A stretch of DNA of 64,000 nt from the NCBI GenBank assembly GCA_010093605.1, contig MU004195.1, positions 312,708-376,707 of the forward strand. The letters run 5' to 3'. A program made the translations under genes and the position numbers. The stretch comes from Lophium mytilinum (Eukaryota; Ascomycota; Dothideomycetes; Mytilinidiales; Mytilinidiaceae). The notes below the pieces were generated by a model. The model ran no database searches, was not told the DNA's origin, and saw nothing but the letters and a program-made list of their open reading frames with translations. Positions 1 to 64,000 of the stretch are shown in pieces; position 1 is the stretch's first letter; every line of letters begins with the position of its first letter.

Positions 1-1097
1 TGAGGAGCAGAGGTAGTGCAGATAGCGTAGGCCTTGCCGCGCTTGCAGCCAGTGGTGTAGTAGCAGACATCGCCCATGTATTTGTCGACAGCAAGGGACT
101 CTCCGGTGATGGCAGACTGGTCAACAGCGATGATGGAGGGACCTCCCTTAGGGTGGTTCTCCTCGCCGTAGTCCTCGTTCTCGTTGTCGTCCATGTCATC
201 CTTCTTCTCGTCATCAGGGTCCGAGTCGGCGGCGAACTGGTCGTCCTCCTTCATCTTGATGAACTTCTCGTAGTCTTCCGGGGTGTCATAGTCGCAGATG
301 AGTCTAGCGTCGCAGGGTACAGTCTGGCCTTCTTCAAGGACAACCTGGATGTGATGTTAGTGATGATCACGGGACCTGATGGATGCGGAAGGTACACACG
401 ATTTCTCCGGCGACAATCTCCCGAGCGAGGATACCAATTTCTTGGCCATCGCGAATGACAGTAGCCTTCATGGCGATGTCGCCCTTCAGACTAGCGACGA
501 CATCGGCAGCTTGCTTCTCCTGGTACCAACCGACAATGGCGTTGAGGATCAAGATACCAATGATGACACCCATGTCAACCCAATCACGGAGACCGGCGGC
601 GAGGAGGACAGCGAGCTCCATGACTGGCCAATAGCGTTAGCGCTGCACTAAACGTAAACACGGGAGCACCGCGGAGTCTTACCGTAAAGAATTGGGCCAG
701 TGAAGAAAGAGAGGAACTTCAAGAACATGTTCTCCTTCTCGCTGGTGAGCTCGTTGGCGCCGAGACGTCGACGTCTCTCGTCCACCACGCTCGAGTTGAG
801 GCCCTGCTTGATGTCGGTGCTGAGCCACTCCTCGGGCACAACACCAGCATCCTTGCCCTGCGCATTGGGGCTGTTTCCAGCTCTCCAGAATGCCCACCAG
901 GGGCGGCCCTTGCCCGCGTCCGCGGCATTGGCCTTTGCGCCAGCTTCGTCTTCGGCCGCGGCAGCTTTGGGGTCGCGGTAGGTCGTGATGTACTTCTGCA
1001 GCGCACTATACTCGTCGAGTTCTGCGTAGTCGACTCGTGAGTAGGTGCGCTCCCTCTCGGGGTCGCCGTTCTCGACATCCAGGCTGTGCTTCGCCAT
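1..1097 (-). CDS. PMA1: plasma membrane H+-ATPase (P3A-type), 5' part
   Basis: Proton-exporting P-type ATPase of the plasma membrane; it hydrolyses ATP to energise nutrient uptake. Partial: exons read as complement(683..1097, 400..623, 1..344), and the gene runs off the left edge. Joined exons give GPILYVMELAVLLAAGLRDW (first membrane hairpin), then YQEKQAADVVASLKGDIAMK, DARLICDY and the actuator-domain loop DQSAITGES, all hallmarks of fungal PMA pumps. The catalytic DKTGT site lies outside the window. Between DARLICDY and the TGES loop is a long acidic stretch rich in D, E and K (about 45 residues). It is longer than in yeast Pma1, and I recall a similar insert in a second Pezizomycotina PMA clade, so this may be that paralogue. 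Start chosen at MAKHSLDVENGDPERERT, the first Met of an open first exon. Introns have GTAAGA and GTGTGT donors. Confidence 0.93.
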
Positions 1098-2848
1098 GAT
1101 AGCTCAATTGGGTGCAATTGCTTGCTACGAACCGCCGACGAACAATGGACCACGCTGGAAAAGAGGAGGGGAGAGTGGAGAGGGGACGAGAAGTGAGCAA
1201 ACAGAACTTCAGCGGGCGGCAGGCCTTTTATGAAACCCCACTCGCGATCGGCCAGCCTTTGCAGCTTGGGGTGCCATTGACGTCGCTCGAGGCGTAATCA
1301 TCCTGGCCAGCAATGGAGAGGCCAGTCCACGAGCGTTATCCGGGCCCCAACAGCGTCGAGCAGCGCCAGCCGACGCTACCGGCCGAGAGAACCGCGCGAA
1401 TTTCCTTTGAAGCTATGGGATGGGTGGGGTTCGAGCCTGTCCCGTACTGGCTGCCTCGCCTCGCAGGATGGGAGCTGGATAGGCGTAAGGCAGGGCGGGA
1501 ATAATACCGCAGGCGCACTTGCGAACAAGCTGCTCTCCGAGACAGCGCCGGCACTCCCGGAGCCTACGGAGGGGGGAAAAAGACGCAGGAAAAGCAGGCT
1601 GGCCGCTGACCGGCCCTCAGTCACCACCACACCTGCATCTGCAGCAATTAGAACCGCGAGGCAATCTCAATGGCACGTCGGCAACCACACCTGAGGCCGA
1701 GCGCGAACGGTCCCCGACAAGCTGCCGTGACGTCGCTGTGCTGCCGGCTGAGCGCGCAGTGACAGCAGGATGGCCCGCGGGTCTGCCGGAGTGCTAGCTC
1801 TTTGGGGCCACTGACGGCCGCCGTAGGCGACACCAGGCCACTCCATCGCCTGGATAAGCTTTCTTTCAAGCTGCATGCTGCTTGGCGCGCTGCTCAAGTT
1901 GCTTGTTCCTGGATGTGGGGTGCGGGATGGTGGTGGAGCAAGGGAGCCGAGCTACTGTACTGTAGATTGGCGGATGGATTGCTGCAAACAATTCCCTCAC
2001 AGGCGCGCCGTCGGTCCACCCGCATGTTGCAAGCCCTTTAAAATCTCTGCCAGCCAGGTTGATGCACTCGGGATCCCGTACGGCGCATTTGCATCGTGCG
2101 TACTTTATGCAGCGCTGAGCTGTCCCTCACTGAATGGCGACTCTTCAAATTGCTCAACCGGCGAGCGAGGCATCACTGAACGATTAGTATCCTATGAAAC
2201 CACCTATCGGGACATGCACCCCGTATCGAGCATGCCGACCGAGCCGTCTCGTCGGCCGAATCATATCGGGAGATCCCTGGCAAATCTGTACGAGCGATGC
2301 TTACGTAGCCGCCTTATCCCAGCTACGGTTCTGACTGATACCGTGCATGCTTCAAGGGCCGATACAAAACGGCTGCCAAGGACGGCATTTCCACTTCAAG
2401 CTTTCGCCTTGCGCTTTTTCTTAAGAGCACCGGCAGGTTAGGAAGTTTCGCGATTGACGCCATAAGCAGGGCATGGCCGGCGATGTTATCTAGGCAAGCA
2501 GATCGCAAAGCAGCCACTGGGCTACAAGTACGGAACGGCCGCGAGGCAGAGAGCAGAGCTACCCCTCCACACCTTCGAGCTCCAGCACGCTCATCCCAGA
2601 TCGTTGAGCAGCTACGCGCCGAAAAACTCCCCGAGTCATGATCAGCGGCTTTCCCAATCCCGGATCCCAAGGTGGATAGCCCATCGCGGTTTCATCGCGT
2701 CTCCCGAAATTCGCAACGACAACAAACAAATACTCTCCTGCAACCTCGTTAATTTGATGGGGAACCACTTCCACCACACGAACCCCTTTTCTCGAGAGTC
2801 AATGGCTCCAATATCTGGACTTCGCCGGGGTTGGACCGTGACGGCAAA
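1098..2848. other. intergenic, PMA upstream region
   Basis: About 1.75 kb between the 5' end of the H+-ATPase and the 3' end of the carbamoylase. Open frames up to 188 codons exist on both strands but overlap each other, lack splice logic and show no family signature. The length fits the long promoters usual for highly expressed PMA genes. I see no RNA gene or repeat. Confidence 0.5.
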
Positions 2849-4226
2849 TCAGAATGCGCCCGTTTTAGCGTAGTCATCATACTTCAACACGGCCTGCAGA
2901 AGCACCTGCGCACCAAGCGCGCAGTGTTCCGGACTGGTGTATTCGTTCGGATTGTGGGAGACGCCGTCTTTTGAAGGGACAAAAATCATACTGGTCGGAA
3001 CGACTCTCGACGTCCACGCGCTGTCGTGGCCAGCACGCGACTTAATATCCATGATCTGGTTTTCTGCGACTTCTCCCAATGCAGCTCGCCTGACGGCGCT
3101 GACGCAGATCTCATGGAATATTGATTCTGGCAGGCCCCATGTCCGCGTGATGTTGTACGATGTCGCGTTCTTCTCCTCTACGATGACAGCGTCGAAAGAC
3201 TTGAAAATCTCGGCTCCCAGCGCGTCTACCTTATCGTCCGTGGAACAGCGCACGTCTATGATGAAGTCGACTCCGGCTGGAATAGTCGCCTGGCTCGAGG
3301 TGTCACTCTTTATCACACCGACGGTTGCTACGCCGAGGCCAGTGCGAGACGCTGCGTCGCGGACAGCAGATATGAGGCGCGAAGCAGTTACGAGGGCGTC
3401 TGAGCGGCTGTCCATTGGAGTCGTACCTGGCTGGCTTAGTTTTGTGGAAAATGCTCACATTTCCTTTTAGGCTAGCATACCTGAGTGCCCCTCTACGCCC
3501 GTAACGCGTACGGCAAACCACTTCATGCCCTGCACGGCTGTAACAACGCCCACGCTCTTTCCTTCTCGCTCTAGTATAGGGCCTTGTTCGATATGGAGCT
3601 CAAAATGACACTCTAGACTGTTCTCCCGGTAGTCGCATGGCGTCGGGCCCAGATAGCTGATCTTCTCCAACGCTTCCTGCATCGTCACACCCTCTGTGTC
3701 CCTCAGGTCCCAGCAGGTCTCCAATGGTGCAGAGCTCTTCGTGCTCCATACACCAGACGACATCATGGCTCCCGGAAAACGCGCCCCTTCCTCGTTCGTC
3801 CAGTCTACAAGCGCGATGGGACAGTGCGTTTTGATGTTGTTCTCATAAAGAGTTCGGAGGACTTCGAGGGCTGCTTGGACGCCGAGAATGCCATCGTATC
3901 TACCACCTACAATCGTTACAAAGTATTAGAGGCTGGTGGAGGCAGGCCGTACCAGCTGGTTGTGTATCTAGATGGCTCCCCATGGCAATGGGCAGCTTGT
4001 CTGTTGCAGTTCCAGGTCGAATAGCAAAGATATTGCCCATCTGATCCACCTTGACTTCACATCCAAGCTCTCTACATTGACTGACAAGCCAGTCCCGCAC
4101 ATCTTTGTCTTCCTGGCTCAATGTCAACCGGCACATGCCTGTTGATGTGGATAGAGCTCCCCATTGCGTGCAGGTGGACTGGAGGGTCTCGTTGAGACGA
4201 ATGCTATTTATTTTTAGGGAGGCCAT
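2849..4226 (-). CDS. M20-family N-carbamoyl-amino-acid amidohydrolase / beta-ureidopropionase
   Basis: Zn-dependent hydrolase of N-carbamoyl amides (N-carbamoyl-beta-alanine or N-carbamoyl amino acids), third step of reductive pyrimidine or hydantoin breakdown. Exons complement(3953..4226, 3481..3906, 2849..3426), 425 aa. Metal and catalytic motifs run in family order: GSHLDTQPAGGRYDG (His and Asp ligands), DWTNEEGARF (Glu pair), ELHIEQGP, the lid-domain GHSGTTPMDSR, SRAGHDSAW and SHNPNEYTSPE near the C terminus. Each intron junction restores a conserved motif (PAG|GRYDG and HSG|TTPM), which supports the model. Length fits the family; budding-yeast Pyd3-type beta-alanine synthase is also an M20 enzyme. 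It lies head to head with a dihydropyrimidinase gene, the enzyme that would make its substrate. Allantoate amidohydrolase is an alternative, since the subfamilies share these motifs. Confidence 0.88.
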
Positions 4227-4551
4227 TGGGTTTGTAGGCCCAGCGCATCACGAAATGCTACCAGAATATATTCCCTGGCGTATACAAGCGATGACACCAA
4301 AAAATGACTTGTGGAGCTGATGGCGGGGTCCTGGTGCGGACATGCCCGCGGCGCCCGCAGCTCGCGATAAGCTCCGCCCATCAACGCGCCCCGAGAGTGG
4401 GAAACAGACCCGACGGCATCCCATTACTGCCGCCCAACATCTTTGATATGCCTACCGAACAGTCCTTCGCGCTCCGTACGACCCCGTGCTACCGTTTCCG
4501 GTGCGAGTACTCTCTACGGCCTCCGTAGAAGGCGCGACTCTGTGACCTAGA
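4227..4551. promoter_or_regulatory. divergent promoter of the carbamoylase-hydantoinase pair
   Basis: Only 325 bp separate the two start codons, so the pair probably shares control elements. One HGATAR-type site (CGATAA, 4365-4370) is visible, which is what the fungal nitrogen regulators AreA/NIT2 bind. A single site is weak evidence. No clear TATA box. Confidence 0.45.
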
Positions 4552-6132
4552 ATGGCGGAATACGACCTTCTTATCCTCAACGGCCTGGTTGTCACCGACA
4601 GAGAGACGGGAGAATATGACATCGCAGTCAAGAATGAGAGGATTGAGCAGGTAGTCCCCCGAGGGAGCTTCAAAAATGCCACCGCGAAGAGGACAATAGA
4701 CGCTGAAGGAGGCTACGTTATGGTCAGACAGAAACCTCCAAATGCAGAACATCGACTGACGAACACTGCATATAGCCAGGAGGCGTAGATGCTCATGTTC
4801 ACCTTCAAGAACCACCTCTCTTCGGCAAAGGCTCGACAGCCGACAATTACGAGACAGGTAGAGCCTTTGAGCTTCTATACAATCAATAAAGACTGAATGT
4901 CGTCAGGAAGCCGCTCTGCTATTGCTGGAGGCACTACGACTATGGTCACCTTCGCGCCACAGAGGAAGTCGGAAGATAGTCTATTGGATATACTGAGTGC
5001 TACGCATGAGAAAGCAAAGGATAACTGCTACAACGACTACTCCTTCCACCTCCTCGTATCGAACCCATCCCCGCGAGCGCTGTCCGAGTTTAAGACGCTT
5101 CGAGAAGAGGGAATTTCCTCGCTCAAGATATACATGACTTACGAAGCATTACAACTACAAGACGGGCAAATTCTAGACGTGCTCGTCGAGGCCCGGAAGC
5201 AAAAGATAACCACAATGATCCACGCGGAAAATGGGCAAGTCATAGACTGGATGACAGCACAGTTGGAGAAGCGCAAGTTCTTCGCGCCAAAATACCACGC
5301 CATCGCGCATCCAGCAATGGCAGAAAATGAGGCCACATATCGGGCTATCAGCTTCAGCGAATTTATCGATGCACCCATCTTGATTGTGCATGTTTCGAAT
5401 AAAGCCGCTGCGGCAACCATCAAAAGCGCGCAGGACCGAGGACTCCCGATTTACGCAGAGACTTGCCCACAATACCTCTTCTTGACGCGCAAAGATCTCG
5501 ATAAGGTCGGCTTTGAGGGCGCTAAATGCGTCTGTACTCCGCCACCCCGTGAAGGTAAAGAGGACCACGAAGGCATTTGGGAAGGACTCGCGAATGGGAC
5601 GTTTACTGTCCTCTCCTCTGACCACTGCCCTTTCCGATTCGATGATGCTGTGAATGGGAAAAAGACATGTATTTCCGATGAGTTTCCTTTGGGTAAGTTC
5701 AAATACATTCCAAACGGAATTCCTGGAATCGAGACACGCCTCGCTTTCACTCTGAGCGCGGACCGCCTTAAACTCAACAAGTTTGTTGAAGTGACGAGTG
5801 CGAATCCAGCCAAGCTGTACGGGCTCTGGCCTCGAAAAGGTGGCTTAGTGGCAGGTCAAAGCGACGCTGATATCAATATATGGTATCCTCCTGACAAAAT
5901 GGAGCCGTTTGCGCTCAAGAACGAGATGCTGCATCATGATGTGGATTACACCCCATTCGAAGGAAAGGTCCTAAATCAATGGCCACGGTACACGATTCTG
6001 CGAGGAGAAGTCGTGTGGGATAGAGATAACGGAGGACTGCTAGGGAAGAAAGGATACGGACAATTCATCAAACGAGACGCGAGTTGCTTGGCTGGCAGTC
6101 GGCAAGATGGTGAATGGGACATCCCAGAGTAA
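4552..6132 (+). CDS. dihydropyrimidinase / hydantoinase
   Basis: Amidohydrolase that opens the ring of dihydrouracil, dihydrothymine or hydantoins to N-carbamoyl products. Exons 4552..4722, 4776..4857 and 4907..6132, 492 aa. The splices restore GGYVM|PGGVDAHVHLQEP (metal HxH site) and NYET|GSRSAIAGGTTTM. Further active-site pieces: LKIYMTYEALQ (the Lys carbamylated in this family), MIHAENG (His), LIVHVSN (His) and SSDHCPF (catalytic Asp). SANPAKLYGLWPRKG near the C terminus is typical of dihydropyrimidinases. Length is normal (about 490-560 aa). Cytosolic; no signal peptide. Divergent neighbour is the enzyme for the next step, so both likely serve use of pyrimidines or hydantoins as nitrogen sources. 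The first donor is GTCAGA, less common, but both sides fit the family. Confidence 0.92.
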
Positions 6133-6636
6133 ACACGATCTACTAAAATCAATACAACCAAACCCATTCGTCCTCAAACGCTTGGGGCTTGTCAGCATGA
6201 CGGCACGAACGATATAGCCGACTGTGAGATTTCTTCGTCATTCTTAGCAACTTTCAGGTATCCGGCTAAACATGACTGATGACCAGGAGCCCTGGTAACT
6301 CTCACGTGCATACTGTGTACCCCCAGCCCTACGATTACTCCGTTATGCGTATTTTCCTCGGTCCTGGTACGTGGCAACTAATCAACGAATAGTTGATCTG
6401 TATGAAGGCGGGCGACTGCTTAGTAATCCATTTTCATGTCTCCAAACCCTCATCGCCCTCTACATCAAATTCATCGTAGACAGACACGCCATCGCTGTTG
6501 TTGCACGGAGGATGTCACTCCGTTGCTGACAAAAGGCTTGGAGCAAACGGTATATATGACAACAGCTCTGTTTACAAATTTTACCCTATCAACAGTCTCC
6601 GAAGCTGTGGGGCTCTGAAGAGTACCTACTTTATCA
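6133..6636. other. intergenic between hydantoinase and carboxylesterase
   Basis: About 500 bp holding the hydantoinase 3' end and the esterase promoter. A TATA-like TATATA lies near 6550, about 85 bp before the esterase ATG. No other structure seen. Confidence 0.5.
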
Positions 6637-8729
6637 ATGGATTCGAACATTACGAAAGATGCTCCCTCCAATGAACATGGGGTAGTACCAAAAGCTCCTC
6701 CAAGCGACGTCTCTTCAGGATCACAAAAGGTCGCCTTGACCCACTCCGAGCTCGGTCGCTTGGACGGTCTCCGTTTCCTACCCACTGTTGCTCAGTTCCG
6801 CGCGATCCCCTTTGCTACGGTCCCAGGCCGGTTCAGACAGAGCGTGTTACTCACAGATCTGTCTGCCACGGACAGGAACTTCACCCAAACAGGGTAATTG
6901 ATTATCTCTGAATTCAATGAAGTCAGGTTCTAACCACATCCTGTTACTCTTAGCTACGCTTGTCCTCAGCAAGATGAGTCCGACGCACCTGGAGGAGGCC
7001 CATTGCCAGGAGATATTCGACCTATACTCATGGATGAGTACAAATGCCTGATCGTTCAAGTTTCCGCACCTCTTGAAGCATTATCTAATACAGCTCCGGG
7101 AGCACCAAAACTGCCGGTTTTGGTCTATATTCATGGCGGAGGCATGCATAGTGGGAAGACAGACCAGCAGCATAGTACTCTCACGTCAGATCGTAGGTTC
7201 GACATCCTACTAACTATAGATAGATATGGGATATGTAGTCGAGCAATCTGTTCAGGACGAGCAGCCTGTCGTCACTGTCAACATCCAGTTCGATTCCCTT
7301 GCACCAGTCGTACAAGACTTCGCTGATTCCGATTCAGATACCGTCTAGGAGCGATGGGCTTTCTCACCTCCGCTGATCTCCTAGCTGAGGCTGCATCTCA
7401 CAACGAGCCGCCGGGAAACTTCGCCCTCTTCGACCAACGGAATGGCTTACTATGGGTGCAGAAGTTCATCTCCGGCTTTGGCGGCGATCCAGAGAATGTC
7501 ACGGTGATGGGTGAGAGCGCAGGATCAGTGTACGCACCACCATTCACTTGTCTCTAAGTGGCCCAGTATGTATCGCTAACAATCATCACAAGCTCTATCC
7601 ACGCCCATATGATCTCCACAGCTCCCAAACTATTCAAACGTGCCGCCCTGATGTCCGGTTCTCTCTCGCCTATGCTCAGTGCCGCTCCCTTCGATCACCA
7701 CGAAAAGACCTATCAAACACTGCTCGAGGCTCTGAGCATTTCGCCGACGGATCCAGACCGGCTGGCTAAGCTACGTGCAGTCACAGCCAACGAACTCGTC
7801 ACAGCCAGCACAAAGCTGAGAGACTCGGGCACCGCATGGCTCCCCCTCGCACACGAGAGCTTCTTCCCTGTCCTCCCAACCTGGCGAAACATCAACGAGC
7901 TGACAGCGCGCTGTGATTGGGTGGAGAGCATCATAATAGGGACGACAGGATTTGAGGTCCGCACCCCTCCTCCCAACATCCACCATCCATACCCCTTTCC
8001 CGTCATAACCCCTAACACCCCAAACAGGGCTACATGTTCCTCCCCCTCGCCACCGCCATCACCCCCTCCAGCCTCACTACCCTCCTCAAGCACCAACTCG
8101 GCCCCTCCAACGCCTCGAAAATCCTCGCCGCCTACGAGATCACCGAGGATATGGATCCAAACCTCTTCATCACCCGCGCGATGGAGTTCATCGGCGAGCT
8201 GACCTTCGATGGTACGTAAAACCCCGTTCCCCCCTCCCCCGTTCCCCTTGCACGCAGGTTTTCATACTTACAACGCAAAGTCCCCACCCACACCCTATCC
8301 CGCGCCCTCCCCCAACGCACCCACCGCTACATCTTCGACGTCGCCAACCCCTTCCCCGGCACCGTCTTCCACGGCACCGCGCACCACTGGGTCGACATGT
8401 ACTCCGTCTTCGCGACCTTCCTCGCCCGTCTCCCAACACCCCGTTTGCGAGCTATCTCGACGCAGCATGCGCGGCTGTGGACGTTGTTTGCGAACGGGAA
8501 GGAGCCGTGGACGGCGTATGTGCCGCGAGAGGGGGGCGGGGAGGAGGTGGTGATGGTGGCGAGTGAGAGGGGGTGGGGGGAGCGGACGAGGGGGGTGGAT
8601 GAGGAGGTTGCGGGGAGGAGGTATGCGCGGTGGGAGGTTGTGAGGGGGTGTTGGGAGGATGGGTGGGGGGATGGGTGGGTGCAGCCGCTGGAGGGGTTGG
8701 TTGTGGAGGGGGAGGGGAGGGTGTATTGA
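6637..8729 (+). CDS. type-B carboxylesterase / lipase family protein
   Basis: Alpha/beta-hydrolase acting on carboxylic esters; natural substrate unknown. Seven exons: 6637..6893, 6954..7192, 7224..7287, 7338..7529, 7593..7956, 8028..8211 and 8281..8729, 582 aa. Motifs: IHGGG oxyanion hole, YRLGAMGFL, NFALFDQRNGLLWVQKF, GFGGDPENVTVMGESAGS (nucleophile Ser) and a C-terminal GTAHHWVDM with the likely catalytic His. Reading frame is kept across all six small introns, and the junctions rebuild motifs such as NIQ|YRLGAMGFL and SAGSV|SIHAH. No signal peptide is evident, so it is probably intracellular, unlike many secreted relatives. Base composition shifts in the last exon (G-rich, Gly/Glu/Trp-rich tail), so the C terminus is poorly conserved. 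It follows the hydantoinase in the same orientation, but a functional link is only inferred. Confidence 0.85.
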
Positions 8730-9008
8730 AGGGATGAAGGATGGGAATAGCTTTTCGCTCTCAGTAAATAAGATTCAGATGACATTGTTTGCTAAAGCAC
8801 CTCATGAAGCTGCTCGATTGTACGCAAGCTAGAGGGGTGGAGCGCGATTTCGGAAGTCGGTAGGTGGCTGTACTGCTACGTACTACATGCAGTGGCAGCA
8901 AAGTGTGTGCAGAGTTTTGATAACATATCGCACCTTAAAACGACACTTTTCGTCCAATCAAGACGCGTAATCCCAATTTATATTCAACCAAACCCACCAC
9001 TTTCCCCC

Positions 9009-9422
9009 CTACTCCTCCACCACCCCCGCATTCCGATCCACAACCGCACTAACCCTCCAAACCCCCTCCCGCTTCAAACACGTAAACACGTTCGTCCCCG
9101 TCGCCGTCTTAACCCCATCAACGCGAATCTCAAACGGCGCCCACACGCACGCTAAATCCCGGTCCACCATGATCTTGACATCGTGAATCGGCTCTTCGAA
9201 TGGCTTTGATCCTTCCAGGTGGTCGATGAGCGCGGGGAGGGGGACGGAGTGCAGATCGGTGCCTTCGTTGAGCTCGTTGAGGCCGCGGGATAGGATCGCG
9301 TGGCCGGTGGGCACGATGAGGGTGCGGAGCGTGGGCCAGTCTTGCGTGTGGATGGCTGCAAAGAAGGCGGTTATGAGGGTGTGGATGGGGGCTTCTGGGG
9401 AGGATGGGGGTGGGAAGGGCAT
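9009..9422 (-). CDS. NTF2-like / SnoaL-type small protein
   Basis: Single-exon 137-aa protein with the layout of the NTF2-like (SnoaL, DUF4440) superfamily. It has an N-terminal helix pair (IHTLITAFFAAIHTQDW), a central AILSRGLNEL region, and beta-strand pairs ending in VKIMVDRDLACVWAPFEIR and TNVFTCLKREGVWRVSAV. Such proteins form small alpha+beta cones that act as isomerases, cyclases or binding modules; nothing here fixes the ligand. It lies between the esterase and an FAD monooxygenase. SnoaL proteins often accompany oxygenases in fungal biosynthetic clusters, but that is only context. Start is the first in-frame ATG (MPFPPPSSPEAP); no signal peptide. Confidence 0.72.
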   Translation of the reverse strand: MPFPPPSSPEAPIHTLITAFFAAIHTQDWPTLRTLIVPTGHAILSRGLNELNEGTDLHSVPLPALIDHLEGSKPFEEPIHDVKIMVDRDLACVWAPFEIRVDGVKTATGTNVFTCLKREGVWRVSAVVDRNAGVVEE

Positions 9423-9933
9423 TTTGACAACTAAAGATGGATGTTCTTTGGCGCAGGAGGACGATACTCAAAAGAAGTGATTTTGAAAGAGTGCGGAGTC
9501 GAACAAGACTTTAATACTGTATTTATTGATCAAGACTGTATTTTTTGATGTGGAAACAATTGCCAGTAAGACTTTGGTCAGTGACGATCCTTGCTTACGT
9601 GCCTGTCTCACCGCTTATATCCTTGTCAGAATAGGAGATCGCATGGATTGATGGTTACATTGTCTGTTGCGCATCGAAATAAGTGTCGCTTTTGTGGCAA
9701 GGGCTAAGCCCGTGCACTTGGGCGATTACAACAAACAATAAGACTCCCACATGCTCCTGCACCACCAAACCTCAACCATTTCAACTCATTTCTGAATATC
9801 TAGATAGGCTGGAGGCTGTTCCTGAAGCTGTATGCCAAATGACAAAGTATTAATTGCTTCATCTGCGGCGTTGGTGTTGGTGTTCGGGCCCGTGCCACAA
9901 AAACGACACTAAAATCGATGTGGGACAGATTGT
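9423..9933. other. intergenic
   Basis: About 510 bp between the SnoaL-like gene promoter and the 3' end of the FAD monooxygenase; AT-richer than the flanking genes. A short near-duplication (a word ending ACTGTATTT.TTGAT) sits near 9515-9550. No gene seen. Confidence 0.4.
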
Positions 9934-11745
9934 TCAGCTCTCTATGAACAGGAAGCTGGAGAAGTAGCTTTCTAGCTTGTTTACTGCGTCGGACGTTATT
10001 TCCATGGCGGTACCCACCCATCCATCTGGTCTGAGCACGAAGATAGCACCCCCGGTTACATCTACACCATAACGAGAGTGAGCGGCCTTCTCCACGTCGT
10101 AAAAGACTTTTCCGAAAGGCACGCCGCCTAGAAGCTCGTATGCAGAAGGGCCGGAGGTTGTTGCAATGGTAAGGAAGGAGATTGGTAGCGATTTGTTTGA
10201 CAGTACCTTCGAGTTTGCGACTGCATTGGAAAAGGTGGTCATGAATGGCTTGGTGTGCGAAATGTCTCCGGCAAATACGATAATGTAAAAATGTGCGATG
10301 TTTGGAGTTTCTTTTTGCAATCGTGTTGATTCAAATGTCCCCGGCTTTTGAAGAAGCACGTCCGGAGCTCTGTGGCCAGACTCAACGGGAACGGAGCCAG
10401 AGACTGATGAGAAAGTATTGGCAACGTTGAGTTTGTCGTCGACTTCGTAATATATACCCAGGCCACTGCTGAAGGTTGCCGCTTCCGCCATTACATGCCC
10501 TAAAACTTCATTCGGGTCTGCTTTTGGGTCTCCAGTCCAGCCAATGGGCAGTTGCATCGTCATGAGACGCGAGATATCTTTGTCATAGTTGATCAGTCGG
10601 TGTACGTTTGGCAGACGCTCAGCCTCATATGTGTGCAGAAGTTCCGGTTTTGCCAGTCCACGAAGGACTAAAGAGAGCTTCCAGCCTAGATTGACAGCAT
10701 CGTGGAGACCAGTATTCATTCCCTGCGCAGCACCTGAGCTATGTGTGTGGCATGCATCGCCGGCAAGGAAGACGCAGTCCTTGACCAACATGTTCCGAGC
10801 AATCCGCTGGCCGACAACGTAGATGGTCCACCAGTCAACCTGCGTAAAGCTAAGAGTAAATGGCTTGACAGATGCGATAGCTTCTTTCACGGCAGCTTCT
10901 TCGTTGAACTCCGCGTACGCCTTTTCGCGCTCGGCCGTGAATGCGAATCCAATTCGTGTTCCACCATGATCGAGAGCAGCCCATAACACATTTCCGTGAG
11001 TGGGGGATTCGATTGCAGCGTAAGATCTGGGTTTAGGCATGTTCGTTTCAATGACACCGTCGATGCGTACCCACTTGTCCTCGCTCGACGCGCCGTCGAA
11101 GGGAATGTCCATAGCCCGTCGGACAAAAGACCGTCCTCCATCTGCGCCAACCACATATTTGCACTTGATAACACTTCGAGCTCCGGTAATCCCGTTCTCA
11201 ACAGTTGCGGTGATCTTATACCCATTCCAACCAACACTATCGTCCACTTGTATGCCTACGAGTGACACTGGAGCATCGAGTGAGACCCCTTCACGCTTCA
11301 ATGCCTGCCGGAATATCTCTTCTTGGTATTTCTGGCGCAGCACAAGCGCAAAGTCCCATTTTGTGTCCTTCATAGTCTCCATGAAATACCATCCTCTACC
11401 CGCAACTTCATTGCCATCCTTGTCGTATGAAGCGGTTGTCCTGCACGCGAAACATTCCTGTGCTAAAGCATCCGCAAGACCCAATTGGTCCAGCATCTCC
11501 GTGCTGCGGGGGTATAGAGTAATAGCGCGGCCATACTGGTCTTGGGCGGATTTGGGCTCTTTCTCGATGATCTTGATTCGAAAGGGAGACGGGAGGCTAG
11601 CGGCGAACTGGTATGCTGTTATGAGGCCTTGGAGTGTCAGTTTCGAGATATAAGAGCGAAAGAGCAGGGAGTAATGAATACCTACAGGTCCTCCTCCCAC
11701 AACCAAGACATCGACATGCTCTACGGCTTCTTCTACTGATCCCAT
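9934..11745 (-). CDS. FAD-dependent aromatic monooxygenase (PheA/TfdB, phenol 2-monooxygenase type)
   Basis: Class A flavoprotein hydroxylase of phenolic or aromatic substrates using NAD(P)H and O2. Exons complement(11682..11745, 9934..11627), 585 aa. Removing a 54-nt intron (donor GTATTC, CTGAC branch, CAAG acceptor) turns a disrupted Rossmann motif into VLVVGGGPVG-LITAYQFAAS, the FAD ADP-binding fold. Also present: KYVVGADGGRSFVRR (DG motif), FLAGDACHTHSSGAAQGMN (GD motif) and a C-terminal thioredoxin-like dimerisation domain seen in phenol hydroxylases (from about residue 430: RAPDVLLQKPG to GAIFVLRPDGWVG). The intron is a multiple of three with no stop, so a retained form would still translate, with 18 extra residues inside the FAD fold. 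Substrate unknown. TfdB-like enzymes occur in both catabolism and polyketide tailoring. Confidence 0.9.
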   Translation of the reverse strand: MGSVEEAVEHVDVLVVGGGPVGIHYSLLFRSYISKLTLQGLITAYQFAASLPSPFRIKIIEKEPKSAQDQYGRAITLYPRSTEMLDQLGLADALAQECFACRTTASYDKDGNEVAGRGWYFMETMKDTKWDFALVLRQKYQEEIFRQALKREGVSLDAPVSLVGIQVDDSVGWNGYKITATVENGITGARSVIKCKYVVGADGGRSFVRRAMDIPFDGASSEDKWVRIDGVIETNMPKPRSYAAIESPTHGNVLWAALDHGGTRIGFAFTAEREKAYAEFNEEAAVKEAIASVKPFTLSFTQVDWWTIYVVGQRIARNMLVKDCVFLAGDACHTHSSGAAQGMNTGLHDAVNLGWKLSLVLRGLAKPELLHTYEAERLPNVHRLINYDKDISRLMTMQLPIGWTGDPKADPNEVLGHVMAEAATFSSGLGIYYEVDDKLNVANTFSSVSGSVPVESGHRAPDVLLQKPGTFESTRLQKETPNIAHFYIIVFAGDISHTKPFMTTFSNAVANSKVLSNKSLPISFLTIATTSGPSAYELLGGVPFGKVFYDVEKAAHSRYGVDVTGGAIFVLRPDGWVGTAMEITSDAVNKLESYFSSFLFIES

Positions 11746-13702
11746 ATCAACTAAATACCCTGGTGTCTACAGAGCAGAGACGTCTGTGGCTTGGGAGACG
11801 TCGCTCATCCTGGGAAGATGGGATGGAACCCCTCTTCACGGAAAGTGGAGGATTCCATCACAAGTCATCATGCCTCGATAAGCTACCCTTGGGACCGATG
11901 CAGTAGCAAATCGCGTCGGTCCAGTACACGGCATGCGTTACAGTCGACGTTGGGGGTGTGGAAAATGGGGGGGTGTTAGGTAAAAGATAGAGCCATGCCC
12001 GCGTCGATAAGAGCTGGTGTTCAGGGAAGCTTACTGCGACCGTCTAAGCGCATCCATAATAGGAGGATAGATCCTACCCACCTCCTAGATTCAGCATATG
12101 CCCAGCGTGCCAAGGTACTGGCCTAGTTTCTATTGCAAGCGGAGCTGTGCAATTGGGGGACCTATTCTATCCAAAATCACGTGCCACCAACTTACTTCTA
12201 TCCCTTTTACGACTTCTAAGTGAGAATTCAATCCTATAAAACATCACTCCAGCCTACATAAAAGGAAAGTAGAATGGTTCCTATGGTGTTGCTGGAGAGA
12301 TCCTACAGGGTCATGTGCATTGTCTAATCATCCCTCACCTCGTCTCTCGCTGCCAGTTCAACTTTTCATGCACGGCCACCCTCGACATCGTCGAGTTGCT
12401 CGACCAAACTGGTCTTGCCCCATTGACGGGCAACTTTCCTGATGAGTGAGCTACAGGTGTCATGTAGCTAGACGACATGTAGCCTGTCGAGCTTCGTACG
12501 TCGGCAATCTCAAAGGAGCTGAACGACGCCATCCCAATGACCTTCCAACCACGAACTTGTCGCAAGGGGGCAGCTAATAGGTGCCTATTTTCTACTACAT
12601 CGACGATGACATCCTACGAAAGTACCAAGGGTTGCTAAGCAAGAGTGTCCAAATATTTGGAATTCCATGCCCACCGGCGAGTAATCGATTCGACGCTTCA
12701 TCCACCTGGCGGATAGTGAATCGCCGGGGCCATTTTGCTGTCTCTTTCTCTCATCCAACTCTCAGTGCTATGGGCCCTTAAGGTGTTTCTCGATTCTCAT
12801 GTTTCTTTCAGTCTTGATGGTTCACCCACGTGACCACACTACAGGCTTACGCCAAGTCTCCGAAAATCGATCTCCGAAGAGCCTCATCAGTCCTGATGAG
12901 GAAGGGATACTGGAGATTGTTCTTTGAAGAATCTTCCGAAGAGATAGCACAGAGCTACCTGTGCTCTTGAAAGTACTTTCGTGCGAGATTTCACTCGGCC
13001 GTAACTTCATGAGAAAACTGCACACTTAGTCTCCCAAACACAACCTATCATTCTTCCAAGAGTCCGTTCTCATACCCAGGTGCTCATTCTTGATCCCAGG
13101 CATTAATTAGTCGGCACCATGCTGCATCTGACGCCGACTTTCTAGTCCGAGGGCCCCCACCGTCGGTAATAAGTCCCATCCTACAACGCAGGTACCATGA
13201 CGGAGACGGAAGTGGCTGTGAGATCTACCCGTACCGTGCGCCACCCGCGACCTACCCATTATTTATTCTCATACAGCTAGTCTATTACCCAAAACCAGCC
13301 TCCTTGGCGGGCCTTGTCCGGTTCGGAATTTGAGGACGACTGTTCTGCGTCCCGATTGCACGGAGGCTGACGCCCAAGTACCCACATTCGGATTCAAAGA
13401 GTAACTATCGGCTGATGGAATAGCTCCGCGCCGTGTAGTATGAGCTGCATACCATCCGTGCATACTCAGATCTCGGAGCAGAGCCGCGCACGTCAGTCCG
13501 CATTGTACGCGTCGTGCGCAGGGTTGACAGCTCTCAAGGACCGCAAGAAACATATATAAACCACATCAATCTCGACAGGAATCTCATCATCCAACCCAGC
13601 CATCCAGTCATCTCTTCAAGCCACCTCAGTCAACCCAACATCGACCTTCCGATCTAAACCTTCATTCCAAAACCCAACTAAGGAACTCTATCTCCACCAA
13701 AA
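11746..13702. other. long intergenic region
   Basis: About 1.95 kb with no supported gene. Small open frames near 12335-12565 and 12581-12781 lack starts or splice signals that make sense. A TATA box (TATATAAA, 13553-13560) lies 143 bp upstream of the secreted-protein ATG, followed by a C/A-rich leader typical of a well-expressed fungal gene. Confidence 0.5.
13553..13560 (+). promoter_or_regulatory. TATA box of the small secreted protein gene
   Basis: TATATAAA placed 143 bp before the ATG at 13703, with a pyrimidine/A-rich 5' leader (CATCAATCT, CATCATCC) after it. Strong TATA boxes in filamentous fungi usually mark inducible or highly expressed genes. Confidence 0.55.
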
Positions 13703-14157
13703 ATGCGTTTCTCAACCATCATCCTCCCCGTCAGCGCCGTCCTCGGTCTAGCCACTGCTCAGTCCTGCTCTGGAGGCACCGAGCCCACCTACTCCGATTG
13801 TGTCGCAGCATCGAACCTCATTGACACATCCTCGACCTACGAAGCTGGCGCGGTAGTCAGCTACGGCGGCTGTGCCGCCACCGTTGAAGATTCTAGCCTC
13901 GGCGGCAAAGAGTTTCAGGTGCTCGCTGTGAGCATTATTAGTGCGTGCGGCACTAGCGGGAGTGCGCAGAGCGGTGACTCAGTTGTAAGTATACGAAAAG
14001 CACTTGCCAGAGGAAATGGAAACTAACCTAGCGAAAGGTCTCCGTTGCACCTGCTGGTGCTAAGATCCGTCGTGACCTTGACGACGTAAAGAACATCGGC
14101 GACAAGCTAAATGGCGGGGACAAGCGTGCTGTTCGCTCGGCCAAGTTCAGGGCTTAG
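13703..14157 (+). CDS. small secreted cysteine-containing protein
   Basis: Exons 13703..13984 and 14038..14157, 133 aa. N-terminal signal peptide MRFSTIILPVSAVLGLATA with likely cleavage before QSCSGG. The mature part has four cysteines (SC, DC, GGC, AC), enough for two disulphides, in a Ser/Gly/Thr-rich context. The tail carries basic pairs (KIRRDLDD, DKRAVRSAKFRA) that look like Kex2-type processing sites. Intron donor GTAAGT, acceptor AAAG. A TATA box and a C/A-rich leader suggest strong, possibly condition-dependent expression. I do not recognise the family. Size, secretion signal and cysteines are compatible with an effector-like or cell-surface protein, which is inference only. Confidence 0.75.
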
Positions 14158-15222
14158 ATGACGATATGAGGCTCTAAGGATCTTTCGCTTCGAAGAGGAG
14201 GGTATTGGAAGCATGACCACAAAATGATAAGGGCGAGAGAGCAGCTGGTTTGCGATCTCTTCTTGTGTAAGATTTTCTTTTGGGGTTCTCCGCCAGGATT
14301 CCCTATGTAGCATATTTAGACTGCACACTAGAGTAGCTCAAGTTGTTTCCTCCCGCTATTCATTGCCTTTGGTCCTCTCGTCTTAACTTCTGCCTGTAAT
14401 CAAATGCTTACCCGATGGCTGCTGCGAGGGTCTGATCCTAATGTAAGAATACAAATACGCCTTCGAGGGTTCCCAGAACGGACACCAAGCTTAAGTTTGC
14501 CTTTATAGGACTGATACTCAGCCCCACAGCTGTCATCGGAAATTCGCTACCGCAATGCTGGGTCGATGCGATACCCACGTTGCAAAGCGATAAAGGTCCT
14601 CAGCTGCTAAGCTTACATTTTGCTGACGCTGAACCCAGACGGCCTGACCATATATAGCCCTCTCCGCCCATCACGGAGTCAGCTAATTGCCCATCTATTA
14701 TTCATATGTATAGGCAAAAAGGAAGTATACATAAAACTAGTATGCATCAAGTATATATTAAAGGTGTTCTTCCTATTAGCCTAAAAATAACCAGCTTTAG
14801 CCTTATCCTCGCTTAAGTCTGGCCTTCGATTGGATGCTATTTACGCAAGTAAGCAAGGCTTATGCATGAGTGTGCTTATTGATCCATTCAGCTTAGCTTG
14901 TGCCATTCGAATGAAAGCTAGTCTCACCCACAATCAGCTAGAGTTAATGCAGCGGGGCCCCGCGCTACTACATTAAGTTGGCGAAGAGTAACCACCCCAG
15001 ATAGTTAAGAATGAGCGACTATGCGACCCGTGCTGGGGACGAAGGATGGGATCTCTAAGCTGAAGATCCCTTTTGAGGATTGATCAAGAATCTATGAGGT
15101 CAAAGTTCGAAATATCAAGGGAGTGGGGTATATCACCCGTCTGAAGGCCCGTCCGGTCGGGTCCTTACTTTGGCTACAAGCAACCACTCTCTTCCTTTAA
15201 CGTTAGAATTGATTGGTAAACA
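14158..15222. other. intergenic, with an AT-rich stretch
   Basis: No gene supported. About 14690-14860 is markedly AT- and TA-rich (many TATA, ATAT and TTAG words) compared with flanking DNA. It could be a decayed, RIP-affected repeat remnant, but no element end or coding remnant is visible. Confidence 0.4.
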
Positions 15223-16499
15223 ATGAAGCTGCACGCTTTCTTGGTAAGTGCCATCCTCAAGCATCAACCATTCGCTTGTCTAGACCCGTTAATCGTAGCT
15301 CAAGGCTGTCGAATGGGCCGGAGTAGCAATAGCCCTCACCTTCCTTCTTATGCGCCTCGCCATCCGCTGGAAAATATTCAAACGCCTCGCCTTAGACGAC
15401 TACCTCGTAATCCTTGCATGGTGCACTCTTCTTCCAGCCGAAATCATCTGGCATACTCAAATCCGGAGTTATTTCGATAAAACCGACTCCATGCCGCCGG
15501 CCTCGGTTTACGTTGACCATTATGTCTCTAACAAGATAAAAGAAGGTCCGATGTGGCACGCGACGTATCACGTCCTTTTCGGTGTTTGCCTTTGGTCTGT
15601 GAAGTTCTCGTTTCTAGCTTTCTTCTGGAATATTGTGGATAGGACCCACACTCGGGGTATTTGGTGGTGGGTAGTAACGAGCATCACGGCCATAACTTTC
15701 GTTACGTTCGTATGTCTTTGGCCGTGGGAATGTACCGGCGGATCAGTCGAGCATCTACTCGGTGAGCCCCTCCTCCTCTATACCAAACCCAATCACTAAC
15801 CCCACACCAGTCTACTGCCAAACCAAACCCCAAATCCACATCGCAGACACCATGTTTCAAGTCAACACCGCCTTCGACTTCATCACCGACGGCCTCAGTA
15901 TGCCTTCCCCCCGTTCCCCAAACCTCAACCCCCTAACAGCAGCCCCAGTCATCTCAATCGCCACCCGCATCCTCTGGCCCGCCCGCATCTCCCTCCTCAA
16001 AAAAACCCTCCTCCTCGCCGTCTTCGCCTGCATCATCCTCACCATGGCCATCTCCCTCATGCGCATCATCATCGCGCCATCTCATAAACTCAGCCAAACG
16101 ACCGACCTCCCCTGGCACTGGCACTTCACGTGGAGCGTCGTCGAGATGAGTCTCTCGATTTCCGTGGCGTGCCTTATCTCTTTTCATCAGCTTTATGTTA
16201 GCTCTCATGGCCAGAGTATGGACTCGTCTCGCACGTCTTCGAAGTCGTCATTGCGGAGGAGGTTGCGGTCGACGTTCCCGATGCTGGCGAGCTGGAGGAG
16301 TGGGGAGACGATGGGTGCGGATGAAGTGGGGCGGTCGGAGACGACGCTGGTGCCGCTGCAGGGAGTTTATGTTAGGAATGAGGTTGAGGTTGAGCGGAGC
16401 GAGGGTGTGGAGGAGAGGTTTACGGCGGTACCGCGAGGGTATCCGCCGAAAACGGGAGCGAGGGCGAGTGTGATAGCTCGGGAGTATGAGGGACCGTGA
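15223..16499 (+). CDS. Pth11/rhodopsin-domain-like seven-helix membrane protein
   Basis: Exons 15223..15243, 15305..15761, 15811..15897 and 15949..16499, 371 aa. The joined protein has a helix (AVEWAGVAIALTFLLMRLAI), the fungal-rhodopsin-domain words LALDDYLVILAW and WHATYHVLFGVCLWSVKFSFLAFFW, then VVTSITAITFVTFVCLW, a Cys-containing loop, TAFDFITDGLIISIATRILW, a further helix FACIILTMAISLMRIIIA and a last helix ending LISFHQLYV. This is the layout of the large fungal integral-membrane family (Pth11-like, DUF rhodopsin, SAT4). A Ser/Arg-rich cytosolic tail of about 90 residues follows. No CFEM domain precedes it. Such proteins are proposed surface sensors or GPCR-like receptors; the ligand is unknown. 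The first exon is only 21 nt, but the splice (HAFL|AVEW) keeps frame with GTAAGT and AAG. Confidence 0.8.
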
Positions 16500-17090
16500 G
16501 ATTGGAGTGGGAGAGTGGTCTGAGACATTCTCATCGGGTTACTGCTAGGCAGTCTGTTAGGGGTAGCTTCGAAATAGATTCGAGTGCCGTGCTTCAAGAA
16601 GCGCAAGAGAGGGAGATCATAGAGAGTTATCCGCGGGAGCTGCGTCGACGCGGGAGGGGTTCGGATCCTGCTCAAGGAGTATCTCAGAGATGATGATCGG
16701 GATCCTAATTCGCACGATCTGGAAGACGCCGTGGGAAGAGGGCTGCTCTCTGCTGTTAGTCTCTTCGAAGCCTTACTAGGGATTGCCGTAGATTACTGGA
16801 AGACCTCACCAATCGACTGTTTAAGCGACACGGCATCCTAAAGGGGGTTTGGTTGTAAAGGAAGATATGCAGTCTTGAGAGAGAAAATTGGGCCTAGTGG
16901 AACGTATATCATGTCGAGGAGAAACGAAACGGGGGTCAATGAGACTTCGCCCCCTAAAATCTTCACAGAAAGCATTTGTGAGGACAAGGACATATATAAA
17001 CAATTCGTGGGATTAAAAACAACGCCGCATCATGCATCCCTATGAGTTCATACAAAGAATAAAAGAGTATTCGCCGACGACGCCAGAACT
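16500..17090. other. intergenic between converging genes
   Basis: About 590 bp between the 3' ends of the membrane-protein gene and the S41 protease gene. No coding signal. ACATATATAAAC near 16990 probably belongs to 3' untranslated sequence of the minus gene. Confidence 0.45.
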
Positions 17091-19406
17091 CTACAAGAAG
17101 AGTGCCAATACCACGCCAACAGCGGCGAACAGAGGCACGCTGGCGCCGCTCATGGCGTCGTTGCTCTGCAACACGTTCGGGACGGTGGTGTTGTACACCA
17201 CCGACTCGCTCGTAGGATCGCCCGTAGAGTTGGCAACGCACCCCTTGTTACCCCACTTCGTATCAACGGCTGTCTTCCACACCTCCGTGACATCAAAGAT
17301 GTGTTTCGCGGTGTAGAACAGCCTGCAATCCGCAGCCTCGTAGTGGAACTCCGCCGGCGTCTCAGTGGTGTCATTCTGGAGTATCGTGTCCTCTGCGTTG
17401 ATAGATCCGACGGGCTTGCCGTCTCCCCAAGCGAGACGACTTGCCAACTGCGCTGGGTATGCGAGAGTGCCGATGACAGTTGAATTGAGCTTTGCGGCAG
17501 TCTCCTCATGGAGCGTGGTGACAACCTCTAGAAACTTCTGTGCCCACTGGTTGATAGTCACAAATTCAAGGACACGCGAGCCCTTGGTGCCAGCGACGGC
17601 TTGCATGGGCGCTGCGACGGGAAGACCACCGAAGACGAGACTTTCCACATTGCCTGACTGTCGCATCAGAAGAGAGAAGATACTGCAGGTGGAAGAGCAT
17701 TGGCCATCTTGCAGGACTAAAATGTTTTCCGCGAGGAAAGGTTGTTCGGTGATGTTTGAGAGGTTGCCAGTGCCGGTGATGGTGACGCCAGCAGTTTGGA
17801 GGTCGAACTAAGTGAGAGATGTGGATTAGAACACGTGTGGAGTTTAGTCTGACTGGGATTACTTACAACAGGTCTCCTGAGCGTGGTAAATTGGTCATTG
17901 TAAACAGTGTGCGGCCCGTAGAACTGCTCGAATGACGTGAAAGGTTTGTTGTTGATATCCAGGTTTGTGTCGTATTCGAAGTCGCTCAAGGCGCCCTGCT
18001 CCAGGTATTCGGCGAGAGTAGAGTTCGCTTCGGCAAGTTGGGCTTGCAACGTCTTGTTGTCAGCCAGTAACGAGACCCCTTCACCCATGATGTGCCACGC
18101 GTCTTGAGCCCGGTACCGACTGGCACCATAGATTTCGTGCGTGGGGAAGAGTTGCTTGAATACTTCGAATCCAGCATAAACCCAGCCGCCACCGTTCTGA
18201 CGCAAATCGACAATGAGCTTGCTCTTCCCTTTTGATTTGGCATCGGCAAGAAATTCTCGAGTCTTATTTTGGAAAACTCCCACACCAAGAGGTGGCTCAA
18301 ACGATGGGATACTGAGCACGGCGACATCCTCATAGCTAGCGCCTTCAAGGTAGTATCCTCCAATGGTTCCCGAATCGGTGTCGTACACAACAGGCTCGGG
18401 ATAGCCGAAGGGAGTCTTGGCTGGCGCTGCGGGAGTTGCAGAGGGAGTCTCCGGGGTTCCGCTTGGGGTGGGCGTACGTGTTGGTATCTTTGGTCCGGTA
18501 CAGAACTGGGAAAAGAAAGTCTCTCCACTGTCAACTCCGTCCCACGCCGATGGGTCATTAATGATGGCCTCGTTATCCAGGCTCCATTCCGTGCCATTCG
18601 CGAACGTGATGTTTGTGGTGGATCCAGCGTAATTTCCGCCGCCAGCAAAAAACCCAAGCACGAGTTCTTCGGCCTGCGCACCGGTCGCTTGTTGCGGGAA
18701 CAAGGTGTTGTAACGAGTGTCTACGTCATGAAAAATCTGGGTCACTGCTAATTCAGTGAGCCACTGGGTGGCGTCCTCGCCGTCGATCAATTTGACTACA
18801 GAGGGTGTGAAAGTTGCTCCATTGGCGGTTTTGTTAAGGTCGCTGTAAACATAGAGCTCGGGAAGAGCAACTCCGTCGGTGGAAACAGATACCAGGCCGG
18901 CCGGCCGTCTAAACGTGAAAACATCGATGATATCCGCTCGATAGTAAAGGTGGTTATCGTAACCACTGCCAATGAGGTTACCGAGGGCAGTCTGCACGGC
19001 ATATTCGCTTTTGTAAACCCCGTTCTTGATTCCACGAGAAATGACGTCCAGGCCACCAAAGATATCCACTGCTTTCTCCTTGTATCCAAATTGCCTCGGA
19101 GGATTTTTTAGGTATGCCGTATTGCTGTTCCACTGGAGGAAGACTTTCAGTTGCTCGATCAACAGTTGGTTCCCTGCGACATCTACGGGGACCGTGTTAA
19201 GGCAGTCGTATGCCGCGTCGGCTGGAAGGAGTGGCCTCTGGCCTTCAGGGAGTTTGCTGATGTAGGTACTGATGAGAGCGCATGGATTTTGCTTTCCGGC
19301 GGGAGTTGGGGAGCTCGAGTTCGAGGGAGAGGGTGGGTATATGGTGTGCGTTTGAGCATATGACACCCCAAGCCCGCCAAAGACGGTTGCTAGTAGGGCT
19401 GAGCGC
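17091..19406 (-). CDS. secreted S41-family (tail-specific-protease-like) peptidase, probably GPI-anchored
   Basis: Visible exons complement(17867..19406, 17091..17807), about 752 codons. The initiator exon upstream of 19406 is not resolved: the acceptor CTCTAG at 19407 has a CTAAC branch, so a short first exon lies further upstream. Reading starts in a signal peptide (SALLATVFGGLGVSYAQ). The serine-protease core shows KSKLIVDLRQNGGGWVYAG, NILVLQDGQCSSTCSIFSLL (nucleophile Ser after DGQC) and VFGGLPVAAPMQAVAGTKG, as in fungal S41/CPAF-like peptidases. There are several N-x-S/T sites, a Pro/Thr linker (TPTPSGTPETPSATPAAP) and a C-terminal hydrophobic tail after SNDAMSGAS, typical of GPI attachment. 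Probably a cell-wall or extracellular protease; natural substrate unknown. Confidence 0.82.
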
Positions 19407-21433
19407 CTAGAGCAGCCGTGTTAGTGTATGTTAGGAATCGAAGGCGCGAATCGAAAGTCTATTGTATTAGTGCCTGAGGCAGCTACATGTCCAGAAGCTC
19501 CAGTACCCTCAGAGATGGTAAAGCTTAGTGATGATCACAATGAGGGCACAGTCCTCTGCTAGTGTCATAGCGAGCTTATAGATGGTAAAAAGAGCATACA
19601 TACATCTTTTTTAAAGAACTGAGAGGCGAAAGAAGTGGGCTCGACGGCGTGTCTTACGCAGACAAAGTACGGCCCGAATGATGCAACGATTCAAAGAGCG
19701 ACAGTATGCGCGACTAAGAAATATACGTTGGGGAGGGAAGGGAAGGAAAGAGGATTCAGTACAGGTCAATACCGGCGAAGTGATTGAATAGAGCCAGATA
19801 CCAAGGGCAGGTGGATCGGCGACATCTTATATGCAACCCTAAGGTAGTTGAATAACGATCTAGCATCTGGTGGCAGTGTTAAGCCACGAGAACGGGGTAC
19901 GCTATGCTTGGTCCACATGGTGCCTGGCTAGCGTAGGTTGAGGCTGAGGCTGAGAGCCCTATGGCCCTTTTGAGCAATTCTCATCTCGGAAGTTGGGTCC
20001 AAACAAGCTTAACGCCTAACAAGCCTTGAAGATCTTCAACCGATGTTTCATGGGGCCGCAAAGCGACAAAGGCCAAAAATAGAGCTACAGATGTCTGTCC
20101 ATTGCACAACTTTCCACCGAAACTTCTCTGATTTTGATGCTTTGAATCATGGCCTCAAGGCTACCAAATTTCGCGGCTGAAGACGACATTTTTCTATGGC
20201 TGACAGCTGGGCATAGTAGGGCCGAGAATCTCACGTTACCCGCTCGAGGTGGCCCGAGCCATCGAACGAGACTCCACTGAGCAATGCTGGACTTGCTATG
20301 GTGGGCGCGCTATAACATTTCGTTTTCGCTGACGCTTTTGGGGGCTCAATGTTGAACGTTCTGCCGAGCTGATGCCACCCTGGCCGGAGGAAATGAAGCA
20401 GTCCTGATGTGCGGGCAAGAAAGCGTGATGTGATCAATTTTGACCCATGGGGGCTGGGGCCATGATCGAACAGAGGAACCTCCCTGTTTCGTGAACTGTG
20501 AATGGATGGAAACTGAGGGCAGGGCTGAGGATAATGAAGGGGGATTCGGGCGGAAGCACGGGCGATGTTGGTAATATTTGGAAGCGTCACGGACCGTTGG
20601 ATAATCCAAGCAGCCGCCAAGCCGGCAAACTGGCAGTCTTAGGGTTCTCCAACACTGAAACCCCACGATGCGTTGTACTTTCCATCTCAGGCCCGTCGTG
20701 GCCGATAGCACATATGGAAATGCGTGCCCGTTGGGTCAAACATCACGCCAATGACCCGGCGAGGTTGAGAAAGGGGCACGTCCACCTCCCGCGGCTCGGC
20801 GCGAGTGCATACAAAAGCGTTATTCCGCCCTCCTTGGATGACGGCCAGCCCAGCCGGAAAGCTTCCATTATAGCTTTCAGGTTAGAACATAGCATATGGC
20901 TTGGATCCCAGGTCGCGTCGCTTTGCGAAATTAACTGCGCCTCCGACAGAATCTCACGCCTCGACAATCTCACAGCCCTTCCCTAAAACGGTAAATGCGC
21001 TTCAAGTGCCAACAATTCTCAGTAGATGGGTGGGTATTTCTCCTAGGACAGCAAATGCAACATTCTAACGGCTACGTTACGAGAATAGCCATATATTCTT
21101 CCGGTCCCATCTCTCTAGGTCCAGAAATAGCATTTTCAAGACAAGCTATTACATAGTACGAGTGGCTGTCGTTGATCAAGCTTTGTCTCCACGTGTTGAC
21201 CCATGCTTATACTACATGTTCGTCGAGCTGAGAGCCTGGTGAGGGCCTGCTCGAGGCTTATGCGATAAGTACCACCAACCTTACGTACCAGCAAAAACTC
21301 CGCGTGAGGCCCCACAGTAGCGGCATGGTTGTACCTCTCGGTTTCGCTGTTCGGGAAAAGCGCACAATCGTCCCAGTCCCAAATGTTCCAGGAAGAAAAC
21401 TCCAGACTCAATTATGCAGTTCTCAATTCAAAT
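19407..21433. other. long intergenic region
   Basis: About 2 kb. The first 250 bp probably hold the missing first exon and promoter of the S41 protease. The rest (19700-21400) has overlapping open frames on both strands, none with a recognisable domain. Nothing else supported. Confidence 0.45.
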
Positions 21434-23114
21434 TTACTCCGAAGTACTGCTTGAGTTAGCACCAAGTATAGTTCTGGTCTTCTTGAACTCACCTAATGTA
21501 AATCGACTTTACGTTTGTGTAGTCTTGCAGAGCGAGCTTGCCCATCTCTTTCCCTACACCACTGCTCTTGTAACCTCCAAAAGGCGCGGTAGGGAAGAGA
21601 GCAACGCCTGCGTTTACACCAATGTGTCCAGCCTGTAACTGTTTCGTAACCCTCAAGATACGACGGGTGTCTTCCGTCCAAAGATAGGCTGGCAAAATCA
21701 GCGAACGGACTCAAGCTGGACTGCAGTACTTACCAGCTAACCCAAATTCGGAATCATTTGCCATGTCCACAGCCTCCTCCTCAGTTTTGAACGTCCTCAC
21801 TACAAGAACAGGTCCGAATATTTCTTGCTTGTAGACTGCTGCGTTCGAATCGGTGATCTTGAAGACAGTAGGTGTAACGTAGCTCCCTCCCTTCTCGTAC
21901 TTCTCCCCACCAGTAACCAGCGTCGCTTCCGCCTTACCCTTCTCAATGAAGTCGTTCACTTTCTCGTACTGCACTGGATCTATAACCGGCCCAAACGTCG
22001 TCGACGGGTCTTGCGGATCTTCTCCAACCGGGATAGCCTCAAAGCCCGCCTTTATCCCCGCAATAAGCTCATCCGCAATATCCTCATGTGCATACACGCG
22101 ACTCGACGCAACGCAGACCTGTCCAGCGTTCTGTGTAATACCCCGAACCAATTCCGGAATCGCCTTCTTGATGTTCGCGTCCGGAAACACGAGCGCCGGG
22201 CTCTTCCCTCCCAGTTCCAACGCACACCTCTTCATATTGCTGTTGTTCGCCGCATCCGCAATCTTCTTCCCAGTCGGTACACTCCCAGTGAAGCTGACCA
22301 TATCCACCTTCATATGGCTCGCCAGCATCGCGCCCGTGCTCCCATCGCCCGTGACCACGTTCACCACTCCCTCAGGTAATCCAGCAGCGGGCAGAAGACT
22401 CGCGGCAAACAGCGAACTCAGCGGGCTTTTCTCTGGCGGCTTCAATATAAATGTGTTACCTGTCGCTAAAGCCGGCGCAGCCTGCATGTATCAACTCAGC
22501 AAAAAGCATTCTAAAAAGAGTGAGACACAGACCTTCAACGCAAACACCATCAACGGCCCATTCCACGGCGTAATTCCCGCACAAACCCCCAACGCCTCCC
22601 GCCTTATAATTTTATAAAACCCATCCGCGTCGTCGCTTAACACATCGCCCGCAATCTTGTCGCTCCAACCCGCGAAGTACCTTATTATACTACTGATAAA
22701 CGGCACTTCGTACTTTAGTTGCGAGCGCACACGGCCCGAGCAGATAGACTCGTAGAACGCCGCTTCTTCGGCGTTGGCGTCGAGCAGGTCGGCCCATTTG
22801 GTGAGCACGGCGCCGCGCTGGCCGCCTGTAAATTTAGACCAGGGCCCGTGGAAGGCGGTGCGGGCGGAGGAGACGGCGGTGTCGACGTCGTGCTGGTTGC
22901 TGATGGCGTGGGCGGAGGAGACGAGGGAGTTGTCGTAGGGGTTGTAGAGGGAGGAGACGGCTTTGGAGGCGGGGGATACCCACTGGGCTTTATCAGGACT
23001 CTATTGCGAAAGAAAGAGGTGTAGGAAATGTTGAAATGACGTTTAAAGTACCTTGTTGTTTAGGAACACCTTCCCCTCTACCGACTTGAGAAATGCTCGC
23101 GATGCGAATGCCAT
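21434..23114 (-). CDS. NAD(P)+-dependent aldehyde dehydrogenase
   Basis: Oxidises aldehydes to carboxylic acids. Exons complement(23052..23114, 22533..23000, 21734..22481, 21493..21688, 21434..21446), 495 aa, the usual family length. Motifs: ITPWNGPL (catalytic Asn), VSFTGSVPTGKKI (cofactor loop), ALELGGKSP (general-base Glu), GQVCVASSRVYAH (nucleophile Cys), KQEIFGPVLVV and FGGYKSSGVGKEMGK. Junctions restore FALK|AAPALATGN and FGLA|AYLWTED. The last exon is very small (13 nt). Reading on without splicing stops at once after YIR, but GTGAGT, a CTAAC branch and CAG define an intron that gives the ending YISTSE. Substrate is not fixed by sequence. It could oxidise semialdehydes, for example from beta-alanine made by the pyrimidine pair at 2.8-6.1 kb, but that is speculation. 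Confidence 0.93.
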
Positions 23115-25251
23115 GGTGTTTGTATCTTTCCCAATTTTTCACCTATCGAACTATGGTGTTTCACAGTCACAACACACAGGCAAAATCAACATGTAAAATG
23201 AGAGTTTCAGCGGAAAACATGCGCGACGCGACGAGCTCCTAGCTTTAGTGTGAGTTCCAGAGCTAGAGCTTCCACCGTCCCCGGATTTTCGGAACGCGAG
23301 GGGATGTGGGGGACCAGACCCTTGTACTGCGCTCGTCAGCTAAGAACGGGACGCGGGACCTGCAGCTTGCGAGGTATTTTGGGCTTGCTCATGATTCCGG
23401 CTTTGTCGATTTGTCTTGCTCGTTCCCCACAGATAGTAAGGAAATTGTTACTCAGAGGCGATGTCACGTGCGAGATTGAGGTCTGGAATACAGATAATTG
23501 ATTAAGGGATGCTGCATCGTAGGCTCGTTCTATAGTAGTTGGCACTTTACAAGATGAACGCGGCAATGTTTGTGTGTATGGTCTTGATGTGTCGACGCTA
23601 TGCTTCGTTGGAAGGTGATATCCTACTTTGGTGGGCTGACCAATCAAGGTGCGGTGGATGACGCTTTAGGGAAATTCCAGCCACTCAGCGCTCGGAACGT
23701 CGAGGAATTTTGTAGAACCTTAATAGAACGTACGCTCACGAGTCCTTAACCTCTCAGTTAATAATTGGATGCTTGCAAGAAGGCTCTCGGGGTTTTTCAA
23801 ACTGAGTCCTTCAGATGGGGCCATGCGTCTTCAGAAGGTGTATGCGAGAATCATCGTTTGCCTCATGCAGGCTTGTGGAGTTGGAGTAACCTCGTGATGA
23901 TTCGATGGCTGTACTATCATGTTCTCGGTCTAGAACCCTAATGATTGTATCCTGTAGGTTTTGCTGAAAGGTAAGTAAAGCTGAGTAGATATTGATGTGT
24001 TTGAGATGGGAAAAATTCGTGCGGTCCGGAAGCACCATATTAGGAGCGCACGTGACCTCGAATTGAAGAAACCATGATGTCTATTTGTCTCTACTCGCAA
24101 TCAGTCCTGCATAAAAAAAAGATCAACTGACATAGACAAACGTCTGCATTATCGAGGCAGGTCCTCGAAATCCTCGGGCATAATCCATCTACGTGATATC
24201 TCCAGCCCCTGAGCTCCTACCACCTCACTTCCTGGCTCCACTCCTCACTCACCGCCAGCACCAATTCCACCACATTCCACGGCATACACACACTAGCCAC
24301 TAGCGCCTTGGCTTCAATCTCGCCCACCTATATAACCTCCCTCCCCCTCCGCACTTTTCTCTTCTTCATACTTACCTTGTTGGGGTGGCCGAGCTCATGA
24401 ATCCGGTCCACCTGGCAGACTGTCCTGCATTGCACACCGCGGCGACCTGGTTTGTCATGAATCTCCTTCGGGGGCTTCACCGGCGCAATTTTTGCTGGTC
24501 CGCTGTCTACCACACAGCTGTGTACTTTTCATTGATTTTCTCGCCTTGTGCGGGGGGTTGAAGAAGAGTTTTTCGCCATTGCGAATGAGGGAAGCGGTGG
24601 GGTTGGGGGTTATCATCAAGAGGAGATGAGAAGGTGTTGAGCTTCATTTGATGCTCTTGCTATGGCTCTTCGCTTTTATTTGGGAGTTGTTGTTGCGGCC
24701 AGAGGAATTTTCTCGGTCGGCGGTGTCTCCACGCTGCCAGCTCGCTCTCATCGACTTCACGATGCCACGGATCACGAACGCGCTCCTCCCTCCCCTCCTC
24801 CTCGGAGCTTTCGAGTCCTATTGGTAAACACAACATGTCGCCTACCTCACATCCATCATCGTCGACACTGCGAAATCGCTGTCCCGATCACAACTATCAC
24901 CATCATCACGTTAATGTGTTCCCAATCTCCGTCCTCCACCTCTGTCCCATTAACTTGTTCGTAATACTAGGCTCTAAGGTAACACAGGGAACACAGGGAA
25001 CGTGCATGGTAGGGTTCGCCGCTTCGATGGCTGGAGGTTTTTATGGTCCATCGCATTGCTGCATCTCGCACTGTTAGTCAAGGGCTACGCCATATGAATC
25101 GTGACCATGCAGATACAGTCCACACTCATAATAATGATCACAATCACGTTTCTCGATGATGTTCAGCAGGCAGGTAAAATAATGCTGCACACAGCCAGCA
25201 AGCCTTATCCGGTAAGCTTCTTCACCCTCTCATCCTCCTCCACCAACCCAC
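23115..25251. other. long intergenic region with one weak gene candidate
   Basis: About 2.1 kb. Apart from the candidate at 24217-24515 I find no gene. The plus-strand frames near 24662-25077 are His/Ser/Pro-rich low-complexity readings. Confidence 0.4.
24217..24515 (-). CDS. possible small two-exon gene, 5' end unresolved
   Basis: Two segments on the minus strand join cleanly: 24376..about 24515 (reading DSGPAKIAPVKPPKEI, then VDRIHELGHPNK) and 24217..24327 (VGEIEAKALVASVCMPWNVV to WSQEVRW and stop). Donor GTAAGT, acceptor TATAG, 48-nt intron, frame kept. The second segment is amphipathic and ends in a clean stop, more protein-like than its surroundings. However, the intron lacks an obvious branch point and I find no start exon. 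An ATG upstream in the same frame (MAKNSSSTPRTRR) is followed by a stop before this exon. No family recognised. It may be a real small gene, a remnant or chance. Confidence 0.33.
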
Positions 25252-28200
25252 CTAACTCCCATACAAATGCTCCGACCAATCCCCCGTCGGATTATTCCCA
25301 TTCACACACGGCCCAAACTCGACCTCACTGTCCGAATACCCGTTGTCCACACTCCCATCCCCCACATTCATCGGCTCCAGCTCAAACCCGCCAAAATGGC
25401 ACTGCTTCTTCTCCGGACTAAACGCCAACGCCGTAAACAGCGTATCCCTCCTCTCTTGATTCACCGTCCAGCAATACACCTCATCATACTGCTTCTGCAT
25501 ATAAAACAGCAAGCAATCATCCATCGAATAGCACGTATCGCAGCACTGCCCTTTCGTGAACCCCAGCCCGTGGTTGTTCAGGCTATACCGTTCGGGGTCC
25601 CCGTAGTACAGCGCGTCGGAATCCCCGCGCAGGTCTCGCACATCGCCCATCGTGTTGCCGTAGCCGTATTTCGAGTAGTACATCACGCGGCCCATCTTTA
25701 GGAATACTTTGTCGGCTGGGCACTTGTTCGTGATGGCGACGGATTTGGGCGTGTAGCATGCGCCGTCCTTGCAGATGCCTGAGCTGCACACGTTGCCGCA
25801 GGACCCGCAGTTCTTCGGGTGCGACTTCACGTCCACGCACTTGTTGTCGCACGTGTCCTGGTTGCACACGCACTTCGACGACTTGCAGTGGGTTTTGTCC
25901 GGGCACTGGTTGCCGCAGCCGCCGCAGTTGAACGAGTCGTCCGCGGGGAGCGAGTTGTCGTAGCGGTGCGGGCAGAAGCAGCCGCAGCGTTCCTTGTTGG
26001 CGCTGCTGTAGGCGCTGTTGCCCCATGTCTCGACGAACCATTCGTAGAAGTTGGCGATGCGCGGGCAGGCGTACTGGTCGAGGGGCTGCCACCAAGGGAT
26101 CTTGTCGCAGACGCTGTGCATGCAGGAGCCGAAGTTGTGGTCGCAGTTTTCTTTGCGGCCGTTTTCGCAGTTGTCTGGAGGAGGGGGCGGTTAGCAGGGG
26201 GGTTCAATCTGATGATATGGGAAATGCAGGGGGGCTTGCCGTAGCAGAGATCGTGGGCGTCGCAACAAGGGGTGAACTTGTAGTCAGGGACGAGGTAGCC
26301 GCCAATACCAGCGGAGCCGCAGCCGTTGGCTTGGGCGTCGCGCCCGCCTTGTGCTTTTGTGAGGGTCTTCGCGACGAGTTCAGGGGGGTTGTTGGGGCAG
26401 CGTGGGGATTGGCCCTCGTTGTAGTCGCTGCGCTTGGTGTTCATCTTGTTCCTGCTCCGTCTGGCCTTTGCGTCGTTGGTGACTGTCGTCCTGATCTGCT
26501 TTGGATTGACCTCGATAGAGGCAGCTCGAGGAAGAAGAATGATCTTGCTATGCCCGGTGCCGACAGTCGCCTTGGTGAAGTCACCGTCCAGTGCCCATAC
26601 ATAGTGGGTGGATGGGGTGCCCATTGCCATACGACCATCGCATTCGATGGTGAAAACCGTAGTTTCGTACCCATCTACATTGTCGCCATTCGTGCTCGCG
26701 TCGAGGAGGACCACGGAGCCGTCGTCCTTACGTGCGGCGTACTTGTTACCGTCAGGCCCTTCATAGACTAGATCCTGGAATCCAGCGGGCGCATTATCCG
26801 GAGTCTCGAAGTGATAAAATGGATAAACGGTCATATTCGTGGGTGGAGTGGCTGGAAGACCAAGTTTGCCTGCATTATCCGTGATTGGGTAACCGCGGGT
26901 GTCAAGTACTTCCTGCTTGGTATTGGATATGAGATTCTCTTACGGTGTTGAGGTACTTACAAACTGCATTGAGCTATCCGTTGGATCGGCAAAGCAGATC
27001 TGCGTAGGAGCCGGGGCAACTTGCTCGATATCAATCATGGTGTCGAAAGTAGGAAGAGGCACCTCATAGTAGGTGTACGTGGCAAGGAAAGCCTCTTCAT
27101 CAAAGTCAGTAGTGGTCGGCGAGGCAGTCTCCGAAGCTCCAGCATCGGAGCTGGAGTCGGTGGTAGAAGCAGCATCCGACGCCGAAGCACTGCTCTCAAC
27201 TGGCGTTGGAGGGCATTCGTCCGCGTCGACTTCCTTGGCTCCGAAGACCCAGTCGTTGGCGACCTCCTCGGTAACTGAAGTCTTGAGATAGCAGAATGCG
27301 GGTCCGCCATTGGTTCCGGGAACCCAAGAAACAGCCATGCAGGCGGGAATGTCGTAACATGCGGCAATACAGTCGTCGAGACTATCAAGCTCCTGTGGGC
27401 TGTCGCGGTCATCGGCCCCGTAATACGTGACACCGCAAGCGATGAGCCAGTTGCTTCCTCCGGTTGTGACGCATGAGCCGTCGGGCTTGGGGCATGCCGG
27501 TGGCGTGGCTGTGGGAGTAGCGGCACTCGATGAGGGGGAGGCAGATTCGGAGGTGGTGCTGGGGGAATCCGGGCTGCTGCTGCTCGTCGTCCCGACGTCG
27601 AGAGTGACCGTCGTGGCGACAGAGAAAGAAACACTGACTGAAGTGCTATCACTGCTTGGACTCGAAACGGAGGACGAGGAGCTGCTAGCTACTGAAGAGG
27701 ATGAAGAGCTCCCGGCTGCTGAAGAGGATGAAGAGCTTCTGAGGGAAGAAGATGACGAGACGCTGAAAGTCGTGTAATGAACGGTTGGGTAAGACGACGA
27801 CGAGGTCTTTGTCGAGACCGATGGCAAAGAACCGGAGTAGGTGGCCCGGCGACTCGACGAGGACGATTTTAGCGAAGAGGGAGATTTGCTAGGCGTAGAG
27901 TATGCCTTCACGGAGGCCGAGGAGGAAGATGACTTCTTAGGTGTAGAATAGGCCTTGACAGAAGAAGAAGACGACTTTTTAGGCGTTGAGTAAGCCTTTA
28001 CGGAGGAAGAATGTGGCGTCGATTTGGTTGAGGACTTTGTTGACGAGGATGTCTTCTTCGTAGAGGATGTGCTGAATGCGCATTTCCCAAAATCAGACTG
28101 GCAACCCTTCCCACAGCACGTGGTCGACTTGCCACTGTGCAACGGTCAGCTTCTCTCCTAGACAGTTCCTGTATCATGCTTCAACCTACCAGTAACCATC

Positions 28201-28536
28201 CTTGTTACAGCAGTCCCCAAACTTGCTTCCTAGACAACTCTTCCCATTCTTTCCACACTTCCCATCCGTGGAAATCTCACTTTTGCAGGTCCCAAACTTT
28301 GTTTGACATCCAGTTCCGCAGCAAGAGACGCTCTTCCCACACCAGCCATCCTTATTACAGCAGTTACCAAAAGCAGATCCGTCACACGTCTGTCCAGTAT
28401 ACCCACCACACCGCCCGTCTTTCGAAACCTTCAGCGAGGTAGAGCGCTCATGAAGATGTCCATTCCCGTCGACATGAGCAAAGACAGCAGGGAAGGCACA
28501 GCAGAGAGCCGCCACCAGCGAAAGTTGGATACGCAT
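25252..28536 (-). CDS. large secreted CBM18 - apple/PAN - phospholipase A2-like multidomain protein
   Basis: Exons complement(28190..28536, 26961..28134, 26240..26912, 25252..26174), 1038 aa. Order: signal peptide MRIQLSLVAALCCAFPAVFA; two chitin-binding CBM18 (hevein-like) modules, with cores CCNKDGWCGKSVSCCGTGC and CCNKDGYCGKSTTCCGKGC, the second rebuilt across intron 1; a long Ser linker with three copies of a VKAYSTPKKS-like unit; a PAN/apple-like domain (CGVTYYGADDRDSPQEL, CIAACYDIPACMAVSW); and an uncharacterised beta-rich segment. Then comes a phospholipase A2-like core GYLVPDYKFTPCCDAHDLCY|DNC with the PLA2 His-Asp pair, followed by Cys-rich EGF-like stretches and a second apple-like segment (CCDTCYSMDDCLLFYMQKQ). 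Intron 3 uses a GC-AG pair (GCAAGC donor); this alone yields CY-DNC. Probably an extracellular chitin-anchored lipolytic or lectin protein. PLA2 activity is inferred. Confidence 0.83.
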
Positions 28537-29651
28537 GATGGAGTCAAACTCAACAAAGAAGCCCTATAGCGATTGGCGGGCAAACTAAAAGAAACGAGGC
28601 GCGACGAAGAGATCCACCACGCGTGCCGGCCCTTAATCTATATATTCTCTAGAGGCGCATATTAGCTCATGCCAGCACAGTCAAGTGTTGACTCTGCACG
28701 GCGTGATTTTGCAAGCCACAGCTCTGTGCCGGACCTGCGCGACACTATTTGAACGGGTGTGGCGCCTTGACATCCATATGCAAGCAAGGCCATGGCCCGA
28801 AAGCAGAATTGGCCATGTGCTTTCAACGCGGGGGGTGGAAAGGGAGTCTTGGCGATGTGAAGTCGCGCCGTGTGGACGGAAAGAGATGTCTTGGAAGTCT
28901 TGGCAGGCACGTCCAAAGGCGTCCAGATGCCCTCCCGAGGTCGCTTGCGGGTTAGTCAGGGGTCCAGCGGAGTGTGGCCGGTGGGGTGTTGCGGCTGATG
29001 GCGTCCAGGCGCGGCGGTTGTCTGGGCAGCTTTACTCGAGTTGGTTAGGGGTTGTGGTATGATTTGGTGGCTGAGCTGGATCGAGTCAGTGCTCTTTCTT
29101 TTATTCATACCTCGCGTGCCCCTGCGCGCAATCCAGATTTCAGGTGCCATGCGTCGTGAATGCAGATCGTGAATGTCTGGAATGTGTCCCTAGGTTCTGG
29201 AGTATCGGATCGTCGGCGGCTAGGCTTTGCGTACGGTATCAATTAGTGTTAGCTGTTTCTCGTTGTAGGGCTTGGAGAATCGGATTCGGAGGACTGCTAG
29301 AACTAATTAAGACCCGGACCCGGATGTGCTAGCCACGTAGCTCCCAAGAATTCCCCTTTCAGTAGTCGGGTCCTTAGTTTTTTCTTCGCGTAATCTTGCA
29401 TGTCTAGGGAGTAGTTTGAATTCCAACGGGCTTTTTGAAGCTGAATGTACACCTTGGCATCTACTAGAGGTTAGGTAGATGCGTTCGTACATATATCAGT
29501 CGAGTCTTAGCTGCTTTCATTAGGAAAGAGATTTTAAGTTTTCAAGAGGAGCCCTTCAACCAGATTGATGGTATAGATATATACTTGCGATCAGGAGCAA
29601 CAAAGGCCGAAAATCAGGGATATCATTGCCAATGCCGCTCTTCGACAGGAT
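28537..29651. other. intergenic
   Basis: About 1.1 kb: promoter of the CBM18-PLA2 gene and 3' flank of the amidase gene. TATATATTC (28640s) may be its TATA element. Open frames here are not supported. Confidence 0.45.
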
Positions 29652-31545
29652 CTAGTCAGAAGACAGCTTCAATATCTCACCAACCGTCTCAATAATCTGC
29701 AGCAATTCTTCGTCCTTCATGGGCTTTCCCACGAGCTGGATAGAGCAAGGAGCGCCGTCGATGGCTTCCGGTGTATCTGCAACGAGCATTAGTCTGGGAT
29801 TTTGATCGGATCTGAGAATGCTACTTACATGGCGGGGTGTACGTGACGTTTGTCCGAACAAAGTCCTTATCCAGCTCCGTGTCCGCCTTCAGATACGGCA
29901 GCGAAGCGGCGGGATACTGTTTCTTATCAGCTTACAATTCTCTCATTACCGTCCATCCCCCCCATTTCAACTCACGTCCAGCAAGTTCGGCAAAACCGTA
30001 TAGACTGGCACTCCAAAAGTATCATGAGGTACGGCCGTAGCCTGATACCCAGGCATCAGAATTGCGTCCAGTTTCTTCTCAACTACGATGTCGTGGAACG
30101 CCTTACGGATCTTCGCTCGCTCCACGTTCATGTCGAATAGGTTGTCCAATGATGGCTCCCATCCGTCGTTTTGAGGGAATCTGACCGTTGGTATTGACGG
30201 CACCCAAGGCTCGCCAGACGCTTGGATATACTTCACAGCGGTCTTCTGCGGATCGAGGAGGAAGAACTTCCATGCCAACGCCGCGGCGTCGTAGATGGAG
30301 GGTATGTCTGTCGCAGAGATGCTTACGATAGTATGACTTGCCTCTTTGATGGCGGTGGTGGCTGACTGCATCGTGCGCTGGAGGGGCGGGTGTAGTGGGA
30401 AGCTAGGATCCTCCATTATGAGGCCTAGCCGAATTGGGCGGGATAGTGGAGTAAGAGTACGCCAGGGGACGGCGATGACATTCTCGTCGAGCTCCCAGGG
30501 ATCGTTATCAATCACCGTCTTCAGGAAAAGCTGCATATCACGGATTGAGTGCGCCTCCGGGCCGATGACTGGGTATATGGTCGATGGGCTTCCCAACCGG
30601 CCTGGAGGTGTGTTTCTGGCGAAGGGAATCCGTTGCGCAGTGGGTTTGAAACCGAAGATGCCGTTACAGATAGCTGGTAGACGAATGGATCCTGCGATGT
30701 CGGTGCCGCAGCCTAAGACGGATCCACGAAACTTGAGTAGAGCGCCTTCGCCGCCGGTGCTGCCTCCAGCGGTGAGGGAAAGATTGGTAGGGTTCAGAGT
30801 CCGTCCGAAAACGTTGTTGTCGGAGTCGGCCGTCATCATGGTTTGAGGAATATTGGTCTTGCAATACATAACAGCACCTTCGCCGAGGAGAATATCCACT
30901 AGAACCGCATTCTGCGTAACAGGTGGGTTGTTGATGAACGATACATAGCATACGGTGCTTTGAACGCCTTTAACATTGAAGGAGTCCTGCCATGGCGTTA
31001 AAGGATCGTAATGAAGGAGATAGAGCTTATTGACAGGGACTCCTGTTCAGAAAGACACTCGATGCGGAAAACCACCGAAGACTAATGATGTCGAGACTTC
31101 TTCTATACTTTGTAGGGAAAATGCTCACCTTCAAACTAATAGGCAAGCCATGAAACTTCCCCATCGGCCTTCCCTTCGTCTTCAAAAACTCATCACAATC
31201 CTTCGCCCTCACGAGGGCCTCATCGAACATGATCTCAGTGCAGCAATTAATGACTTGTTGTGCGATCGCCGCGCGTTTACAAAACGCCGTCGTCACCTCA
31301 TAGCTCGTCGCCTTCCCCGCAACCATCAACTCCACCAACGCAGTCGCATCGTAATTGTCCGTCAACTCCAGTTCTCGGTCCGTCAAGAGGCCTGACTTCC
31401 GCGGCACATCTAGGACGCTGATGCGGGAGGTTGGAGTGAACTGGGACGTGAAGGAGGAGGGGAGACGCCATTCAGCGGGGATTTTGGCGGCAACGGATTC
31501 GCGCTTCGAGGCGGCGAGGGCGCGCCAGTCTGGTGTGCTGCCCAT
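29652..31545 (-). CDS. amidase-signature (AS) family amidase, acetamidase-like
   Basis: Hydrolyses amides to acid and ammonia through a Ser-cisSer-Lys triad. Exons complement(31129..31545, 29976..30986, 29829..29916, 29652..29776), 546 aa, normal for fungal acetamidase/GatA-like enzymes. Triad region: DSFNVKG (Lys), TAGGSTGGEGALL (cis-Ser region) and GTDIAGSIRLPA (nucleophile Ser). Junctions give SLK|DSFNVKG, NLLD|YPAASLPYL and TPP|YTPEAIDGAP, with GTGAGC, GTGAGT and GTAAGT donors. The first intron is long (142 nt) and could hide a small exon. No signal peptide; probably cytosolic. With the hydantoinase pair at 2.8-6.1 kb it adds to amide- and nitrogen-scavenging capacity in the window, but distance argues against a single cluster. 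Confidence 0.9.
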
Positions 31546-32951
31546 GACTGAGATGGAGATTCTCGTGGAGAGGGGTTAGATGGGTTTGCCTGAGGTTCAC
31601 ATCGAGAATTGACGCAGATATACTGTTGTTATTGAGGCAGGTATGGGGACCCGATGTCACCCCCGCAGCCCCGCGTCGCAGCTTCTAAACCCGTACAACC
31701 ATGCATACGGCAATTCTTTATCTATTTATGGATCTCAGTTAGGAAAAAGGTGCTCGTCCCTTGATCAGCGTAAATCAGGAACATATGTCAAGTTTTCAAG
31801 TCATGTTCAAAACTATCCTTCAATTTCGGTCACTCAGCAATTCATATCCACACGATGATGGAACAATCATCAACTAGCTTGCTTGAGAGCTAGCAATTTT
31901 GACAACCGAACATCCTCAATAAACTCCCGCGGCGGCATTTCCTCCCGCTGGGATCGTATCTCGCAACCCTCACCCTTCGGGTTGCACATACACTGGCATA
32001 AATCCCGTTTGTATAACACCACACTCCTGGCCGGCCGCTCTAGCCTCCCAATCCTGATGCAAGCGCTTGAAACGACGCCTTAGCTCCGGCTATGTGCGAT
32101 GACGGGGGCGTTATGGCCGTCAGCGAACCTGGACTCGCAGGCTTCGTGAACGGCGGCGATGTCGGGTGTTTAGAGAGGGTTGATAGCGGAAGCTGGACCG
32201 TGAAAGGTGGGAGGCTGGTACGTAAAGAAGCAACACGGGTTTATGTGTGTGCCACGCGCCTGAGACGAGGGTGAGGATGACTCTGGGCATGGAGCGCTGC
32301 GACAGGGGCGTAGGGACTTAGAAGGACTTACATTTAAGCACAAAGAGCTTTGTAAGCAATAAGAGGATCTGTATGACACTTAGTCGAAGCCTTTCGAAAT
32401 ACTTGAGAGTGCCACAAAGACCTCGTACCGCCTCCAAAGGGCAAAAGGCAGCGATTCTAAGGGCAAAAGGAAACGATCCGGATCTTGACGTAATCCAAAT
32501 CATCAGGAGCAAGGCGGCCAACTCGTTCTTTGCAGACACCAGTGGAATATGGCTCCGCATATATACTGATATGTTATGCTGGCTTGATGTCAATAGGTGG
32601 ATAGCAGCGTGGGATGTCGAGAAAGAGATCTAAGGCCACTCACTCTTTGGAATCCATGCCATCTAGCACTGTTCATTTAGCCCTGACGCGGCAGATTTGT
32701 TCCAGATAAGATGTGATCTCCGTAGTGCTGATATTAACAAATAGAGCTTTGCATGGTAAGTGAAGCCTGAATTGCAGGCTACCGTCTTTTATTTCCCTTG
32801 CATACCCTTCTATCGCTCGTGAATCATACCCTCATAACTATAATAACACATGATCGAAACACGCCAGAAACGTAGTCCAGCTACACATAATCGTATCGTA
32901 TCGGCCCATATCGTACGCAGATCGTCCTCTGACCAGTAATCGAAGGAAATA
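31546..32951. other. intergenic
   Basis: About 1.4 kb without a supported gene. Overlapping frames at 32318-32633 on opposite strands cannot be told apart and show no motif. 32660-32900 is AT-rich. No RNA gene recognised. Confidence 0.45.
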
Positions 32952-34063
32952 TCACCAATCATCCTCGCTCGAGTCATCCGCACCTGTGGTCACCGGCCGA
33001 GTAAGCTTGAACGGCGCTCCTATGACTTCTTTCCCCTTCCACCCCAGATATACCGTGAAATTCTTCACCCCTTTGATTTGGCGTAGTGGTGCGAGCATCT
33101 TCTGCTCACACTCGTTGTCTCTGAATCCGTCGAAGTAGTTGAGGTCTACTCGTAACCGCTGTAGACCCTTCATGCCGGCGATTATCCGCCATATTTCCTC
33201 CCACGTCGCTTCGTCATGGGGTGGGTATAAAGAGGTGCTGAAGAGCATCCGCTGCGCGAAATCGTCATAGAGCGGCCACGTGAGGTACCATTCTATAGTT
33301 AGGGACTTTATAGCGTTGAAGCGGGAGGGGAGGATGGTGGCGGAGAGGTGGCGAAGACAATCGAGGTCGATGAAGGAGAAGGTGTTCGTGGAGTATAGTA
33401 GAGGAATTGCTTCGGAATAGCTATATCATACCCAAATATTAGCTCCGAACTCTTCTATAACCCAATAAGGAGGGAAGAAGACCTGTTCTTGGGGTATACT
33501 CACACCTGCCGACACGTCTGCAATAACGGCAACACATCCCCATCACTCCTCTCCGCCGGATCTCCCACCGGCATCCAGATATTACTGCTATCCACGACGC
33601 CCCAGCAGCTATCGCGGCACGGCCCCTCGCCATACCACCGCTTCGGACAGTCCTCCTCGCTCTTCGCCTTGCACCGCAGATGCCCCAGCTTGTTCTCCTT
33701 GTGGATAACATGCATGACGTCGTCCCCAAGCACGGCCTTGTATATCATCTCCCGCAATTCCAGCGGGAGCGCCATCAGTCGCGACTTCTCCTGGAAAACG
33801 GTCGTCTGCTTCAGCTCCTCTGGTGATGACGGTATGTCCAGCTTTTCTGGCTCTGGCTCCGGTTCCGGGAGAGGGATCGAGAGGCCGCGTTTCCGCACGA
33901 CGAGCGGACGGGGAGCATGCCGCTGGCGGCGCTCGAAGCGGCGTTTGTCTTCTGGCTCAGAGCGGCGGTGCAGTCGTGCCGGGCAGAAGCATGCTGCGAA
34001 GCCGACGTAGATGCAGACGCAGGGGCCGCAGAGGATGCTGAGGAGGACGCCGGAGGCCCGCAT
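32952..34063 (-). CDS. DUF7730/F-box-like uncharacterised fungal protein
   Basis: Exons complement(33504..34063, 32952..33420), 342 aa; splice CRQ-V|YSEAI. The core has ALPLELREMIYKAVLGDD, then VLPLLQTCRQVYSEAIPLLY and STNTFSFIDLDCLRHL, the pattern of a very common ascomycete family (DUF7730, F-box-related). These begin with an LPxELRxxIY helix and continue with CRxIYxEAxPxLYxxNTF. The remainder (RLRVDLNYFDG, VKNFTVYLGWKG) fits the same family. Function is unknown; an F-box-like protein-interaction role is often suggested. N terminus is hydrophobic and Cys-rich (GVLLSILCGPCVCIYVGFAA), which could be a membrane anchor. A basic region and a Pro-Glu repeat (LPEPEPEPEK) follow. Confidence 0.8.
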
Positions 34064-34384
34064 CGTGCGTTAGGAAAGGATTGTTTTAATGTAGAAAGAA
34101 ACTAAGTGGGTGTTAAGTCATGATGAGAAGAGAATGGAGGGAGGGTGGTGGTGGGAGAGGGCTGGACGCGGCGTGGTGTTGAGGTACCACGGCACGCGGG
34201 GTCTTACGTAGCTTGAGCCAGGGGTAAGGGGCACTGGGGGGTCTGGCCTGCTTCAACAAACATATATATATATTTCGGACTCTCAATGTTAGATGAGCGG
34301 GCGCTCTGGCGGCCTTGGGTTCTTTTTACGCTGCTAAGCCGAACACTGGTTACGAGGCCTGCGAATCCACCACCCTGCAACTCA

Positions 34385-35215
34385 AGGATGTATCATGGAC
34401 GTAAAAGACCGTGTCCCAATCCAGAATATTGAAACCGTTACATTCTCCAGAAAACTTGTCGTTACTACTGGAGCGCCTGAAATAGTATCAAGGGAGCAGC
34501 AAGATAAGTCAATCGAGCACGTAACTTACCCTCCTTCCCGTTTCAAGGGTATATCATAGACGCAAAGGACCCTGGCCTAATTTTAAACTTCATACATGAC
34601 ACATCCTCTCCTATACTCATGCATGCTGCTAAAGGACCTCAAAGAATAGCAAGGGGGTCGCAAAAGCCACCTAATCGGCACGCAAAAGATACTGCCTAGC
34701 AGTTTACGGCTGTAGTATAAATATAAAAGACGCTGGCCTAATCTTAAGCTCTATGTTACATCCTCTCGAAATATGTTTGAACTGTTAGGGAGGAGTAGCA
34801 ACAGCTACCTATTAAGCATGTGAAAGACACTGCCCTGCAATTTCACCCGTAACATGGCCGTAAAAGCCTCTAGCCCAATTTGAATCTTCTTAATCACTAT
34901 ATTATAGCTGAACGCTAGCTACGGTGTCAGAGTACCGTAGGCAGTGCCAGAGGAGTAGCAAAAGGCAGCTGATAAGGTTTTAAGGATGTAGAAGACGCCG
35001 GCCTAATCTTGGGGTCTAAAATCATGACATTCTATCTTCCCTCCACCGCAATCTCAAGCGCTTTTTGGATTAGGCTCTAGTCGGCTCGATGTAATATAGT
35101 CTTCAGTGGACAGCGCCTGTGCTTTTCTAGATGTGGATTTTAGGGACTACAAACAGCGTTAGACCAGGAGCAGAAAACAGCTGTCAAGTCAGCAAAAAAT
35201 ACAGCCCAACATCTC
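34385..35215. repeat. degenerate tandem repeat, about 130-160 bp unit, 5-6 copies
   Basis: Between the DUF7730-like gene and the monooxygenase. Related words recur: GTAAAAGACC (34401), GCAAAGGACCCTGGCCTAA (34562), TAAAAGACGCTGGCCTAA (about 34723), TAAAAGCCTCTAGCCCAA (34861) and AGAAGACGCCGGCCTAA (about 34991). Each is preceded by a second conserved block around AGGAGTAGCAA.AGCTA..TAA and followed by a TTAAACTT/TTAAGCT/TTGAATCT word. Spacing is about 160, 160, 138 and 130 bp; a sixth decayed copy ends near 35215. No long open frame. Confidence 0.7.
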
Positions 35216-35292
35216 ATGTGTGACAAGCCTACCCCGAAGCCTCTCTACGCAGCGTACATAGCACGCCCTCAGGGGCGCCTATACAGCTAAAC

Positions 35293-38042
35293 TTACGCCG
35301 GATGATGAGCTTTCGGCTTCACAACCGCCCCCTTCATATTCGCCCCTGCCAACGTTTCCTCCCTAAGCAGCCACAAAAGCCCAATCGCAGCCCCCGGCCC
35401 TGCCGCAACCACGACAAGAACCGTCGTAAGCCCCAGCCGCGCCCAGCTCCACTTCAGCATCTCCGCCCGCTTCAAGTCCCGAAACAGCAGCCCCAGCCAC
35501 ACAAAGGCAGACGCAAAGCCCGAGATCTCGTCCAACTGCAGGAACAAGCGCCAGCCCTCGATATAGCTTGCCGAAGCCACATACGTGAATGGCTGTGCTA
35601 AGAAGGCCGCAGCGGGCACGTAGAGGTCGCGAGAGCTGTGGCCGGATGTGAACTGCACGTAGTTGTATGTGAGTGCCGCGATGGCGCTGCAGGTTAGTAT
35701 GGCGAATTGGACGTGCTTCAGATCGGCCTTGGGGTTGGTGTAGCGGGCGACTGTGGTCGTATCTATGACTCCGAGCGCCGTGGTCTGCCAGTGGGTCAGG
35801 GTCAGGATGAGTGGGAAGATTTGCCAGATCGAGTTCGCTTGGAGACGTAGAGCCGGAGATGATGCGAAATATTGCAGGTAGTGTGGGATGCCGTATGTAG
35901 CAAGAACGGCTAGGAGCGCGGTACTAGCGTACGCAACGTTGATCATTCGGGCGTCTTTGACGATGAATTTCTCGAGGGGAGACTGCACGTAATGGAGGAA
36001 GAAATATATTGGGCCTATAGCGCCGATGCCGTAAAATTGCGCTAAGATGGCGAAGATGATGGGAAAGCGTGCAAAAGCGAGGACGTTGGCGCGGCGGTAG
36101 CTTTCCAAGACCCAGATTAGGAAGAGAGGCATTGCGTCTGTGAGGAAAGCGAGGGATTGGTAATACGATATCTCATCGATTCTGAGCAGAGAGGGCGAGA
36201 AGGTCGAAACGAAGATCTTGATGAAACTGTCGCAGGCTATGAAAGGCCCGCAGTAAGAGTCAGAGAAAGCAACACGGGAAGCGGCGAATTCGAGGTGTTC
36301 GCCTTTCCATGGGTGCTGCGCTTTGAAGTTCGATCCTGCTTTGATCGAATCGAAGAGGTAGAAACAAGCGTAGCCGAGAAGTAGCAGCGGGAATGCAATC
36401 ATGGCTCTTTGTAGCCGGCTCTGCTCCTTGCCTACACCATAGTTCTGATTGAAGTTGGCGAAACCTGAGTATGAGCGTTCGGGGTCTGGTAGGGTTTCAA
36501 GCTTCTCAGCTCCGACGGTACTGAAGGCTGTACGATTCGGCAGGTAGTCGCCGGAATTGGGTAGTATATTGAGCACAATGAACTTCGATTTGAAACTGTC
36601 GAGAGCTTCAAGCTTGGTCAAGGAGTTTGAAACCGTAATCGCAACTGTAGCTCTCGCCATGCGCTTGCTCTGAACGGTGGCGAGACTCCGTTCAACATCT
36701 TTGAAAGCTGGGCGATGAGGTGCCGCCTGGAAGCTTGTGGTTCCCGCTTTGTCTATAAGGCGGTCTTTCATCTTTTGCAAGCTGTTCACAAGGGCAACGC
36801 AACTTTCCATAGCCTGTATGCCGCCCAGTCCGGCATTTGGCGTAGCCTCAGCATCAATCAGTCTAGAGCTCTGCTACAATGAGAAGGCGCTACCAAGGAC
36901 TTACCTTATGAACGGAGTCTCCGATGCAAATGAACCGGCCCCAGGTCCAATGCTCTAAAAGAAATTCTTCCACGCAGTTGAAGGACCAGCTGGTCCGCTT
37001 GTCCCAAAGATCGGCCAGGATGATTTGATCAGTGAACCGCCAGTCAGCGTACTTAGCAACATGCCTTGCGGTATCCTCTTCAGTGTACTTTAGAATATTA
37101 GGGGCATGATAGGTGCCGGCGAGCTTGGTGAAGAAGAACCAGTGGGCTTTGCCGTCCATTCCGGCCCCCAAAATTCCAGATGAGCCTTCGGCGTATATTC
37201 TGTAGAACGTACCTGGCGTGAGGCCGTTGACGCCTTTGGATATGCCGAAGAGGCAGTTGTACTCGGCCTTGATACCTGTAGACTGTGAGCACTACGCCAC
37301 AGTGTGAACTTGGGAGGGACACGGACTATTCTTCTCTTCTTCGCTGATGGTTTCAGGCTTAGATAAGTTCGTGTATCTCCACATCTCTCGTCGCACTATG
37401 CTATGTACTCCATCCGCGCCAACCACGACGTCGCCGGAGACGACACTTCCATCATCGCAGAAAACCTTGACCCCGTCGGATTCGTCATGATGGACCTGGG
37501 TAACTCGCTTGCTAGTTTGTAGTCTAGACCCGTCCTCGAGACCGCCATAGAGAATTTGAAGGAGGATCTGGCGGTCGAAACAAACGGTATCGTATCCCCA
37601 TCTGCAGCAATTTGAGCATTTGCTCCGGGAAACAGATTTTCCGATTCAATGCCTACCTGGCTTTGTTGAGCTTGGGAGAGTCGCTGCTTGCGAAGCGTCT
37701 TCCGTCTTTCCAGTGGCTTAGAGTATCGATCGGTATGCATTTCTCCATAATTTGGTCGTACAGCGACAGCTGATCCATAATACGGAGAGCGGGTGGGAAT
37801 AAGCAGACGGATGCTCCGACCTGCGCTGCGACCTCGTCGCGTGCTTCGAGAACGACATAGTCAATCCCGACCTTTTGTAGACAGTTGGCAAGGGTCAGAC
37901 CGCCAATCCCACCTCCTACAATGATGACCTTGAATGTGTGATCGGGGGCTGCATTCTGACTCTGGGGCAAAGGGCGACGGATGGGATCACCGTGGCCCAC
38001 GTTTCGCAGTGTATGAACAGCGGAACTAGACCCCTCCTCCAT
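35293..38042 (-). pseudogene. FAD monooxygenase fused to a C-terminal polytopic membrane domain; 1-nt frameshift
   Basis: Segments complement(37657..38042, 37327..37602, 36905..37275, 35293..36846), nominally about 861 aa. The N-terminal half is a class A FAD monooxygenase (paxM-like): FKVIIVGGGIGGLTLANCLQ, RWGYDTVCFDRQILLQ, VVVGADGVHSIVRREM and RFICIGDSVHKATPNAGLGG. After about residue 480 comes a region of roughly eight hydrophobic helices (MIAFPLLLLGYACFYLF, AMPLFLIWVLESYRR, ILAQFYGIGAIGPIYFFLHY, VWLGLLFRDL, TTVLVVVAAGPGAAIGLLWL), as in fusion monooxygenases of fungal meroterpenoid-type clusters. The second exon needs one base fewer in a T-run near 37558-37561 to keep RQILLQILYGGL; as printed the frame breaks there. 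Either a recent inactivation or an assembly error. The intron 2 donor (GTCCGT) is also weak. All other motifs are intact, so decay, if real, is young. Confidence 0.68.
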
Positions 38043-39431
38043 GATTTATCGAGATTGAGCGCAACGGGCCCCCGCGGCGGCGAGCACTCGAGAAAAAACG
38101 TGTAGAAGATGCAAGAAAGAATTGGGAGCTAGACAAAAACGAGGGCAACCACACTGTTAACTTGCACACTTGAGAAAGGGTACATCGAGAATGTACTTTT
38201 ATAGGAAAAGGAGAGTGGGGGTTGAGTAGTACAGGATGAGAAAATATTGCCAAGGTCGCCAACCCGATAAATCAGAGCAATACAGCTAAGCCACCCCCTC
38301 CATCAACTAAAGGCATATTACGCGCAGATCATCCCTACTCTGGTATCAGGCTTACTGTGTTATCAGTCGATAGCGTGTTATCAGGCGTACTGTGGTATTA
38401 GGCGTCCCATAGTATTCGGCTGTTGAGATGGGTGTTTGGCTCATATAGTTCGAACGACGAGAGTACGAGTGAGAAACGAGGTCAGGGCCGGGTTCAATGG
38501 ACGGGAAGACATAAGAACATGTAACTACTTTACCCGTCTCAGAGCTATCAAGCTGGTCGACTCCCACCATCCTAATGCCTTTGTATTTCGTGTTATTGTG
38601 TTTTCGGGGTTCGGCATTAGTGACAGCCTCAACGCCGACGGGCACGTAGATATTGCAACGCCTGATGGTGGAGCCTCGGTGAGCATGGATTGCAATCCAT
38701 TGCTCTAATTCCACGCAATCACGTTAGGCATGAAAAAGGTGGCGCACCCAGCAACCATTCTGCATTGTGTATATATACATACCTGTCTCCGCTGATAGTG
38801 GGGCTTCAATGCGTTTTCAGAAATCCATATGAGATACAAACTCTTAGCTTTAAGCTATGTGGAGACTTGTTGAAACACTCTAATTAGCGGCAGACAGGTG
38901 TACATAATACTGCATGAGACAGAATGCTTGCTGAGTGTGCTTTTTTTCCTGTCTAGCGTGGCAGTCACATTTCCACCCTCCAGTATTGTCCTTGTTTGCT
39001 CTCGTCACCAACGCCCGCCCATAGCGCATGGTAGTATTATCGTGAAGAATTCGTAGTAGGATAGGTGGTAAAGACCGCTCCCCTGAGTGATTCTGGTCTG
39101 CATGCCGACCTTGTTAAAGGGCGAGGGCTGTGATCGATTGAGCGAGAGATGGCGGCGCGCGGGTCTGCAAAGTCAGTGGTCGCGGGGGGCCTCAGGCGCT
39201 AGAGATCCAAAAGCCGGTGAAGAGTCTGCGAGTGGGGGATATGGAGCTTGAGGGAGGAGTTGTTGGAGATGACAGAGGTTGGAACAGAGACGGGAACTAG
39301 GCCTGGTCCGGGCATAAATACGCGTCTCAATCCCCGCCTCGCGCCGAAACCTAGCATCAGCCTCACGCGTCAATGTTCATCGATAGCCATCTAGCTGTGG
39401 TCAAAAACGAGAAGATCATAGTGTCAGGGCA
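38043..39431. other. intergenic with a short local repeat
   Basis: About 1.4 kb. At 38340-38410 a short unit recurs three to four times (words TTATCAG, GTGTTATCAG, GCGTACTG, GGTATTAGGCG). An open frame of 120 codons overlaps this and is not supported. The rest holds the promoter of the HET-domain gene; no other signal. Confidence 0.45.
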
Positions 39432-41729
39432 ATGAAAATGGTAAGGTGCAGCACATCAGACCGCCGAACGTCTGCTGACCTCGATCTGCTAGACGCCTCC
39501 CGGAGTACTAATCCCTCCTCGTCCTCGTTGCAATCCTGCTTGCATGTTCCCTTGATAAAGATGTTGAAAAAGCGTTTTCTGGGACTGTCTGGGGATACCC
39601 CGGAATCCGTAGAGTCAAACAGCCCTTCTACTTCGTCTGGGAAGCAATCTATTCCCACGAAAACGGACGAGAAGAAAGACGCTGAAGAGGACATGCCAGC
39701 GGTGATTATCTGCTCGCTACTACCGAGATAGGGATTGTAGCGTTTTTAATTTTTATTCCAGGAAACTGCATACAGGTCGCCCACTGGAACACCATATATC
39801 TATTCTCCGTTACCCCGGGAAGATGGCCGAGACCACATACGCATATTGGAGTTACTCCCCGGAAAGCCGTTGGACGATATAAAATGCCGCTTGATCCAGT
39901 GCTCACTTGACTCTTGCCCTGATTACGAGGCGTTATCTTACGTTTGGGGGGACGCCGCAAACCCTCTCCCAATATGTGTTGATGAGGGTATCCTGGATGT
40001 AACGCAAAATCTACGCTCGGCGCTACGGCATCTTCGCAGACCTTTGGAGACACGGATACTCTGGGTAGATGCCGTTTGCATTGACCAAACGGACCTAGAT
40101 GAGCGGGCTCGAGAAGTAGGCATCATGAACAAAATCTATCAGCAAACCATACGGGCGGTTGTTTGGCTTGGACCACATGCTCAATGGCCTGAGCTAGCCT
40201 TCCTGACGTGTGCGACGCTAGCAAGTGACGACCTGGATTCAAATGACTCACTGCCCAAACCTAACACAAAAGTCGATATATACCAGCCAAGGAAATCGTA
40301 CGAAACGGCGCAGACACTGACAGATGCTGCAAAGGAGGCCGTCGACTTTTTGATTCTCCAGCCCTGGTTTGAAAGAGTATGGGTCATCCAAGAGATAGCA
40401 TTACCTGATGATGCATGCATCCAATGCGGATCGAGAGAGCTAGAATGGAAGACCTTCGCTAGCGGTATTGAAAGCGGCTTGCGAAAGGGCCTGTTTCAGA
40501 CCTCCATGTTCGGCTTTGTCGACGCCGATAATTTCCACAACTTTCGCGCCGTGGCATCAATACGTGAAAGAAATGCCACTCGACCGCCGGCCCAGCAGTT
40601 GCTTGATCTTCTTATCCAGTTTCGCACACGAGATGCGACAGATGCAAGAGACAAGGTATTCTCCTTACTAGGCCTGGTCGCTAATGTCGAAGAACTCGGG
40701 TTGACCCCGGACTATCGTGCTTCTGCAGCCAGCCTTTACTGTAAGACAGCGATCAGCATTCTTTCACGCTCGACTTGCCTTGATTTCCTAGGACTGGCTG
40801 CCACAAGTTCGAAATCAGACTTCGGCCAAAGTCTACCGTCTTGGGTTGCGGATTGGAGCTTTACTAGAAATATACCAAAGCCGTTCATGCTGGATGCGCG
40901 AGGTAAACCGAGGCCGACAAGCGCATCTTGGAATGCAACTGCATCCATCGAATTTCCTGACATGGGCACTGCCGTTGTTTCCGGGCATTTTGTGGACACA
41001 ATCGCGTTTGTGAGCGACCCTCTTATTGACCTACATGACGATGGCAATTGGTTCAAAGACGACGAGTTTTTCGCAAAGACCGCGCAACTTGAGAACCCAG
41101 ACTATAAAAGCTTGCGCGGGATATATCGCATGATCCGCAACTCCGCAGGCGCTGTCAAATTTACCCTCGGCGAGATCTTCCGCGTCGTGGACCAGATTGA
41201 AGTCTTCTTACGATGGGAAAACTTGGCACAAGTCGGCGAAAAGAATGGCTCGACTGCAACACCTACTCGTGAAGACTATATGGCTATCTACTGGCAAACG
41301 CTTTGTACCGGGACTATGCCAGACGGGTATGCCGCTACGGAGAACTTGTTCTACGTGTGGTACAACTGCTTAGGTTCCGTCCGGCGCCTGACCAAGATGA
41401 GAGTCAACTCTATACGAAGACTCTTTAGACCACTAGCTTTCATAAGCTACATGATCTCGGCACGGAATCTCGATGATAAGTTCGCATCAGAGTTGATGAC
41501 CTATGCAAGCCAGAGACGAATGGCAAAAACGAAGAATGGCTATCTTTGCCTCATACCAGTAAATGCCGCATTTGGCGACTCCGTAGCGTTGTGCAAAGGA
41601 GGTAGAGTACCGCTCGTTCTCAGGAAACAGGACTCACATTGGAGGCTCATGGGAGAAAGCTATATACACGGCTTAATGGATGGGGTAGCCTTCCGCGAAG
41701 ACGCGTGCTTCGATATATCCATTCAGTAG
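39432..41729 (+). CDS. HET-domain (heterokaryon incompatibility) protein
   Basis: Exons 39432..39701 and 39762..41729, 745 aa. The HET domain starts near residue 130 with CPDYEALSYVWGD and continues LRHLRRPLETRILWVDAVCI, DQTDLDERAREVGIMNKIYQ and IRAVVWLGP, the three classic HET blocks. Then come QPWFERVWVIQEIALPDD and, later, RDKVFSLLGLV and NLFYVWYNCLGSVRRL, all usual in long HET proteins. HET domains (TIR-related) trigger cell death upon non-self recognition in filamentous fungi. The N-terminal 100 residues are Ser-rich and disordered. The splice (MPA|ETAYRSPTG) joins the open region before the HET block in phase; starting at an internal Met (MLKKRFLGL) is also possible. It sits 3 kb from the P1-P9 family, which has NLR/HET-like low-complexity tracts. 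Confidence 0.88.
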
Positions 41730-42009
41730 AAGGCCTATGGCGAAGGCAGAGCCTTCGAATTCGCACGCCTACTTTGTTTCCCCAGGCCTAAATCTTCGTT
41801 CACCATACTGGCGCCAGGCAATCACGGGGACAAAAGAGGCGGCACAATCACTGCCCGGCTGCTCCCATATTTCTACACGGTGACCACTGTGGTCAAGCTC
41901 CTCCAACATACGTCACCCCCCAGCACCCAACACCACAACCACCCTTTGGAAATTTTTGATGCTGTAAGTATCAATCTCGAGGTCAAGAGCAAAGCATCAA
42001 GAAATCAGC

Positions 42010-43690
42010 ATGGACCCGGTATTTACTTCTACCACTACGAAGCAGTTTATGGAAGCGCACATTCCGTCCAATCGCAGGTCCTCTCCACCAGCAATGGAGG
42101 CCGGGATCAGGGTATTGAAGCCAACAAAGGGAAATGATGTTCCGATCTCAACGACTCCGACCGGTAGCCCTGCTTGGAGTAAACTAGAAATATCGACGGA
42201 AATCCCGGTATCAGTGCCCCTGAAACCGCTGTCCGAAGACACATCAGACGAGGGAGCTCCAGGACGTCTTCCGAAAGACGTTCACTCCGCTAAGCCGCCA
42301 TCCATACCACAGAAAACCTGCGGACGTTCTGAGCCGATTGAAAAGGATCAATATCGTCCCAAAAATACACGTGTACCGCAGAGACAAGGCCACGATCAAG
42401 TCTTCCTTGGCACAGAAAGCGGGAGAATTCTCAAAGCATTCCCTGATGAGAAGTTGAAGCTGAACAGGAAGTCCATAGATACAAAAGACAAGAAGCGACC
42501 AGCGACACAGAACACCTTGACTCCATTGAAGGAACGCTATAAGGGTAATTTCTGGGACCTTACAGCTGCTGAGAAGGAGGTCCTGCGTAACAAGCCTCTT
42601 CATCCGAACCCAAACGGGCTCACGAGCAGCACCATTGCTGCCATTTTCGCAGCGCCTGGGCCTTCTAAGGAGGGAGATATGCTTGCCAAATTTTACAAAG
42701 AACGCGGCCACGCAGGCCCGCACACGCACCGGGTCTGGCCTTCTCCTAGAGCTGTCTCTAAGGACCGGACGAAGCCTGAAGAAAAGAAGCGCAAGCGGGC
42801 TCTAGAAACTGTTAGCGAGGGGGATGAAGCTGATCCTGATGTCAATCGATCTCCAAAGAAACGAAGACCCCAGTAAGTCTTGTACCTTTCAGTGACAATA
42901 CAACTTACTAATCGCATTAAGGGCAAGTAAGCCATCCCGGACAACTCGTCCCCTGAAGTCCATCAACACAACTACTTCGAAAACAGTTGCTCCCAAAGTG
43001 GATGCCAAAGACAAAGCTGCCAGGGCTAAAGCGGAACCCGATGAGCGTAGGATACGCCCCAGAGAGCCTTCCATCAATGAGATACCGATCGCTCAAACCA
43101 TGGGTAATGAAAGCGGCGCCGCACACCCGGTTCGCGAGAATGAATCTCCAGATAGGCTCGAAGGGGTCACTTCCGGTGCTTCAGACAATCATCAAGACGC
43201 CGCTGTCTCTGCCAACCCGGAAAAGGCTAATACAAAGAAGTCTGTCTTCGCCTCGTTCGCCGGCGCTGCGTCCAAGGTCTTCACATTCTGCACCCCCTTC
43301 GTCCCATCAACATCTTTTCCCTTCGTCCAGACCCGCACAACCCGTGCAACCCGTGCTCGCCGCCTTGCCGCCGACGCAGCCAAAGCCCGGAAAGCAAACA
43401 AAATGGCTAGCAATGTGTCCGCTTTGGCCGCCCTTGCCGCGGAGGCCAACGCCCGGGCGAATGACAAGAAGCAGATGGAAGTCTTGGACGCGGCTCTAGA
43501 CAGCGTCTTGCAGCAAGCTCGTCTCTTCGGCGTCACCGACAATGAGTTAGTCGATCGCCTGCAGAAGAGGAGCATGGTGTGGAAGCGGGAGCTTGGATGG
43601 GTGGGAAACACCAGGAATTGGGTAGGCGGACAAATGCTGAAGAAGGCGGAGCAGCTGGATCGGCATAAGGAGAAGCTGCTTTACGGCTAG
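42010..43690 (+). CDS. basic, largely disordered, nuclear-looking protein of unknown function
   Basis: Exons 42010..42872 and 42922..43690, 543 aa; CA|G junction with GTAAGT donor and a CTAAT branch. Rich in Lys, Arg, Ser and Pro, with clusters resembling nuclear localisation signals (EEKKRKRALE, RSPKKRRPQ). A central block, LKERYKGNFWDLTAAEKEVL, then KPLHPNPNGLTSSTIAAIFA, looks folded. Near the C terminus an Ala/Arg-rich helix (TRATRARRLAADAAKARKAN, SALAALAAEANARAND) is followed by FGVTDNELVDRLQKRSMVWK, suggesting a coiled coil or protein-binding helix. No catalytic motif seen. Homology unknown to me; a chromatin or nuclear role is only a guess from composition. Confidence 0.68.
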
Positions 43691-43887
43691 GTACGGCTGT
43701 AGAGGTGATAATTGCTAGCTAATGTCTTCGCCTGGTCAATGGAAAGGGTATCCTGATGTCCTTTGATATGTCATAGTAGTAGGCAGAATGCCTCAATCTT
43801 AGAGCAGATATGGGGCGAGGCACGAATGAGCGCCGTAATAGTTGGTATAGTACTAGGACGCGCGTTTCAGGACGTCGTCTTTTCCAT

Positions 43888-44245
43888 CTTTCTTACCACC
43901 GTTAGACGTGTTTCAGCACATTGAAAAAATTTGGATGAGATGTAAAGCCCTAGAGACCTTGAATCAGAACGAATTGACACACTGACAGACCGCCTACATG
44001 CCGCTGTTTGTGGTGGCCCAGCATATCATTATGGATCTGGAAGACTGCACCCCAGCCTTGTTCTGATATAAGGTCTCGGGAGCTTTACATCTTATCTAAA
44101 ACTTTTTGATACGCTGCAGCACCTCTAACGCTGGTAAGAAAGTTCACCCCGGCTTCGATTTAATATAAAGTCTCGGGAGCTTTACATATCTTCTAAATCT
44201 TTTTGTTATGCTGAAGTACCTCTAACGGTAGTGAGAAAGTACGAC
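43888..44245. repeat. inverted-repeat element (MITE-like) with an extra direct copy
   Basis: An arm of about 83 bp (43888-43970) recurs in inverted orientation at about 44061-44141. The left arm reads CTTTCTTACCACCGTTAGA then GATGTAAAGCCC; the right arm carries the reverse complements, AGCTTTACATC and CTCTAACGCTGGTAAGAAAG. A second copy in the same orientation as the right arm follows at about 44160-44240. Total inverted-repeat span is about 255 bp, with roughly 75-80 percent identity by eye. No coding capacity. Looks like a small non-autonomous DNA-transposon derivative. Confidence 0.62.
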
Positions 44246-44681
44246 CCGGCTTTTTGCAAGATACTGTGTATATACCCGTAAGTATGCTACAATTCAGGCA
44301 GGGCTGGGGGCTACCTTCACGCTTTGAAATTTCTCGTGGTTCTCCTCTTCTAACCGTCTGATACCAAGTTGGTATCAAGTCAGTATCATTATATAACCCA
44401 TTTTCAGCCTCTAATATCAACACATTTGGCGTAGTCCTTGAGTATATGAAGCTCACCATCACGTTATAGGATCCTGTGGGCTAATTTATGCGGTACTGTA
44501 AACATGACTGTGATTTCAAGTCTAGCCCAGGTCTATCATCATCGACGCCCCAAATCCGGACTCCCCCAGAACACCAGAACCCGATCGTCCTTCAGCCGCA
44601 TGACCACCCCAGACGACGCCAACCGAACTCGAAAACCTCTCTCTTGTGGACCAAATTCAGCGTCCAAGCGCAGCCCCCCAA

Positions 44682-45287
44682 CTACGACCACAAATTGCGC
44701 ACTACTGCTGCCGCCATAAGAACTCCCAGAAGAGTGCGGATCACCCCCAGCACCCGCTCGCTCCCGAAGTACAAATGCGCATTCAAGAGGAGAGAGGGAA
44801 GCAGAACAGCGACAACAACCACCGCAAGCGTCCTGTTTACAGCCACAAAGCCAGCCAACTCGTGCTCCGCAAGCTCCTCTTCTTCCACCACTTCTAGGTA
44901 CTGGCGGAGGGTCTGTGCGATCCGCTCCAACGTCTCCCGGGCAGTCATGCCGTTCCTGATACCATGACCGACGGCGAGGTGGACGCGGAGGTCGAGCGTC
45001 TCCTCGAGGCTGGCGGCGACGGGCTCCAGGTTGTCGAAGTCGCCGGCGGGGTCGTGCGCCAGGTGCCGGAACGCACGGTTTTCGCTCTGCACGAGGAGGG
45101 TGGTGATTAGGGCGTGGAGGTCCGCGATTATGCCCGTCGCGGTCTCATTTTCCACTTCGCGGCAGACGGTGGCGTAGACGGGAGAAGTTCGTCTGAGCTC
45201 CGCGCGCCGCTGCTCGACCACGAAGGCCACGGTGGCGTTCTGTGGCTCGGACGCGGCGGGAGAGGTGGTGCGGGGGGTGTCCGACAT
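44682..45287 (-). CDS. P1: module-A protein with C-terminal membrane hairpin
   Basis: Single exon, 201 aa; start MSDTPRTTSPAASEP. Residues about 17-75 form module A: ATVAFVVEQRRAELRRTSPV, YATVCREVENETATG, LHALITTLLVQSEN. The same pattern appears twice in neighbour P2 and, more diverged, in P4 and P6-P9. After an acidic helix (VVEEEELAEHELAG) come two hydrophobic helices, LAVVVVAVLLPSLLLNAHLYF and VLGVIRTLLGVLMAAAVV, predicting a membrane hairpin with both ends on the same side. This is the only family member in the window with clear transmembrane segments. Function unknown. Minus orientation like P2-P8. A TATA-like TTATAAG lies about 150 bp upstream. Confidence 0.72.
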   Translation of the reverse strand: MSDTPRTTSPAASEPQNATVAFVVEQRRAELRRTSPVYATVCREVENETATGIIADLHALITTLLVQSENRAFRHLAHDPAGDFDNLEPVAASLEETLDLRVHLAVGHGIRNGMTARETLERIAQTLRQYLEVVEEEELAEHELAGFVAVNRTLAVVVVAVLLPSLLLNAHLYFGSERVLGVIRTLLGVLMAAAVVRNLWS

Positions 45288-45977
45288 GTTGGTGGATGTG
45301 GAGGATGTTTGACGCTAGATAGAGGTGTTAATAGGCTTGAAGTGGGTCGAGGACTGAGCCTGCTTGGGGTGATTGTGCAAACACTTACTTTGTGGAGTTG
45401 GTGTTTTGCTGAAGAAGGAAGTTTGGCTGTGCGAGCGGACTTATAAGTAGCGGATGCGAAGCTTTGTCGGCCGCCGAAGAGCCGGTGTGGAGGAGTGAAG
45501 GTGCTAGTGAAGGTGCTTGCTTAGGGCTGAGGAGCTGCAAGTACTGGACTTTGGGCGGCCATTGAGCTACTTCCTATTGATTATTCACGCTTTCACTAAG
45601 CAGCGGCGTCAAGTTGAGCACACTGCTGAAGCGGTGAGGCTGGAGATCGGGCAGTTTCGCAGGTACGCCACATTCACTTCGGCGCTGAGAGGTGGCCAAT
45701 ATAGCTATATGTTGCACTGATACGCCAATCACAAAAGGACGGAGAGATCTTCAATTCAGTGAGTCAAAAGGAGCAGTAATACTAGTCTTGATATCGATAT
45801 GACTATCTAAAAATGAAACAGACGAGAAGAAACATCGAAATAATCCCTGGACCCTGGGAGAACGAGGAACACCCCTAGTCTACCCCGTAGGTGCTCTGAA
45901 AAAACAACAGACAGTGCAATCTACGCTTTCTAAGTCGACCAAAAACATCGGGCCCCTGAGCCGCGAGTGATAGTCGT
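45288..45977. other. intergenic between P1 and P2
   Basis: Holds the P1 promoter. At 45670-45677 there is ACATTCAC followed by a CGGCGCTGAG word, similar to the element upstream of P5-P8 but further from its gene (380 bp). No gene seen. Confidence 0.4.
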
Positions 45978-46445
45978 CTAGTTGCCAGCCAGGAGGTGAT
46001 CGATCAAGGTCCACATATCAGACACAGTGCCAGTAGCCGTGCCGTTTGCTACCTGGTCTGTGACTGTGGCGTACACTGCTGAGGTCCTTTTCAGGTTTAG
46101 GCGACGCTGAATGACAAGGTATGCCATTGTTTGGCCCTTGCTCCACGGTGGTATGGTGGCTGTATCATTATTCTCGGCGTCTGTCGTAGCTGCCTCTGAA
46201 TCTTCTTCCTCCTCTCGTAATGCTCGCTCTCTCAAGCTTGCGTTTTCGTTTTCGACAAGGAGGCGGTCGACCAAGGCGTACAGCTCCCTGAGTGGGTTTC
46301 TTGCTATACCCCGTTCCACTTCTCTGGCGACCGTCGCGTAGGCAGGGTAAGTCTGCCTCAGCTCCTGGCGCCGCTGCTTGACCGCGAAAGCTACTGTCTC
46401 GTTGGCAGGCTCCGAGGAAGAGATGGCGTTGGTGTTGCTCGACAT
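45978..46445 (-). CDS. P2: protein made of two module-A repeats
   Basis: Single exon, 155 aa. Two copies of the same helical module: residues about 17-72 (ETVAFAVKQRRQELRQTYPA, YATVAREVERGIARNP, LYALVDRLLVENEN) and about 104-155 (QTMAYLVIQRRLNLKRTSAV, YATVTDQVANGTATG, MWTLIDHLLAGN). They are joined by an acidic linker (REEEEDSEAATTDAENN). The shared QRRxxLxxTxxxYATV core links it closely to P1, so P1 and P2 are probably a local tandem duplication. No signal peptide, no membrane segment, no known catalytic motif. A TATATATG box lies about 250 bp upstream at 46692, suggesting a leader intron. Confidence 0.72.
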   Translation of the reverse strand: MSSNTNAISSSEPANETVAFAVKQRRQELRQTYPAYATVAREVERGIARNPLRELYALVDRLLVENENASLRERALREEEEDSEAATTDAENNDTATIPPWSKGQTMAYLVIQRRLNLKRTSAVYATVTDQVANGTATGTVSDMWTLIDHLLAGN

Positions 46446-46899
46446 CTTGCGGTTCCAGATGTAAGGCTGGGAGTTTTTAGCGGAAGAGATAGGTCAGGGG
46501 CTCGGCCGTCAAGCGAGCCAAATGAAAGACAAACCTTGAGTACGTGGAGCGGAGTTGATCTGCTGGACAAAAAGAGCTCTGAAGTAAAGCTTCCGGTCCT
46601 TGTGGCTATACGAACGACTGGTGTGGTGGTGCCGTGGAGAGGTAGGCGTCGTTTTGCAAGGAAGATCTGGAGCTGGAACCTCGAGGGCACTTTATATATG
46701 CCGATGTGGATTATTAGATATTCACTGCCTTGGCTGTGTTTACAACATGCCTAGCTATCGGCGCAGACTTCGCGCTATTGGTGAGACTATGAGCCCAGAA
46801 ACCACCTGGCAAGTAGCTATTTGTTCACCTCTTGTTGGTATTACTGTATTACACACCGGTACGTCGACGAATGATCCTTGAGAATCAGGTATATAGCAA

Positions 46900-47690
46900 A
46901 CCTGCAGCACTATAGTAGAAGATTGAATACTCCACGAATCTGCTTGGGGTGTCCCGATCTGCTTTTGGAACTCTAAACACATGTAAGACTTTGGACAGTG
47001 GATATAGGACTTTCGTTTCACTGACCGGAGACTTTCTAACTGGGGCAACCCTTACAGTGGCATCTAGACTGCAAAAGTAGAGGCTGAGAATATCGATTTC
47101 TCACTTGATGCTTTTTAGACCTCCAGACGCGATGATAAACTCCACACTGTGAAAATCAGGCTACCATTTGATTGGGTGGTAACAGTCCAGCTGGGGTACT
47201 CCTGACGGTAGCATCTAGATTGTAAATGAAGGGCTGAGTAGGTCCGTTTATCGCTAATGGGCTTTTGTACCTCTAGGTACAATGTTGAACCCCATACACT
47301 GGAAATCGGGCTACCTTTTGATAGCTTGAAGACGTTGCAGCCGAGGTGCTCCTGAAAGTGGCATGAATGTAGCAAAAGAGAAGCCCGAGTACCTCCATTC
47401 ATTGCTGATACCCATTTCGGATACTAGGTGGATGTTAAACTCCACACAGTGGAAATTGAGCGCCCTTTTGTCCGAGCAAGGACGCTCCAGCGGGGGTACT
47501 CCGGACAGTGGTGTCATGCGAGCAAGAGAGGAGCCTAAGTATATCGGATTACTGCCACTAGGCTTTCAGACCTCCAAATCCCATGAAGTTTCTCCATGCT
47601 GTGAGAATAGGACTTCATTTTGGCTATTTAAAGAGTTGCTGGCGGGGGTACTCCCGACGGTGATGTCCTGCGAGCAAGAGTAGATAGGTT
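46900..47690. repeat. tandem repeat, about 150 bp unit, five copies
   Basis: Anchor words recur at about 47054 (CAGTGGCATCTAGACTGCAA), 47204 (GGTAGCATCTAGATTG), 47355 (AGTGGCATGAATGTAGCAA), 47504 (CAGTGGTGTCATGCGAGCAA) and 47657 (GGTGATGTCCTGCGAGCAA), that is every 149-153 bp. Each is preceded by GGGGTACTCC.GAC and, further left, by AACTCCACAC.GTG.AAAT and CTACC/CCCTTTTG words. A weak sixth copy lies at about 47875-47910. Related single or double copies lie at 56530-56613 and 58695-58970 beside P6/P7 and P7/P8. Noncoding; short frames across it change with each unit. Confidence 0.75.
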
Positions 47691-48106
47691 GAACAACCGT
47701 ATACCTATATATGCTCCGAAGGTGGATTGCTTCCCGGCTTGCCTCCAGTAAAGCTGACCTTCCTCGGGTGCAATCTGCAGGATCAGTTTCCACCGTATTA
47801 TGACCCAGTTTTAAGCACTATGGTTTGCACCAAACTACGCACCATCTTGCTAGACTTTGATGTGATGTCAAAGTACCCCTGACAGCGGCGACGTAGGTCA
47901 ATCAGAGCTGTTGAGATCCGATGAGATTCGTACTCTCTGGACTTTTACTTTTCATCCATGTTCAGATCAAAACACCAGGACACTCAGACACGGGCGAGCA
48001 GGTGTCAGAAACCTCTGTCCATGGGCTTAATATGTATGTACATCGCCGTTCAAACCCGGAATTATGGAGAAACCCTACTAATGCTGCTATTATCTACACA
48101 CGACTC

Positions 48107-48832
48107 CTATCTCCGAGAAATACACACTAGAGTTCGGAACACACACACCAGAGCGAACGTGACCTTGCAGCGCTCCACCTCTTCTCTGCACGCCTCTCCC
48201 ATGGCAGCGAGCACAGTCTGTTCATCTAGCGACAATAGTCTTGCGGCGTATCCGATGCTGTGGACTGCGTCCTGCAGTTGGCTAACTTCGTCGCTCAAAT
48301 CGGAGATTGGACGACGCAAGGCGACACAAGAGACGGTAGTTAGGACGGTGCTAAATTTCAGTCCGTCACCAATAACAGCTGTCTGGACAAGGATGGAAAT
48401 TGTAAGCTTGACGCGCTCGATCTTCGTCTTATGCCGGATCAACCATTGAATGAATAGCTCATGCCAAGCCAGGGAGTTTAGTTCTCTAGTATTCAATTGG
48501 ACTCCTCTTTCTTGCTTATACCTTAGGATTGCGTAATAAGGATCTGCGGCGCTGTGTTCTATCGGAGCTTCTGCGGCCAGCTGGAGTTGGACATCGATAG
48601 GGATTCTTGGAGGCAGCAGCGTTAATTCGGAGAGTTGCGTCAAGTATAGAACCCGATCCATTGTGAGCGACTCGAGAATTCTGTAGAGATTGTAAGTTAG
48701 TTCTGTTGCGCTATTGGAACGGGTGTAGAATTTTACGAGGGCATGGACTTGATGAGGTGTTTGTGGTATATATACGTGCTGTAAGGGGAGGTATCCTGAC
48801 GCAAGCTGGCGGACTAGAACATCAGCAGCCAT
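48107..48832 (-). CDS. P3: diverged member of the module-A family
   Basis: Single exon, 241 aa, start MAADVLVRQLASGYLP. Helical throughout. Residues about 95-135 (ADPYYAILRYKQERGVQLNT, RELNSLAWHELFIQWLIRH) match the second half of module A: a D-P-x-(Y/F) turn, a loop, then a helix ending in a hydrophobic-aromatic pair. Downstream helices (VKLTISILVQTAVIG, LSDEVSQLQDAVHSIGYAAR) are not clearly module B. It shares orientation, size class and surroundings with P1-P8. This is the least certain family assignment, and I recognise no outside homologue. Possible additional exons upstream were not found. Confidence 0.58.
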   Translation of the reverse strand: MAADVLVRQLASGYLPLQHVYIPQTPHQVHALVKFYTRSNSATELTYNLYRILESLTMDRVLYLTQLSELTLLPPRIPIDVQLQLAAEAPIEHSAADPYYAILRYKQERGVQLNTRELNSLAWHELFIQWLIRHKTKIERVKLTISILVQTAVIGDGLKFSTVLTTVSCVALRRPISDLSDEVSQLQDAVHSIGYAARLLSLDEQTVLAAMGEACREEVERCKVTFALVCVFRTLVCISRR

Positions 48833-49042
48833 TCTTTGTACTAGAGGCGGGAGTACAGACAGTTACTTGCGGCGTAAAGTCAGTTTCAGCAATCAGCCAG
48901 AGATGGAAGTTCCACGCGTAAAAAAGATCAGAGTGGAGGGGAAGGTGTTGAGAGCGGTTGATACTGGGCTACAGAAAAGTGGAAGCGTGCGCTTTGGGTG
49001 AGATTACACGTATTCTGCGAGGAGAAAGGTTGGAGATTAGCC

Positions 49043-49360
49043 TTATAGACATAGCGCACAGTCTTGCGTTGTTTTATTTGATCGCGAGGTCGGTGACGGA
49101 GGTGCCAAGCCAACTCCGACCATTTTGATATCGCGAAGCTGGTATACCTGAACACCACTAATCGAGCCCAAAACTAAACGAGGTGATTCAGGTACTATTT
49201 GAGTCGGCTCTTGGGATATTTCCACTTCCTTCCTTCCATAGTTCGCCTTGCTATCTATCACTGCCAGCTGGGACCGTCCCAACAAGCTCTCCGTCACCGC
49301 TAGAATGTATCCGCTCGAGCAACGACGAAGCATATCTACCACAGCTTTAGCAGCACTCAT
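49043..49360 (-). CDS. candidate small ORF between P3 and P4
   Basis: Open frame of 105 codons from MSAAKAVVDMLRRCSSGYIL, with a regular first half (ESLLGRSQLAVIDSK, EVEISQEPTQIVPESPRLVL) and a poorer tail. A GTATAC donor-like site after ISGVQ could splice it to something not found. It lies in line with the P family but matches neither module convincingly. Could be a truncated member or noncoding. Confidence 0.25.
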   Translation of the reverse strand: MSAAKAVVDMLRRCSSGYILAVTESLLGRSQLAVIDSKANYGRKEVEISQEPTQIVPESPRLVLGSISGVQVYQLRDIKMVGVGLAPPSPTSRSNKTTQDCALCL

Positions 49361-49845
49361 AGGTGATGATGTGCGCGGCGATATAGGCCACCTACCAAGG
49401 GCTCTCAGACTTCGCCCGCGTCTTCACCAGTCAAATCATCGAGCACGAGACTGCGCGCGCCAACACCCACCGAACTGTCTTCAGCGGAGCACCTTCGCGG
49501 GACTCTCCAAAATTTACAGGCTCAACATGAAATTTTCCCATCGCGCAAGAACACCAGAACACGGACTATTCACATGGAAAAGGTGTATTCTGTGAGTAGA
49601 AACCCCGCCTTAACCTCCCAATCCTATCTTAAAAATCCGAACCACAGCTGCCTCGACGTTATTATGGTAGTCGGTGTTGTATTTGCCAGTAAAGAGACCA
49701 AGTATCCGTCCAACCCGCTCCTCCAGAACCCGACCCACCCGTAGCCACCAATAACTCCATGACCTCTCATCCCGCTGATCGACACAAACCTACCTGAGGC
49801 CCACAGCCTCTCCTGAACACCTTCCGTGGCAGCGGATCTACTGTC

Positions 49846-50811
49846 TTAACGGCGTGTGGCTCGCGAAGCTTCAGTGACGAAGCCGGGGTTGAACCTTGGA
49901 GGGCGGCCGGAAGGCTTGATGCGTGAGCCGGGTTGGTGTGGAGTCGCAGGGCTCTGTATAGAAAGGGCTCGAGGGTCATCGAGATTGGGACGGCCGCGGT
50001 GGCCAAAGAAAGGCCGAGAAGATCGCCTGGAGCCCGGCAGAGAGCCGCCCTGGAGGTGAGACGGAGTGGTTGGGACGGCGACAACGAGTTCACGATGGGC
50101 CCTCATCGCAGCCGCAACCACCATTTCCTTCGCCGCCACCTGGCCGACACCCTTCTTGATGACCTCTTCGACCACGTTCACGATCTCTGGGTCCAGGCTG
50201 TCCTGGGCGGTGATGTTGGAGTTCGCGTCGTATGTCTGCACGCAGGAAACGACGCGGCGTACGATGACGTCAAGCTTTGCGCCGGTGAAGGCGACAGCGT
50301 CCTGGATATATTTGAGAATCGCCATATCGATGGGCTCTGAGATGGACAGGTAGGCGAAGTTGAAATGATCGACTATCTTCTGGTGCTCGGCCCAGTACGC
50401 GGCGTAGTCTCGATCGCTGACCCGCTCACCCAGTGTCACAAGAGCAGCCAACTGAGCGTGACGAGCTGAGTGACTCTTCACGTCTTCCCAGGCTCGCGCA
50501 ACTGCCTGAACGACGTTCTGATTGACAGGACCAGCCTTCTCATAGCCTGGATAGGCGCGGTGAAGCGGAGTCGGAGCGCTACGGGCGGGCTTGACTGTAG
50601 ACGTGTTCGATTCGGAGTCAGAAATGTCATCGACAGGAGAAGTATCAGAGTCAGGGCCCAGGCTGGCTTCGAGATCGTAGCCACCCTCCAGACCAATGAC
50701 CCGGAGCATTGAGGCGATCATCCGTAAGTAATACTCCTGTTTCAAACTGTTAGCCCTGAAGTAAGAACCCAAAACACCTTGCAATAAGCTTACCATTTCG
50801 TTGGACTTCAT
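49846..50811 (-). CDS. P4: module A + module B protein
   Basis: Exons complement(50794..50811, 49846..50736), 302 aa; MKSNEM|EYYLRM with GTAAGC donor, GCTAACA branch and CAG acceptor. The 57-nt intron is in frame and has no stop, so a retained form would add 19 residues. Module A lies at about 77-136 (VNQNVVQAVARAWEDVKSHS, YAAYWAEHQKIVDHFNF). Module B-like helices lie at about 140-220 (AILKYIQDAVAFTGAKLDVI, VRRVVSCVQTYDANS, DPEIVNVVEEVIKKG), lacking the Trp of other B modules. The acidic/Ser segment before A (PVDDISDSESNTSTV) and the basic Pro-rich tail (RPPRFNPGFVTEASRATRR) look disordered. No Gly/Asn-rich N terminus, unlike P5-P7. A likely 5'UTR intron lies upstream at about 50900-50955. 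Confidence 0.7.
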   Translation of the reverse strand: MKSNEMVSLLQGVLGSYFRANSLKQEYYLRMIASMLRVIGLEGGYDLEASLGPDSDTSPVDDISDSESNTSTVKPARSAPTPLHRAYPGYEKAGPVNQNVVQAVARAWEDVKSHSARHAQLAALVTLGERVSDRDYAAYWAEHQKIVDHFNFAYLSISEPIDMAILKYIQDAVAFTGAKLDVIVRRVVSCVQTYDANSNITAQDSLDPEIVNVVEEVIKKGVGQVAAKEMVVAAAMRAHRELVVAVPTTPSHLQGGSLPGSRRSSRPFFGHRGRPNLDDPRALSIQSPATPHQPGSRIKPSGRPPRFNPGFVTEASRATRR

Positions 50812-52253
50812 GATGCAATAACAAGAAAGAAGATCTTCTGTTGAATTTCGACGTTGATCTTGACCGAGGTGCCAATGATATCCGAGATCAAGTCGAAAGC
50901 TATAAGATCTTGCGTTAGATATCGTCCATATGAAGTAGAACCGGGGCTTGCATACCAGTGGAAGAGTTCACGAAAATTAGAGCTAGTTTGCAGTGCCGAA
51001 AGATTGATCTTTGCTTGATGTGATATAATCAGAACAGCGGATTGATTTGGAAAGATATAGGCTGTAGATCGGGGGGGAGGCTTCCTTAAGTGCCGCAGAC
51101 GATGCAGATTTCCAGGACTCCAGAAGCCGTCATGCGGGCGGCGCGCAAGTGAAGGCTCGAGGGTGAAGGTGTCGCGCGCCATCCAGCAGCGGTTGCAAGT
51201 TGCCAATCTTGCGGTGTGGAACGGATATTTGCGGGTCACGTTGATATCTTTACTCGGCGACTGTTGTTCTCCACTCCCATTGGGTCAGCAGGCCTTGAAT
51301 AGCTGATACTCTTGTTCTTCCGGCCGGTCATGATCGGACAATTGGTCCAAGAGCGTGATGAAGGTCTGTGACTGAGTCTTGACGTACCTACGCGAACATA
51401 TCATATATAGGGGCATACGATAGCCCTTCAGGCGCAAGAAGCATAACATTCGGCTTGATCCGAACTGACGTGGAAGCAAGCCAAATAGTGGCTATTGAGT
51501 TCGTACATATTGTCAGCAATGCACTGTAGGTCGAAGCCCTAACCTAATTTATAGCTATACATACCAATGATACCCTTTGGACTCGCGCTACCTTTGACTT
51601 AAGCTGTTCATTCACTCTTCCCCAATGGCATCGTGCAACGCTCCGCAACCCCGATGCATACCTAACTCTAGCACCGTTCAAGGTCACAGGTTTGGGCAAA
51701 CAGACATCTCACTCCCCGGGTTCTACTTTTGCTCGCTCGACCTGACTGTGAGGTGTACCCAGCTAGCATATCTTCAATTAGTCAAACAGTAGCACTGTGG
51801 CTACCACTCCAGGCTCGCATATTGAAATACCGTGAAGAAACGCAAGGGTCGCTCAATATTGTGGTCAAATATAGCGTCATGACAAGTTGTTATCATATCG
51901 CAATTTCGTTCCATTAGTCGTACTAGCACAGTTCACAATATTGCTGACGGTTTGATGTATATACAAGTAACCGTTCCATTAAGCCACTCCATTAAGCTGC
52001 AAGAGAAATCGCTACCGACAGCCACCAAACTCCGCCCCAGGTTTGCAAAGAGGTCAGAAACTACAGCTATGTGAAGGGACACCACAAAATGGAAGCTTCA
52101 TGGATACTGGGCCTATCGGCTGACCTTCAGCCCTTCCTTCCCCTAGCGACATCTAATCAAACGCCCATTAGACTTGATTCATTCTCGGGGCTGTGTGGAA
52201 GCAGTATTCTACTGCTAGGAAAGAAAGACAGCAGACTTGGTCTAGCGAACCGC
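50812..52253. other. intergenic between P4 and P5
   Basis: About 1.4 kb. The first 150 bp hold the P4 leader with a probable intron (GTATGC donor, TCTAAC branch, TTATAG acceptor). No other gene. A 321-codon plus-strand frame starting at 52071 runs almost wholly antisense to P5 and is its shadow. Confidence 0.45.
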
Positions 52254-53629
52254 CTATGGGCAGACCTTTTTGGCTGCCCCCCAAACCATTCTCCGGATCT
52301 CTCCCTCCTTGAAGGAATTCTTAGCACCCCAGTTGATAAGCTGTGTAATCAAAGAATGATCAGAATTCTGGGCAACACCATCGATTGGTCGCCCCGTAGG
52401 CCACATTGCAGCAAAAGTGATGCGACGGACGGCCGTCTCAAGGCTTGCCCCCTCCTTGATGATCTTCTGGATGTGCGCCTCAACCATTCGAACGACGAAC
52501 CTCCGGTCCTCTTCAGCCTTCGCAGCCGCTCGGAAATCATTCTCCATATGCTTGTTATTCATCGCAGAGACGCGGGGGTTGCCAGGAGCGGGATGGCCCA
52601 ACTCCTGACGCAGAACTTGCTTAGATGTACCGTTGGCACGGAGCGGAGATTTCGAAACCTGGTCGTGGGCCTTTTGCGACGGGTCCTGCGAGTTTTCCCC
52701 CTTCTTAGATTGGAATGGAAGATATCTGGCCGGCGCATTCGCGATCAGAGTCCGGACCTCGTTCAGGTCTATACAGCCCTCTTTGCACCACTTCAGGATG
52801 TCCACGATGACTGGATTACGATGAGAATCATTATTCGGATTCATCCAGGCCGTGTCCCAGCGAGTAGCAGTCTCCTGGATTGCGTGCGTGATTTCGTCAT
52901 GCGTGAAGCCCCTCTCGATGCATATCGTGATGTAGATACGGATTGCCTGTTCGATGAGTTTGATCTCAGGTTCAGTCAAGTTATGAAGGGCTGCCTTCCC
53001 CCGATCCTGCATAATCTTCTCGGTGTCCTCTTCTGATAGAGAACGCCAAGCCATTCTCACAACGTGAGCGATGACAGTTTCCGTGTGCGATTCTGGACGG
53101 GGTTCAAGCTTCGGAGCAACGACGAGAGGTTGGCCTACAGATGGAGCCCCACCGCGCTGCTGCTGATTGGGAGCATTCATGGCACGGATGATGCTCTGCG
53201 CTTGCTGCTGCTGAAGCTCTTCGACATCTTTGGGGCCAGGAAAGGTGCCTGTACGGTCTCCCATGTAGTAGATGTTCTGAGTGCCAATACTGAGTGCACC
53301 TGAAGTAGAAGTGTTGTGGGAATGACTGTCTTGGTTGCCATGTCCTGCGTGAAGGTGGCCTGGACCGGACAGCAAATTCTCTGGTGATCCAAAGGCTGGG
53401 TTTTGCTGCGTACCATGGCCTGATTGAATGATAGAAGGGCGTGCGTCGTAGTTCGGGCTCTGCCAATGATTGCGGTGATCGGGTATAGTGCCATCACCAT
53501 TGTAGGCTGAGCCGGTGACAGGCACTCGACGAGCAGACATGCCTGTGGGAAGCTGGTTTGTAGACTAGGAGTGCTTTGTTAGTTCCAGAAGAATCAGCGT
53601 CAAAGATGAAAAGGGCGAGGTCTTACCAT
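52254..53629 (-). CDS. P5: amyloid-like N terminus with two module-B repeats
   Basis: Exons complement(53627..53629, 52254..53564), 437 aa; the first exon is the ATG alone (donor GTAAGA, CTAAC branch, CTAG acceptor). N terminus M|STNQLPTG parallels P6 and P8. Then comes TIPDHRNHWQSPNYDARPS (paralogous to P8) and a Gly/His/Asn/Gln tract (GHGTQQNPAFG, GHGNQDSHSHN, IGTQNIYYMG; about 48-102). A Gln-rich linker follows. Module A is reduced (VVRMAWRSLSEED). Module B1 lies at about 199-282 (AIRIYITICIERGFTHDEIT, TRWDTAWMNPNNDSHRNPVI, VDILKWCKEG) and B2 at about 350-437 (MVEAHIQKIIKEGASLETAV, TQLINWGAKNSFKEGEIRRM). No enzyme motif. Start at the inner Met (MSARRVPVTG) is possible, but conservation of STNQL with paralogues favours the spliced ATG. 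Confidence 0.78.
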
Positions 53630-53836
53630 TACGGCTCTCCTTAGTTGCGTGGATACTATGATGGTGTTTGTCGGAGAAAACAAGCTGATAGGGGCTTTGT
53701 GGTTGCTTTGCTGACTAGTGGTGTGGTAACAAGGAATGGTGTGGTGATATTATGAGTAGAGGTGGTGGAGAGGGTGCTTTATATGATGAAGAAGAGATTT
53801 CATCTTGCTGGGGAGGGAGTTTCGAGCCCTGCTGAA

Positions 53837-53862
53837 ACATTCACAGGAACTCGCCGCCTGTG
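53837..53862 (-). promoter_or_regulatory. shared ACATTCAC promoter element, P5
   Basis: ACATTCAC followed at once by AGGAACTCGCCGCCTG, 208 bp upstream of the P5 ATG. Closely similar strings stand upstream of P6, P7 and P8 in the same orientation relative to the gene. A TATA-like word (minus ATATAAA, 53778-53784) lies between it and the ATG. Confidence 0.5.
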
Positions 53863-54627
53863 TTTGTGCTTTCAAGTAGTAAGCGTGAATCCTCAACTCC
53901 TTACGCGCAGAGTGACTGGCACGCTCACCTGCCCATTGGCTCACTCAGCTCAGTCCATGAATCTATAACAACTACATTACGAGGAACTCGCTTCGCTTTT
54001 GATTGCAGCGTGGTAGTTAAACTCTTTGATTGGGGGTTTCGCTCATAATTACATTAAATTAGCCGTTTGTAGTAAAGCATTAGGGCAGAATGGCCCGTTA
54101 ACTTCACGATCAATTGGACGGATTAGTAGAGTCCCCACCATAACTTCGAATGGAGCATAGGTAGATATATCAGATAGGGGAAGAAAATGTGGATTCAATG
54201 GTTCAAGGATTGAAATGGGCTTCCACCAACGGACTGGTAGTTAAAATTGTGGTTGAGCAATCCCACCATTTAACGGAATGCGGTTTTTACGGCTCACGCT
54301 TCTAGCTTATCATTGATTCCCGAAAGTCTAGCAGGTTGTTGATAAATGCTCCATTGTTTTGGGTGACGACAAGATAGGCTGATCGGAAAAACTCAATTTC
54401 GTTCCGATGCGTGTCTATCTAGAGCCAAACCTCCCACCCAGAGGTCTGAAGCCTCGCCAGGTTACCCAAGTCAGTGGTATGCAATGGGACTCAAAGTTCC
54501 ATCAGGACACTAGTTACCATCTCAGGCCCCATGAGAGAAAGCTGTGTACACCCCGGCTTCCTCTTCTAACTATCGAACCCATTCAATCAGAAGCACTTGT
54601 CACACGGTCCCTCTACCTCAATTGAAC

Positions 54628-56179
54628 CTAAGCCAGCTTGGACGCCTCCTGTTTGATCATCAACCTGAGATCTCGGCCTCGCTTACCGCGGGCTCGTCCC
54701 CAACTCAGAATGGCATATACGAGATGATCAGCTGCATTAGGAAACCTAACACCACCATTCGAGTGTTTGCTAGCATTTATGAGCCGGTCTTTGATCAAAC
54801 TCAACTGTGCACCTTGTTTAGTGCAATCTCGAACGTGTGTGTTGATCTTCTGTGCGACATAGCTCCGATCTTGGATGCGGTTTGAGATCTCCTGAGACTC
54901 CTCTTCGTTCTCAAGCTCTTGGGGGGCGACATTCGTGGGGAGCTTAGGGGCACGCTGATTGGAGGAAGTCGGCGCGCCAGGAGTCTGAGGCTCTACACGC
55001 TCTTCCCGTGGTTGCTCGACAGGCACAGATTGGCTAGCCCTAGGACCCTGTGCGCTCTGCTGGCCTTCCACTACCTGAGAGTCCTTCTGGATTGCTGTAG
55101 AAGCGATGAGAAACCGCACCTCGTTCTTCTCTAGTTTCTGTGCATCGCCCCAATGCACCAAACCCTCAATCTCGCGTTCAAGACAGAGGGGATCATGACC
55201 CTGGGGGAAAGGACCGCTTGGATCGTATGAAGCGGTAATCTCGACGATCTTGCGAACAATGTCTTTGACGTCGTGGCCATCCTCGACCCCATTGCGGATG
55301 GCATGTTCAACCATGTCGTCGATGAAATTCTTGTGCCATGCGGTGGCCTTGCGAATAGGTCCACGTATCGGTTCCTCCTCAACGACCGTATGACTCTCAA
55401 GATCTTCTCGTACCTTTTGCTCTTCTTGTGTCTGATACTGCTGGTCCTGCACAGGGGCTTGGCCTTGCAAATATTCTGCATTGTAGCGATCAATCAGCTC
55501 TTGGTACATCTGCACGAACTTTTCGTAGTAGACTTGTGGAGCAACTGCATGAACAACATGATTGACAACGTTGTCTACTTCCGGATCCTCGGTCTGCATA
55601 CGTATCCATTCTTGCACCACGGCGTTGGATACCGCGAAGGTAAGAGGCGCCTTGTTTTCATGGGAAGGGCCTGGGGTTCCAGGGAGATTGCCGCTAGCCC
55701 AGGCAGGCTGGAATCCATATTGGCCGATATCAGGATGTCCTTGCTGGTGTCCTAGATTTGCGAACGTGTCTCGTCCAGCCTGAGGCTGTGGGTACTGTGC
55801 GGGGAATGAGGCGGAGGGTGGTACCGGGAAAGCTCCCATCGGAGGGTGCTGATAGGCGCTTTGACCGTCCGGCGCCGTGCCAGGGGGGAACATAGTCGGC
55901 GGGCGCGTGTAGAAGTTGACGACGTGGCCAACTGAGCCATTGTACTGGGTTCCTTGGCCTGCATTGGCTGGTCCGGACCCCGAATTGTTCAGCGCTCCCG
56001 AACCCGTATTGTTCAGCGCTCCCGGCCCATTGTTGAATACAGTAGGGCGTTCGGAGTAACTCCGATCGTCCTCGTCACTGTGGCCCTCGGGCATGTTGGT
56101 GGTATGAGGGTTGGTAGACTAAGGGTTCGGTCAGGCCTACTGGAAACTAGTTAAAGGAAGGAGAATTTTCTCTTACCAT
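54628..56179 (-). CDS. P6: amyloid-like N terminus, module A and two module-B repeats
   Basis: Exons complement(56177..56179, 54628..56118), 497 aa; ATG-only first exon with GTAAGA donor, as in P5 and P8. N terminus M|STNPHTTN, then RSYSERPT (compare PNYDARPS in P5) and tandem short repeats NNGPGAL-NNTGSGAL-NNSGSG, then GQGTQYNGSVGHVVNFYTRP (about 30-75). A Pro/Gln-rich linker follows. Module A lies at about 166-220 (VVQEWIRMQTEDPEVDNVVN, QELIDRYNAEYLQ). B1 lies at about 259-345 (TAWHKNFIDDMVEHAIRNGV, IVRKIVEITASYDP, IEGLVHWGDAQKLEKNEVRF) and B2 at about 420-497 (INTHVRDCTKQGAQLSLIKD, VYAILSWGRARGKRGRDLRL, IKQEASKLA). The G-x-G-x-Q-x-N tract is like those before or after cell-death domains in fungal NLR systems. 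Soluble; no signal peptide; function unknown. Confidence 0.8.
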
Positions 56180-56293
56180 GGTATGACTTCTGGAGATGTT
56201 GGGTTAGTGGTGTGGGGAAGAAGATAATGTATGGTGTGGTATGGTGTGTTGTTGAGGTGAAGCAGTGTGTTAATTCAACTAAACTGTTTGTTC

Positions 56294-56347
56294 AAATAGT
56301 GCAACTTTAAGTTTGGCTAACATTCACAAGGATTCGCTGCCTCATGT
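56294..56347 (-). promoter_or_regulatory. shared ACATTCAC promoter element, P6
   Basis: AAATAGTGCAA (56295-56305), then a TTTAAGTTTG word, then ACATTCAC (56320-56327) and AAGGATTCGCTGCCT, about 140-185 bp upstream of the P6 ATG. The block from AAATAGTGCAA to the CGC.GCCT word is shared with the P7 promoter at 58454-58506. Confidence 0.5.
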
Positions 56348-56529
56348 CCGGCGCCAGTGGTCGTGGTGCCTGGAAGCAACCACTGTGAAACTAGACCATT
56401 CTGATACAAACTAACCAATAAAATTGCACACTTGAGACACCCTGCGAAAGTTCAGGATCAATTCAATGATATCTACTTAGCGTGCCCTGACAAGCTTCTA
56501 GAACACTGGATTACATCGTAAAGTTGGAT

Positions 56530-56613
56530 ACGGTCTGAATCAATCTACCCTTTGGTTCACCGACAATCCCCTATGCAGGGTTCCTCTCACAGTGGTATCA
56601 AGCGAGCAAAAAG
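56530..56613. repeat. single copy of the roughly 150-bp repeat family
   Basis: Contains CTACCCTTTGG, then GGGTTCCTCTCACAGTGG and TATCAAGCGAGCAAAAAG, matching the anchor words of the tandem array at 46.9-47.7 kb. Lies between P6 and P7. Confidence 0.55.
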
Positions 56614-56805
56614 AAAGACCAACTAAGTCTATACCTGCGTGCTTTGGGTTAGTGATGCAATCCTTTATCCTCAGCTATTGAATTTAGTATTTCAAGCACA
56701 AACACACCCAGGTCTATCGAGTTATTTCTCGAAAATACTCCCCAACGCTCTTTTCAGGAAATACCGCAACGTACAGGTAGGAAGCCTCCATGTCTCGAGT
56801 AACTT

Positions 56806-58356
56806 CTACTGGATCTTGGCCGTCTCCTGCCTGATCATCGCCCGAATTATGTCGCCTCGTACACCATTCCCCTGCCCCCACTTTAGCAGCTCACACACAA
56901 CACGTCGCGGTGGATGTCGTTCGCTTAGTGGTGCACTTCCAGGTTGGTACCATGAAGCTCTCGTGAGGTCACGAGTAACTAGTCTCATATCTCCGCCTGA
57001 TTTAACGCTTCCCTGAACGTACGTCTCGATTGTTTGGCGGATATACTTCTGAGTCTGCTCGTCCTTTTCCTCGCGCTGGGTGGCCTTCGTAGGTTCGAGC
57101 TCCTTCTGAGACGTCTCCGCTGCTAACGGGAGGAGCGTACTGACACGACGAGGATTGCCAGGACGCATGGGGATCTGTACAGCCTGAGGAGCAACACCGG
57201 TCTGAGCGTTCTTAGTGAGAACGAGTTTCTCAGTCTTCTTGCTCTCTTTAAGGGCTTCTTCGATGAGCGAAAGGTGACCAGTGGCACCAACCCGTTTCTT
57301 CTGGCGATTCAAGATTGCCGTAGCGCTTTTACGGATCGCTGTAGCTCGGCTCTGAATTAAAATCTGGGCCTCGTCTCTTCCGATTTCATGCTCAAGGCAC
57401 CATTTAATCAGTCCCTCAACCATAGGATTGGAGTGTTCAGGGTTCTCCTCGCGGAACTTCGTCTTGTAGTAGGTAGCAGTCAGAGCGATACCTCGAATGA
57501 CATCGGCGAAGTGGCCGCCATCTTCAACACCGTTTCTAATAGCCATGTCGACCATGTCATTGATAAACTTCTTATCGGAGGCTGTGGCCCTGAGGACTGG
57601 TCTCTGGACCCATTCATTTCCCTGGTGTAGGTTTGTGGGTGACGGAACCTGAAGAGCTTCATGGTTGGATAGAATCTGAGTATTCGCAGCTTTTCCAATC
57701 GGGTCAGCCTGCATTGCCATACGCTCTTGCGCTCGCAAACGTTCCGCATTGCATTGCTCGATTAGTTGCTGGTTGATCTTATTGTAAAGGGCGTAGTCGT
57801 CCGGAGTTGCAACTCGGTGATCTACATGCTCCTTGATTCCGGCTATCGCTGGATCGTAAGCTTCGAGGTGTTGCCAGCACTTCGAAACGGCGTCGGCAGC
57901 TATTTGATCTATAGGCCCAATATCGCTAAGGCGATTAGGTCTTCCTAAGGAAGCCCCGTGCTGCTGCTGTTGGGGAGCGAAGGGAGCGAAAGGATGTCCT
58001 CCCGGCTGCTGTCGCAGGTGTTCTGCCGGCATCAGGCCTGAGGGAGGTACAACTGCAGTCTCCATGGGATGGTCATGGTGGGCGCCATCTGTACCACTTG
58101 GATCATAGGCAGTATTACTCAGGGGCAATGGGTAGTACGTGTTGTGCTGGACTCCTATATGAACCTGGCTGGGGCCATTGTAGTGGGCAACTTGGCCTGT
58201 ATGAACGCGACTATGTTCATTATACTGGTACCCTTTGCCATTCCGGGCTGAGCCAGGTACGACTGCGCCATGAAAGGGGTTTCCCTGGGTACCTTGTCCT
58301 GTGTTTGTTGCAGCAGGATGGAATCCGGGCGGCAAGGTATGGCGGGCGGACATCAT
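56806..58356 (-). CDS. P7: amyloid-like N terminus, module A and two module-B repeats
   Basis: Single exon, 516 aa, start MMSARHTLPPGFHPA (compare MSARRVPVTG in P5). Residues about 18-75 hold the clearest repeat tract: TGQGTQGNPFHG, NGKGYQYNEHS, TGQVAHYNGPS, IGVQHNTYY, four to five units of a G-x-G-x-Q-x-N type. A Gln/His/Pro linker (APQQQQHGASLG) follows. Module A lies at about 153-208 (DAVSKCWQHLEAYDPAIAGI, YALYNKINQQLIEQCNAERL). B1 lies at about 258-344 (TASDKKFINDMVDMAIRNGV, GIALTATYYKTKFREENPEH, VEGLIKWCLEHEIGRDEAQI) and B2 at about 425-516 (YIRQTIETYVQGSVKSGGDM, VCELLKWGQGNGVRGDIIRA, IRQETAKIQ). No known catalytic site. Upstream frame extends 36 codons without a good ATG, so the MM start is chosen. 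Confidence 0.8.
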   Translation of the reverse strand: MMSARHTLPPGFHPAATNTGQGTQGNPFHGAVVPGSARNGKGYQYNEHSRVHTGQVAHYNGPSQVHIGVQHNTYYPLPLSNTAYDPSGTDGAHHDHPMETAVVPPSGLMPAEHLRQQPGGHPFAPFAPQQQQHGASLGRPNRLSDIGPIDQIAADAVSKCWQHLEAYDPAIAGIKEHVDHRVATPDDYALYNKINQQLIEQCNAERLRAQERMAMQADPIGKAANTQILSNHEALQVPSPTNLHQGNEWVQRPVLRATASDKKFINDMVDMAIRNGVEDGGHFADVIRGIALTATYYKTKFREENPEHSNPMVEGLIKWCLEHEIGRDEAQILIQSRATAIRKSATAILNRQKKRVGATGHLSLIEEALKESKKTEKLVLTKNAQTGVAPQAVQIPMRPGNPRRVSTLLPLAAETSQKELEPTKATQREEKDEQTQKYIRQTIETYVQGSVKSGGDMRLVTRDLTRASWYQPGSAPLSERHPPRRVVCELLKWGQGNGVRGDIIRAMIRQETAKIQ

Positions 58357-58453
58357 GGAGGGAGTATCGATGTTGGTGTAATGTGGTGTGTTGTGTTGTG
58401 GTGTCTGGTGGAATAGAAATGTAAAACAACGAAGAAATAAAGAACGAGGCTCT

Positions 58454-58506
58454 AAATAGTGCAAGCTTCATGTTTGATGGACATTCACGTAAACCTCGCG
58501 GCCTGT
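58454..58506 (-). promoter_or_regulatory. shared ACATTCAC promoter element, P7
   Basis: AAATAGTGCAA (58454-58464), TTCATGTTTG, then ACATTCAC (58481-58488) and a CCTCGCGGCCTGTT word, about 125 bp upstream of the P7 ATG. Strongest match to the P6 element. Confidence 0.5.
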
Positions 58507-58659
58507 TGACGCCCCCCGCGTCCCAATGAGGGCAGTGAAAGTTGACCTCTTCCACAGGTAGCGACTTAAGAGTGGGCTGCACGCTTCAAATAGGCCTGGA
58601 AAGCTTAATGATAGTGTGTGGTTACAGTGACAGGCCACAAATCTGGGCACACTGGTACG

Positions 58660-58975
58660 CCACTGGTTGGGGTTACTCCATAGGGTTCCGAATACTCAAG
58701 GACGATGTCAAGCTTTAAGTAGTGCAGATTAGACTGCCTCTTGACTTGTTGCTTGCTCAGCAGTCAGGCTACCCCCTACAGTGGTGTTGAATGAGCAACT
58801 TTGGAGTTTAGTAGTACCAGATTCGTGTGTCTAGACTTACGGACGTCTAAAGACGATGTCGAATTTCAAGCAGTGCAGATTGGACTGCCTTTTGACTAAT
58901 GACCTGCTTAGTAGCAAAGCCACCCCCTACATTGGCGTTGAGTGGGCAAATTGGAGCCGGATTCGTGCCAGACTT
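58660..58975. repeat. two tandem copies of the roughly 150-bp repeat family
   Basis: GACGATGTC recurs at 58701 and 58852 (151 bp apart), each followed by a TTTAAGTAGTGCAGATT / TTTCAAGCAGTGCAGATT word, ACTGCCT.TTGACT, GCTCAGCAGTCA / GCTTAGTAGCAA, CCCCCTACA and GTGTTGAATGAGCAA / GCGTTGAGTGGGCAA. The TTTAAGTAGTGCAG word also resembles the promoter block upstream of P6 and P7. Confidence 0.65.
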
Positions 58976-59268
58976 GTGGCCTAGGAATGTAAGTAGGCCT
59001 CAACTAGTGTAATCAACAAACTAAGAGTTTTGAGTATTAAACTTGAAGTCGGAAGCTATAAAAACACATATTCACGGGATATTATGATTCTAGAGGACTT
59101 TGATGCAGAGAAGTTTGAACTTGTGAGGGAGTCTACCTAGGATGAGGGGAATACCATGTACCTATCCGCTCTACTGCTTCACTCCTGCTTCCTAGTTTCA
59201 GACGGATGTTTCGAAGCCTTCGGAAAATCTGGGGAACATGACCTGGGATCACCGATCGTTCCGTCCAG

Positions 59269-60787
59269 CTATCCATCTAGTTGCTTGGCTTCTTTGGGAA
59301 AGAACTTCGACACGTAACGCGAGGGTAGGTTCAGCTTGCCAGGCTGAGCTTCCACTGGCTCACTCATCGCTGGTACCCGAGCTTCCACACGCTTCTCACT
59401 GTGCTCCTCCCCGGCACCCTTGGGCTGGAACTTCTTTGGCAACTCGCGCGGCTTCTGGGGGTCTCCAGGTGCGGCGAGAACGACGGGCAAGTTTGGCTCT
59501 ACAGCTCCTAGGCCAGGCATCGCCGTAGGACGGCCGAGCTGGCGATCCGAGCGCATCGTGGTCTTCGACACGAGCGAACTCCTGTCGCCGAGCTTCTCGG
59601 AGGCTGACTTGGGAGCAAACTTCTTGGGAAGCTGGCGTGTCGTCTGGGCATGGCCAAGAGCGTTGAAGCCGCTGTTGGGCTGTGTGAGCACTGTCTCACC
59701 CGCTGTTTGGAAACCCGTCGTCTGTGTGGGCATATTGGGTCCACGAAACTCCCATGGAGTAGAGTAGTGCTTCTCAGCCGCCGCTTTGACAATGGCCCTG
59801 AACCCATCCTGCTCGATTCCTTGGTCTTTGCCCCACTGAAGCAGGTCGACAATCACAGGTTCTGACAGTGAAGGATCATCTGGGTTGCCCCAGGAAGTGC
59901 CCCAGCAGGCCGTAGTCCGGACGGCCACGTGAACCAACTCCACAAGCTTAAGGCCATGATAGAGGCCAGTGTGGACGTATTTATCGAGGATCGCGTTGAT
60001 GAAGTTGACTTCGGCGTCGGTAGCTTTGTGGGCAGGCGTTCCGCGCACATCCTCAATCTTGTTGAGCTCGTCGGGTGTCATGGCGCCGGTGGCGGCTGCG
60101 AAGATGTGTCTCATGATGCCCTGCACATGGATGCGGTTGGCCTCGTCGGTAGCGCGACGGGCAGCGTCCTCCTCCCACTTCGAGTTGTGGTGCTTCACCA
60201 ACGTCTGGTTGACTTCGCCGAACTTTGCGTGATCCTGCTGCGTGCCAACACCTCGCGCCACTCTATTGAGAAGCGCGCCAAAATGTGGGTCGTTGCGGGA
60301 GGCCTCGAGCAGGGACTTGTTCACCGAATGCGCCACTTCCTCGTTGAGTGGGGTGTAGTGGTTTGGGTGTGGATAGAACGCGGCGTCGGGTTCTGCCTGA
60401 CTTGGATGAAAGATGGCAGCGCTCGCAGTGAGCTTGGAGTGGTTTTCGGCCATGACGGGGCCTTTGCCTTGTTGCTGCTGCTGTGGGGGGGAGTTGTCTC
60501 TGGCAACACTTCCGCTGCCTCGGTGCTGCGCTTGGGTGTTCTGCGAGCCACTGGCAGGATGAACTGTGGAAGCTGGAGTAGGGCGCGCTGAATAGTTAGG
60601 GTCCTTCCAGAAGTTTATGTGACCGGGTGTGATGCTGTCGTCGCTATTGAATGAGCCGGGGAGGGAGGGGGGAGACTCGCGGCGCTCGGTGATGGGGAGC
60701 AGCTGGTTAGTGGCCTAGGAGTGGTCAGTTCGCTCTCTCAAATCTACAGACATTGAAACAAAATGGAGTGGGAGGCGCTCTTACCAT
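59269..60787 (-). CDS. P8: module A and module B protein with Gln-rich N terminus
   Basis: Exons complement(60785..60787, 59269..60714), 482 aa; ATG-only first exon with GTAAGA donor and CTAG acceptor. N terminus M|ATNQLLPITERRESP parallels STNQL of P5. SITPGHINFWKDPNYSARPT matches P5 closely. A Ser/Gln/Asn tract (ASGSQNTQAQHRGSG, PPQQQQQGKG) replaces the regular Gly-Asn units. Module A lies at about 125-180 (VNKSLLEASRNDPHFGALLN, KFGEVNQTLVKHHNSKWEED). B lies at about 231-318 (ATDAEVNFINAILDKYVHTG, CWGTSWGNPDDPSLSEPVIV, DLLQWGKDQGIEQDGFRAIV). Instead of a second B module, the C terminus has two or three short basic repeats, RQLPKKFAPK, RELPKKFQPK and LPSRYVSKFFPK. These may be linear binding motifs. 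No enzyme signature. Confidence 0.78.
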
Positions 60788-60978
60788 TGCGTGTGCTTGT
60801 GGTTGACTGAAACACAGGCTGATGCTAGAAGCGGCGTGGGCTGTTTTGCTACTGTGCGTCGAGATGGGTCGTGGGAGCAAGAAGATATGAGGAGGAGTGT
60901 GGGTGTGCTGGAGCAAGTTGACGAGGTTAAGAGACGTTGAATCAAATAACAGAGGCTGGTAGACTTGAGCGTAGTTGA

Positions 60979-61004
60979 CATTCACCTGAACCACGCCTAA
61001 GCGA
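60979..61004 (-). promoter_or_regulatory. shared ACATTCAC promoter element, P8
   Basis: ACATTCAC (60979-60986) followed by CTGAACCACGCCTAAG, about 190 bp upstream of the P8 ATG. Weaker match after the core than P5-P7. Confidence 0.42.
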
Positions 61005-62350
61005 ACATGAACGTCGACCTCTCGCCAGGGAGCACACAGTGAGTCGAAGCGGGGCATCTGACAGGCTGGTAACTATCTAAGCCGATATTCAGCGGGTGAT
61101 AACTGCGGTTTTTCTCGGCGTGCGAGACGTTGACGGCCAACTTGAGGATCACATAGGAGCAGCGGACACAAACGCGAGGCACCAATAAAAAACTTGCGTA
61201 TGAAACACAAGAACTGAACCATTGAGAGTGATATAGAGAACTAGAAAGGATACTAGACACCACGAGTTGATCTACCTTGAACCACTGACTCCTCGAATCC
61301 ATGAAGTTGTGACAAACTTCAAACGTTTCCTTCATCCGCAACAGCGCAAACATATTCAAGAGAGTTTAAATACCTCTCGTGGAACGTGGGCTGGTCTCTT
61401 CTCTGCAAGCAGTCCTACTATAACCTGAATATAGCCTAAGTGGACAAATTCCCATTCTAACAGGCATTGATGTTGTGCGAATGTCGTCAATTTTAACGTT
61501 CCTTGGTTCCACTCGCCTAGGCGACGCCATTCTATAGATCATTTCCACCACATTTCCTAATCTAGCCTGCGGCATGCTAGTAGCGAAGCACAGAAGCCGT
61601 TATGCCGTATTGCCTCTACCATTATAGTTGTGATTTTCGGACGTTCTTCCGGTAATATCCATAAGGGCTCAACTTGATGTTATTGTCAGTCGACCCGGCA
61701 TCCGGACGCTCGCGCCATTGAGGCTTAGGCTATTGGCGGAGATGTGGGCGTGAAGTGTAGCTATTGTCGCCTTCCTATCGTGGCCTTGCTATTGTCGCCA
61801 CTGCTATTCATCCGCTGCCTTATTGAGCACGTGCCGCTTCCACGGCCTAGATATAAACCTCCTCAATAGCCGCGAGTCCACCATCTTTCCTACACAACAC
61901 AAACCTCGCCACATCACCACTGCCTTTGCTCTCCAACCGGCAGGTCTTGACTCACTTCGGGCAACCTCAAAGTACGGAAAGATCTCCCCTCCTTCGCTCT
62001 GATTTGCAGTGCACTGACGAAAAGTTCAAGATCTCGCCCTCAACCACACAACAGCGACACTTGCCTTGCAACTGAGCTCGACTACTCTGAAGCCCTCCAA
62101 CGCACCAACTCGTAAGTCAGGACGTCATCGCCTTCACTCCAATTTCCAGTGCACTAACAAATGACCTCAAGATCTGCATCGAAATCGAGTCTCTGACCAG
62201 TTAACTCAACTCAAGTTACCACCGCGATCACAAGGTACGTCAACAGCATATCCTCCAACCGCCTCGACCCACTGAAGCTTCCTCAAGTCCTCAATCCACT
62301 CTGCAAAACATTGACTGATCCTGCACAGCTCCACATTCGCAGTTAGCAAG
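61005..62350. other. intergenic, divergent promoters of P8 and P9
   Basis: About 1.3 kb. Contains a short local repeat (CTATTGTCGCC, 61758 and 61790) and a TATA-like GATATAAACC at about 61850 for P9. A direct duplication follows in the P9 leader: TTTGCAGTGCACTGAC near 62024 and TTTCCAGTGCACTAAC near 62142, each followed by TCAAGATCT. The leader may contain introns (GTAAGT at 62113). Confidence 0.45.
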
Positions 62351-62905
62351 ATGTCCAACTCCGCCACCTTTCCCAACGCCCCCCTCTCCGAGGCCACGCG
62401 CGATGCCATGCACGGCCTCCGCGTTGAGCACGGCAAGCGCTTCCCTGGCTACCGCAACCTCCTGGCCGCCTGCGACGCGGGCCTCGCCACCAACGCCGAG
62501 GTGGATGCCTTCTTCACGATCGAGGGCCACGTGCAGGAAGTGGCCTTGGCCGAGCAGAGCTTGCACCAGGCCAAGCGTGAGCTTCGACTAGCTGTTCTCA
62601 AAGTCGAGGTCTCGAACGAAAGAGAAGCCGTCCAGGCGCCTGTGGCTCTGGTCAACGGCGTGCACGTCTTCACGTTCGCTCAAAACACCGCCAACTTGGA
62701 CAGTGCCCCCGCGGTCGGCGACAACCTCGTCACGGAGAGTGTGCAGATGGAGGAGCCGCTCCGTGCGCGCGATATGGCTGAGGTCGAGGGTACTATTGAC
62801 GAGTGCCTTGAACAGATGGTCAACTTCGGCCGGGTCCAAGGCATGGATTTCGCGGCCGTGAAGCAGCGTATCCTGGAGAAGCTGGAAAAGGCTCGCGACG
62901 CCTAG
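62351..62905 (+). CDS. P9: short module-A family member on the opposite strand
   Basis: Single exon, 184 aa. Module A lies at about 12-72 (LSEATRDAMHGLRVEHGKRF, PGYRNLLAACDAGLATNAEV, DAFFTIEGHVQEVALAEQ), with the G-x-A-T-x-x-x-V/D turn also seen in P1, P2 and P7. A helical linker follows. The C-terminal helices VEGTIDECLEQMVNFGRVQG and MDFAAVKQRILEKLEKARDA resemble the first half of module B. No Gly/Asn tract and no Trp motif. It is the only family member on the plus strand, divergent from P8 across 1.5 kb. Codon use is strongly C/G-ending, suggesting better expression than its paralogues. Function unknown. Confidence 0.75.
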   Translation: MSNSATFPNAPLSEATRDAMHGLRVEHGKRFPGYRNLLAACDAGLATNAEVDAFFTIEGHVQEVALAEQSLHQAKRELRLAVLKVEVSNEREAVQAPVALVNGVHVFTFAQNTANLDSAPAVGDNLVTESVQMEEPLRARDMAEVEGTIDECLEQMVNFGRVQGMDFAAVKQRILEKLEKARDA

Positions 62906-63321
62906 GAGGGTATGTCCGTGGCTGGTTCGGTGGTCTTTTGAGATCTGTTTCGCTTGTGGTCCTGATTTGGCATGAGTTTCTTTCTCTTTTGGCCGGCTCG
63001 ATGGTAACTCTGGATGTCTTCGAAGGAGGATAAACTTGGCTCAATTGAAACCAGCATACACGTAGATTTGGAGTGGACTTTGGAAGACAATTTCTCCACA
63101 CCATAGATTCAGGTCTCTATTCTAATGACCTTGAAGAACGATCTATATTGAAACAACTCGCCTTGACTTTTGCGCTTCGTGATAGTACTCTATGGTGGAA
63201 CTAGAGGTATCCTACAATCCGGGCAAGTAACATAATCACAGAGACCAGAAATGGGCCCTTGGGGGTATCATGTTTGATTTCCACCTTACCTAACGCCTAT
63301 AATACAGCTCGAGACTCCGAA
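62906..63321. other. intergenic between converging 3' ends
   Basis: About 415 bp between P9 and the MMTAG2-like gene, mostly untranslated tails. No structure noticed. Confidence 0.45.
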
Positions 63322-64000
63322 CTACCTCCGCCTATACCCATCAGAGCGGTCGCGGGGAGACCTACTCCGCCTCGGCCTCGTATCCCTCACACGTTCCCAC
63401 GACCGCGGCCTCGGACGTGCAACATCTGGGTCTCTGCGTCTCTCTCGATGATGACCTTGCTCTCTCCTACGGTCATGGCTTCTCGACCTATGCTTCCTCC
63501 TCTCGCGATCCCTGTCTCGCGACCTCGATCGCCGCCGCCGATGATCCTCCTTGGACCTGCTCCGAGAACGCTTCCGCCTGTGTCTCTCCCCATCATCATC
63601 TTTCCGATCCCTCCGCCGCTCTCGTGGAGCAACATCCCTCTCCCGATCCTCCCTCCGTCCGTTGCGCGCAGGCAGACCAGCATCAGCCACCCCCGACCCC
63701 GCCAGCACCTCACCTCCATCATCCGCAGCACCATCACGTCCGTTATACGCGCCAAATCCCACACCTTTCACCGTATCTTCAGCGGCCCCCTCGGTCCCGA
63801 CCTCAGCCAAAGCCTTCTTAACATCAGCCTCGCTCGGCCGCTCGCCCACGGGCACCATATTCGCATTCGTCGACGCTCGTTGCGGGACAGGCAATCCCAT
63901 GGCAACTAGCATGGCGTCTTCCTCGGCTTCCTTGAGTTTGCGCTTCTCCTCGGCGAGCTTCTGCGCGGCGACTTCTTTGGAATCCTCGTCGCCTTTGGCG
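63322..64000 (-). CDS. MMTAG2-domain-like Arg/Ser-rich nuclear protein, 3' part
   Basis: C-terminal part, open to the right edge (about 225 codons visible), stop at 63322. The first residues read AKGDEDSKEVAAQKLAEEKR, then KLKEAEEDAMLVAMGLPVPQ, matching the conserved block of the multiple-myeloma-tumour-associated-protein-2 family (YAKGD then KEAEE-A-MGL). After PSEADVKKALAEV comes a long Arg/Ser/Asp/Glu tail with RS-type dipeptides (RSRSRSKEDH, RSRSRDRDRE, RSPRDRSDGYRRR), as in splicing-related proteins. Likely a conserved nuclear protein linked to RNA processing; the molecular role is not established. Alternative: another RS-domain protein with a similar charged helix. Confidence 0.65.
   Translation of the reverse strand, partial: AKGDEDSKEVAAQKLAEEKRKLKEAEEDAMLVAMGLPVPQRASTNANMVPVGERPSEADVKKALAEVGTEGAAEDTVKGVGFGAYNGRDGAADDGGEVLAGSGVADAGLPARNGRREDRERDVAPRERRRDRKDDDGERHRRKRSRSRSKEDHRRRRSRSRDRDRERRKHRSRSHDRRREQGHHRERRRDPDVARPRPRSWERVRDTRPRRSRSPRDRSDGYRRR

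Follow-up and report, generated by a model that had tools for sequence, protein, structure and literature searches.

An orphan family of paralogous genes that share two modules at a single locus of the Lophium mytilinum genome

PB1, SAM and DIX are modules that polymerise head to tail. Another group of described systems comprises the NLR-associated amyloid motifs sigma, PP and PUASM (PMC5485727, PMC9815663); as given in PMC9815663, the fungal motifs PP (NxGxQxGxN) and PUASM (FxGxGxQxxGxGxF) have G/N/Q patterns similar to those described below. The locus that we present here, in the dothideomycete Lophium mytilinum, encodes proteins with two modules, A and B, and with tracts that also contain Gly/Asn/Gln G-x-G-x-Q elements near the N-terminus. 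It differs from the NLR-associated systems in that its proteins (P1-P9) have no Pfam motif, NLR or effector domain. By sequence comparison, P1, P2 and P4-P8 are paralogues that share module A, module B or both, and make up an orphan family confined to one locus of the genome.

The nine open frames are all present in the window (the whole 64,000-nt stretch of DNA analysed), eight of them on the minus strand and P9 on the plus strand, in agreement with the first-pass annotation, which had described nine genes within 18 kb, eight of them on the same strand. For P7, the first ATG is at 58356, and the start listed earlier (58464) is a TTG. A codon-usage model trained on seven other long frames in the window scores the own frame highest for all nine genes, with a small margin for P3 (0.087 versus 0.051). 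The stretches that separate the genes of the cluster contain dispersed repeats of 150 bp. A six-frame profile scan of the window and about 30 kb on its right (1932 pieces; the profiles include the found copies except P4's B) identifies 7 copies of A, spread over 6 frames, and 8 copies of B, spread over 5. Every copy falls within P1, P2 or P4-P8, and the best scores elsewhere are 9.4 bits for A and 5.6 bits for B.

Modules were evaluated with leave-out profiles, from which the protein under test is excluded, against two controls of 1000 shuffles each, one plain and one keeping the hydrophobic/polar pattern. Module B appears twice in P5, P6 and P7 and once in P8, with 46-62 bits for the best copies and 27-47 bits for the second copies, and it is also present in P4 (15.2 bits). 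In all five proteins, the best copy is equalled by none of the shuffles of either kind, which bears out the B copies as they had been annotated. Module A scores 16-42 bits in P2, P6, P7 and P8, again with 0/1000 in both controls. The first copy in P2 reaches 15.8 bits with a profile without P1 and P2 (0/1000 shuffles), and the second is 52% identical over 58 aa to the A of P1. The A of P1 obtains just 1.5 bits from the profile without P1 and P2, a score reached by 15 plain and 48 pattern-keeping shuffles out of 1000; we accept it on the P1-P2 alignment (52% identity over 71 aa, E 9e-20). The A position of P4 has 2.6 bits, under a chance stretch of P4 with 3.5 bits, and is accepted because of the P4-P7 alignment (E 4e-4; 0/300 shuffles), not because of the profile. 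The annotated distribution of A therefore stands by profile for P2 (two copies), P6, P7 and P8, and by pairwise alignment only for P1 and P4. The weak traces of A that had also been reported are not confirmed. In P3, 470 plain and 533 pattern-keeping shuffles out of 1000 reach the score, and the trace in P5 is better read as a helix preceding B1 that is common to P5 and P8 (P5 152-273 aligns with P8 109-229, E 1e-15). P6 and P7 align at E 2e-43 over a region that takes in the tract. Set against shuffled sequences, the comparison named in the first-pass annotation, the proteins align better for B in P4-P8 and for A in P2 and P6-P8. This does not extend to P3, where B is matched by 142 and 226/1000 shuffles and the composite A+B profile by 59/2000. 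P9 is marginal (A, 108 plain and 82 pattern-keeping shuffles out of 1000; B, 26 and 29; composite A+B, 29/2000; pairwise with P2, 0/300).

The layouts are as follows, all on the minus strand except P9. P1 (44682..45287, 201 aa) has A at 45078-45239 and two C-terminal hydrophobic segments (about 44697-44828), with hydropathy peaks of 2.31 at aa 154 and 1.97 at aa 179. Upstream of these segments, a possible degenerate first half of B (44895-44990) is reached by 1/2000 plain shuffles with the composite A+B profile; we report it as tentative because the B profile alone is matched by 12 plain and 47 pattern-keeping shuffles out of 1000. P2 (45978..46445, 155 aa) includes two copies of A, at 46242-46403 and 45981-46136. 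P3 (48107..48832, 241 aa) is a coding-like frame within the cluster whose membership in the family is unsupported. P4 (49846..50811) includes A (50347-50523), a B of the B1 type (50086-50331) and a basic tail; its spliced model of 297 aa starts at ATG 50794-50796, with a predicted intron of 57 nt at 50737-50793. P5 (52254..53629; start exon ATG 53627-53629, predicted intron 53565-53626) has a disordered tract, B1 (52722-52967) and B2 (52263-52508), and lacks A. In P6 (54628..56179; start exon ATG 56177-56179, predicted intron 56119-56176), a G-x-G tract (55903-56043) and a conserved Pro-rich segment (55735-55902) precede A (55468-55641), B1 (55084-55335) and B2 (54634-54870). P7 (56806..58356, 516 aa from the first ATG) has the tract, A (57736-57909), B1 (57328-57576) and B2 (56812-57054). 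P8 (59269..60787; start exon ATG 60785-60787, predicted intron 60715-60784) has A (60175-60345), a module of the B1 type (59767-60012), a basic tail, and also an N-terminal disordered tract on the spliced exon, which has to be added to the architectures listed in the first-pass annotation. The P8 tail includes three copies of LP[KS][KR][FY] (59602-59634, 59413-59445 and 59287-59331), a number found in 0/5000 shuffles for a pattern that we picked after looking. P9 (62351..62905, plus strand, 184 aa) is a coding-like frame at the right end of the cluster.

In P4, P5, P6 and P8, the predicted intron lies directly 3' of the ATG. These introns are 57-70 nt long and have a GTAAG donor, and their branch-like sites are 10-14 nt away from the acceptor; in P5 and P8, another acceptor is possible 12 nt further on. 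No start-codon intron was found in P7. An alignment of the sequences upstream of P5-P8 has short blocks in common when judged by eye only, and we draw no conclusion from it. Among the predicted start-codon introns, that of P8 alone is mirrored by a deposited model (BU16DRAFT_542535, NCBI, 586 aa), which has the same splice. For P6, splicing extends a 488-aa frame by 9 aa, and an identical 488-aa protein is in the database.

None of the nine proteins has a Pfam match at the curated cut-off (best E 0.059), nor is there a Pfam match for BU16DRAFT_542535 or for BDZ99DRAFT_475279, the relative described below. The best NCBIfam match, among models intended for bacteria and archaea, is far below cut-off (E 0.034), and two family profile searches of PDB sequences give nothing under E 0.75. 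No paper listed by the literature searches, which cover few subscription journals, has a title or abstract on the A/B family. Within the 43.2-Mb L. mytilinum genome, protein searches with P1, P2, P3, P4, P5, P7, P8 (as BU16DRAFT_542535), P9 and the P6 tract as queries place all clear relatives in this cluster. Protein-database searches return one relative in another species, the uncharacterised BDZ99DRAFT_475279 of Mytilinidion resinicola, from the same fungal family. Its tract and its modules A, B1 and B2 follow one another as in P6, with a shorter B1-B2 linker and a shorter G-x-G tract, and it is 52% identical to P6 by BLAST over all of P6 and 58% identical over alignment A1. These results agree with the earlier statements that no known family is recognisable and that the family is local and lineage-restricted, so far to these two species. 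A homologue search with P1 and P2 returned 0/5459 candidates at E 10 or below, P1 and P2 themselves included, and P5 and P7 are likewise not returned by a search whose query alignment contains them. The searched collection thus seems to lack P1, P2, P5 and P7, and missing hits in it are weak evidence for the absence of relatives elsewhere.

A tree of the B copies separates the b1 and b2 groups (82/85; 88% of 200 bootstrap trees), with no branch at the program's star level and with long-branch warnings that apply. Because of this separation, the ancestor was likely a gene with the layout [disordered tract]-A-B1-B2, and the other layouts would have appeared by loss or truncation instead of the shuffling by modules that had been suggested. 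The predicted start-codon intron common to P4, P5, P6 and P8, and the restriction of relatives to the cluster in the searches of the own genome, support a likely descent from one gene by tandem duplication. The ancestor would have had, in this order, the start-codon intron, the disordered N-terminal tract, A, B1 and B2. After duplication, P5 would have lost A; P4 and P8 would be without B2 and have other basic tails instead; P1, which has hydrophobic segments, would retain A and perhaps half of B1; and P2 would have only A left.

Module B is predicted with confidence as a four-helix domain (pLDDT 90), and no fold of the PDB is clearly recognisable as a match to the model. The model of module A, with three helices, has low confidence (pLDDT about 50). 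The two types of B differ in charge. The five B1 copies have net charges of -6, -2, -3, -4 and 0, and the four B2 copies of +10, +7, +6 and +7, with a B2 pI of 10-10.7. Aligned positions are charge-swapped between them, as in column 18, with EEEYE in B1 and KKKK in B2. The split holds for three paralogues and for one orthologue; it may be one inherited event and not a maintained function. The B of P4 has a net charge of -2, the basic tails of P8 and P4 have +8 and +10, and the B1-B2 linker of P6 is acidic (-6) and could neutralise the B2 of the same chain.

The highest conservation within P6 is in residues 65-120 (55735-55902), a disordered Pro/Gln-rich segment with pLDDT under 50. By comparison with a single orthologue, BDZ99DRAFT_475279, 46/55 residues of the segment are identical (84%), and 31/33 in its core (55741-55839), versus 76/163 (46-47%) in the B modules (Fisher p 1.5e-6, for regions picked after looking) and 71% in module A. 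The family had been described as fast-evolving, which fits the B modules but not this segment or A. Versus the paralogue P7, the segment (19/52) is not better kept than B1 (33/81).

Based on these features, we tentatively favour, with less than even confidence, the reading that this orphan family encodes cytoplasmic scaffold or adaptor proteins, which would act by B1-B2 pairing and by docking of the conserved segment. B would be a protein-binding module, and because of the acidic/basic split we judge B1-B2 pairing, within or between molecules, to be its most likely action, which would produce short chains. The members with a single B, P4 and P8, would terminate the chains, and P1 would tie them to a membrane via A-A contacts, a guess given that module A is modelled poorly. 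The conserved disordered segment would dock onto a conserved partner. For a basic B2, nucleic acid or an acidic lipid would be an equally possible ligand.

In a rather unlikely reading, the family would bind RNA or DNA, with the basic B2 and the Gly/Asn/Gln/Pro-rich tracts forming ribonucleoprotein condensates and the acidic B1 regulating them. All four B2 copies (+6 to +10), the basic tails of P4 and P8 and the disordered tract would fit, but the B of the single-B members is acidic, neither Pfam nor the PDB sequences yield a significant match to a family that binds nucleic acids, and no nucleic-acid-binding fold stands out in the structure comparison of B. We give a similarly modest chance to proteins with a structural or developmental role in the cytoplasm of hyphae or fruit bodies, such as septal-pore or cell-end proteins. 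Proteins of this type are often disordered and lineage-specific, and the disordered tract with helical modules, the restriction so far to one fungal family and the hydrophobic segments of P1 are consistent with them, but there is no sequence match. A domesticated leftover of a mobile element or virus is highly improbable. The 150-bp repeats could be read that way, as could the best match of B to a viral model, an unnamed 108-aa protein (probability 0.89, TM 0.57, E 0.30); against it, Pfam gives no match to a family of viral, transposon or phage type, the predicted introns are of spliceosomal type, and the copies occur in the cluster only.

Non-self recognition or regulated cell death is an unlikely alternative of another kind, in which the G-x-G-x-Q tract would be an amyloid-type signal, B would recognise or regulate, and P1, with its two hydrophobic segments, would be the membrane effector. 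The tracts of P5-P7 contain elements such as SGHGTQQN, AGQGTQYN and NGKGYQYN, similar in pattern to the PP and PUASM motifs as given in PMC9815663. The G-x-G counts, however, are not above shuffles in the tracts of P5, P6, P7 and M. resinicola (p 0.15-0.66), and are so in P8 alone (p 0.04). Up to E 1, Pfam gives P1-P9 none of the amyloid motifs or domains of such systems, and the nine proteins have no HET (PF06985), NACHT or NB-ARC domain; the sigma motif (PF17106, NACHT_sigma) has no match in P1-P9 and none at E 10 genome-wide. A HET-domain gene (PF06985) does lie at 39846-41729, about 3 kb from the cluster, and would be the most evident pointer to the role in conflict or recognition that the family may have, as the first-pass annotation suggested. 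We discarded this adjacency as a sign of an incompatibility locus: the 43.2-Mb genome holds at least 152 HET matches (a lower bound, 150 of 274 candidates having been scored), by which a cluster of 18 kb should have about 0.1 of them within a few kb, and the neighbouring gene thus carries no weight.

To return to the family itself, it has separable parts: a compact, confidently modelled helical module without a recognised relative, the charge split, and the conserved disordered segment. If B1 and B2 make no contact, this is an ordinary orphan family. Lineage-restricted clusters are common, and the L. mytilinum locus lends itself to the question of how a new domain originates and diversifies within one tandem array. 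In its most complete form the scaffold proposal is distinctly doubtful: a helical module restricted to the Mytilinidiaceae, with a fold outside the PDB, would pair head to tail in its acidic and basic versions into a scaffold, half-lost copies would become chain terminators or membrane anchors, and a disordered segment, not a folded one, would be the most conserved functional element. Compared with PB1, SAM and DIX, the family differs in that B is a four-helix module and P1-P9 have no Pfam domain at cut-off. The likeness is in the proposed action only, that of small serial modules with complementary charge.

Of the nine neighbouring genes P1-P9, at 44682-62905, seven (P1, P2 and P4-P8) encode proteins that share one or both of two helical modules, A and B, and where B occurs twice its copies are split by charge into a first, acidic or neutral B1 and a second, basic B2. 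Against pattern-keeping shuffles, used as controls for the modules, A and B in the core members come out stronger, and the half B of P1 and the A of P4 weaker. None of the nine proteins has a Pfam match above the cut-off, and NCBIfam likewise gives nothing above its cut-off. As far as database and literature searches go, the family is undescribed, in agreement with the first-pass annotation, which recognised no published family in it.

Within Lophium mytilinum (Mytilinidiaceae, Dothideomycetes according to a taxonomy look-up) the family is restricted to one locus. The assembly has 43.18 Mb in 24 contigs, of which C15 holds the window at positions 312708-376707. Protein searches of this genome with P7, P2, P8, P4, P9, P3, P1, P5 and the tract of P6 (its disordered N-terminal G-x-G stretch) as queries return matches in the cluster plus three strays, on C7 (E 0.19), C19 (E 0.11) and C2 (E 0.52). 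The searched protein database contains an entry identical to P6, and it contains P8 in spliced form as P0003 (BU16DRAFT_542535, Lophium mytilinum). With P6 as query, 4524 candidates yield two at E <=0.01, namely P6 itself and its Mytilinidion resinicola relative P0002, and a five-row profile leaves 3 of 5558 at E <=0.1, which are P6, P0002 and P8. The query combining P1 and P2 leaves none of 5459 candidates at E 10, with P1 and P2 themselves seemingly outside the collection. The collection indeed seems to lack P1, P2, P5 and P7, none of which returned itself, so that these searches cover other species only in part where a lack of relatives is concerned.

In a tree of ten B copies (nine plus that of P4, which is counted in no group), a single branch divides b1 from b2 (82/85; recovered in 88% of 200 bootstrap trees). 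The program stars no branch of the tree and warns of long branches. Shuffles as low as this branch number 3/500 and 2/500. The sole B of P8 falls on the b1 side, as does the B of P4, there in an unresolved fork. Because b1 and b2 separate in this tree, A-B1-B2 is the likely, if not certain, ancestral layout. B2 is missing from P8 and P4, and P1 may retain half of a B1. Residues 152-273 of P5 align with the helix preceding B1 and with B1 itself in P8, an alignment which indicates that module A is lost in P5. P6 scores 58% against P0002 over alignment A1, a protein alignment, and 32% against P7; since P6 is thus closer to P0002 than to its paralogue, the duplication that gave rise to P6 and P7 is probably older than the divergence of Lophium and Mytilinidion. 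A short frame at 46717-46824 on the minus strand has a weak match to module A (E 0.15 in 1932 pieces) and is possibly a decayed copy.

Gene structure offers evidence of common descent that does not depend on the protein alignment. In P4, P5, P6 and P8, GTAAG directly follows the start codon, a seemingly unusual position for an intron, and opens a predicted intron of 57-70 nt after which the reading frame continues. These predicted introns carry a branch-like CTAAC or CTGAC 10-14 nt 5' of the acceptor; in P5 and P8 an alternative acceptor may lie 12 nt downstream of the first, and the second exon starts with (S/A)TN in P5, P6 and P8. P7 is without a start-codon intron. The deposited model P0003 mirrors the start-codon intron of P8. 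At 60788-61359, P0003 also has about 100 extra residues 5' of the ATG-intron start of P8, probably untranslated leader taken as coding.

Comparison of P6 with P0002 reveals an inverted pattern of conservation, in which a disordered segment is better kept than the folded B modules. Segment 65-120 of P6 keeps 46 of 55 aligned residues, and its core, 86-118, keeps 31 of 33. The G-x-G tract keeps 28/38 with 9 gaps and module A 41/58, as against 39/84 for B1 and 37/79 for B2. The remaining disordered parts are not kept well (14/32 in the spacer at 119-150, 22/44 in the linker between A and B1, 19/31 with 40 gaps in the linker between B1 and B2). Fisher tests give p 1.5e-6 for the segment against B and p 0.002 for A against B, for regions that were picked after inspecting the data and in a single species pair. 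Between P6 and its paralogue P7 the pattern is gone (segment 19/52, B1 33/81, A 18/58, B2 25/79).

Several repeats and genes lie around the family. Intergenic repeats of about 150 bp occur at 47039-47680, 56574-56612 and 58698-58956. They form a tandem array between P2 and P3 and recur upstream of both P6 and P7, and diverged copies are found at C1:1994397-1994793 (67%) and C19:166699-166851 (71%). A 17-bp tandem repeat, TACTGTGGTATCAGGCG, at 38336-38405 resembles by eye the core of these 150-bp repeats. A 97-bp tandem repeat at 44048-44252 (about 80%) has an inverted partial copy at 43888-43973, the whole spanning 43888-44252. The gene at 17717-19366 encodes a CPAF-like PDZ domain and an S41 peptidase (PF23658, PF03572). 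The tail of P8 (59269-59767) contains the motif LP[KS][KR][FY] three times.

Most likely, we infer, the family forms a cytoplasmic scaffold in which B1 would pair with B2, and the conserved disordered segment would be a docking site for a conserved partner. RNA binding and structural roles are competing readings of lower probability. So is non-self recognition, in line with the conflict or recognition systems to which the first-pass annotation likened the family. A HET-domain gene does lie nearby at 39846-41729 (PF06985, E 4e-30), but the genome has at least 152 HET matches, this gene among them, which makes it uninformative as a neighbour; a whole-genome profile search detected no sigma motifs. 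Orphan families in tandem are a known kind of thing, and what is new here is the module and its charge-split pair.
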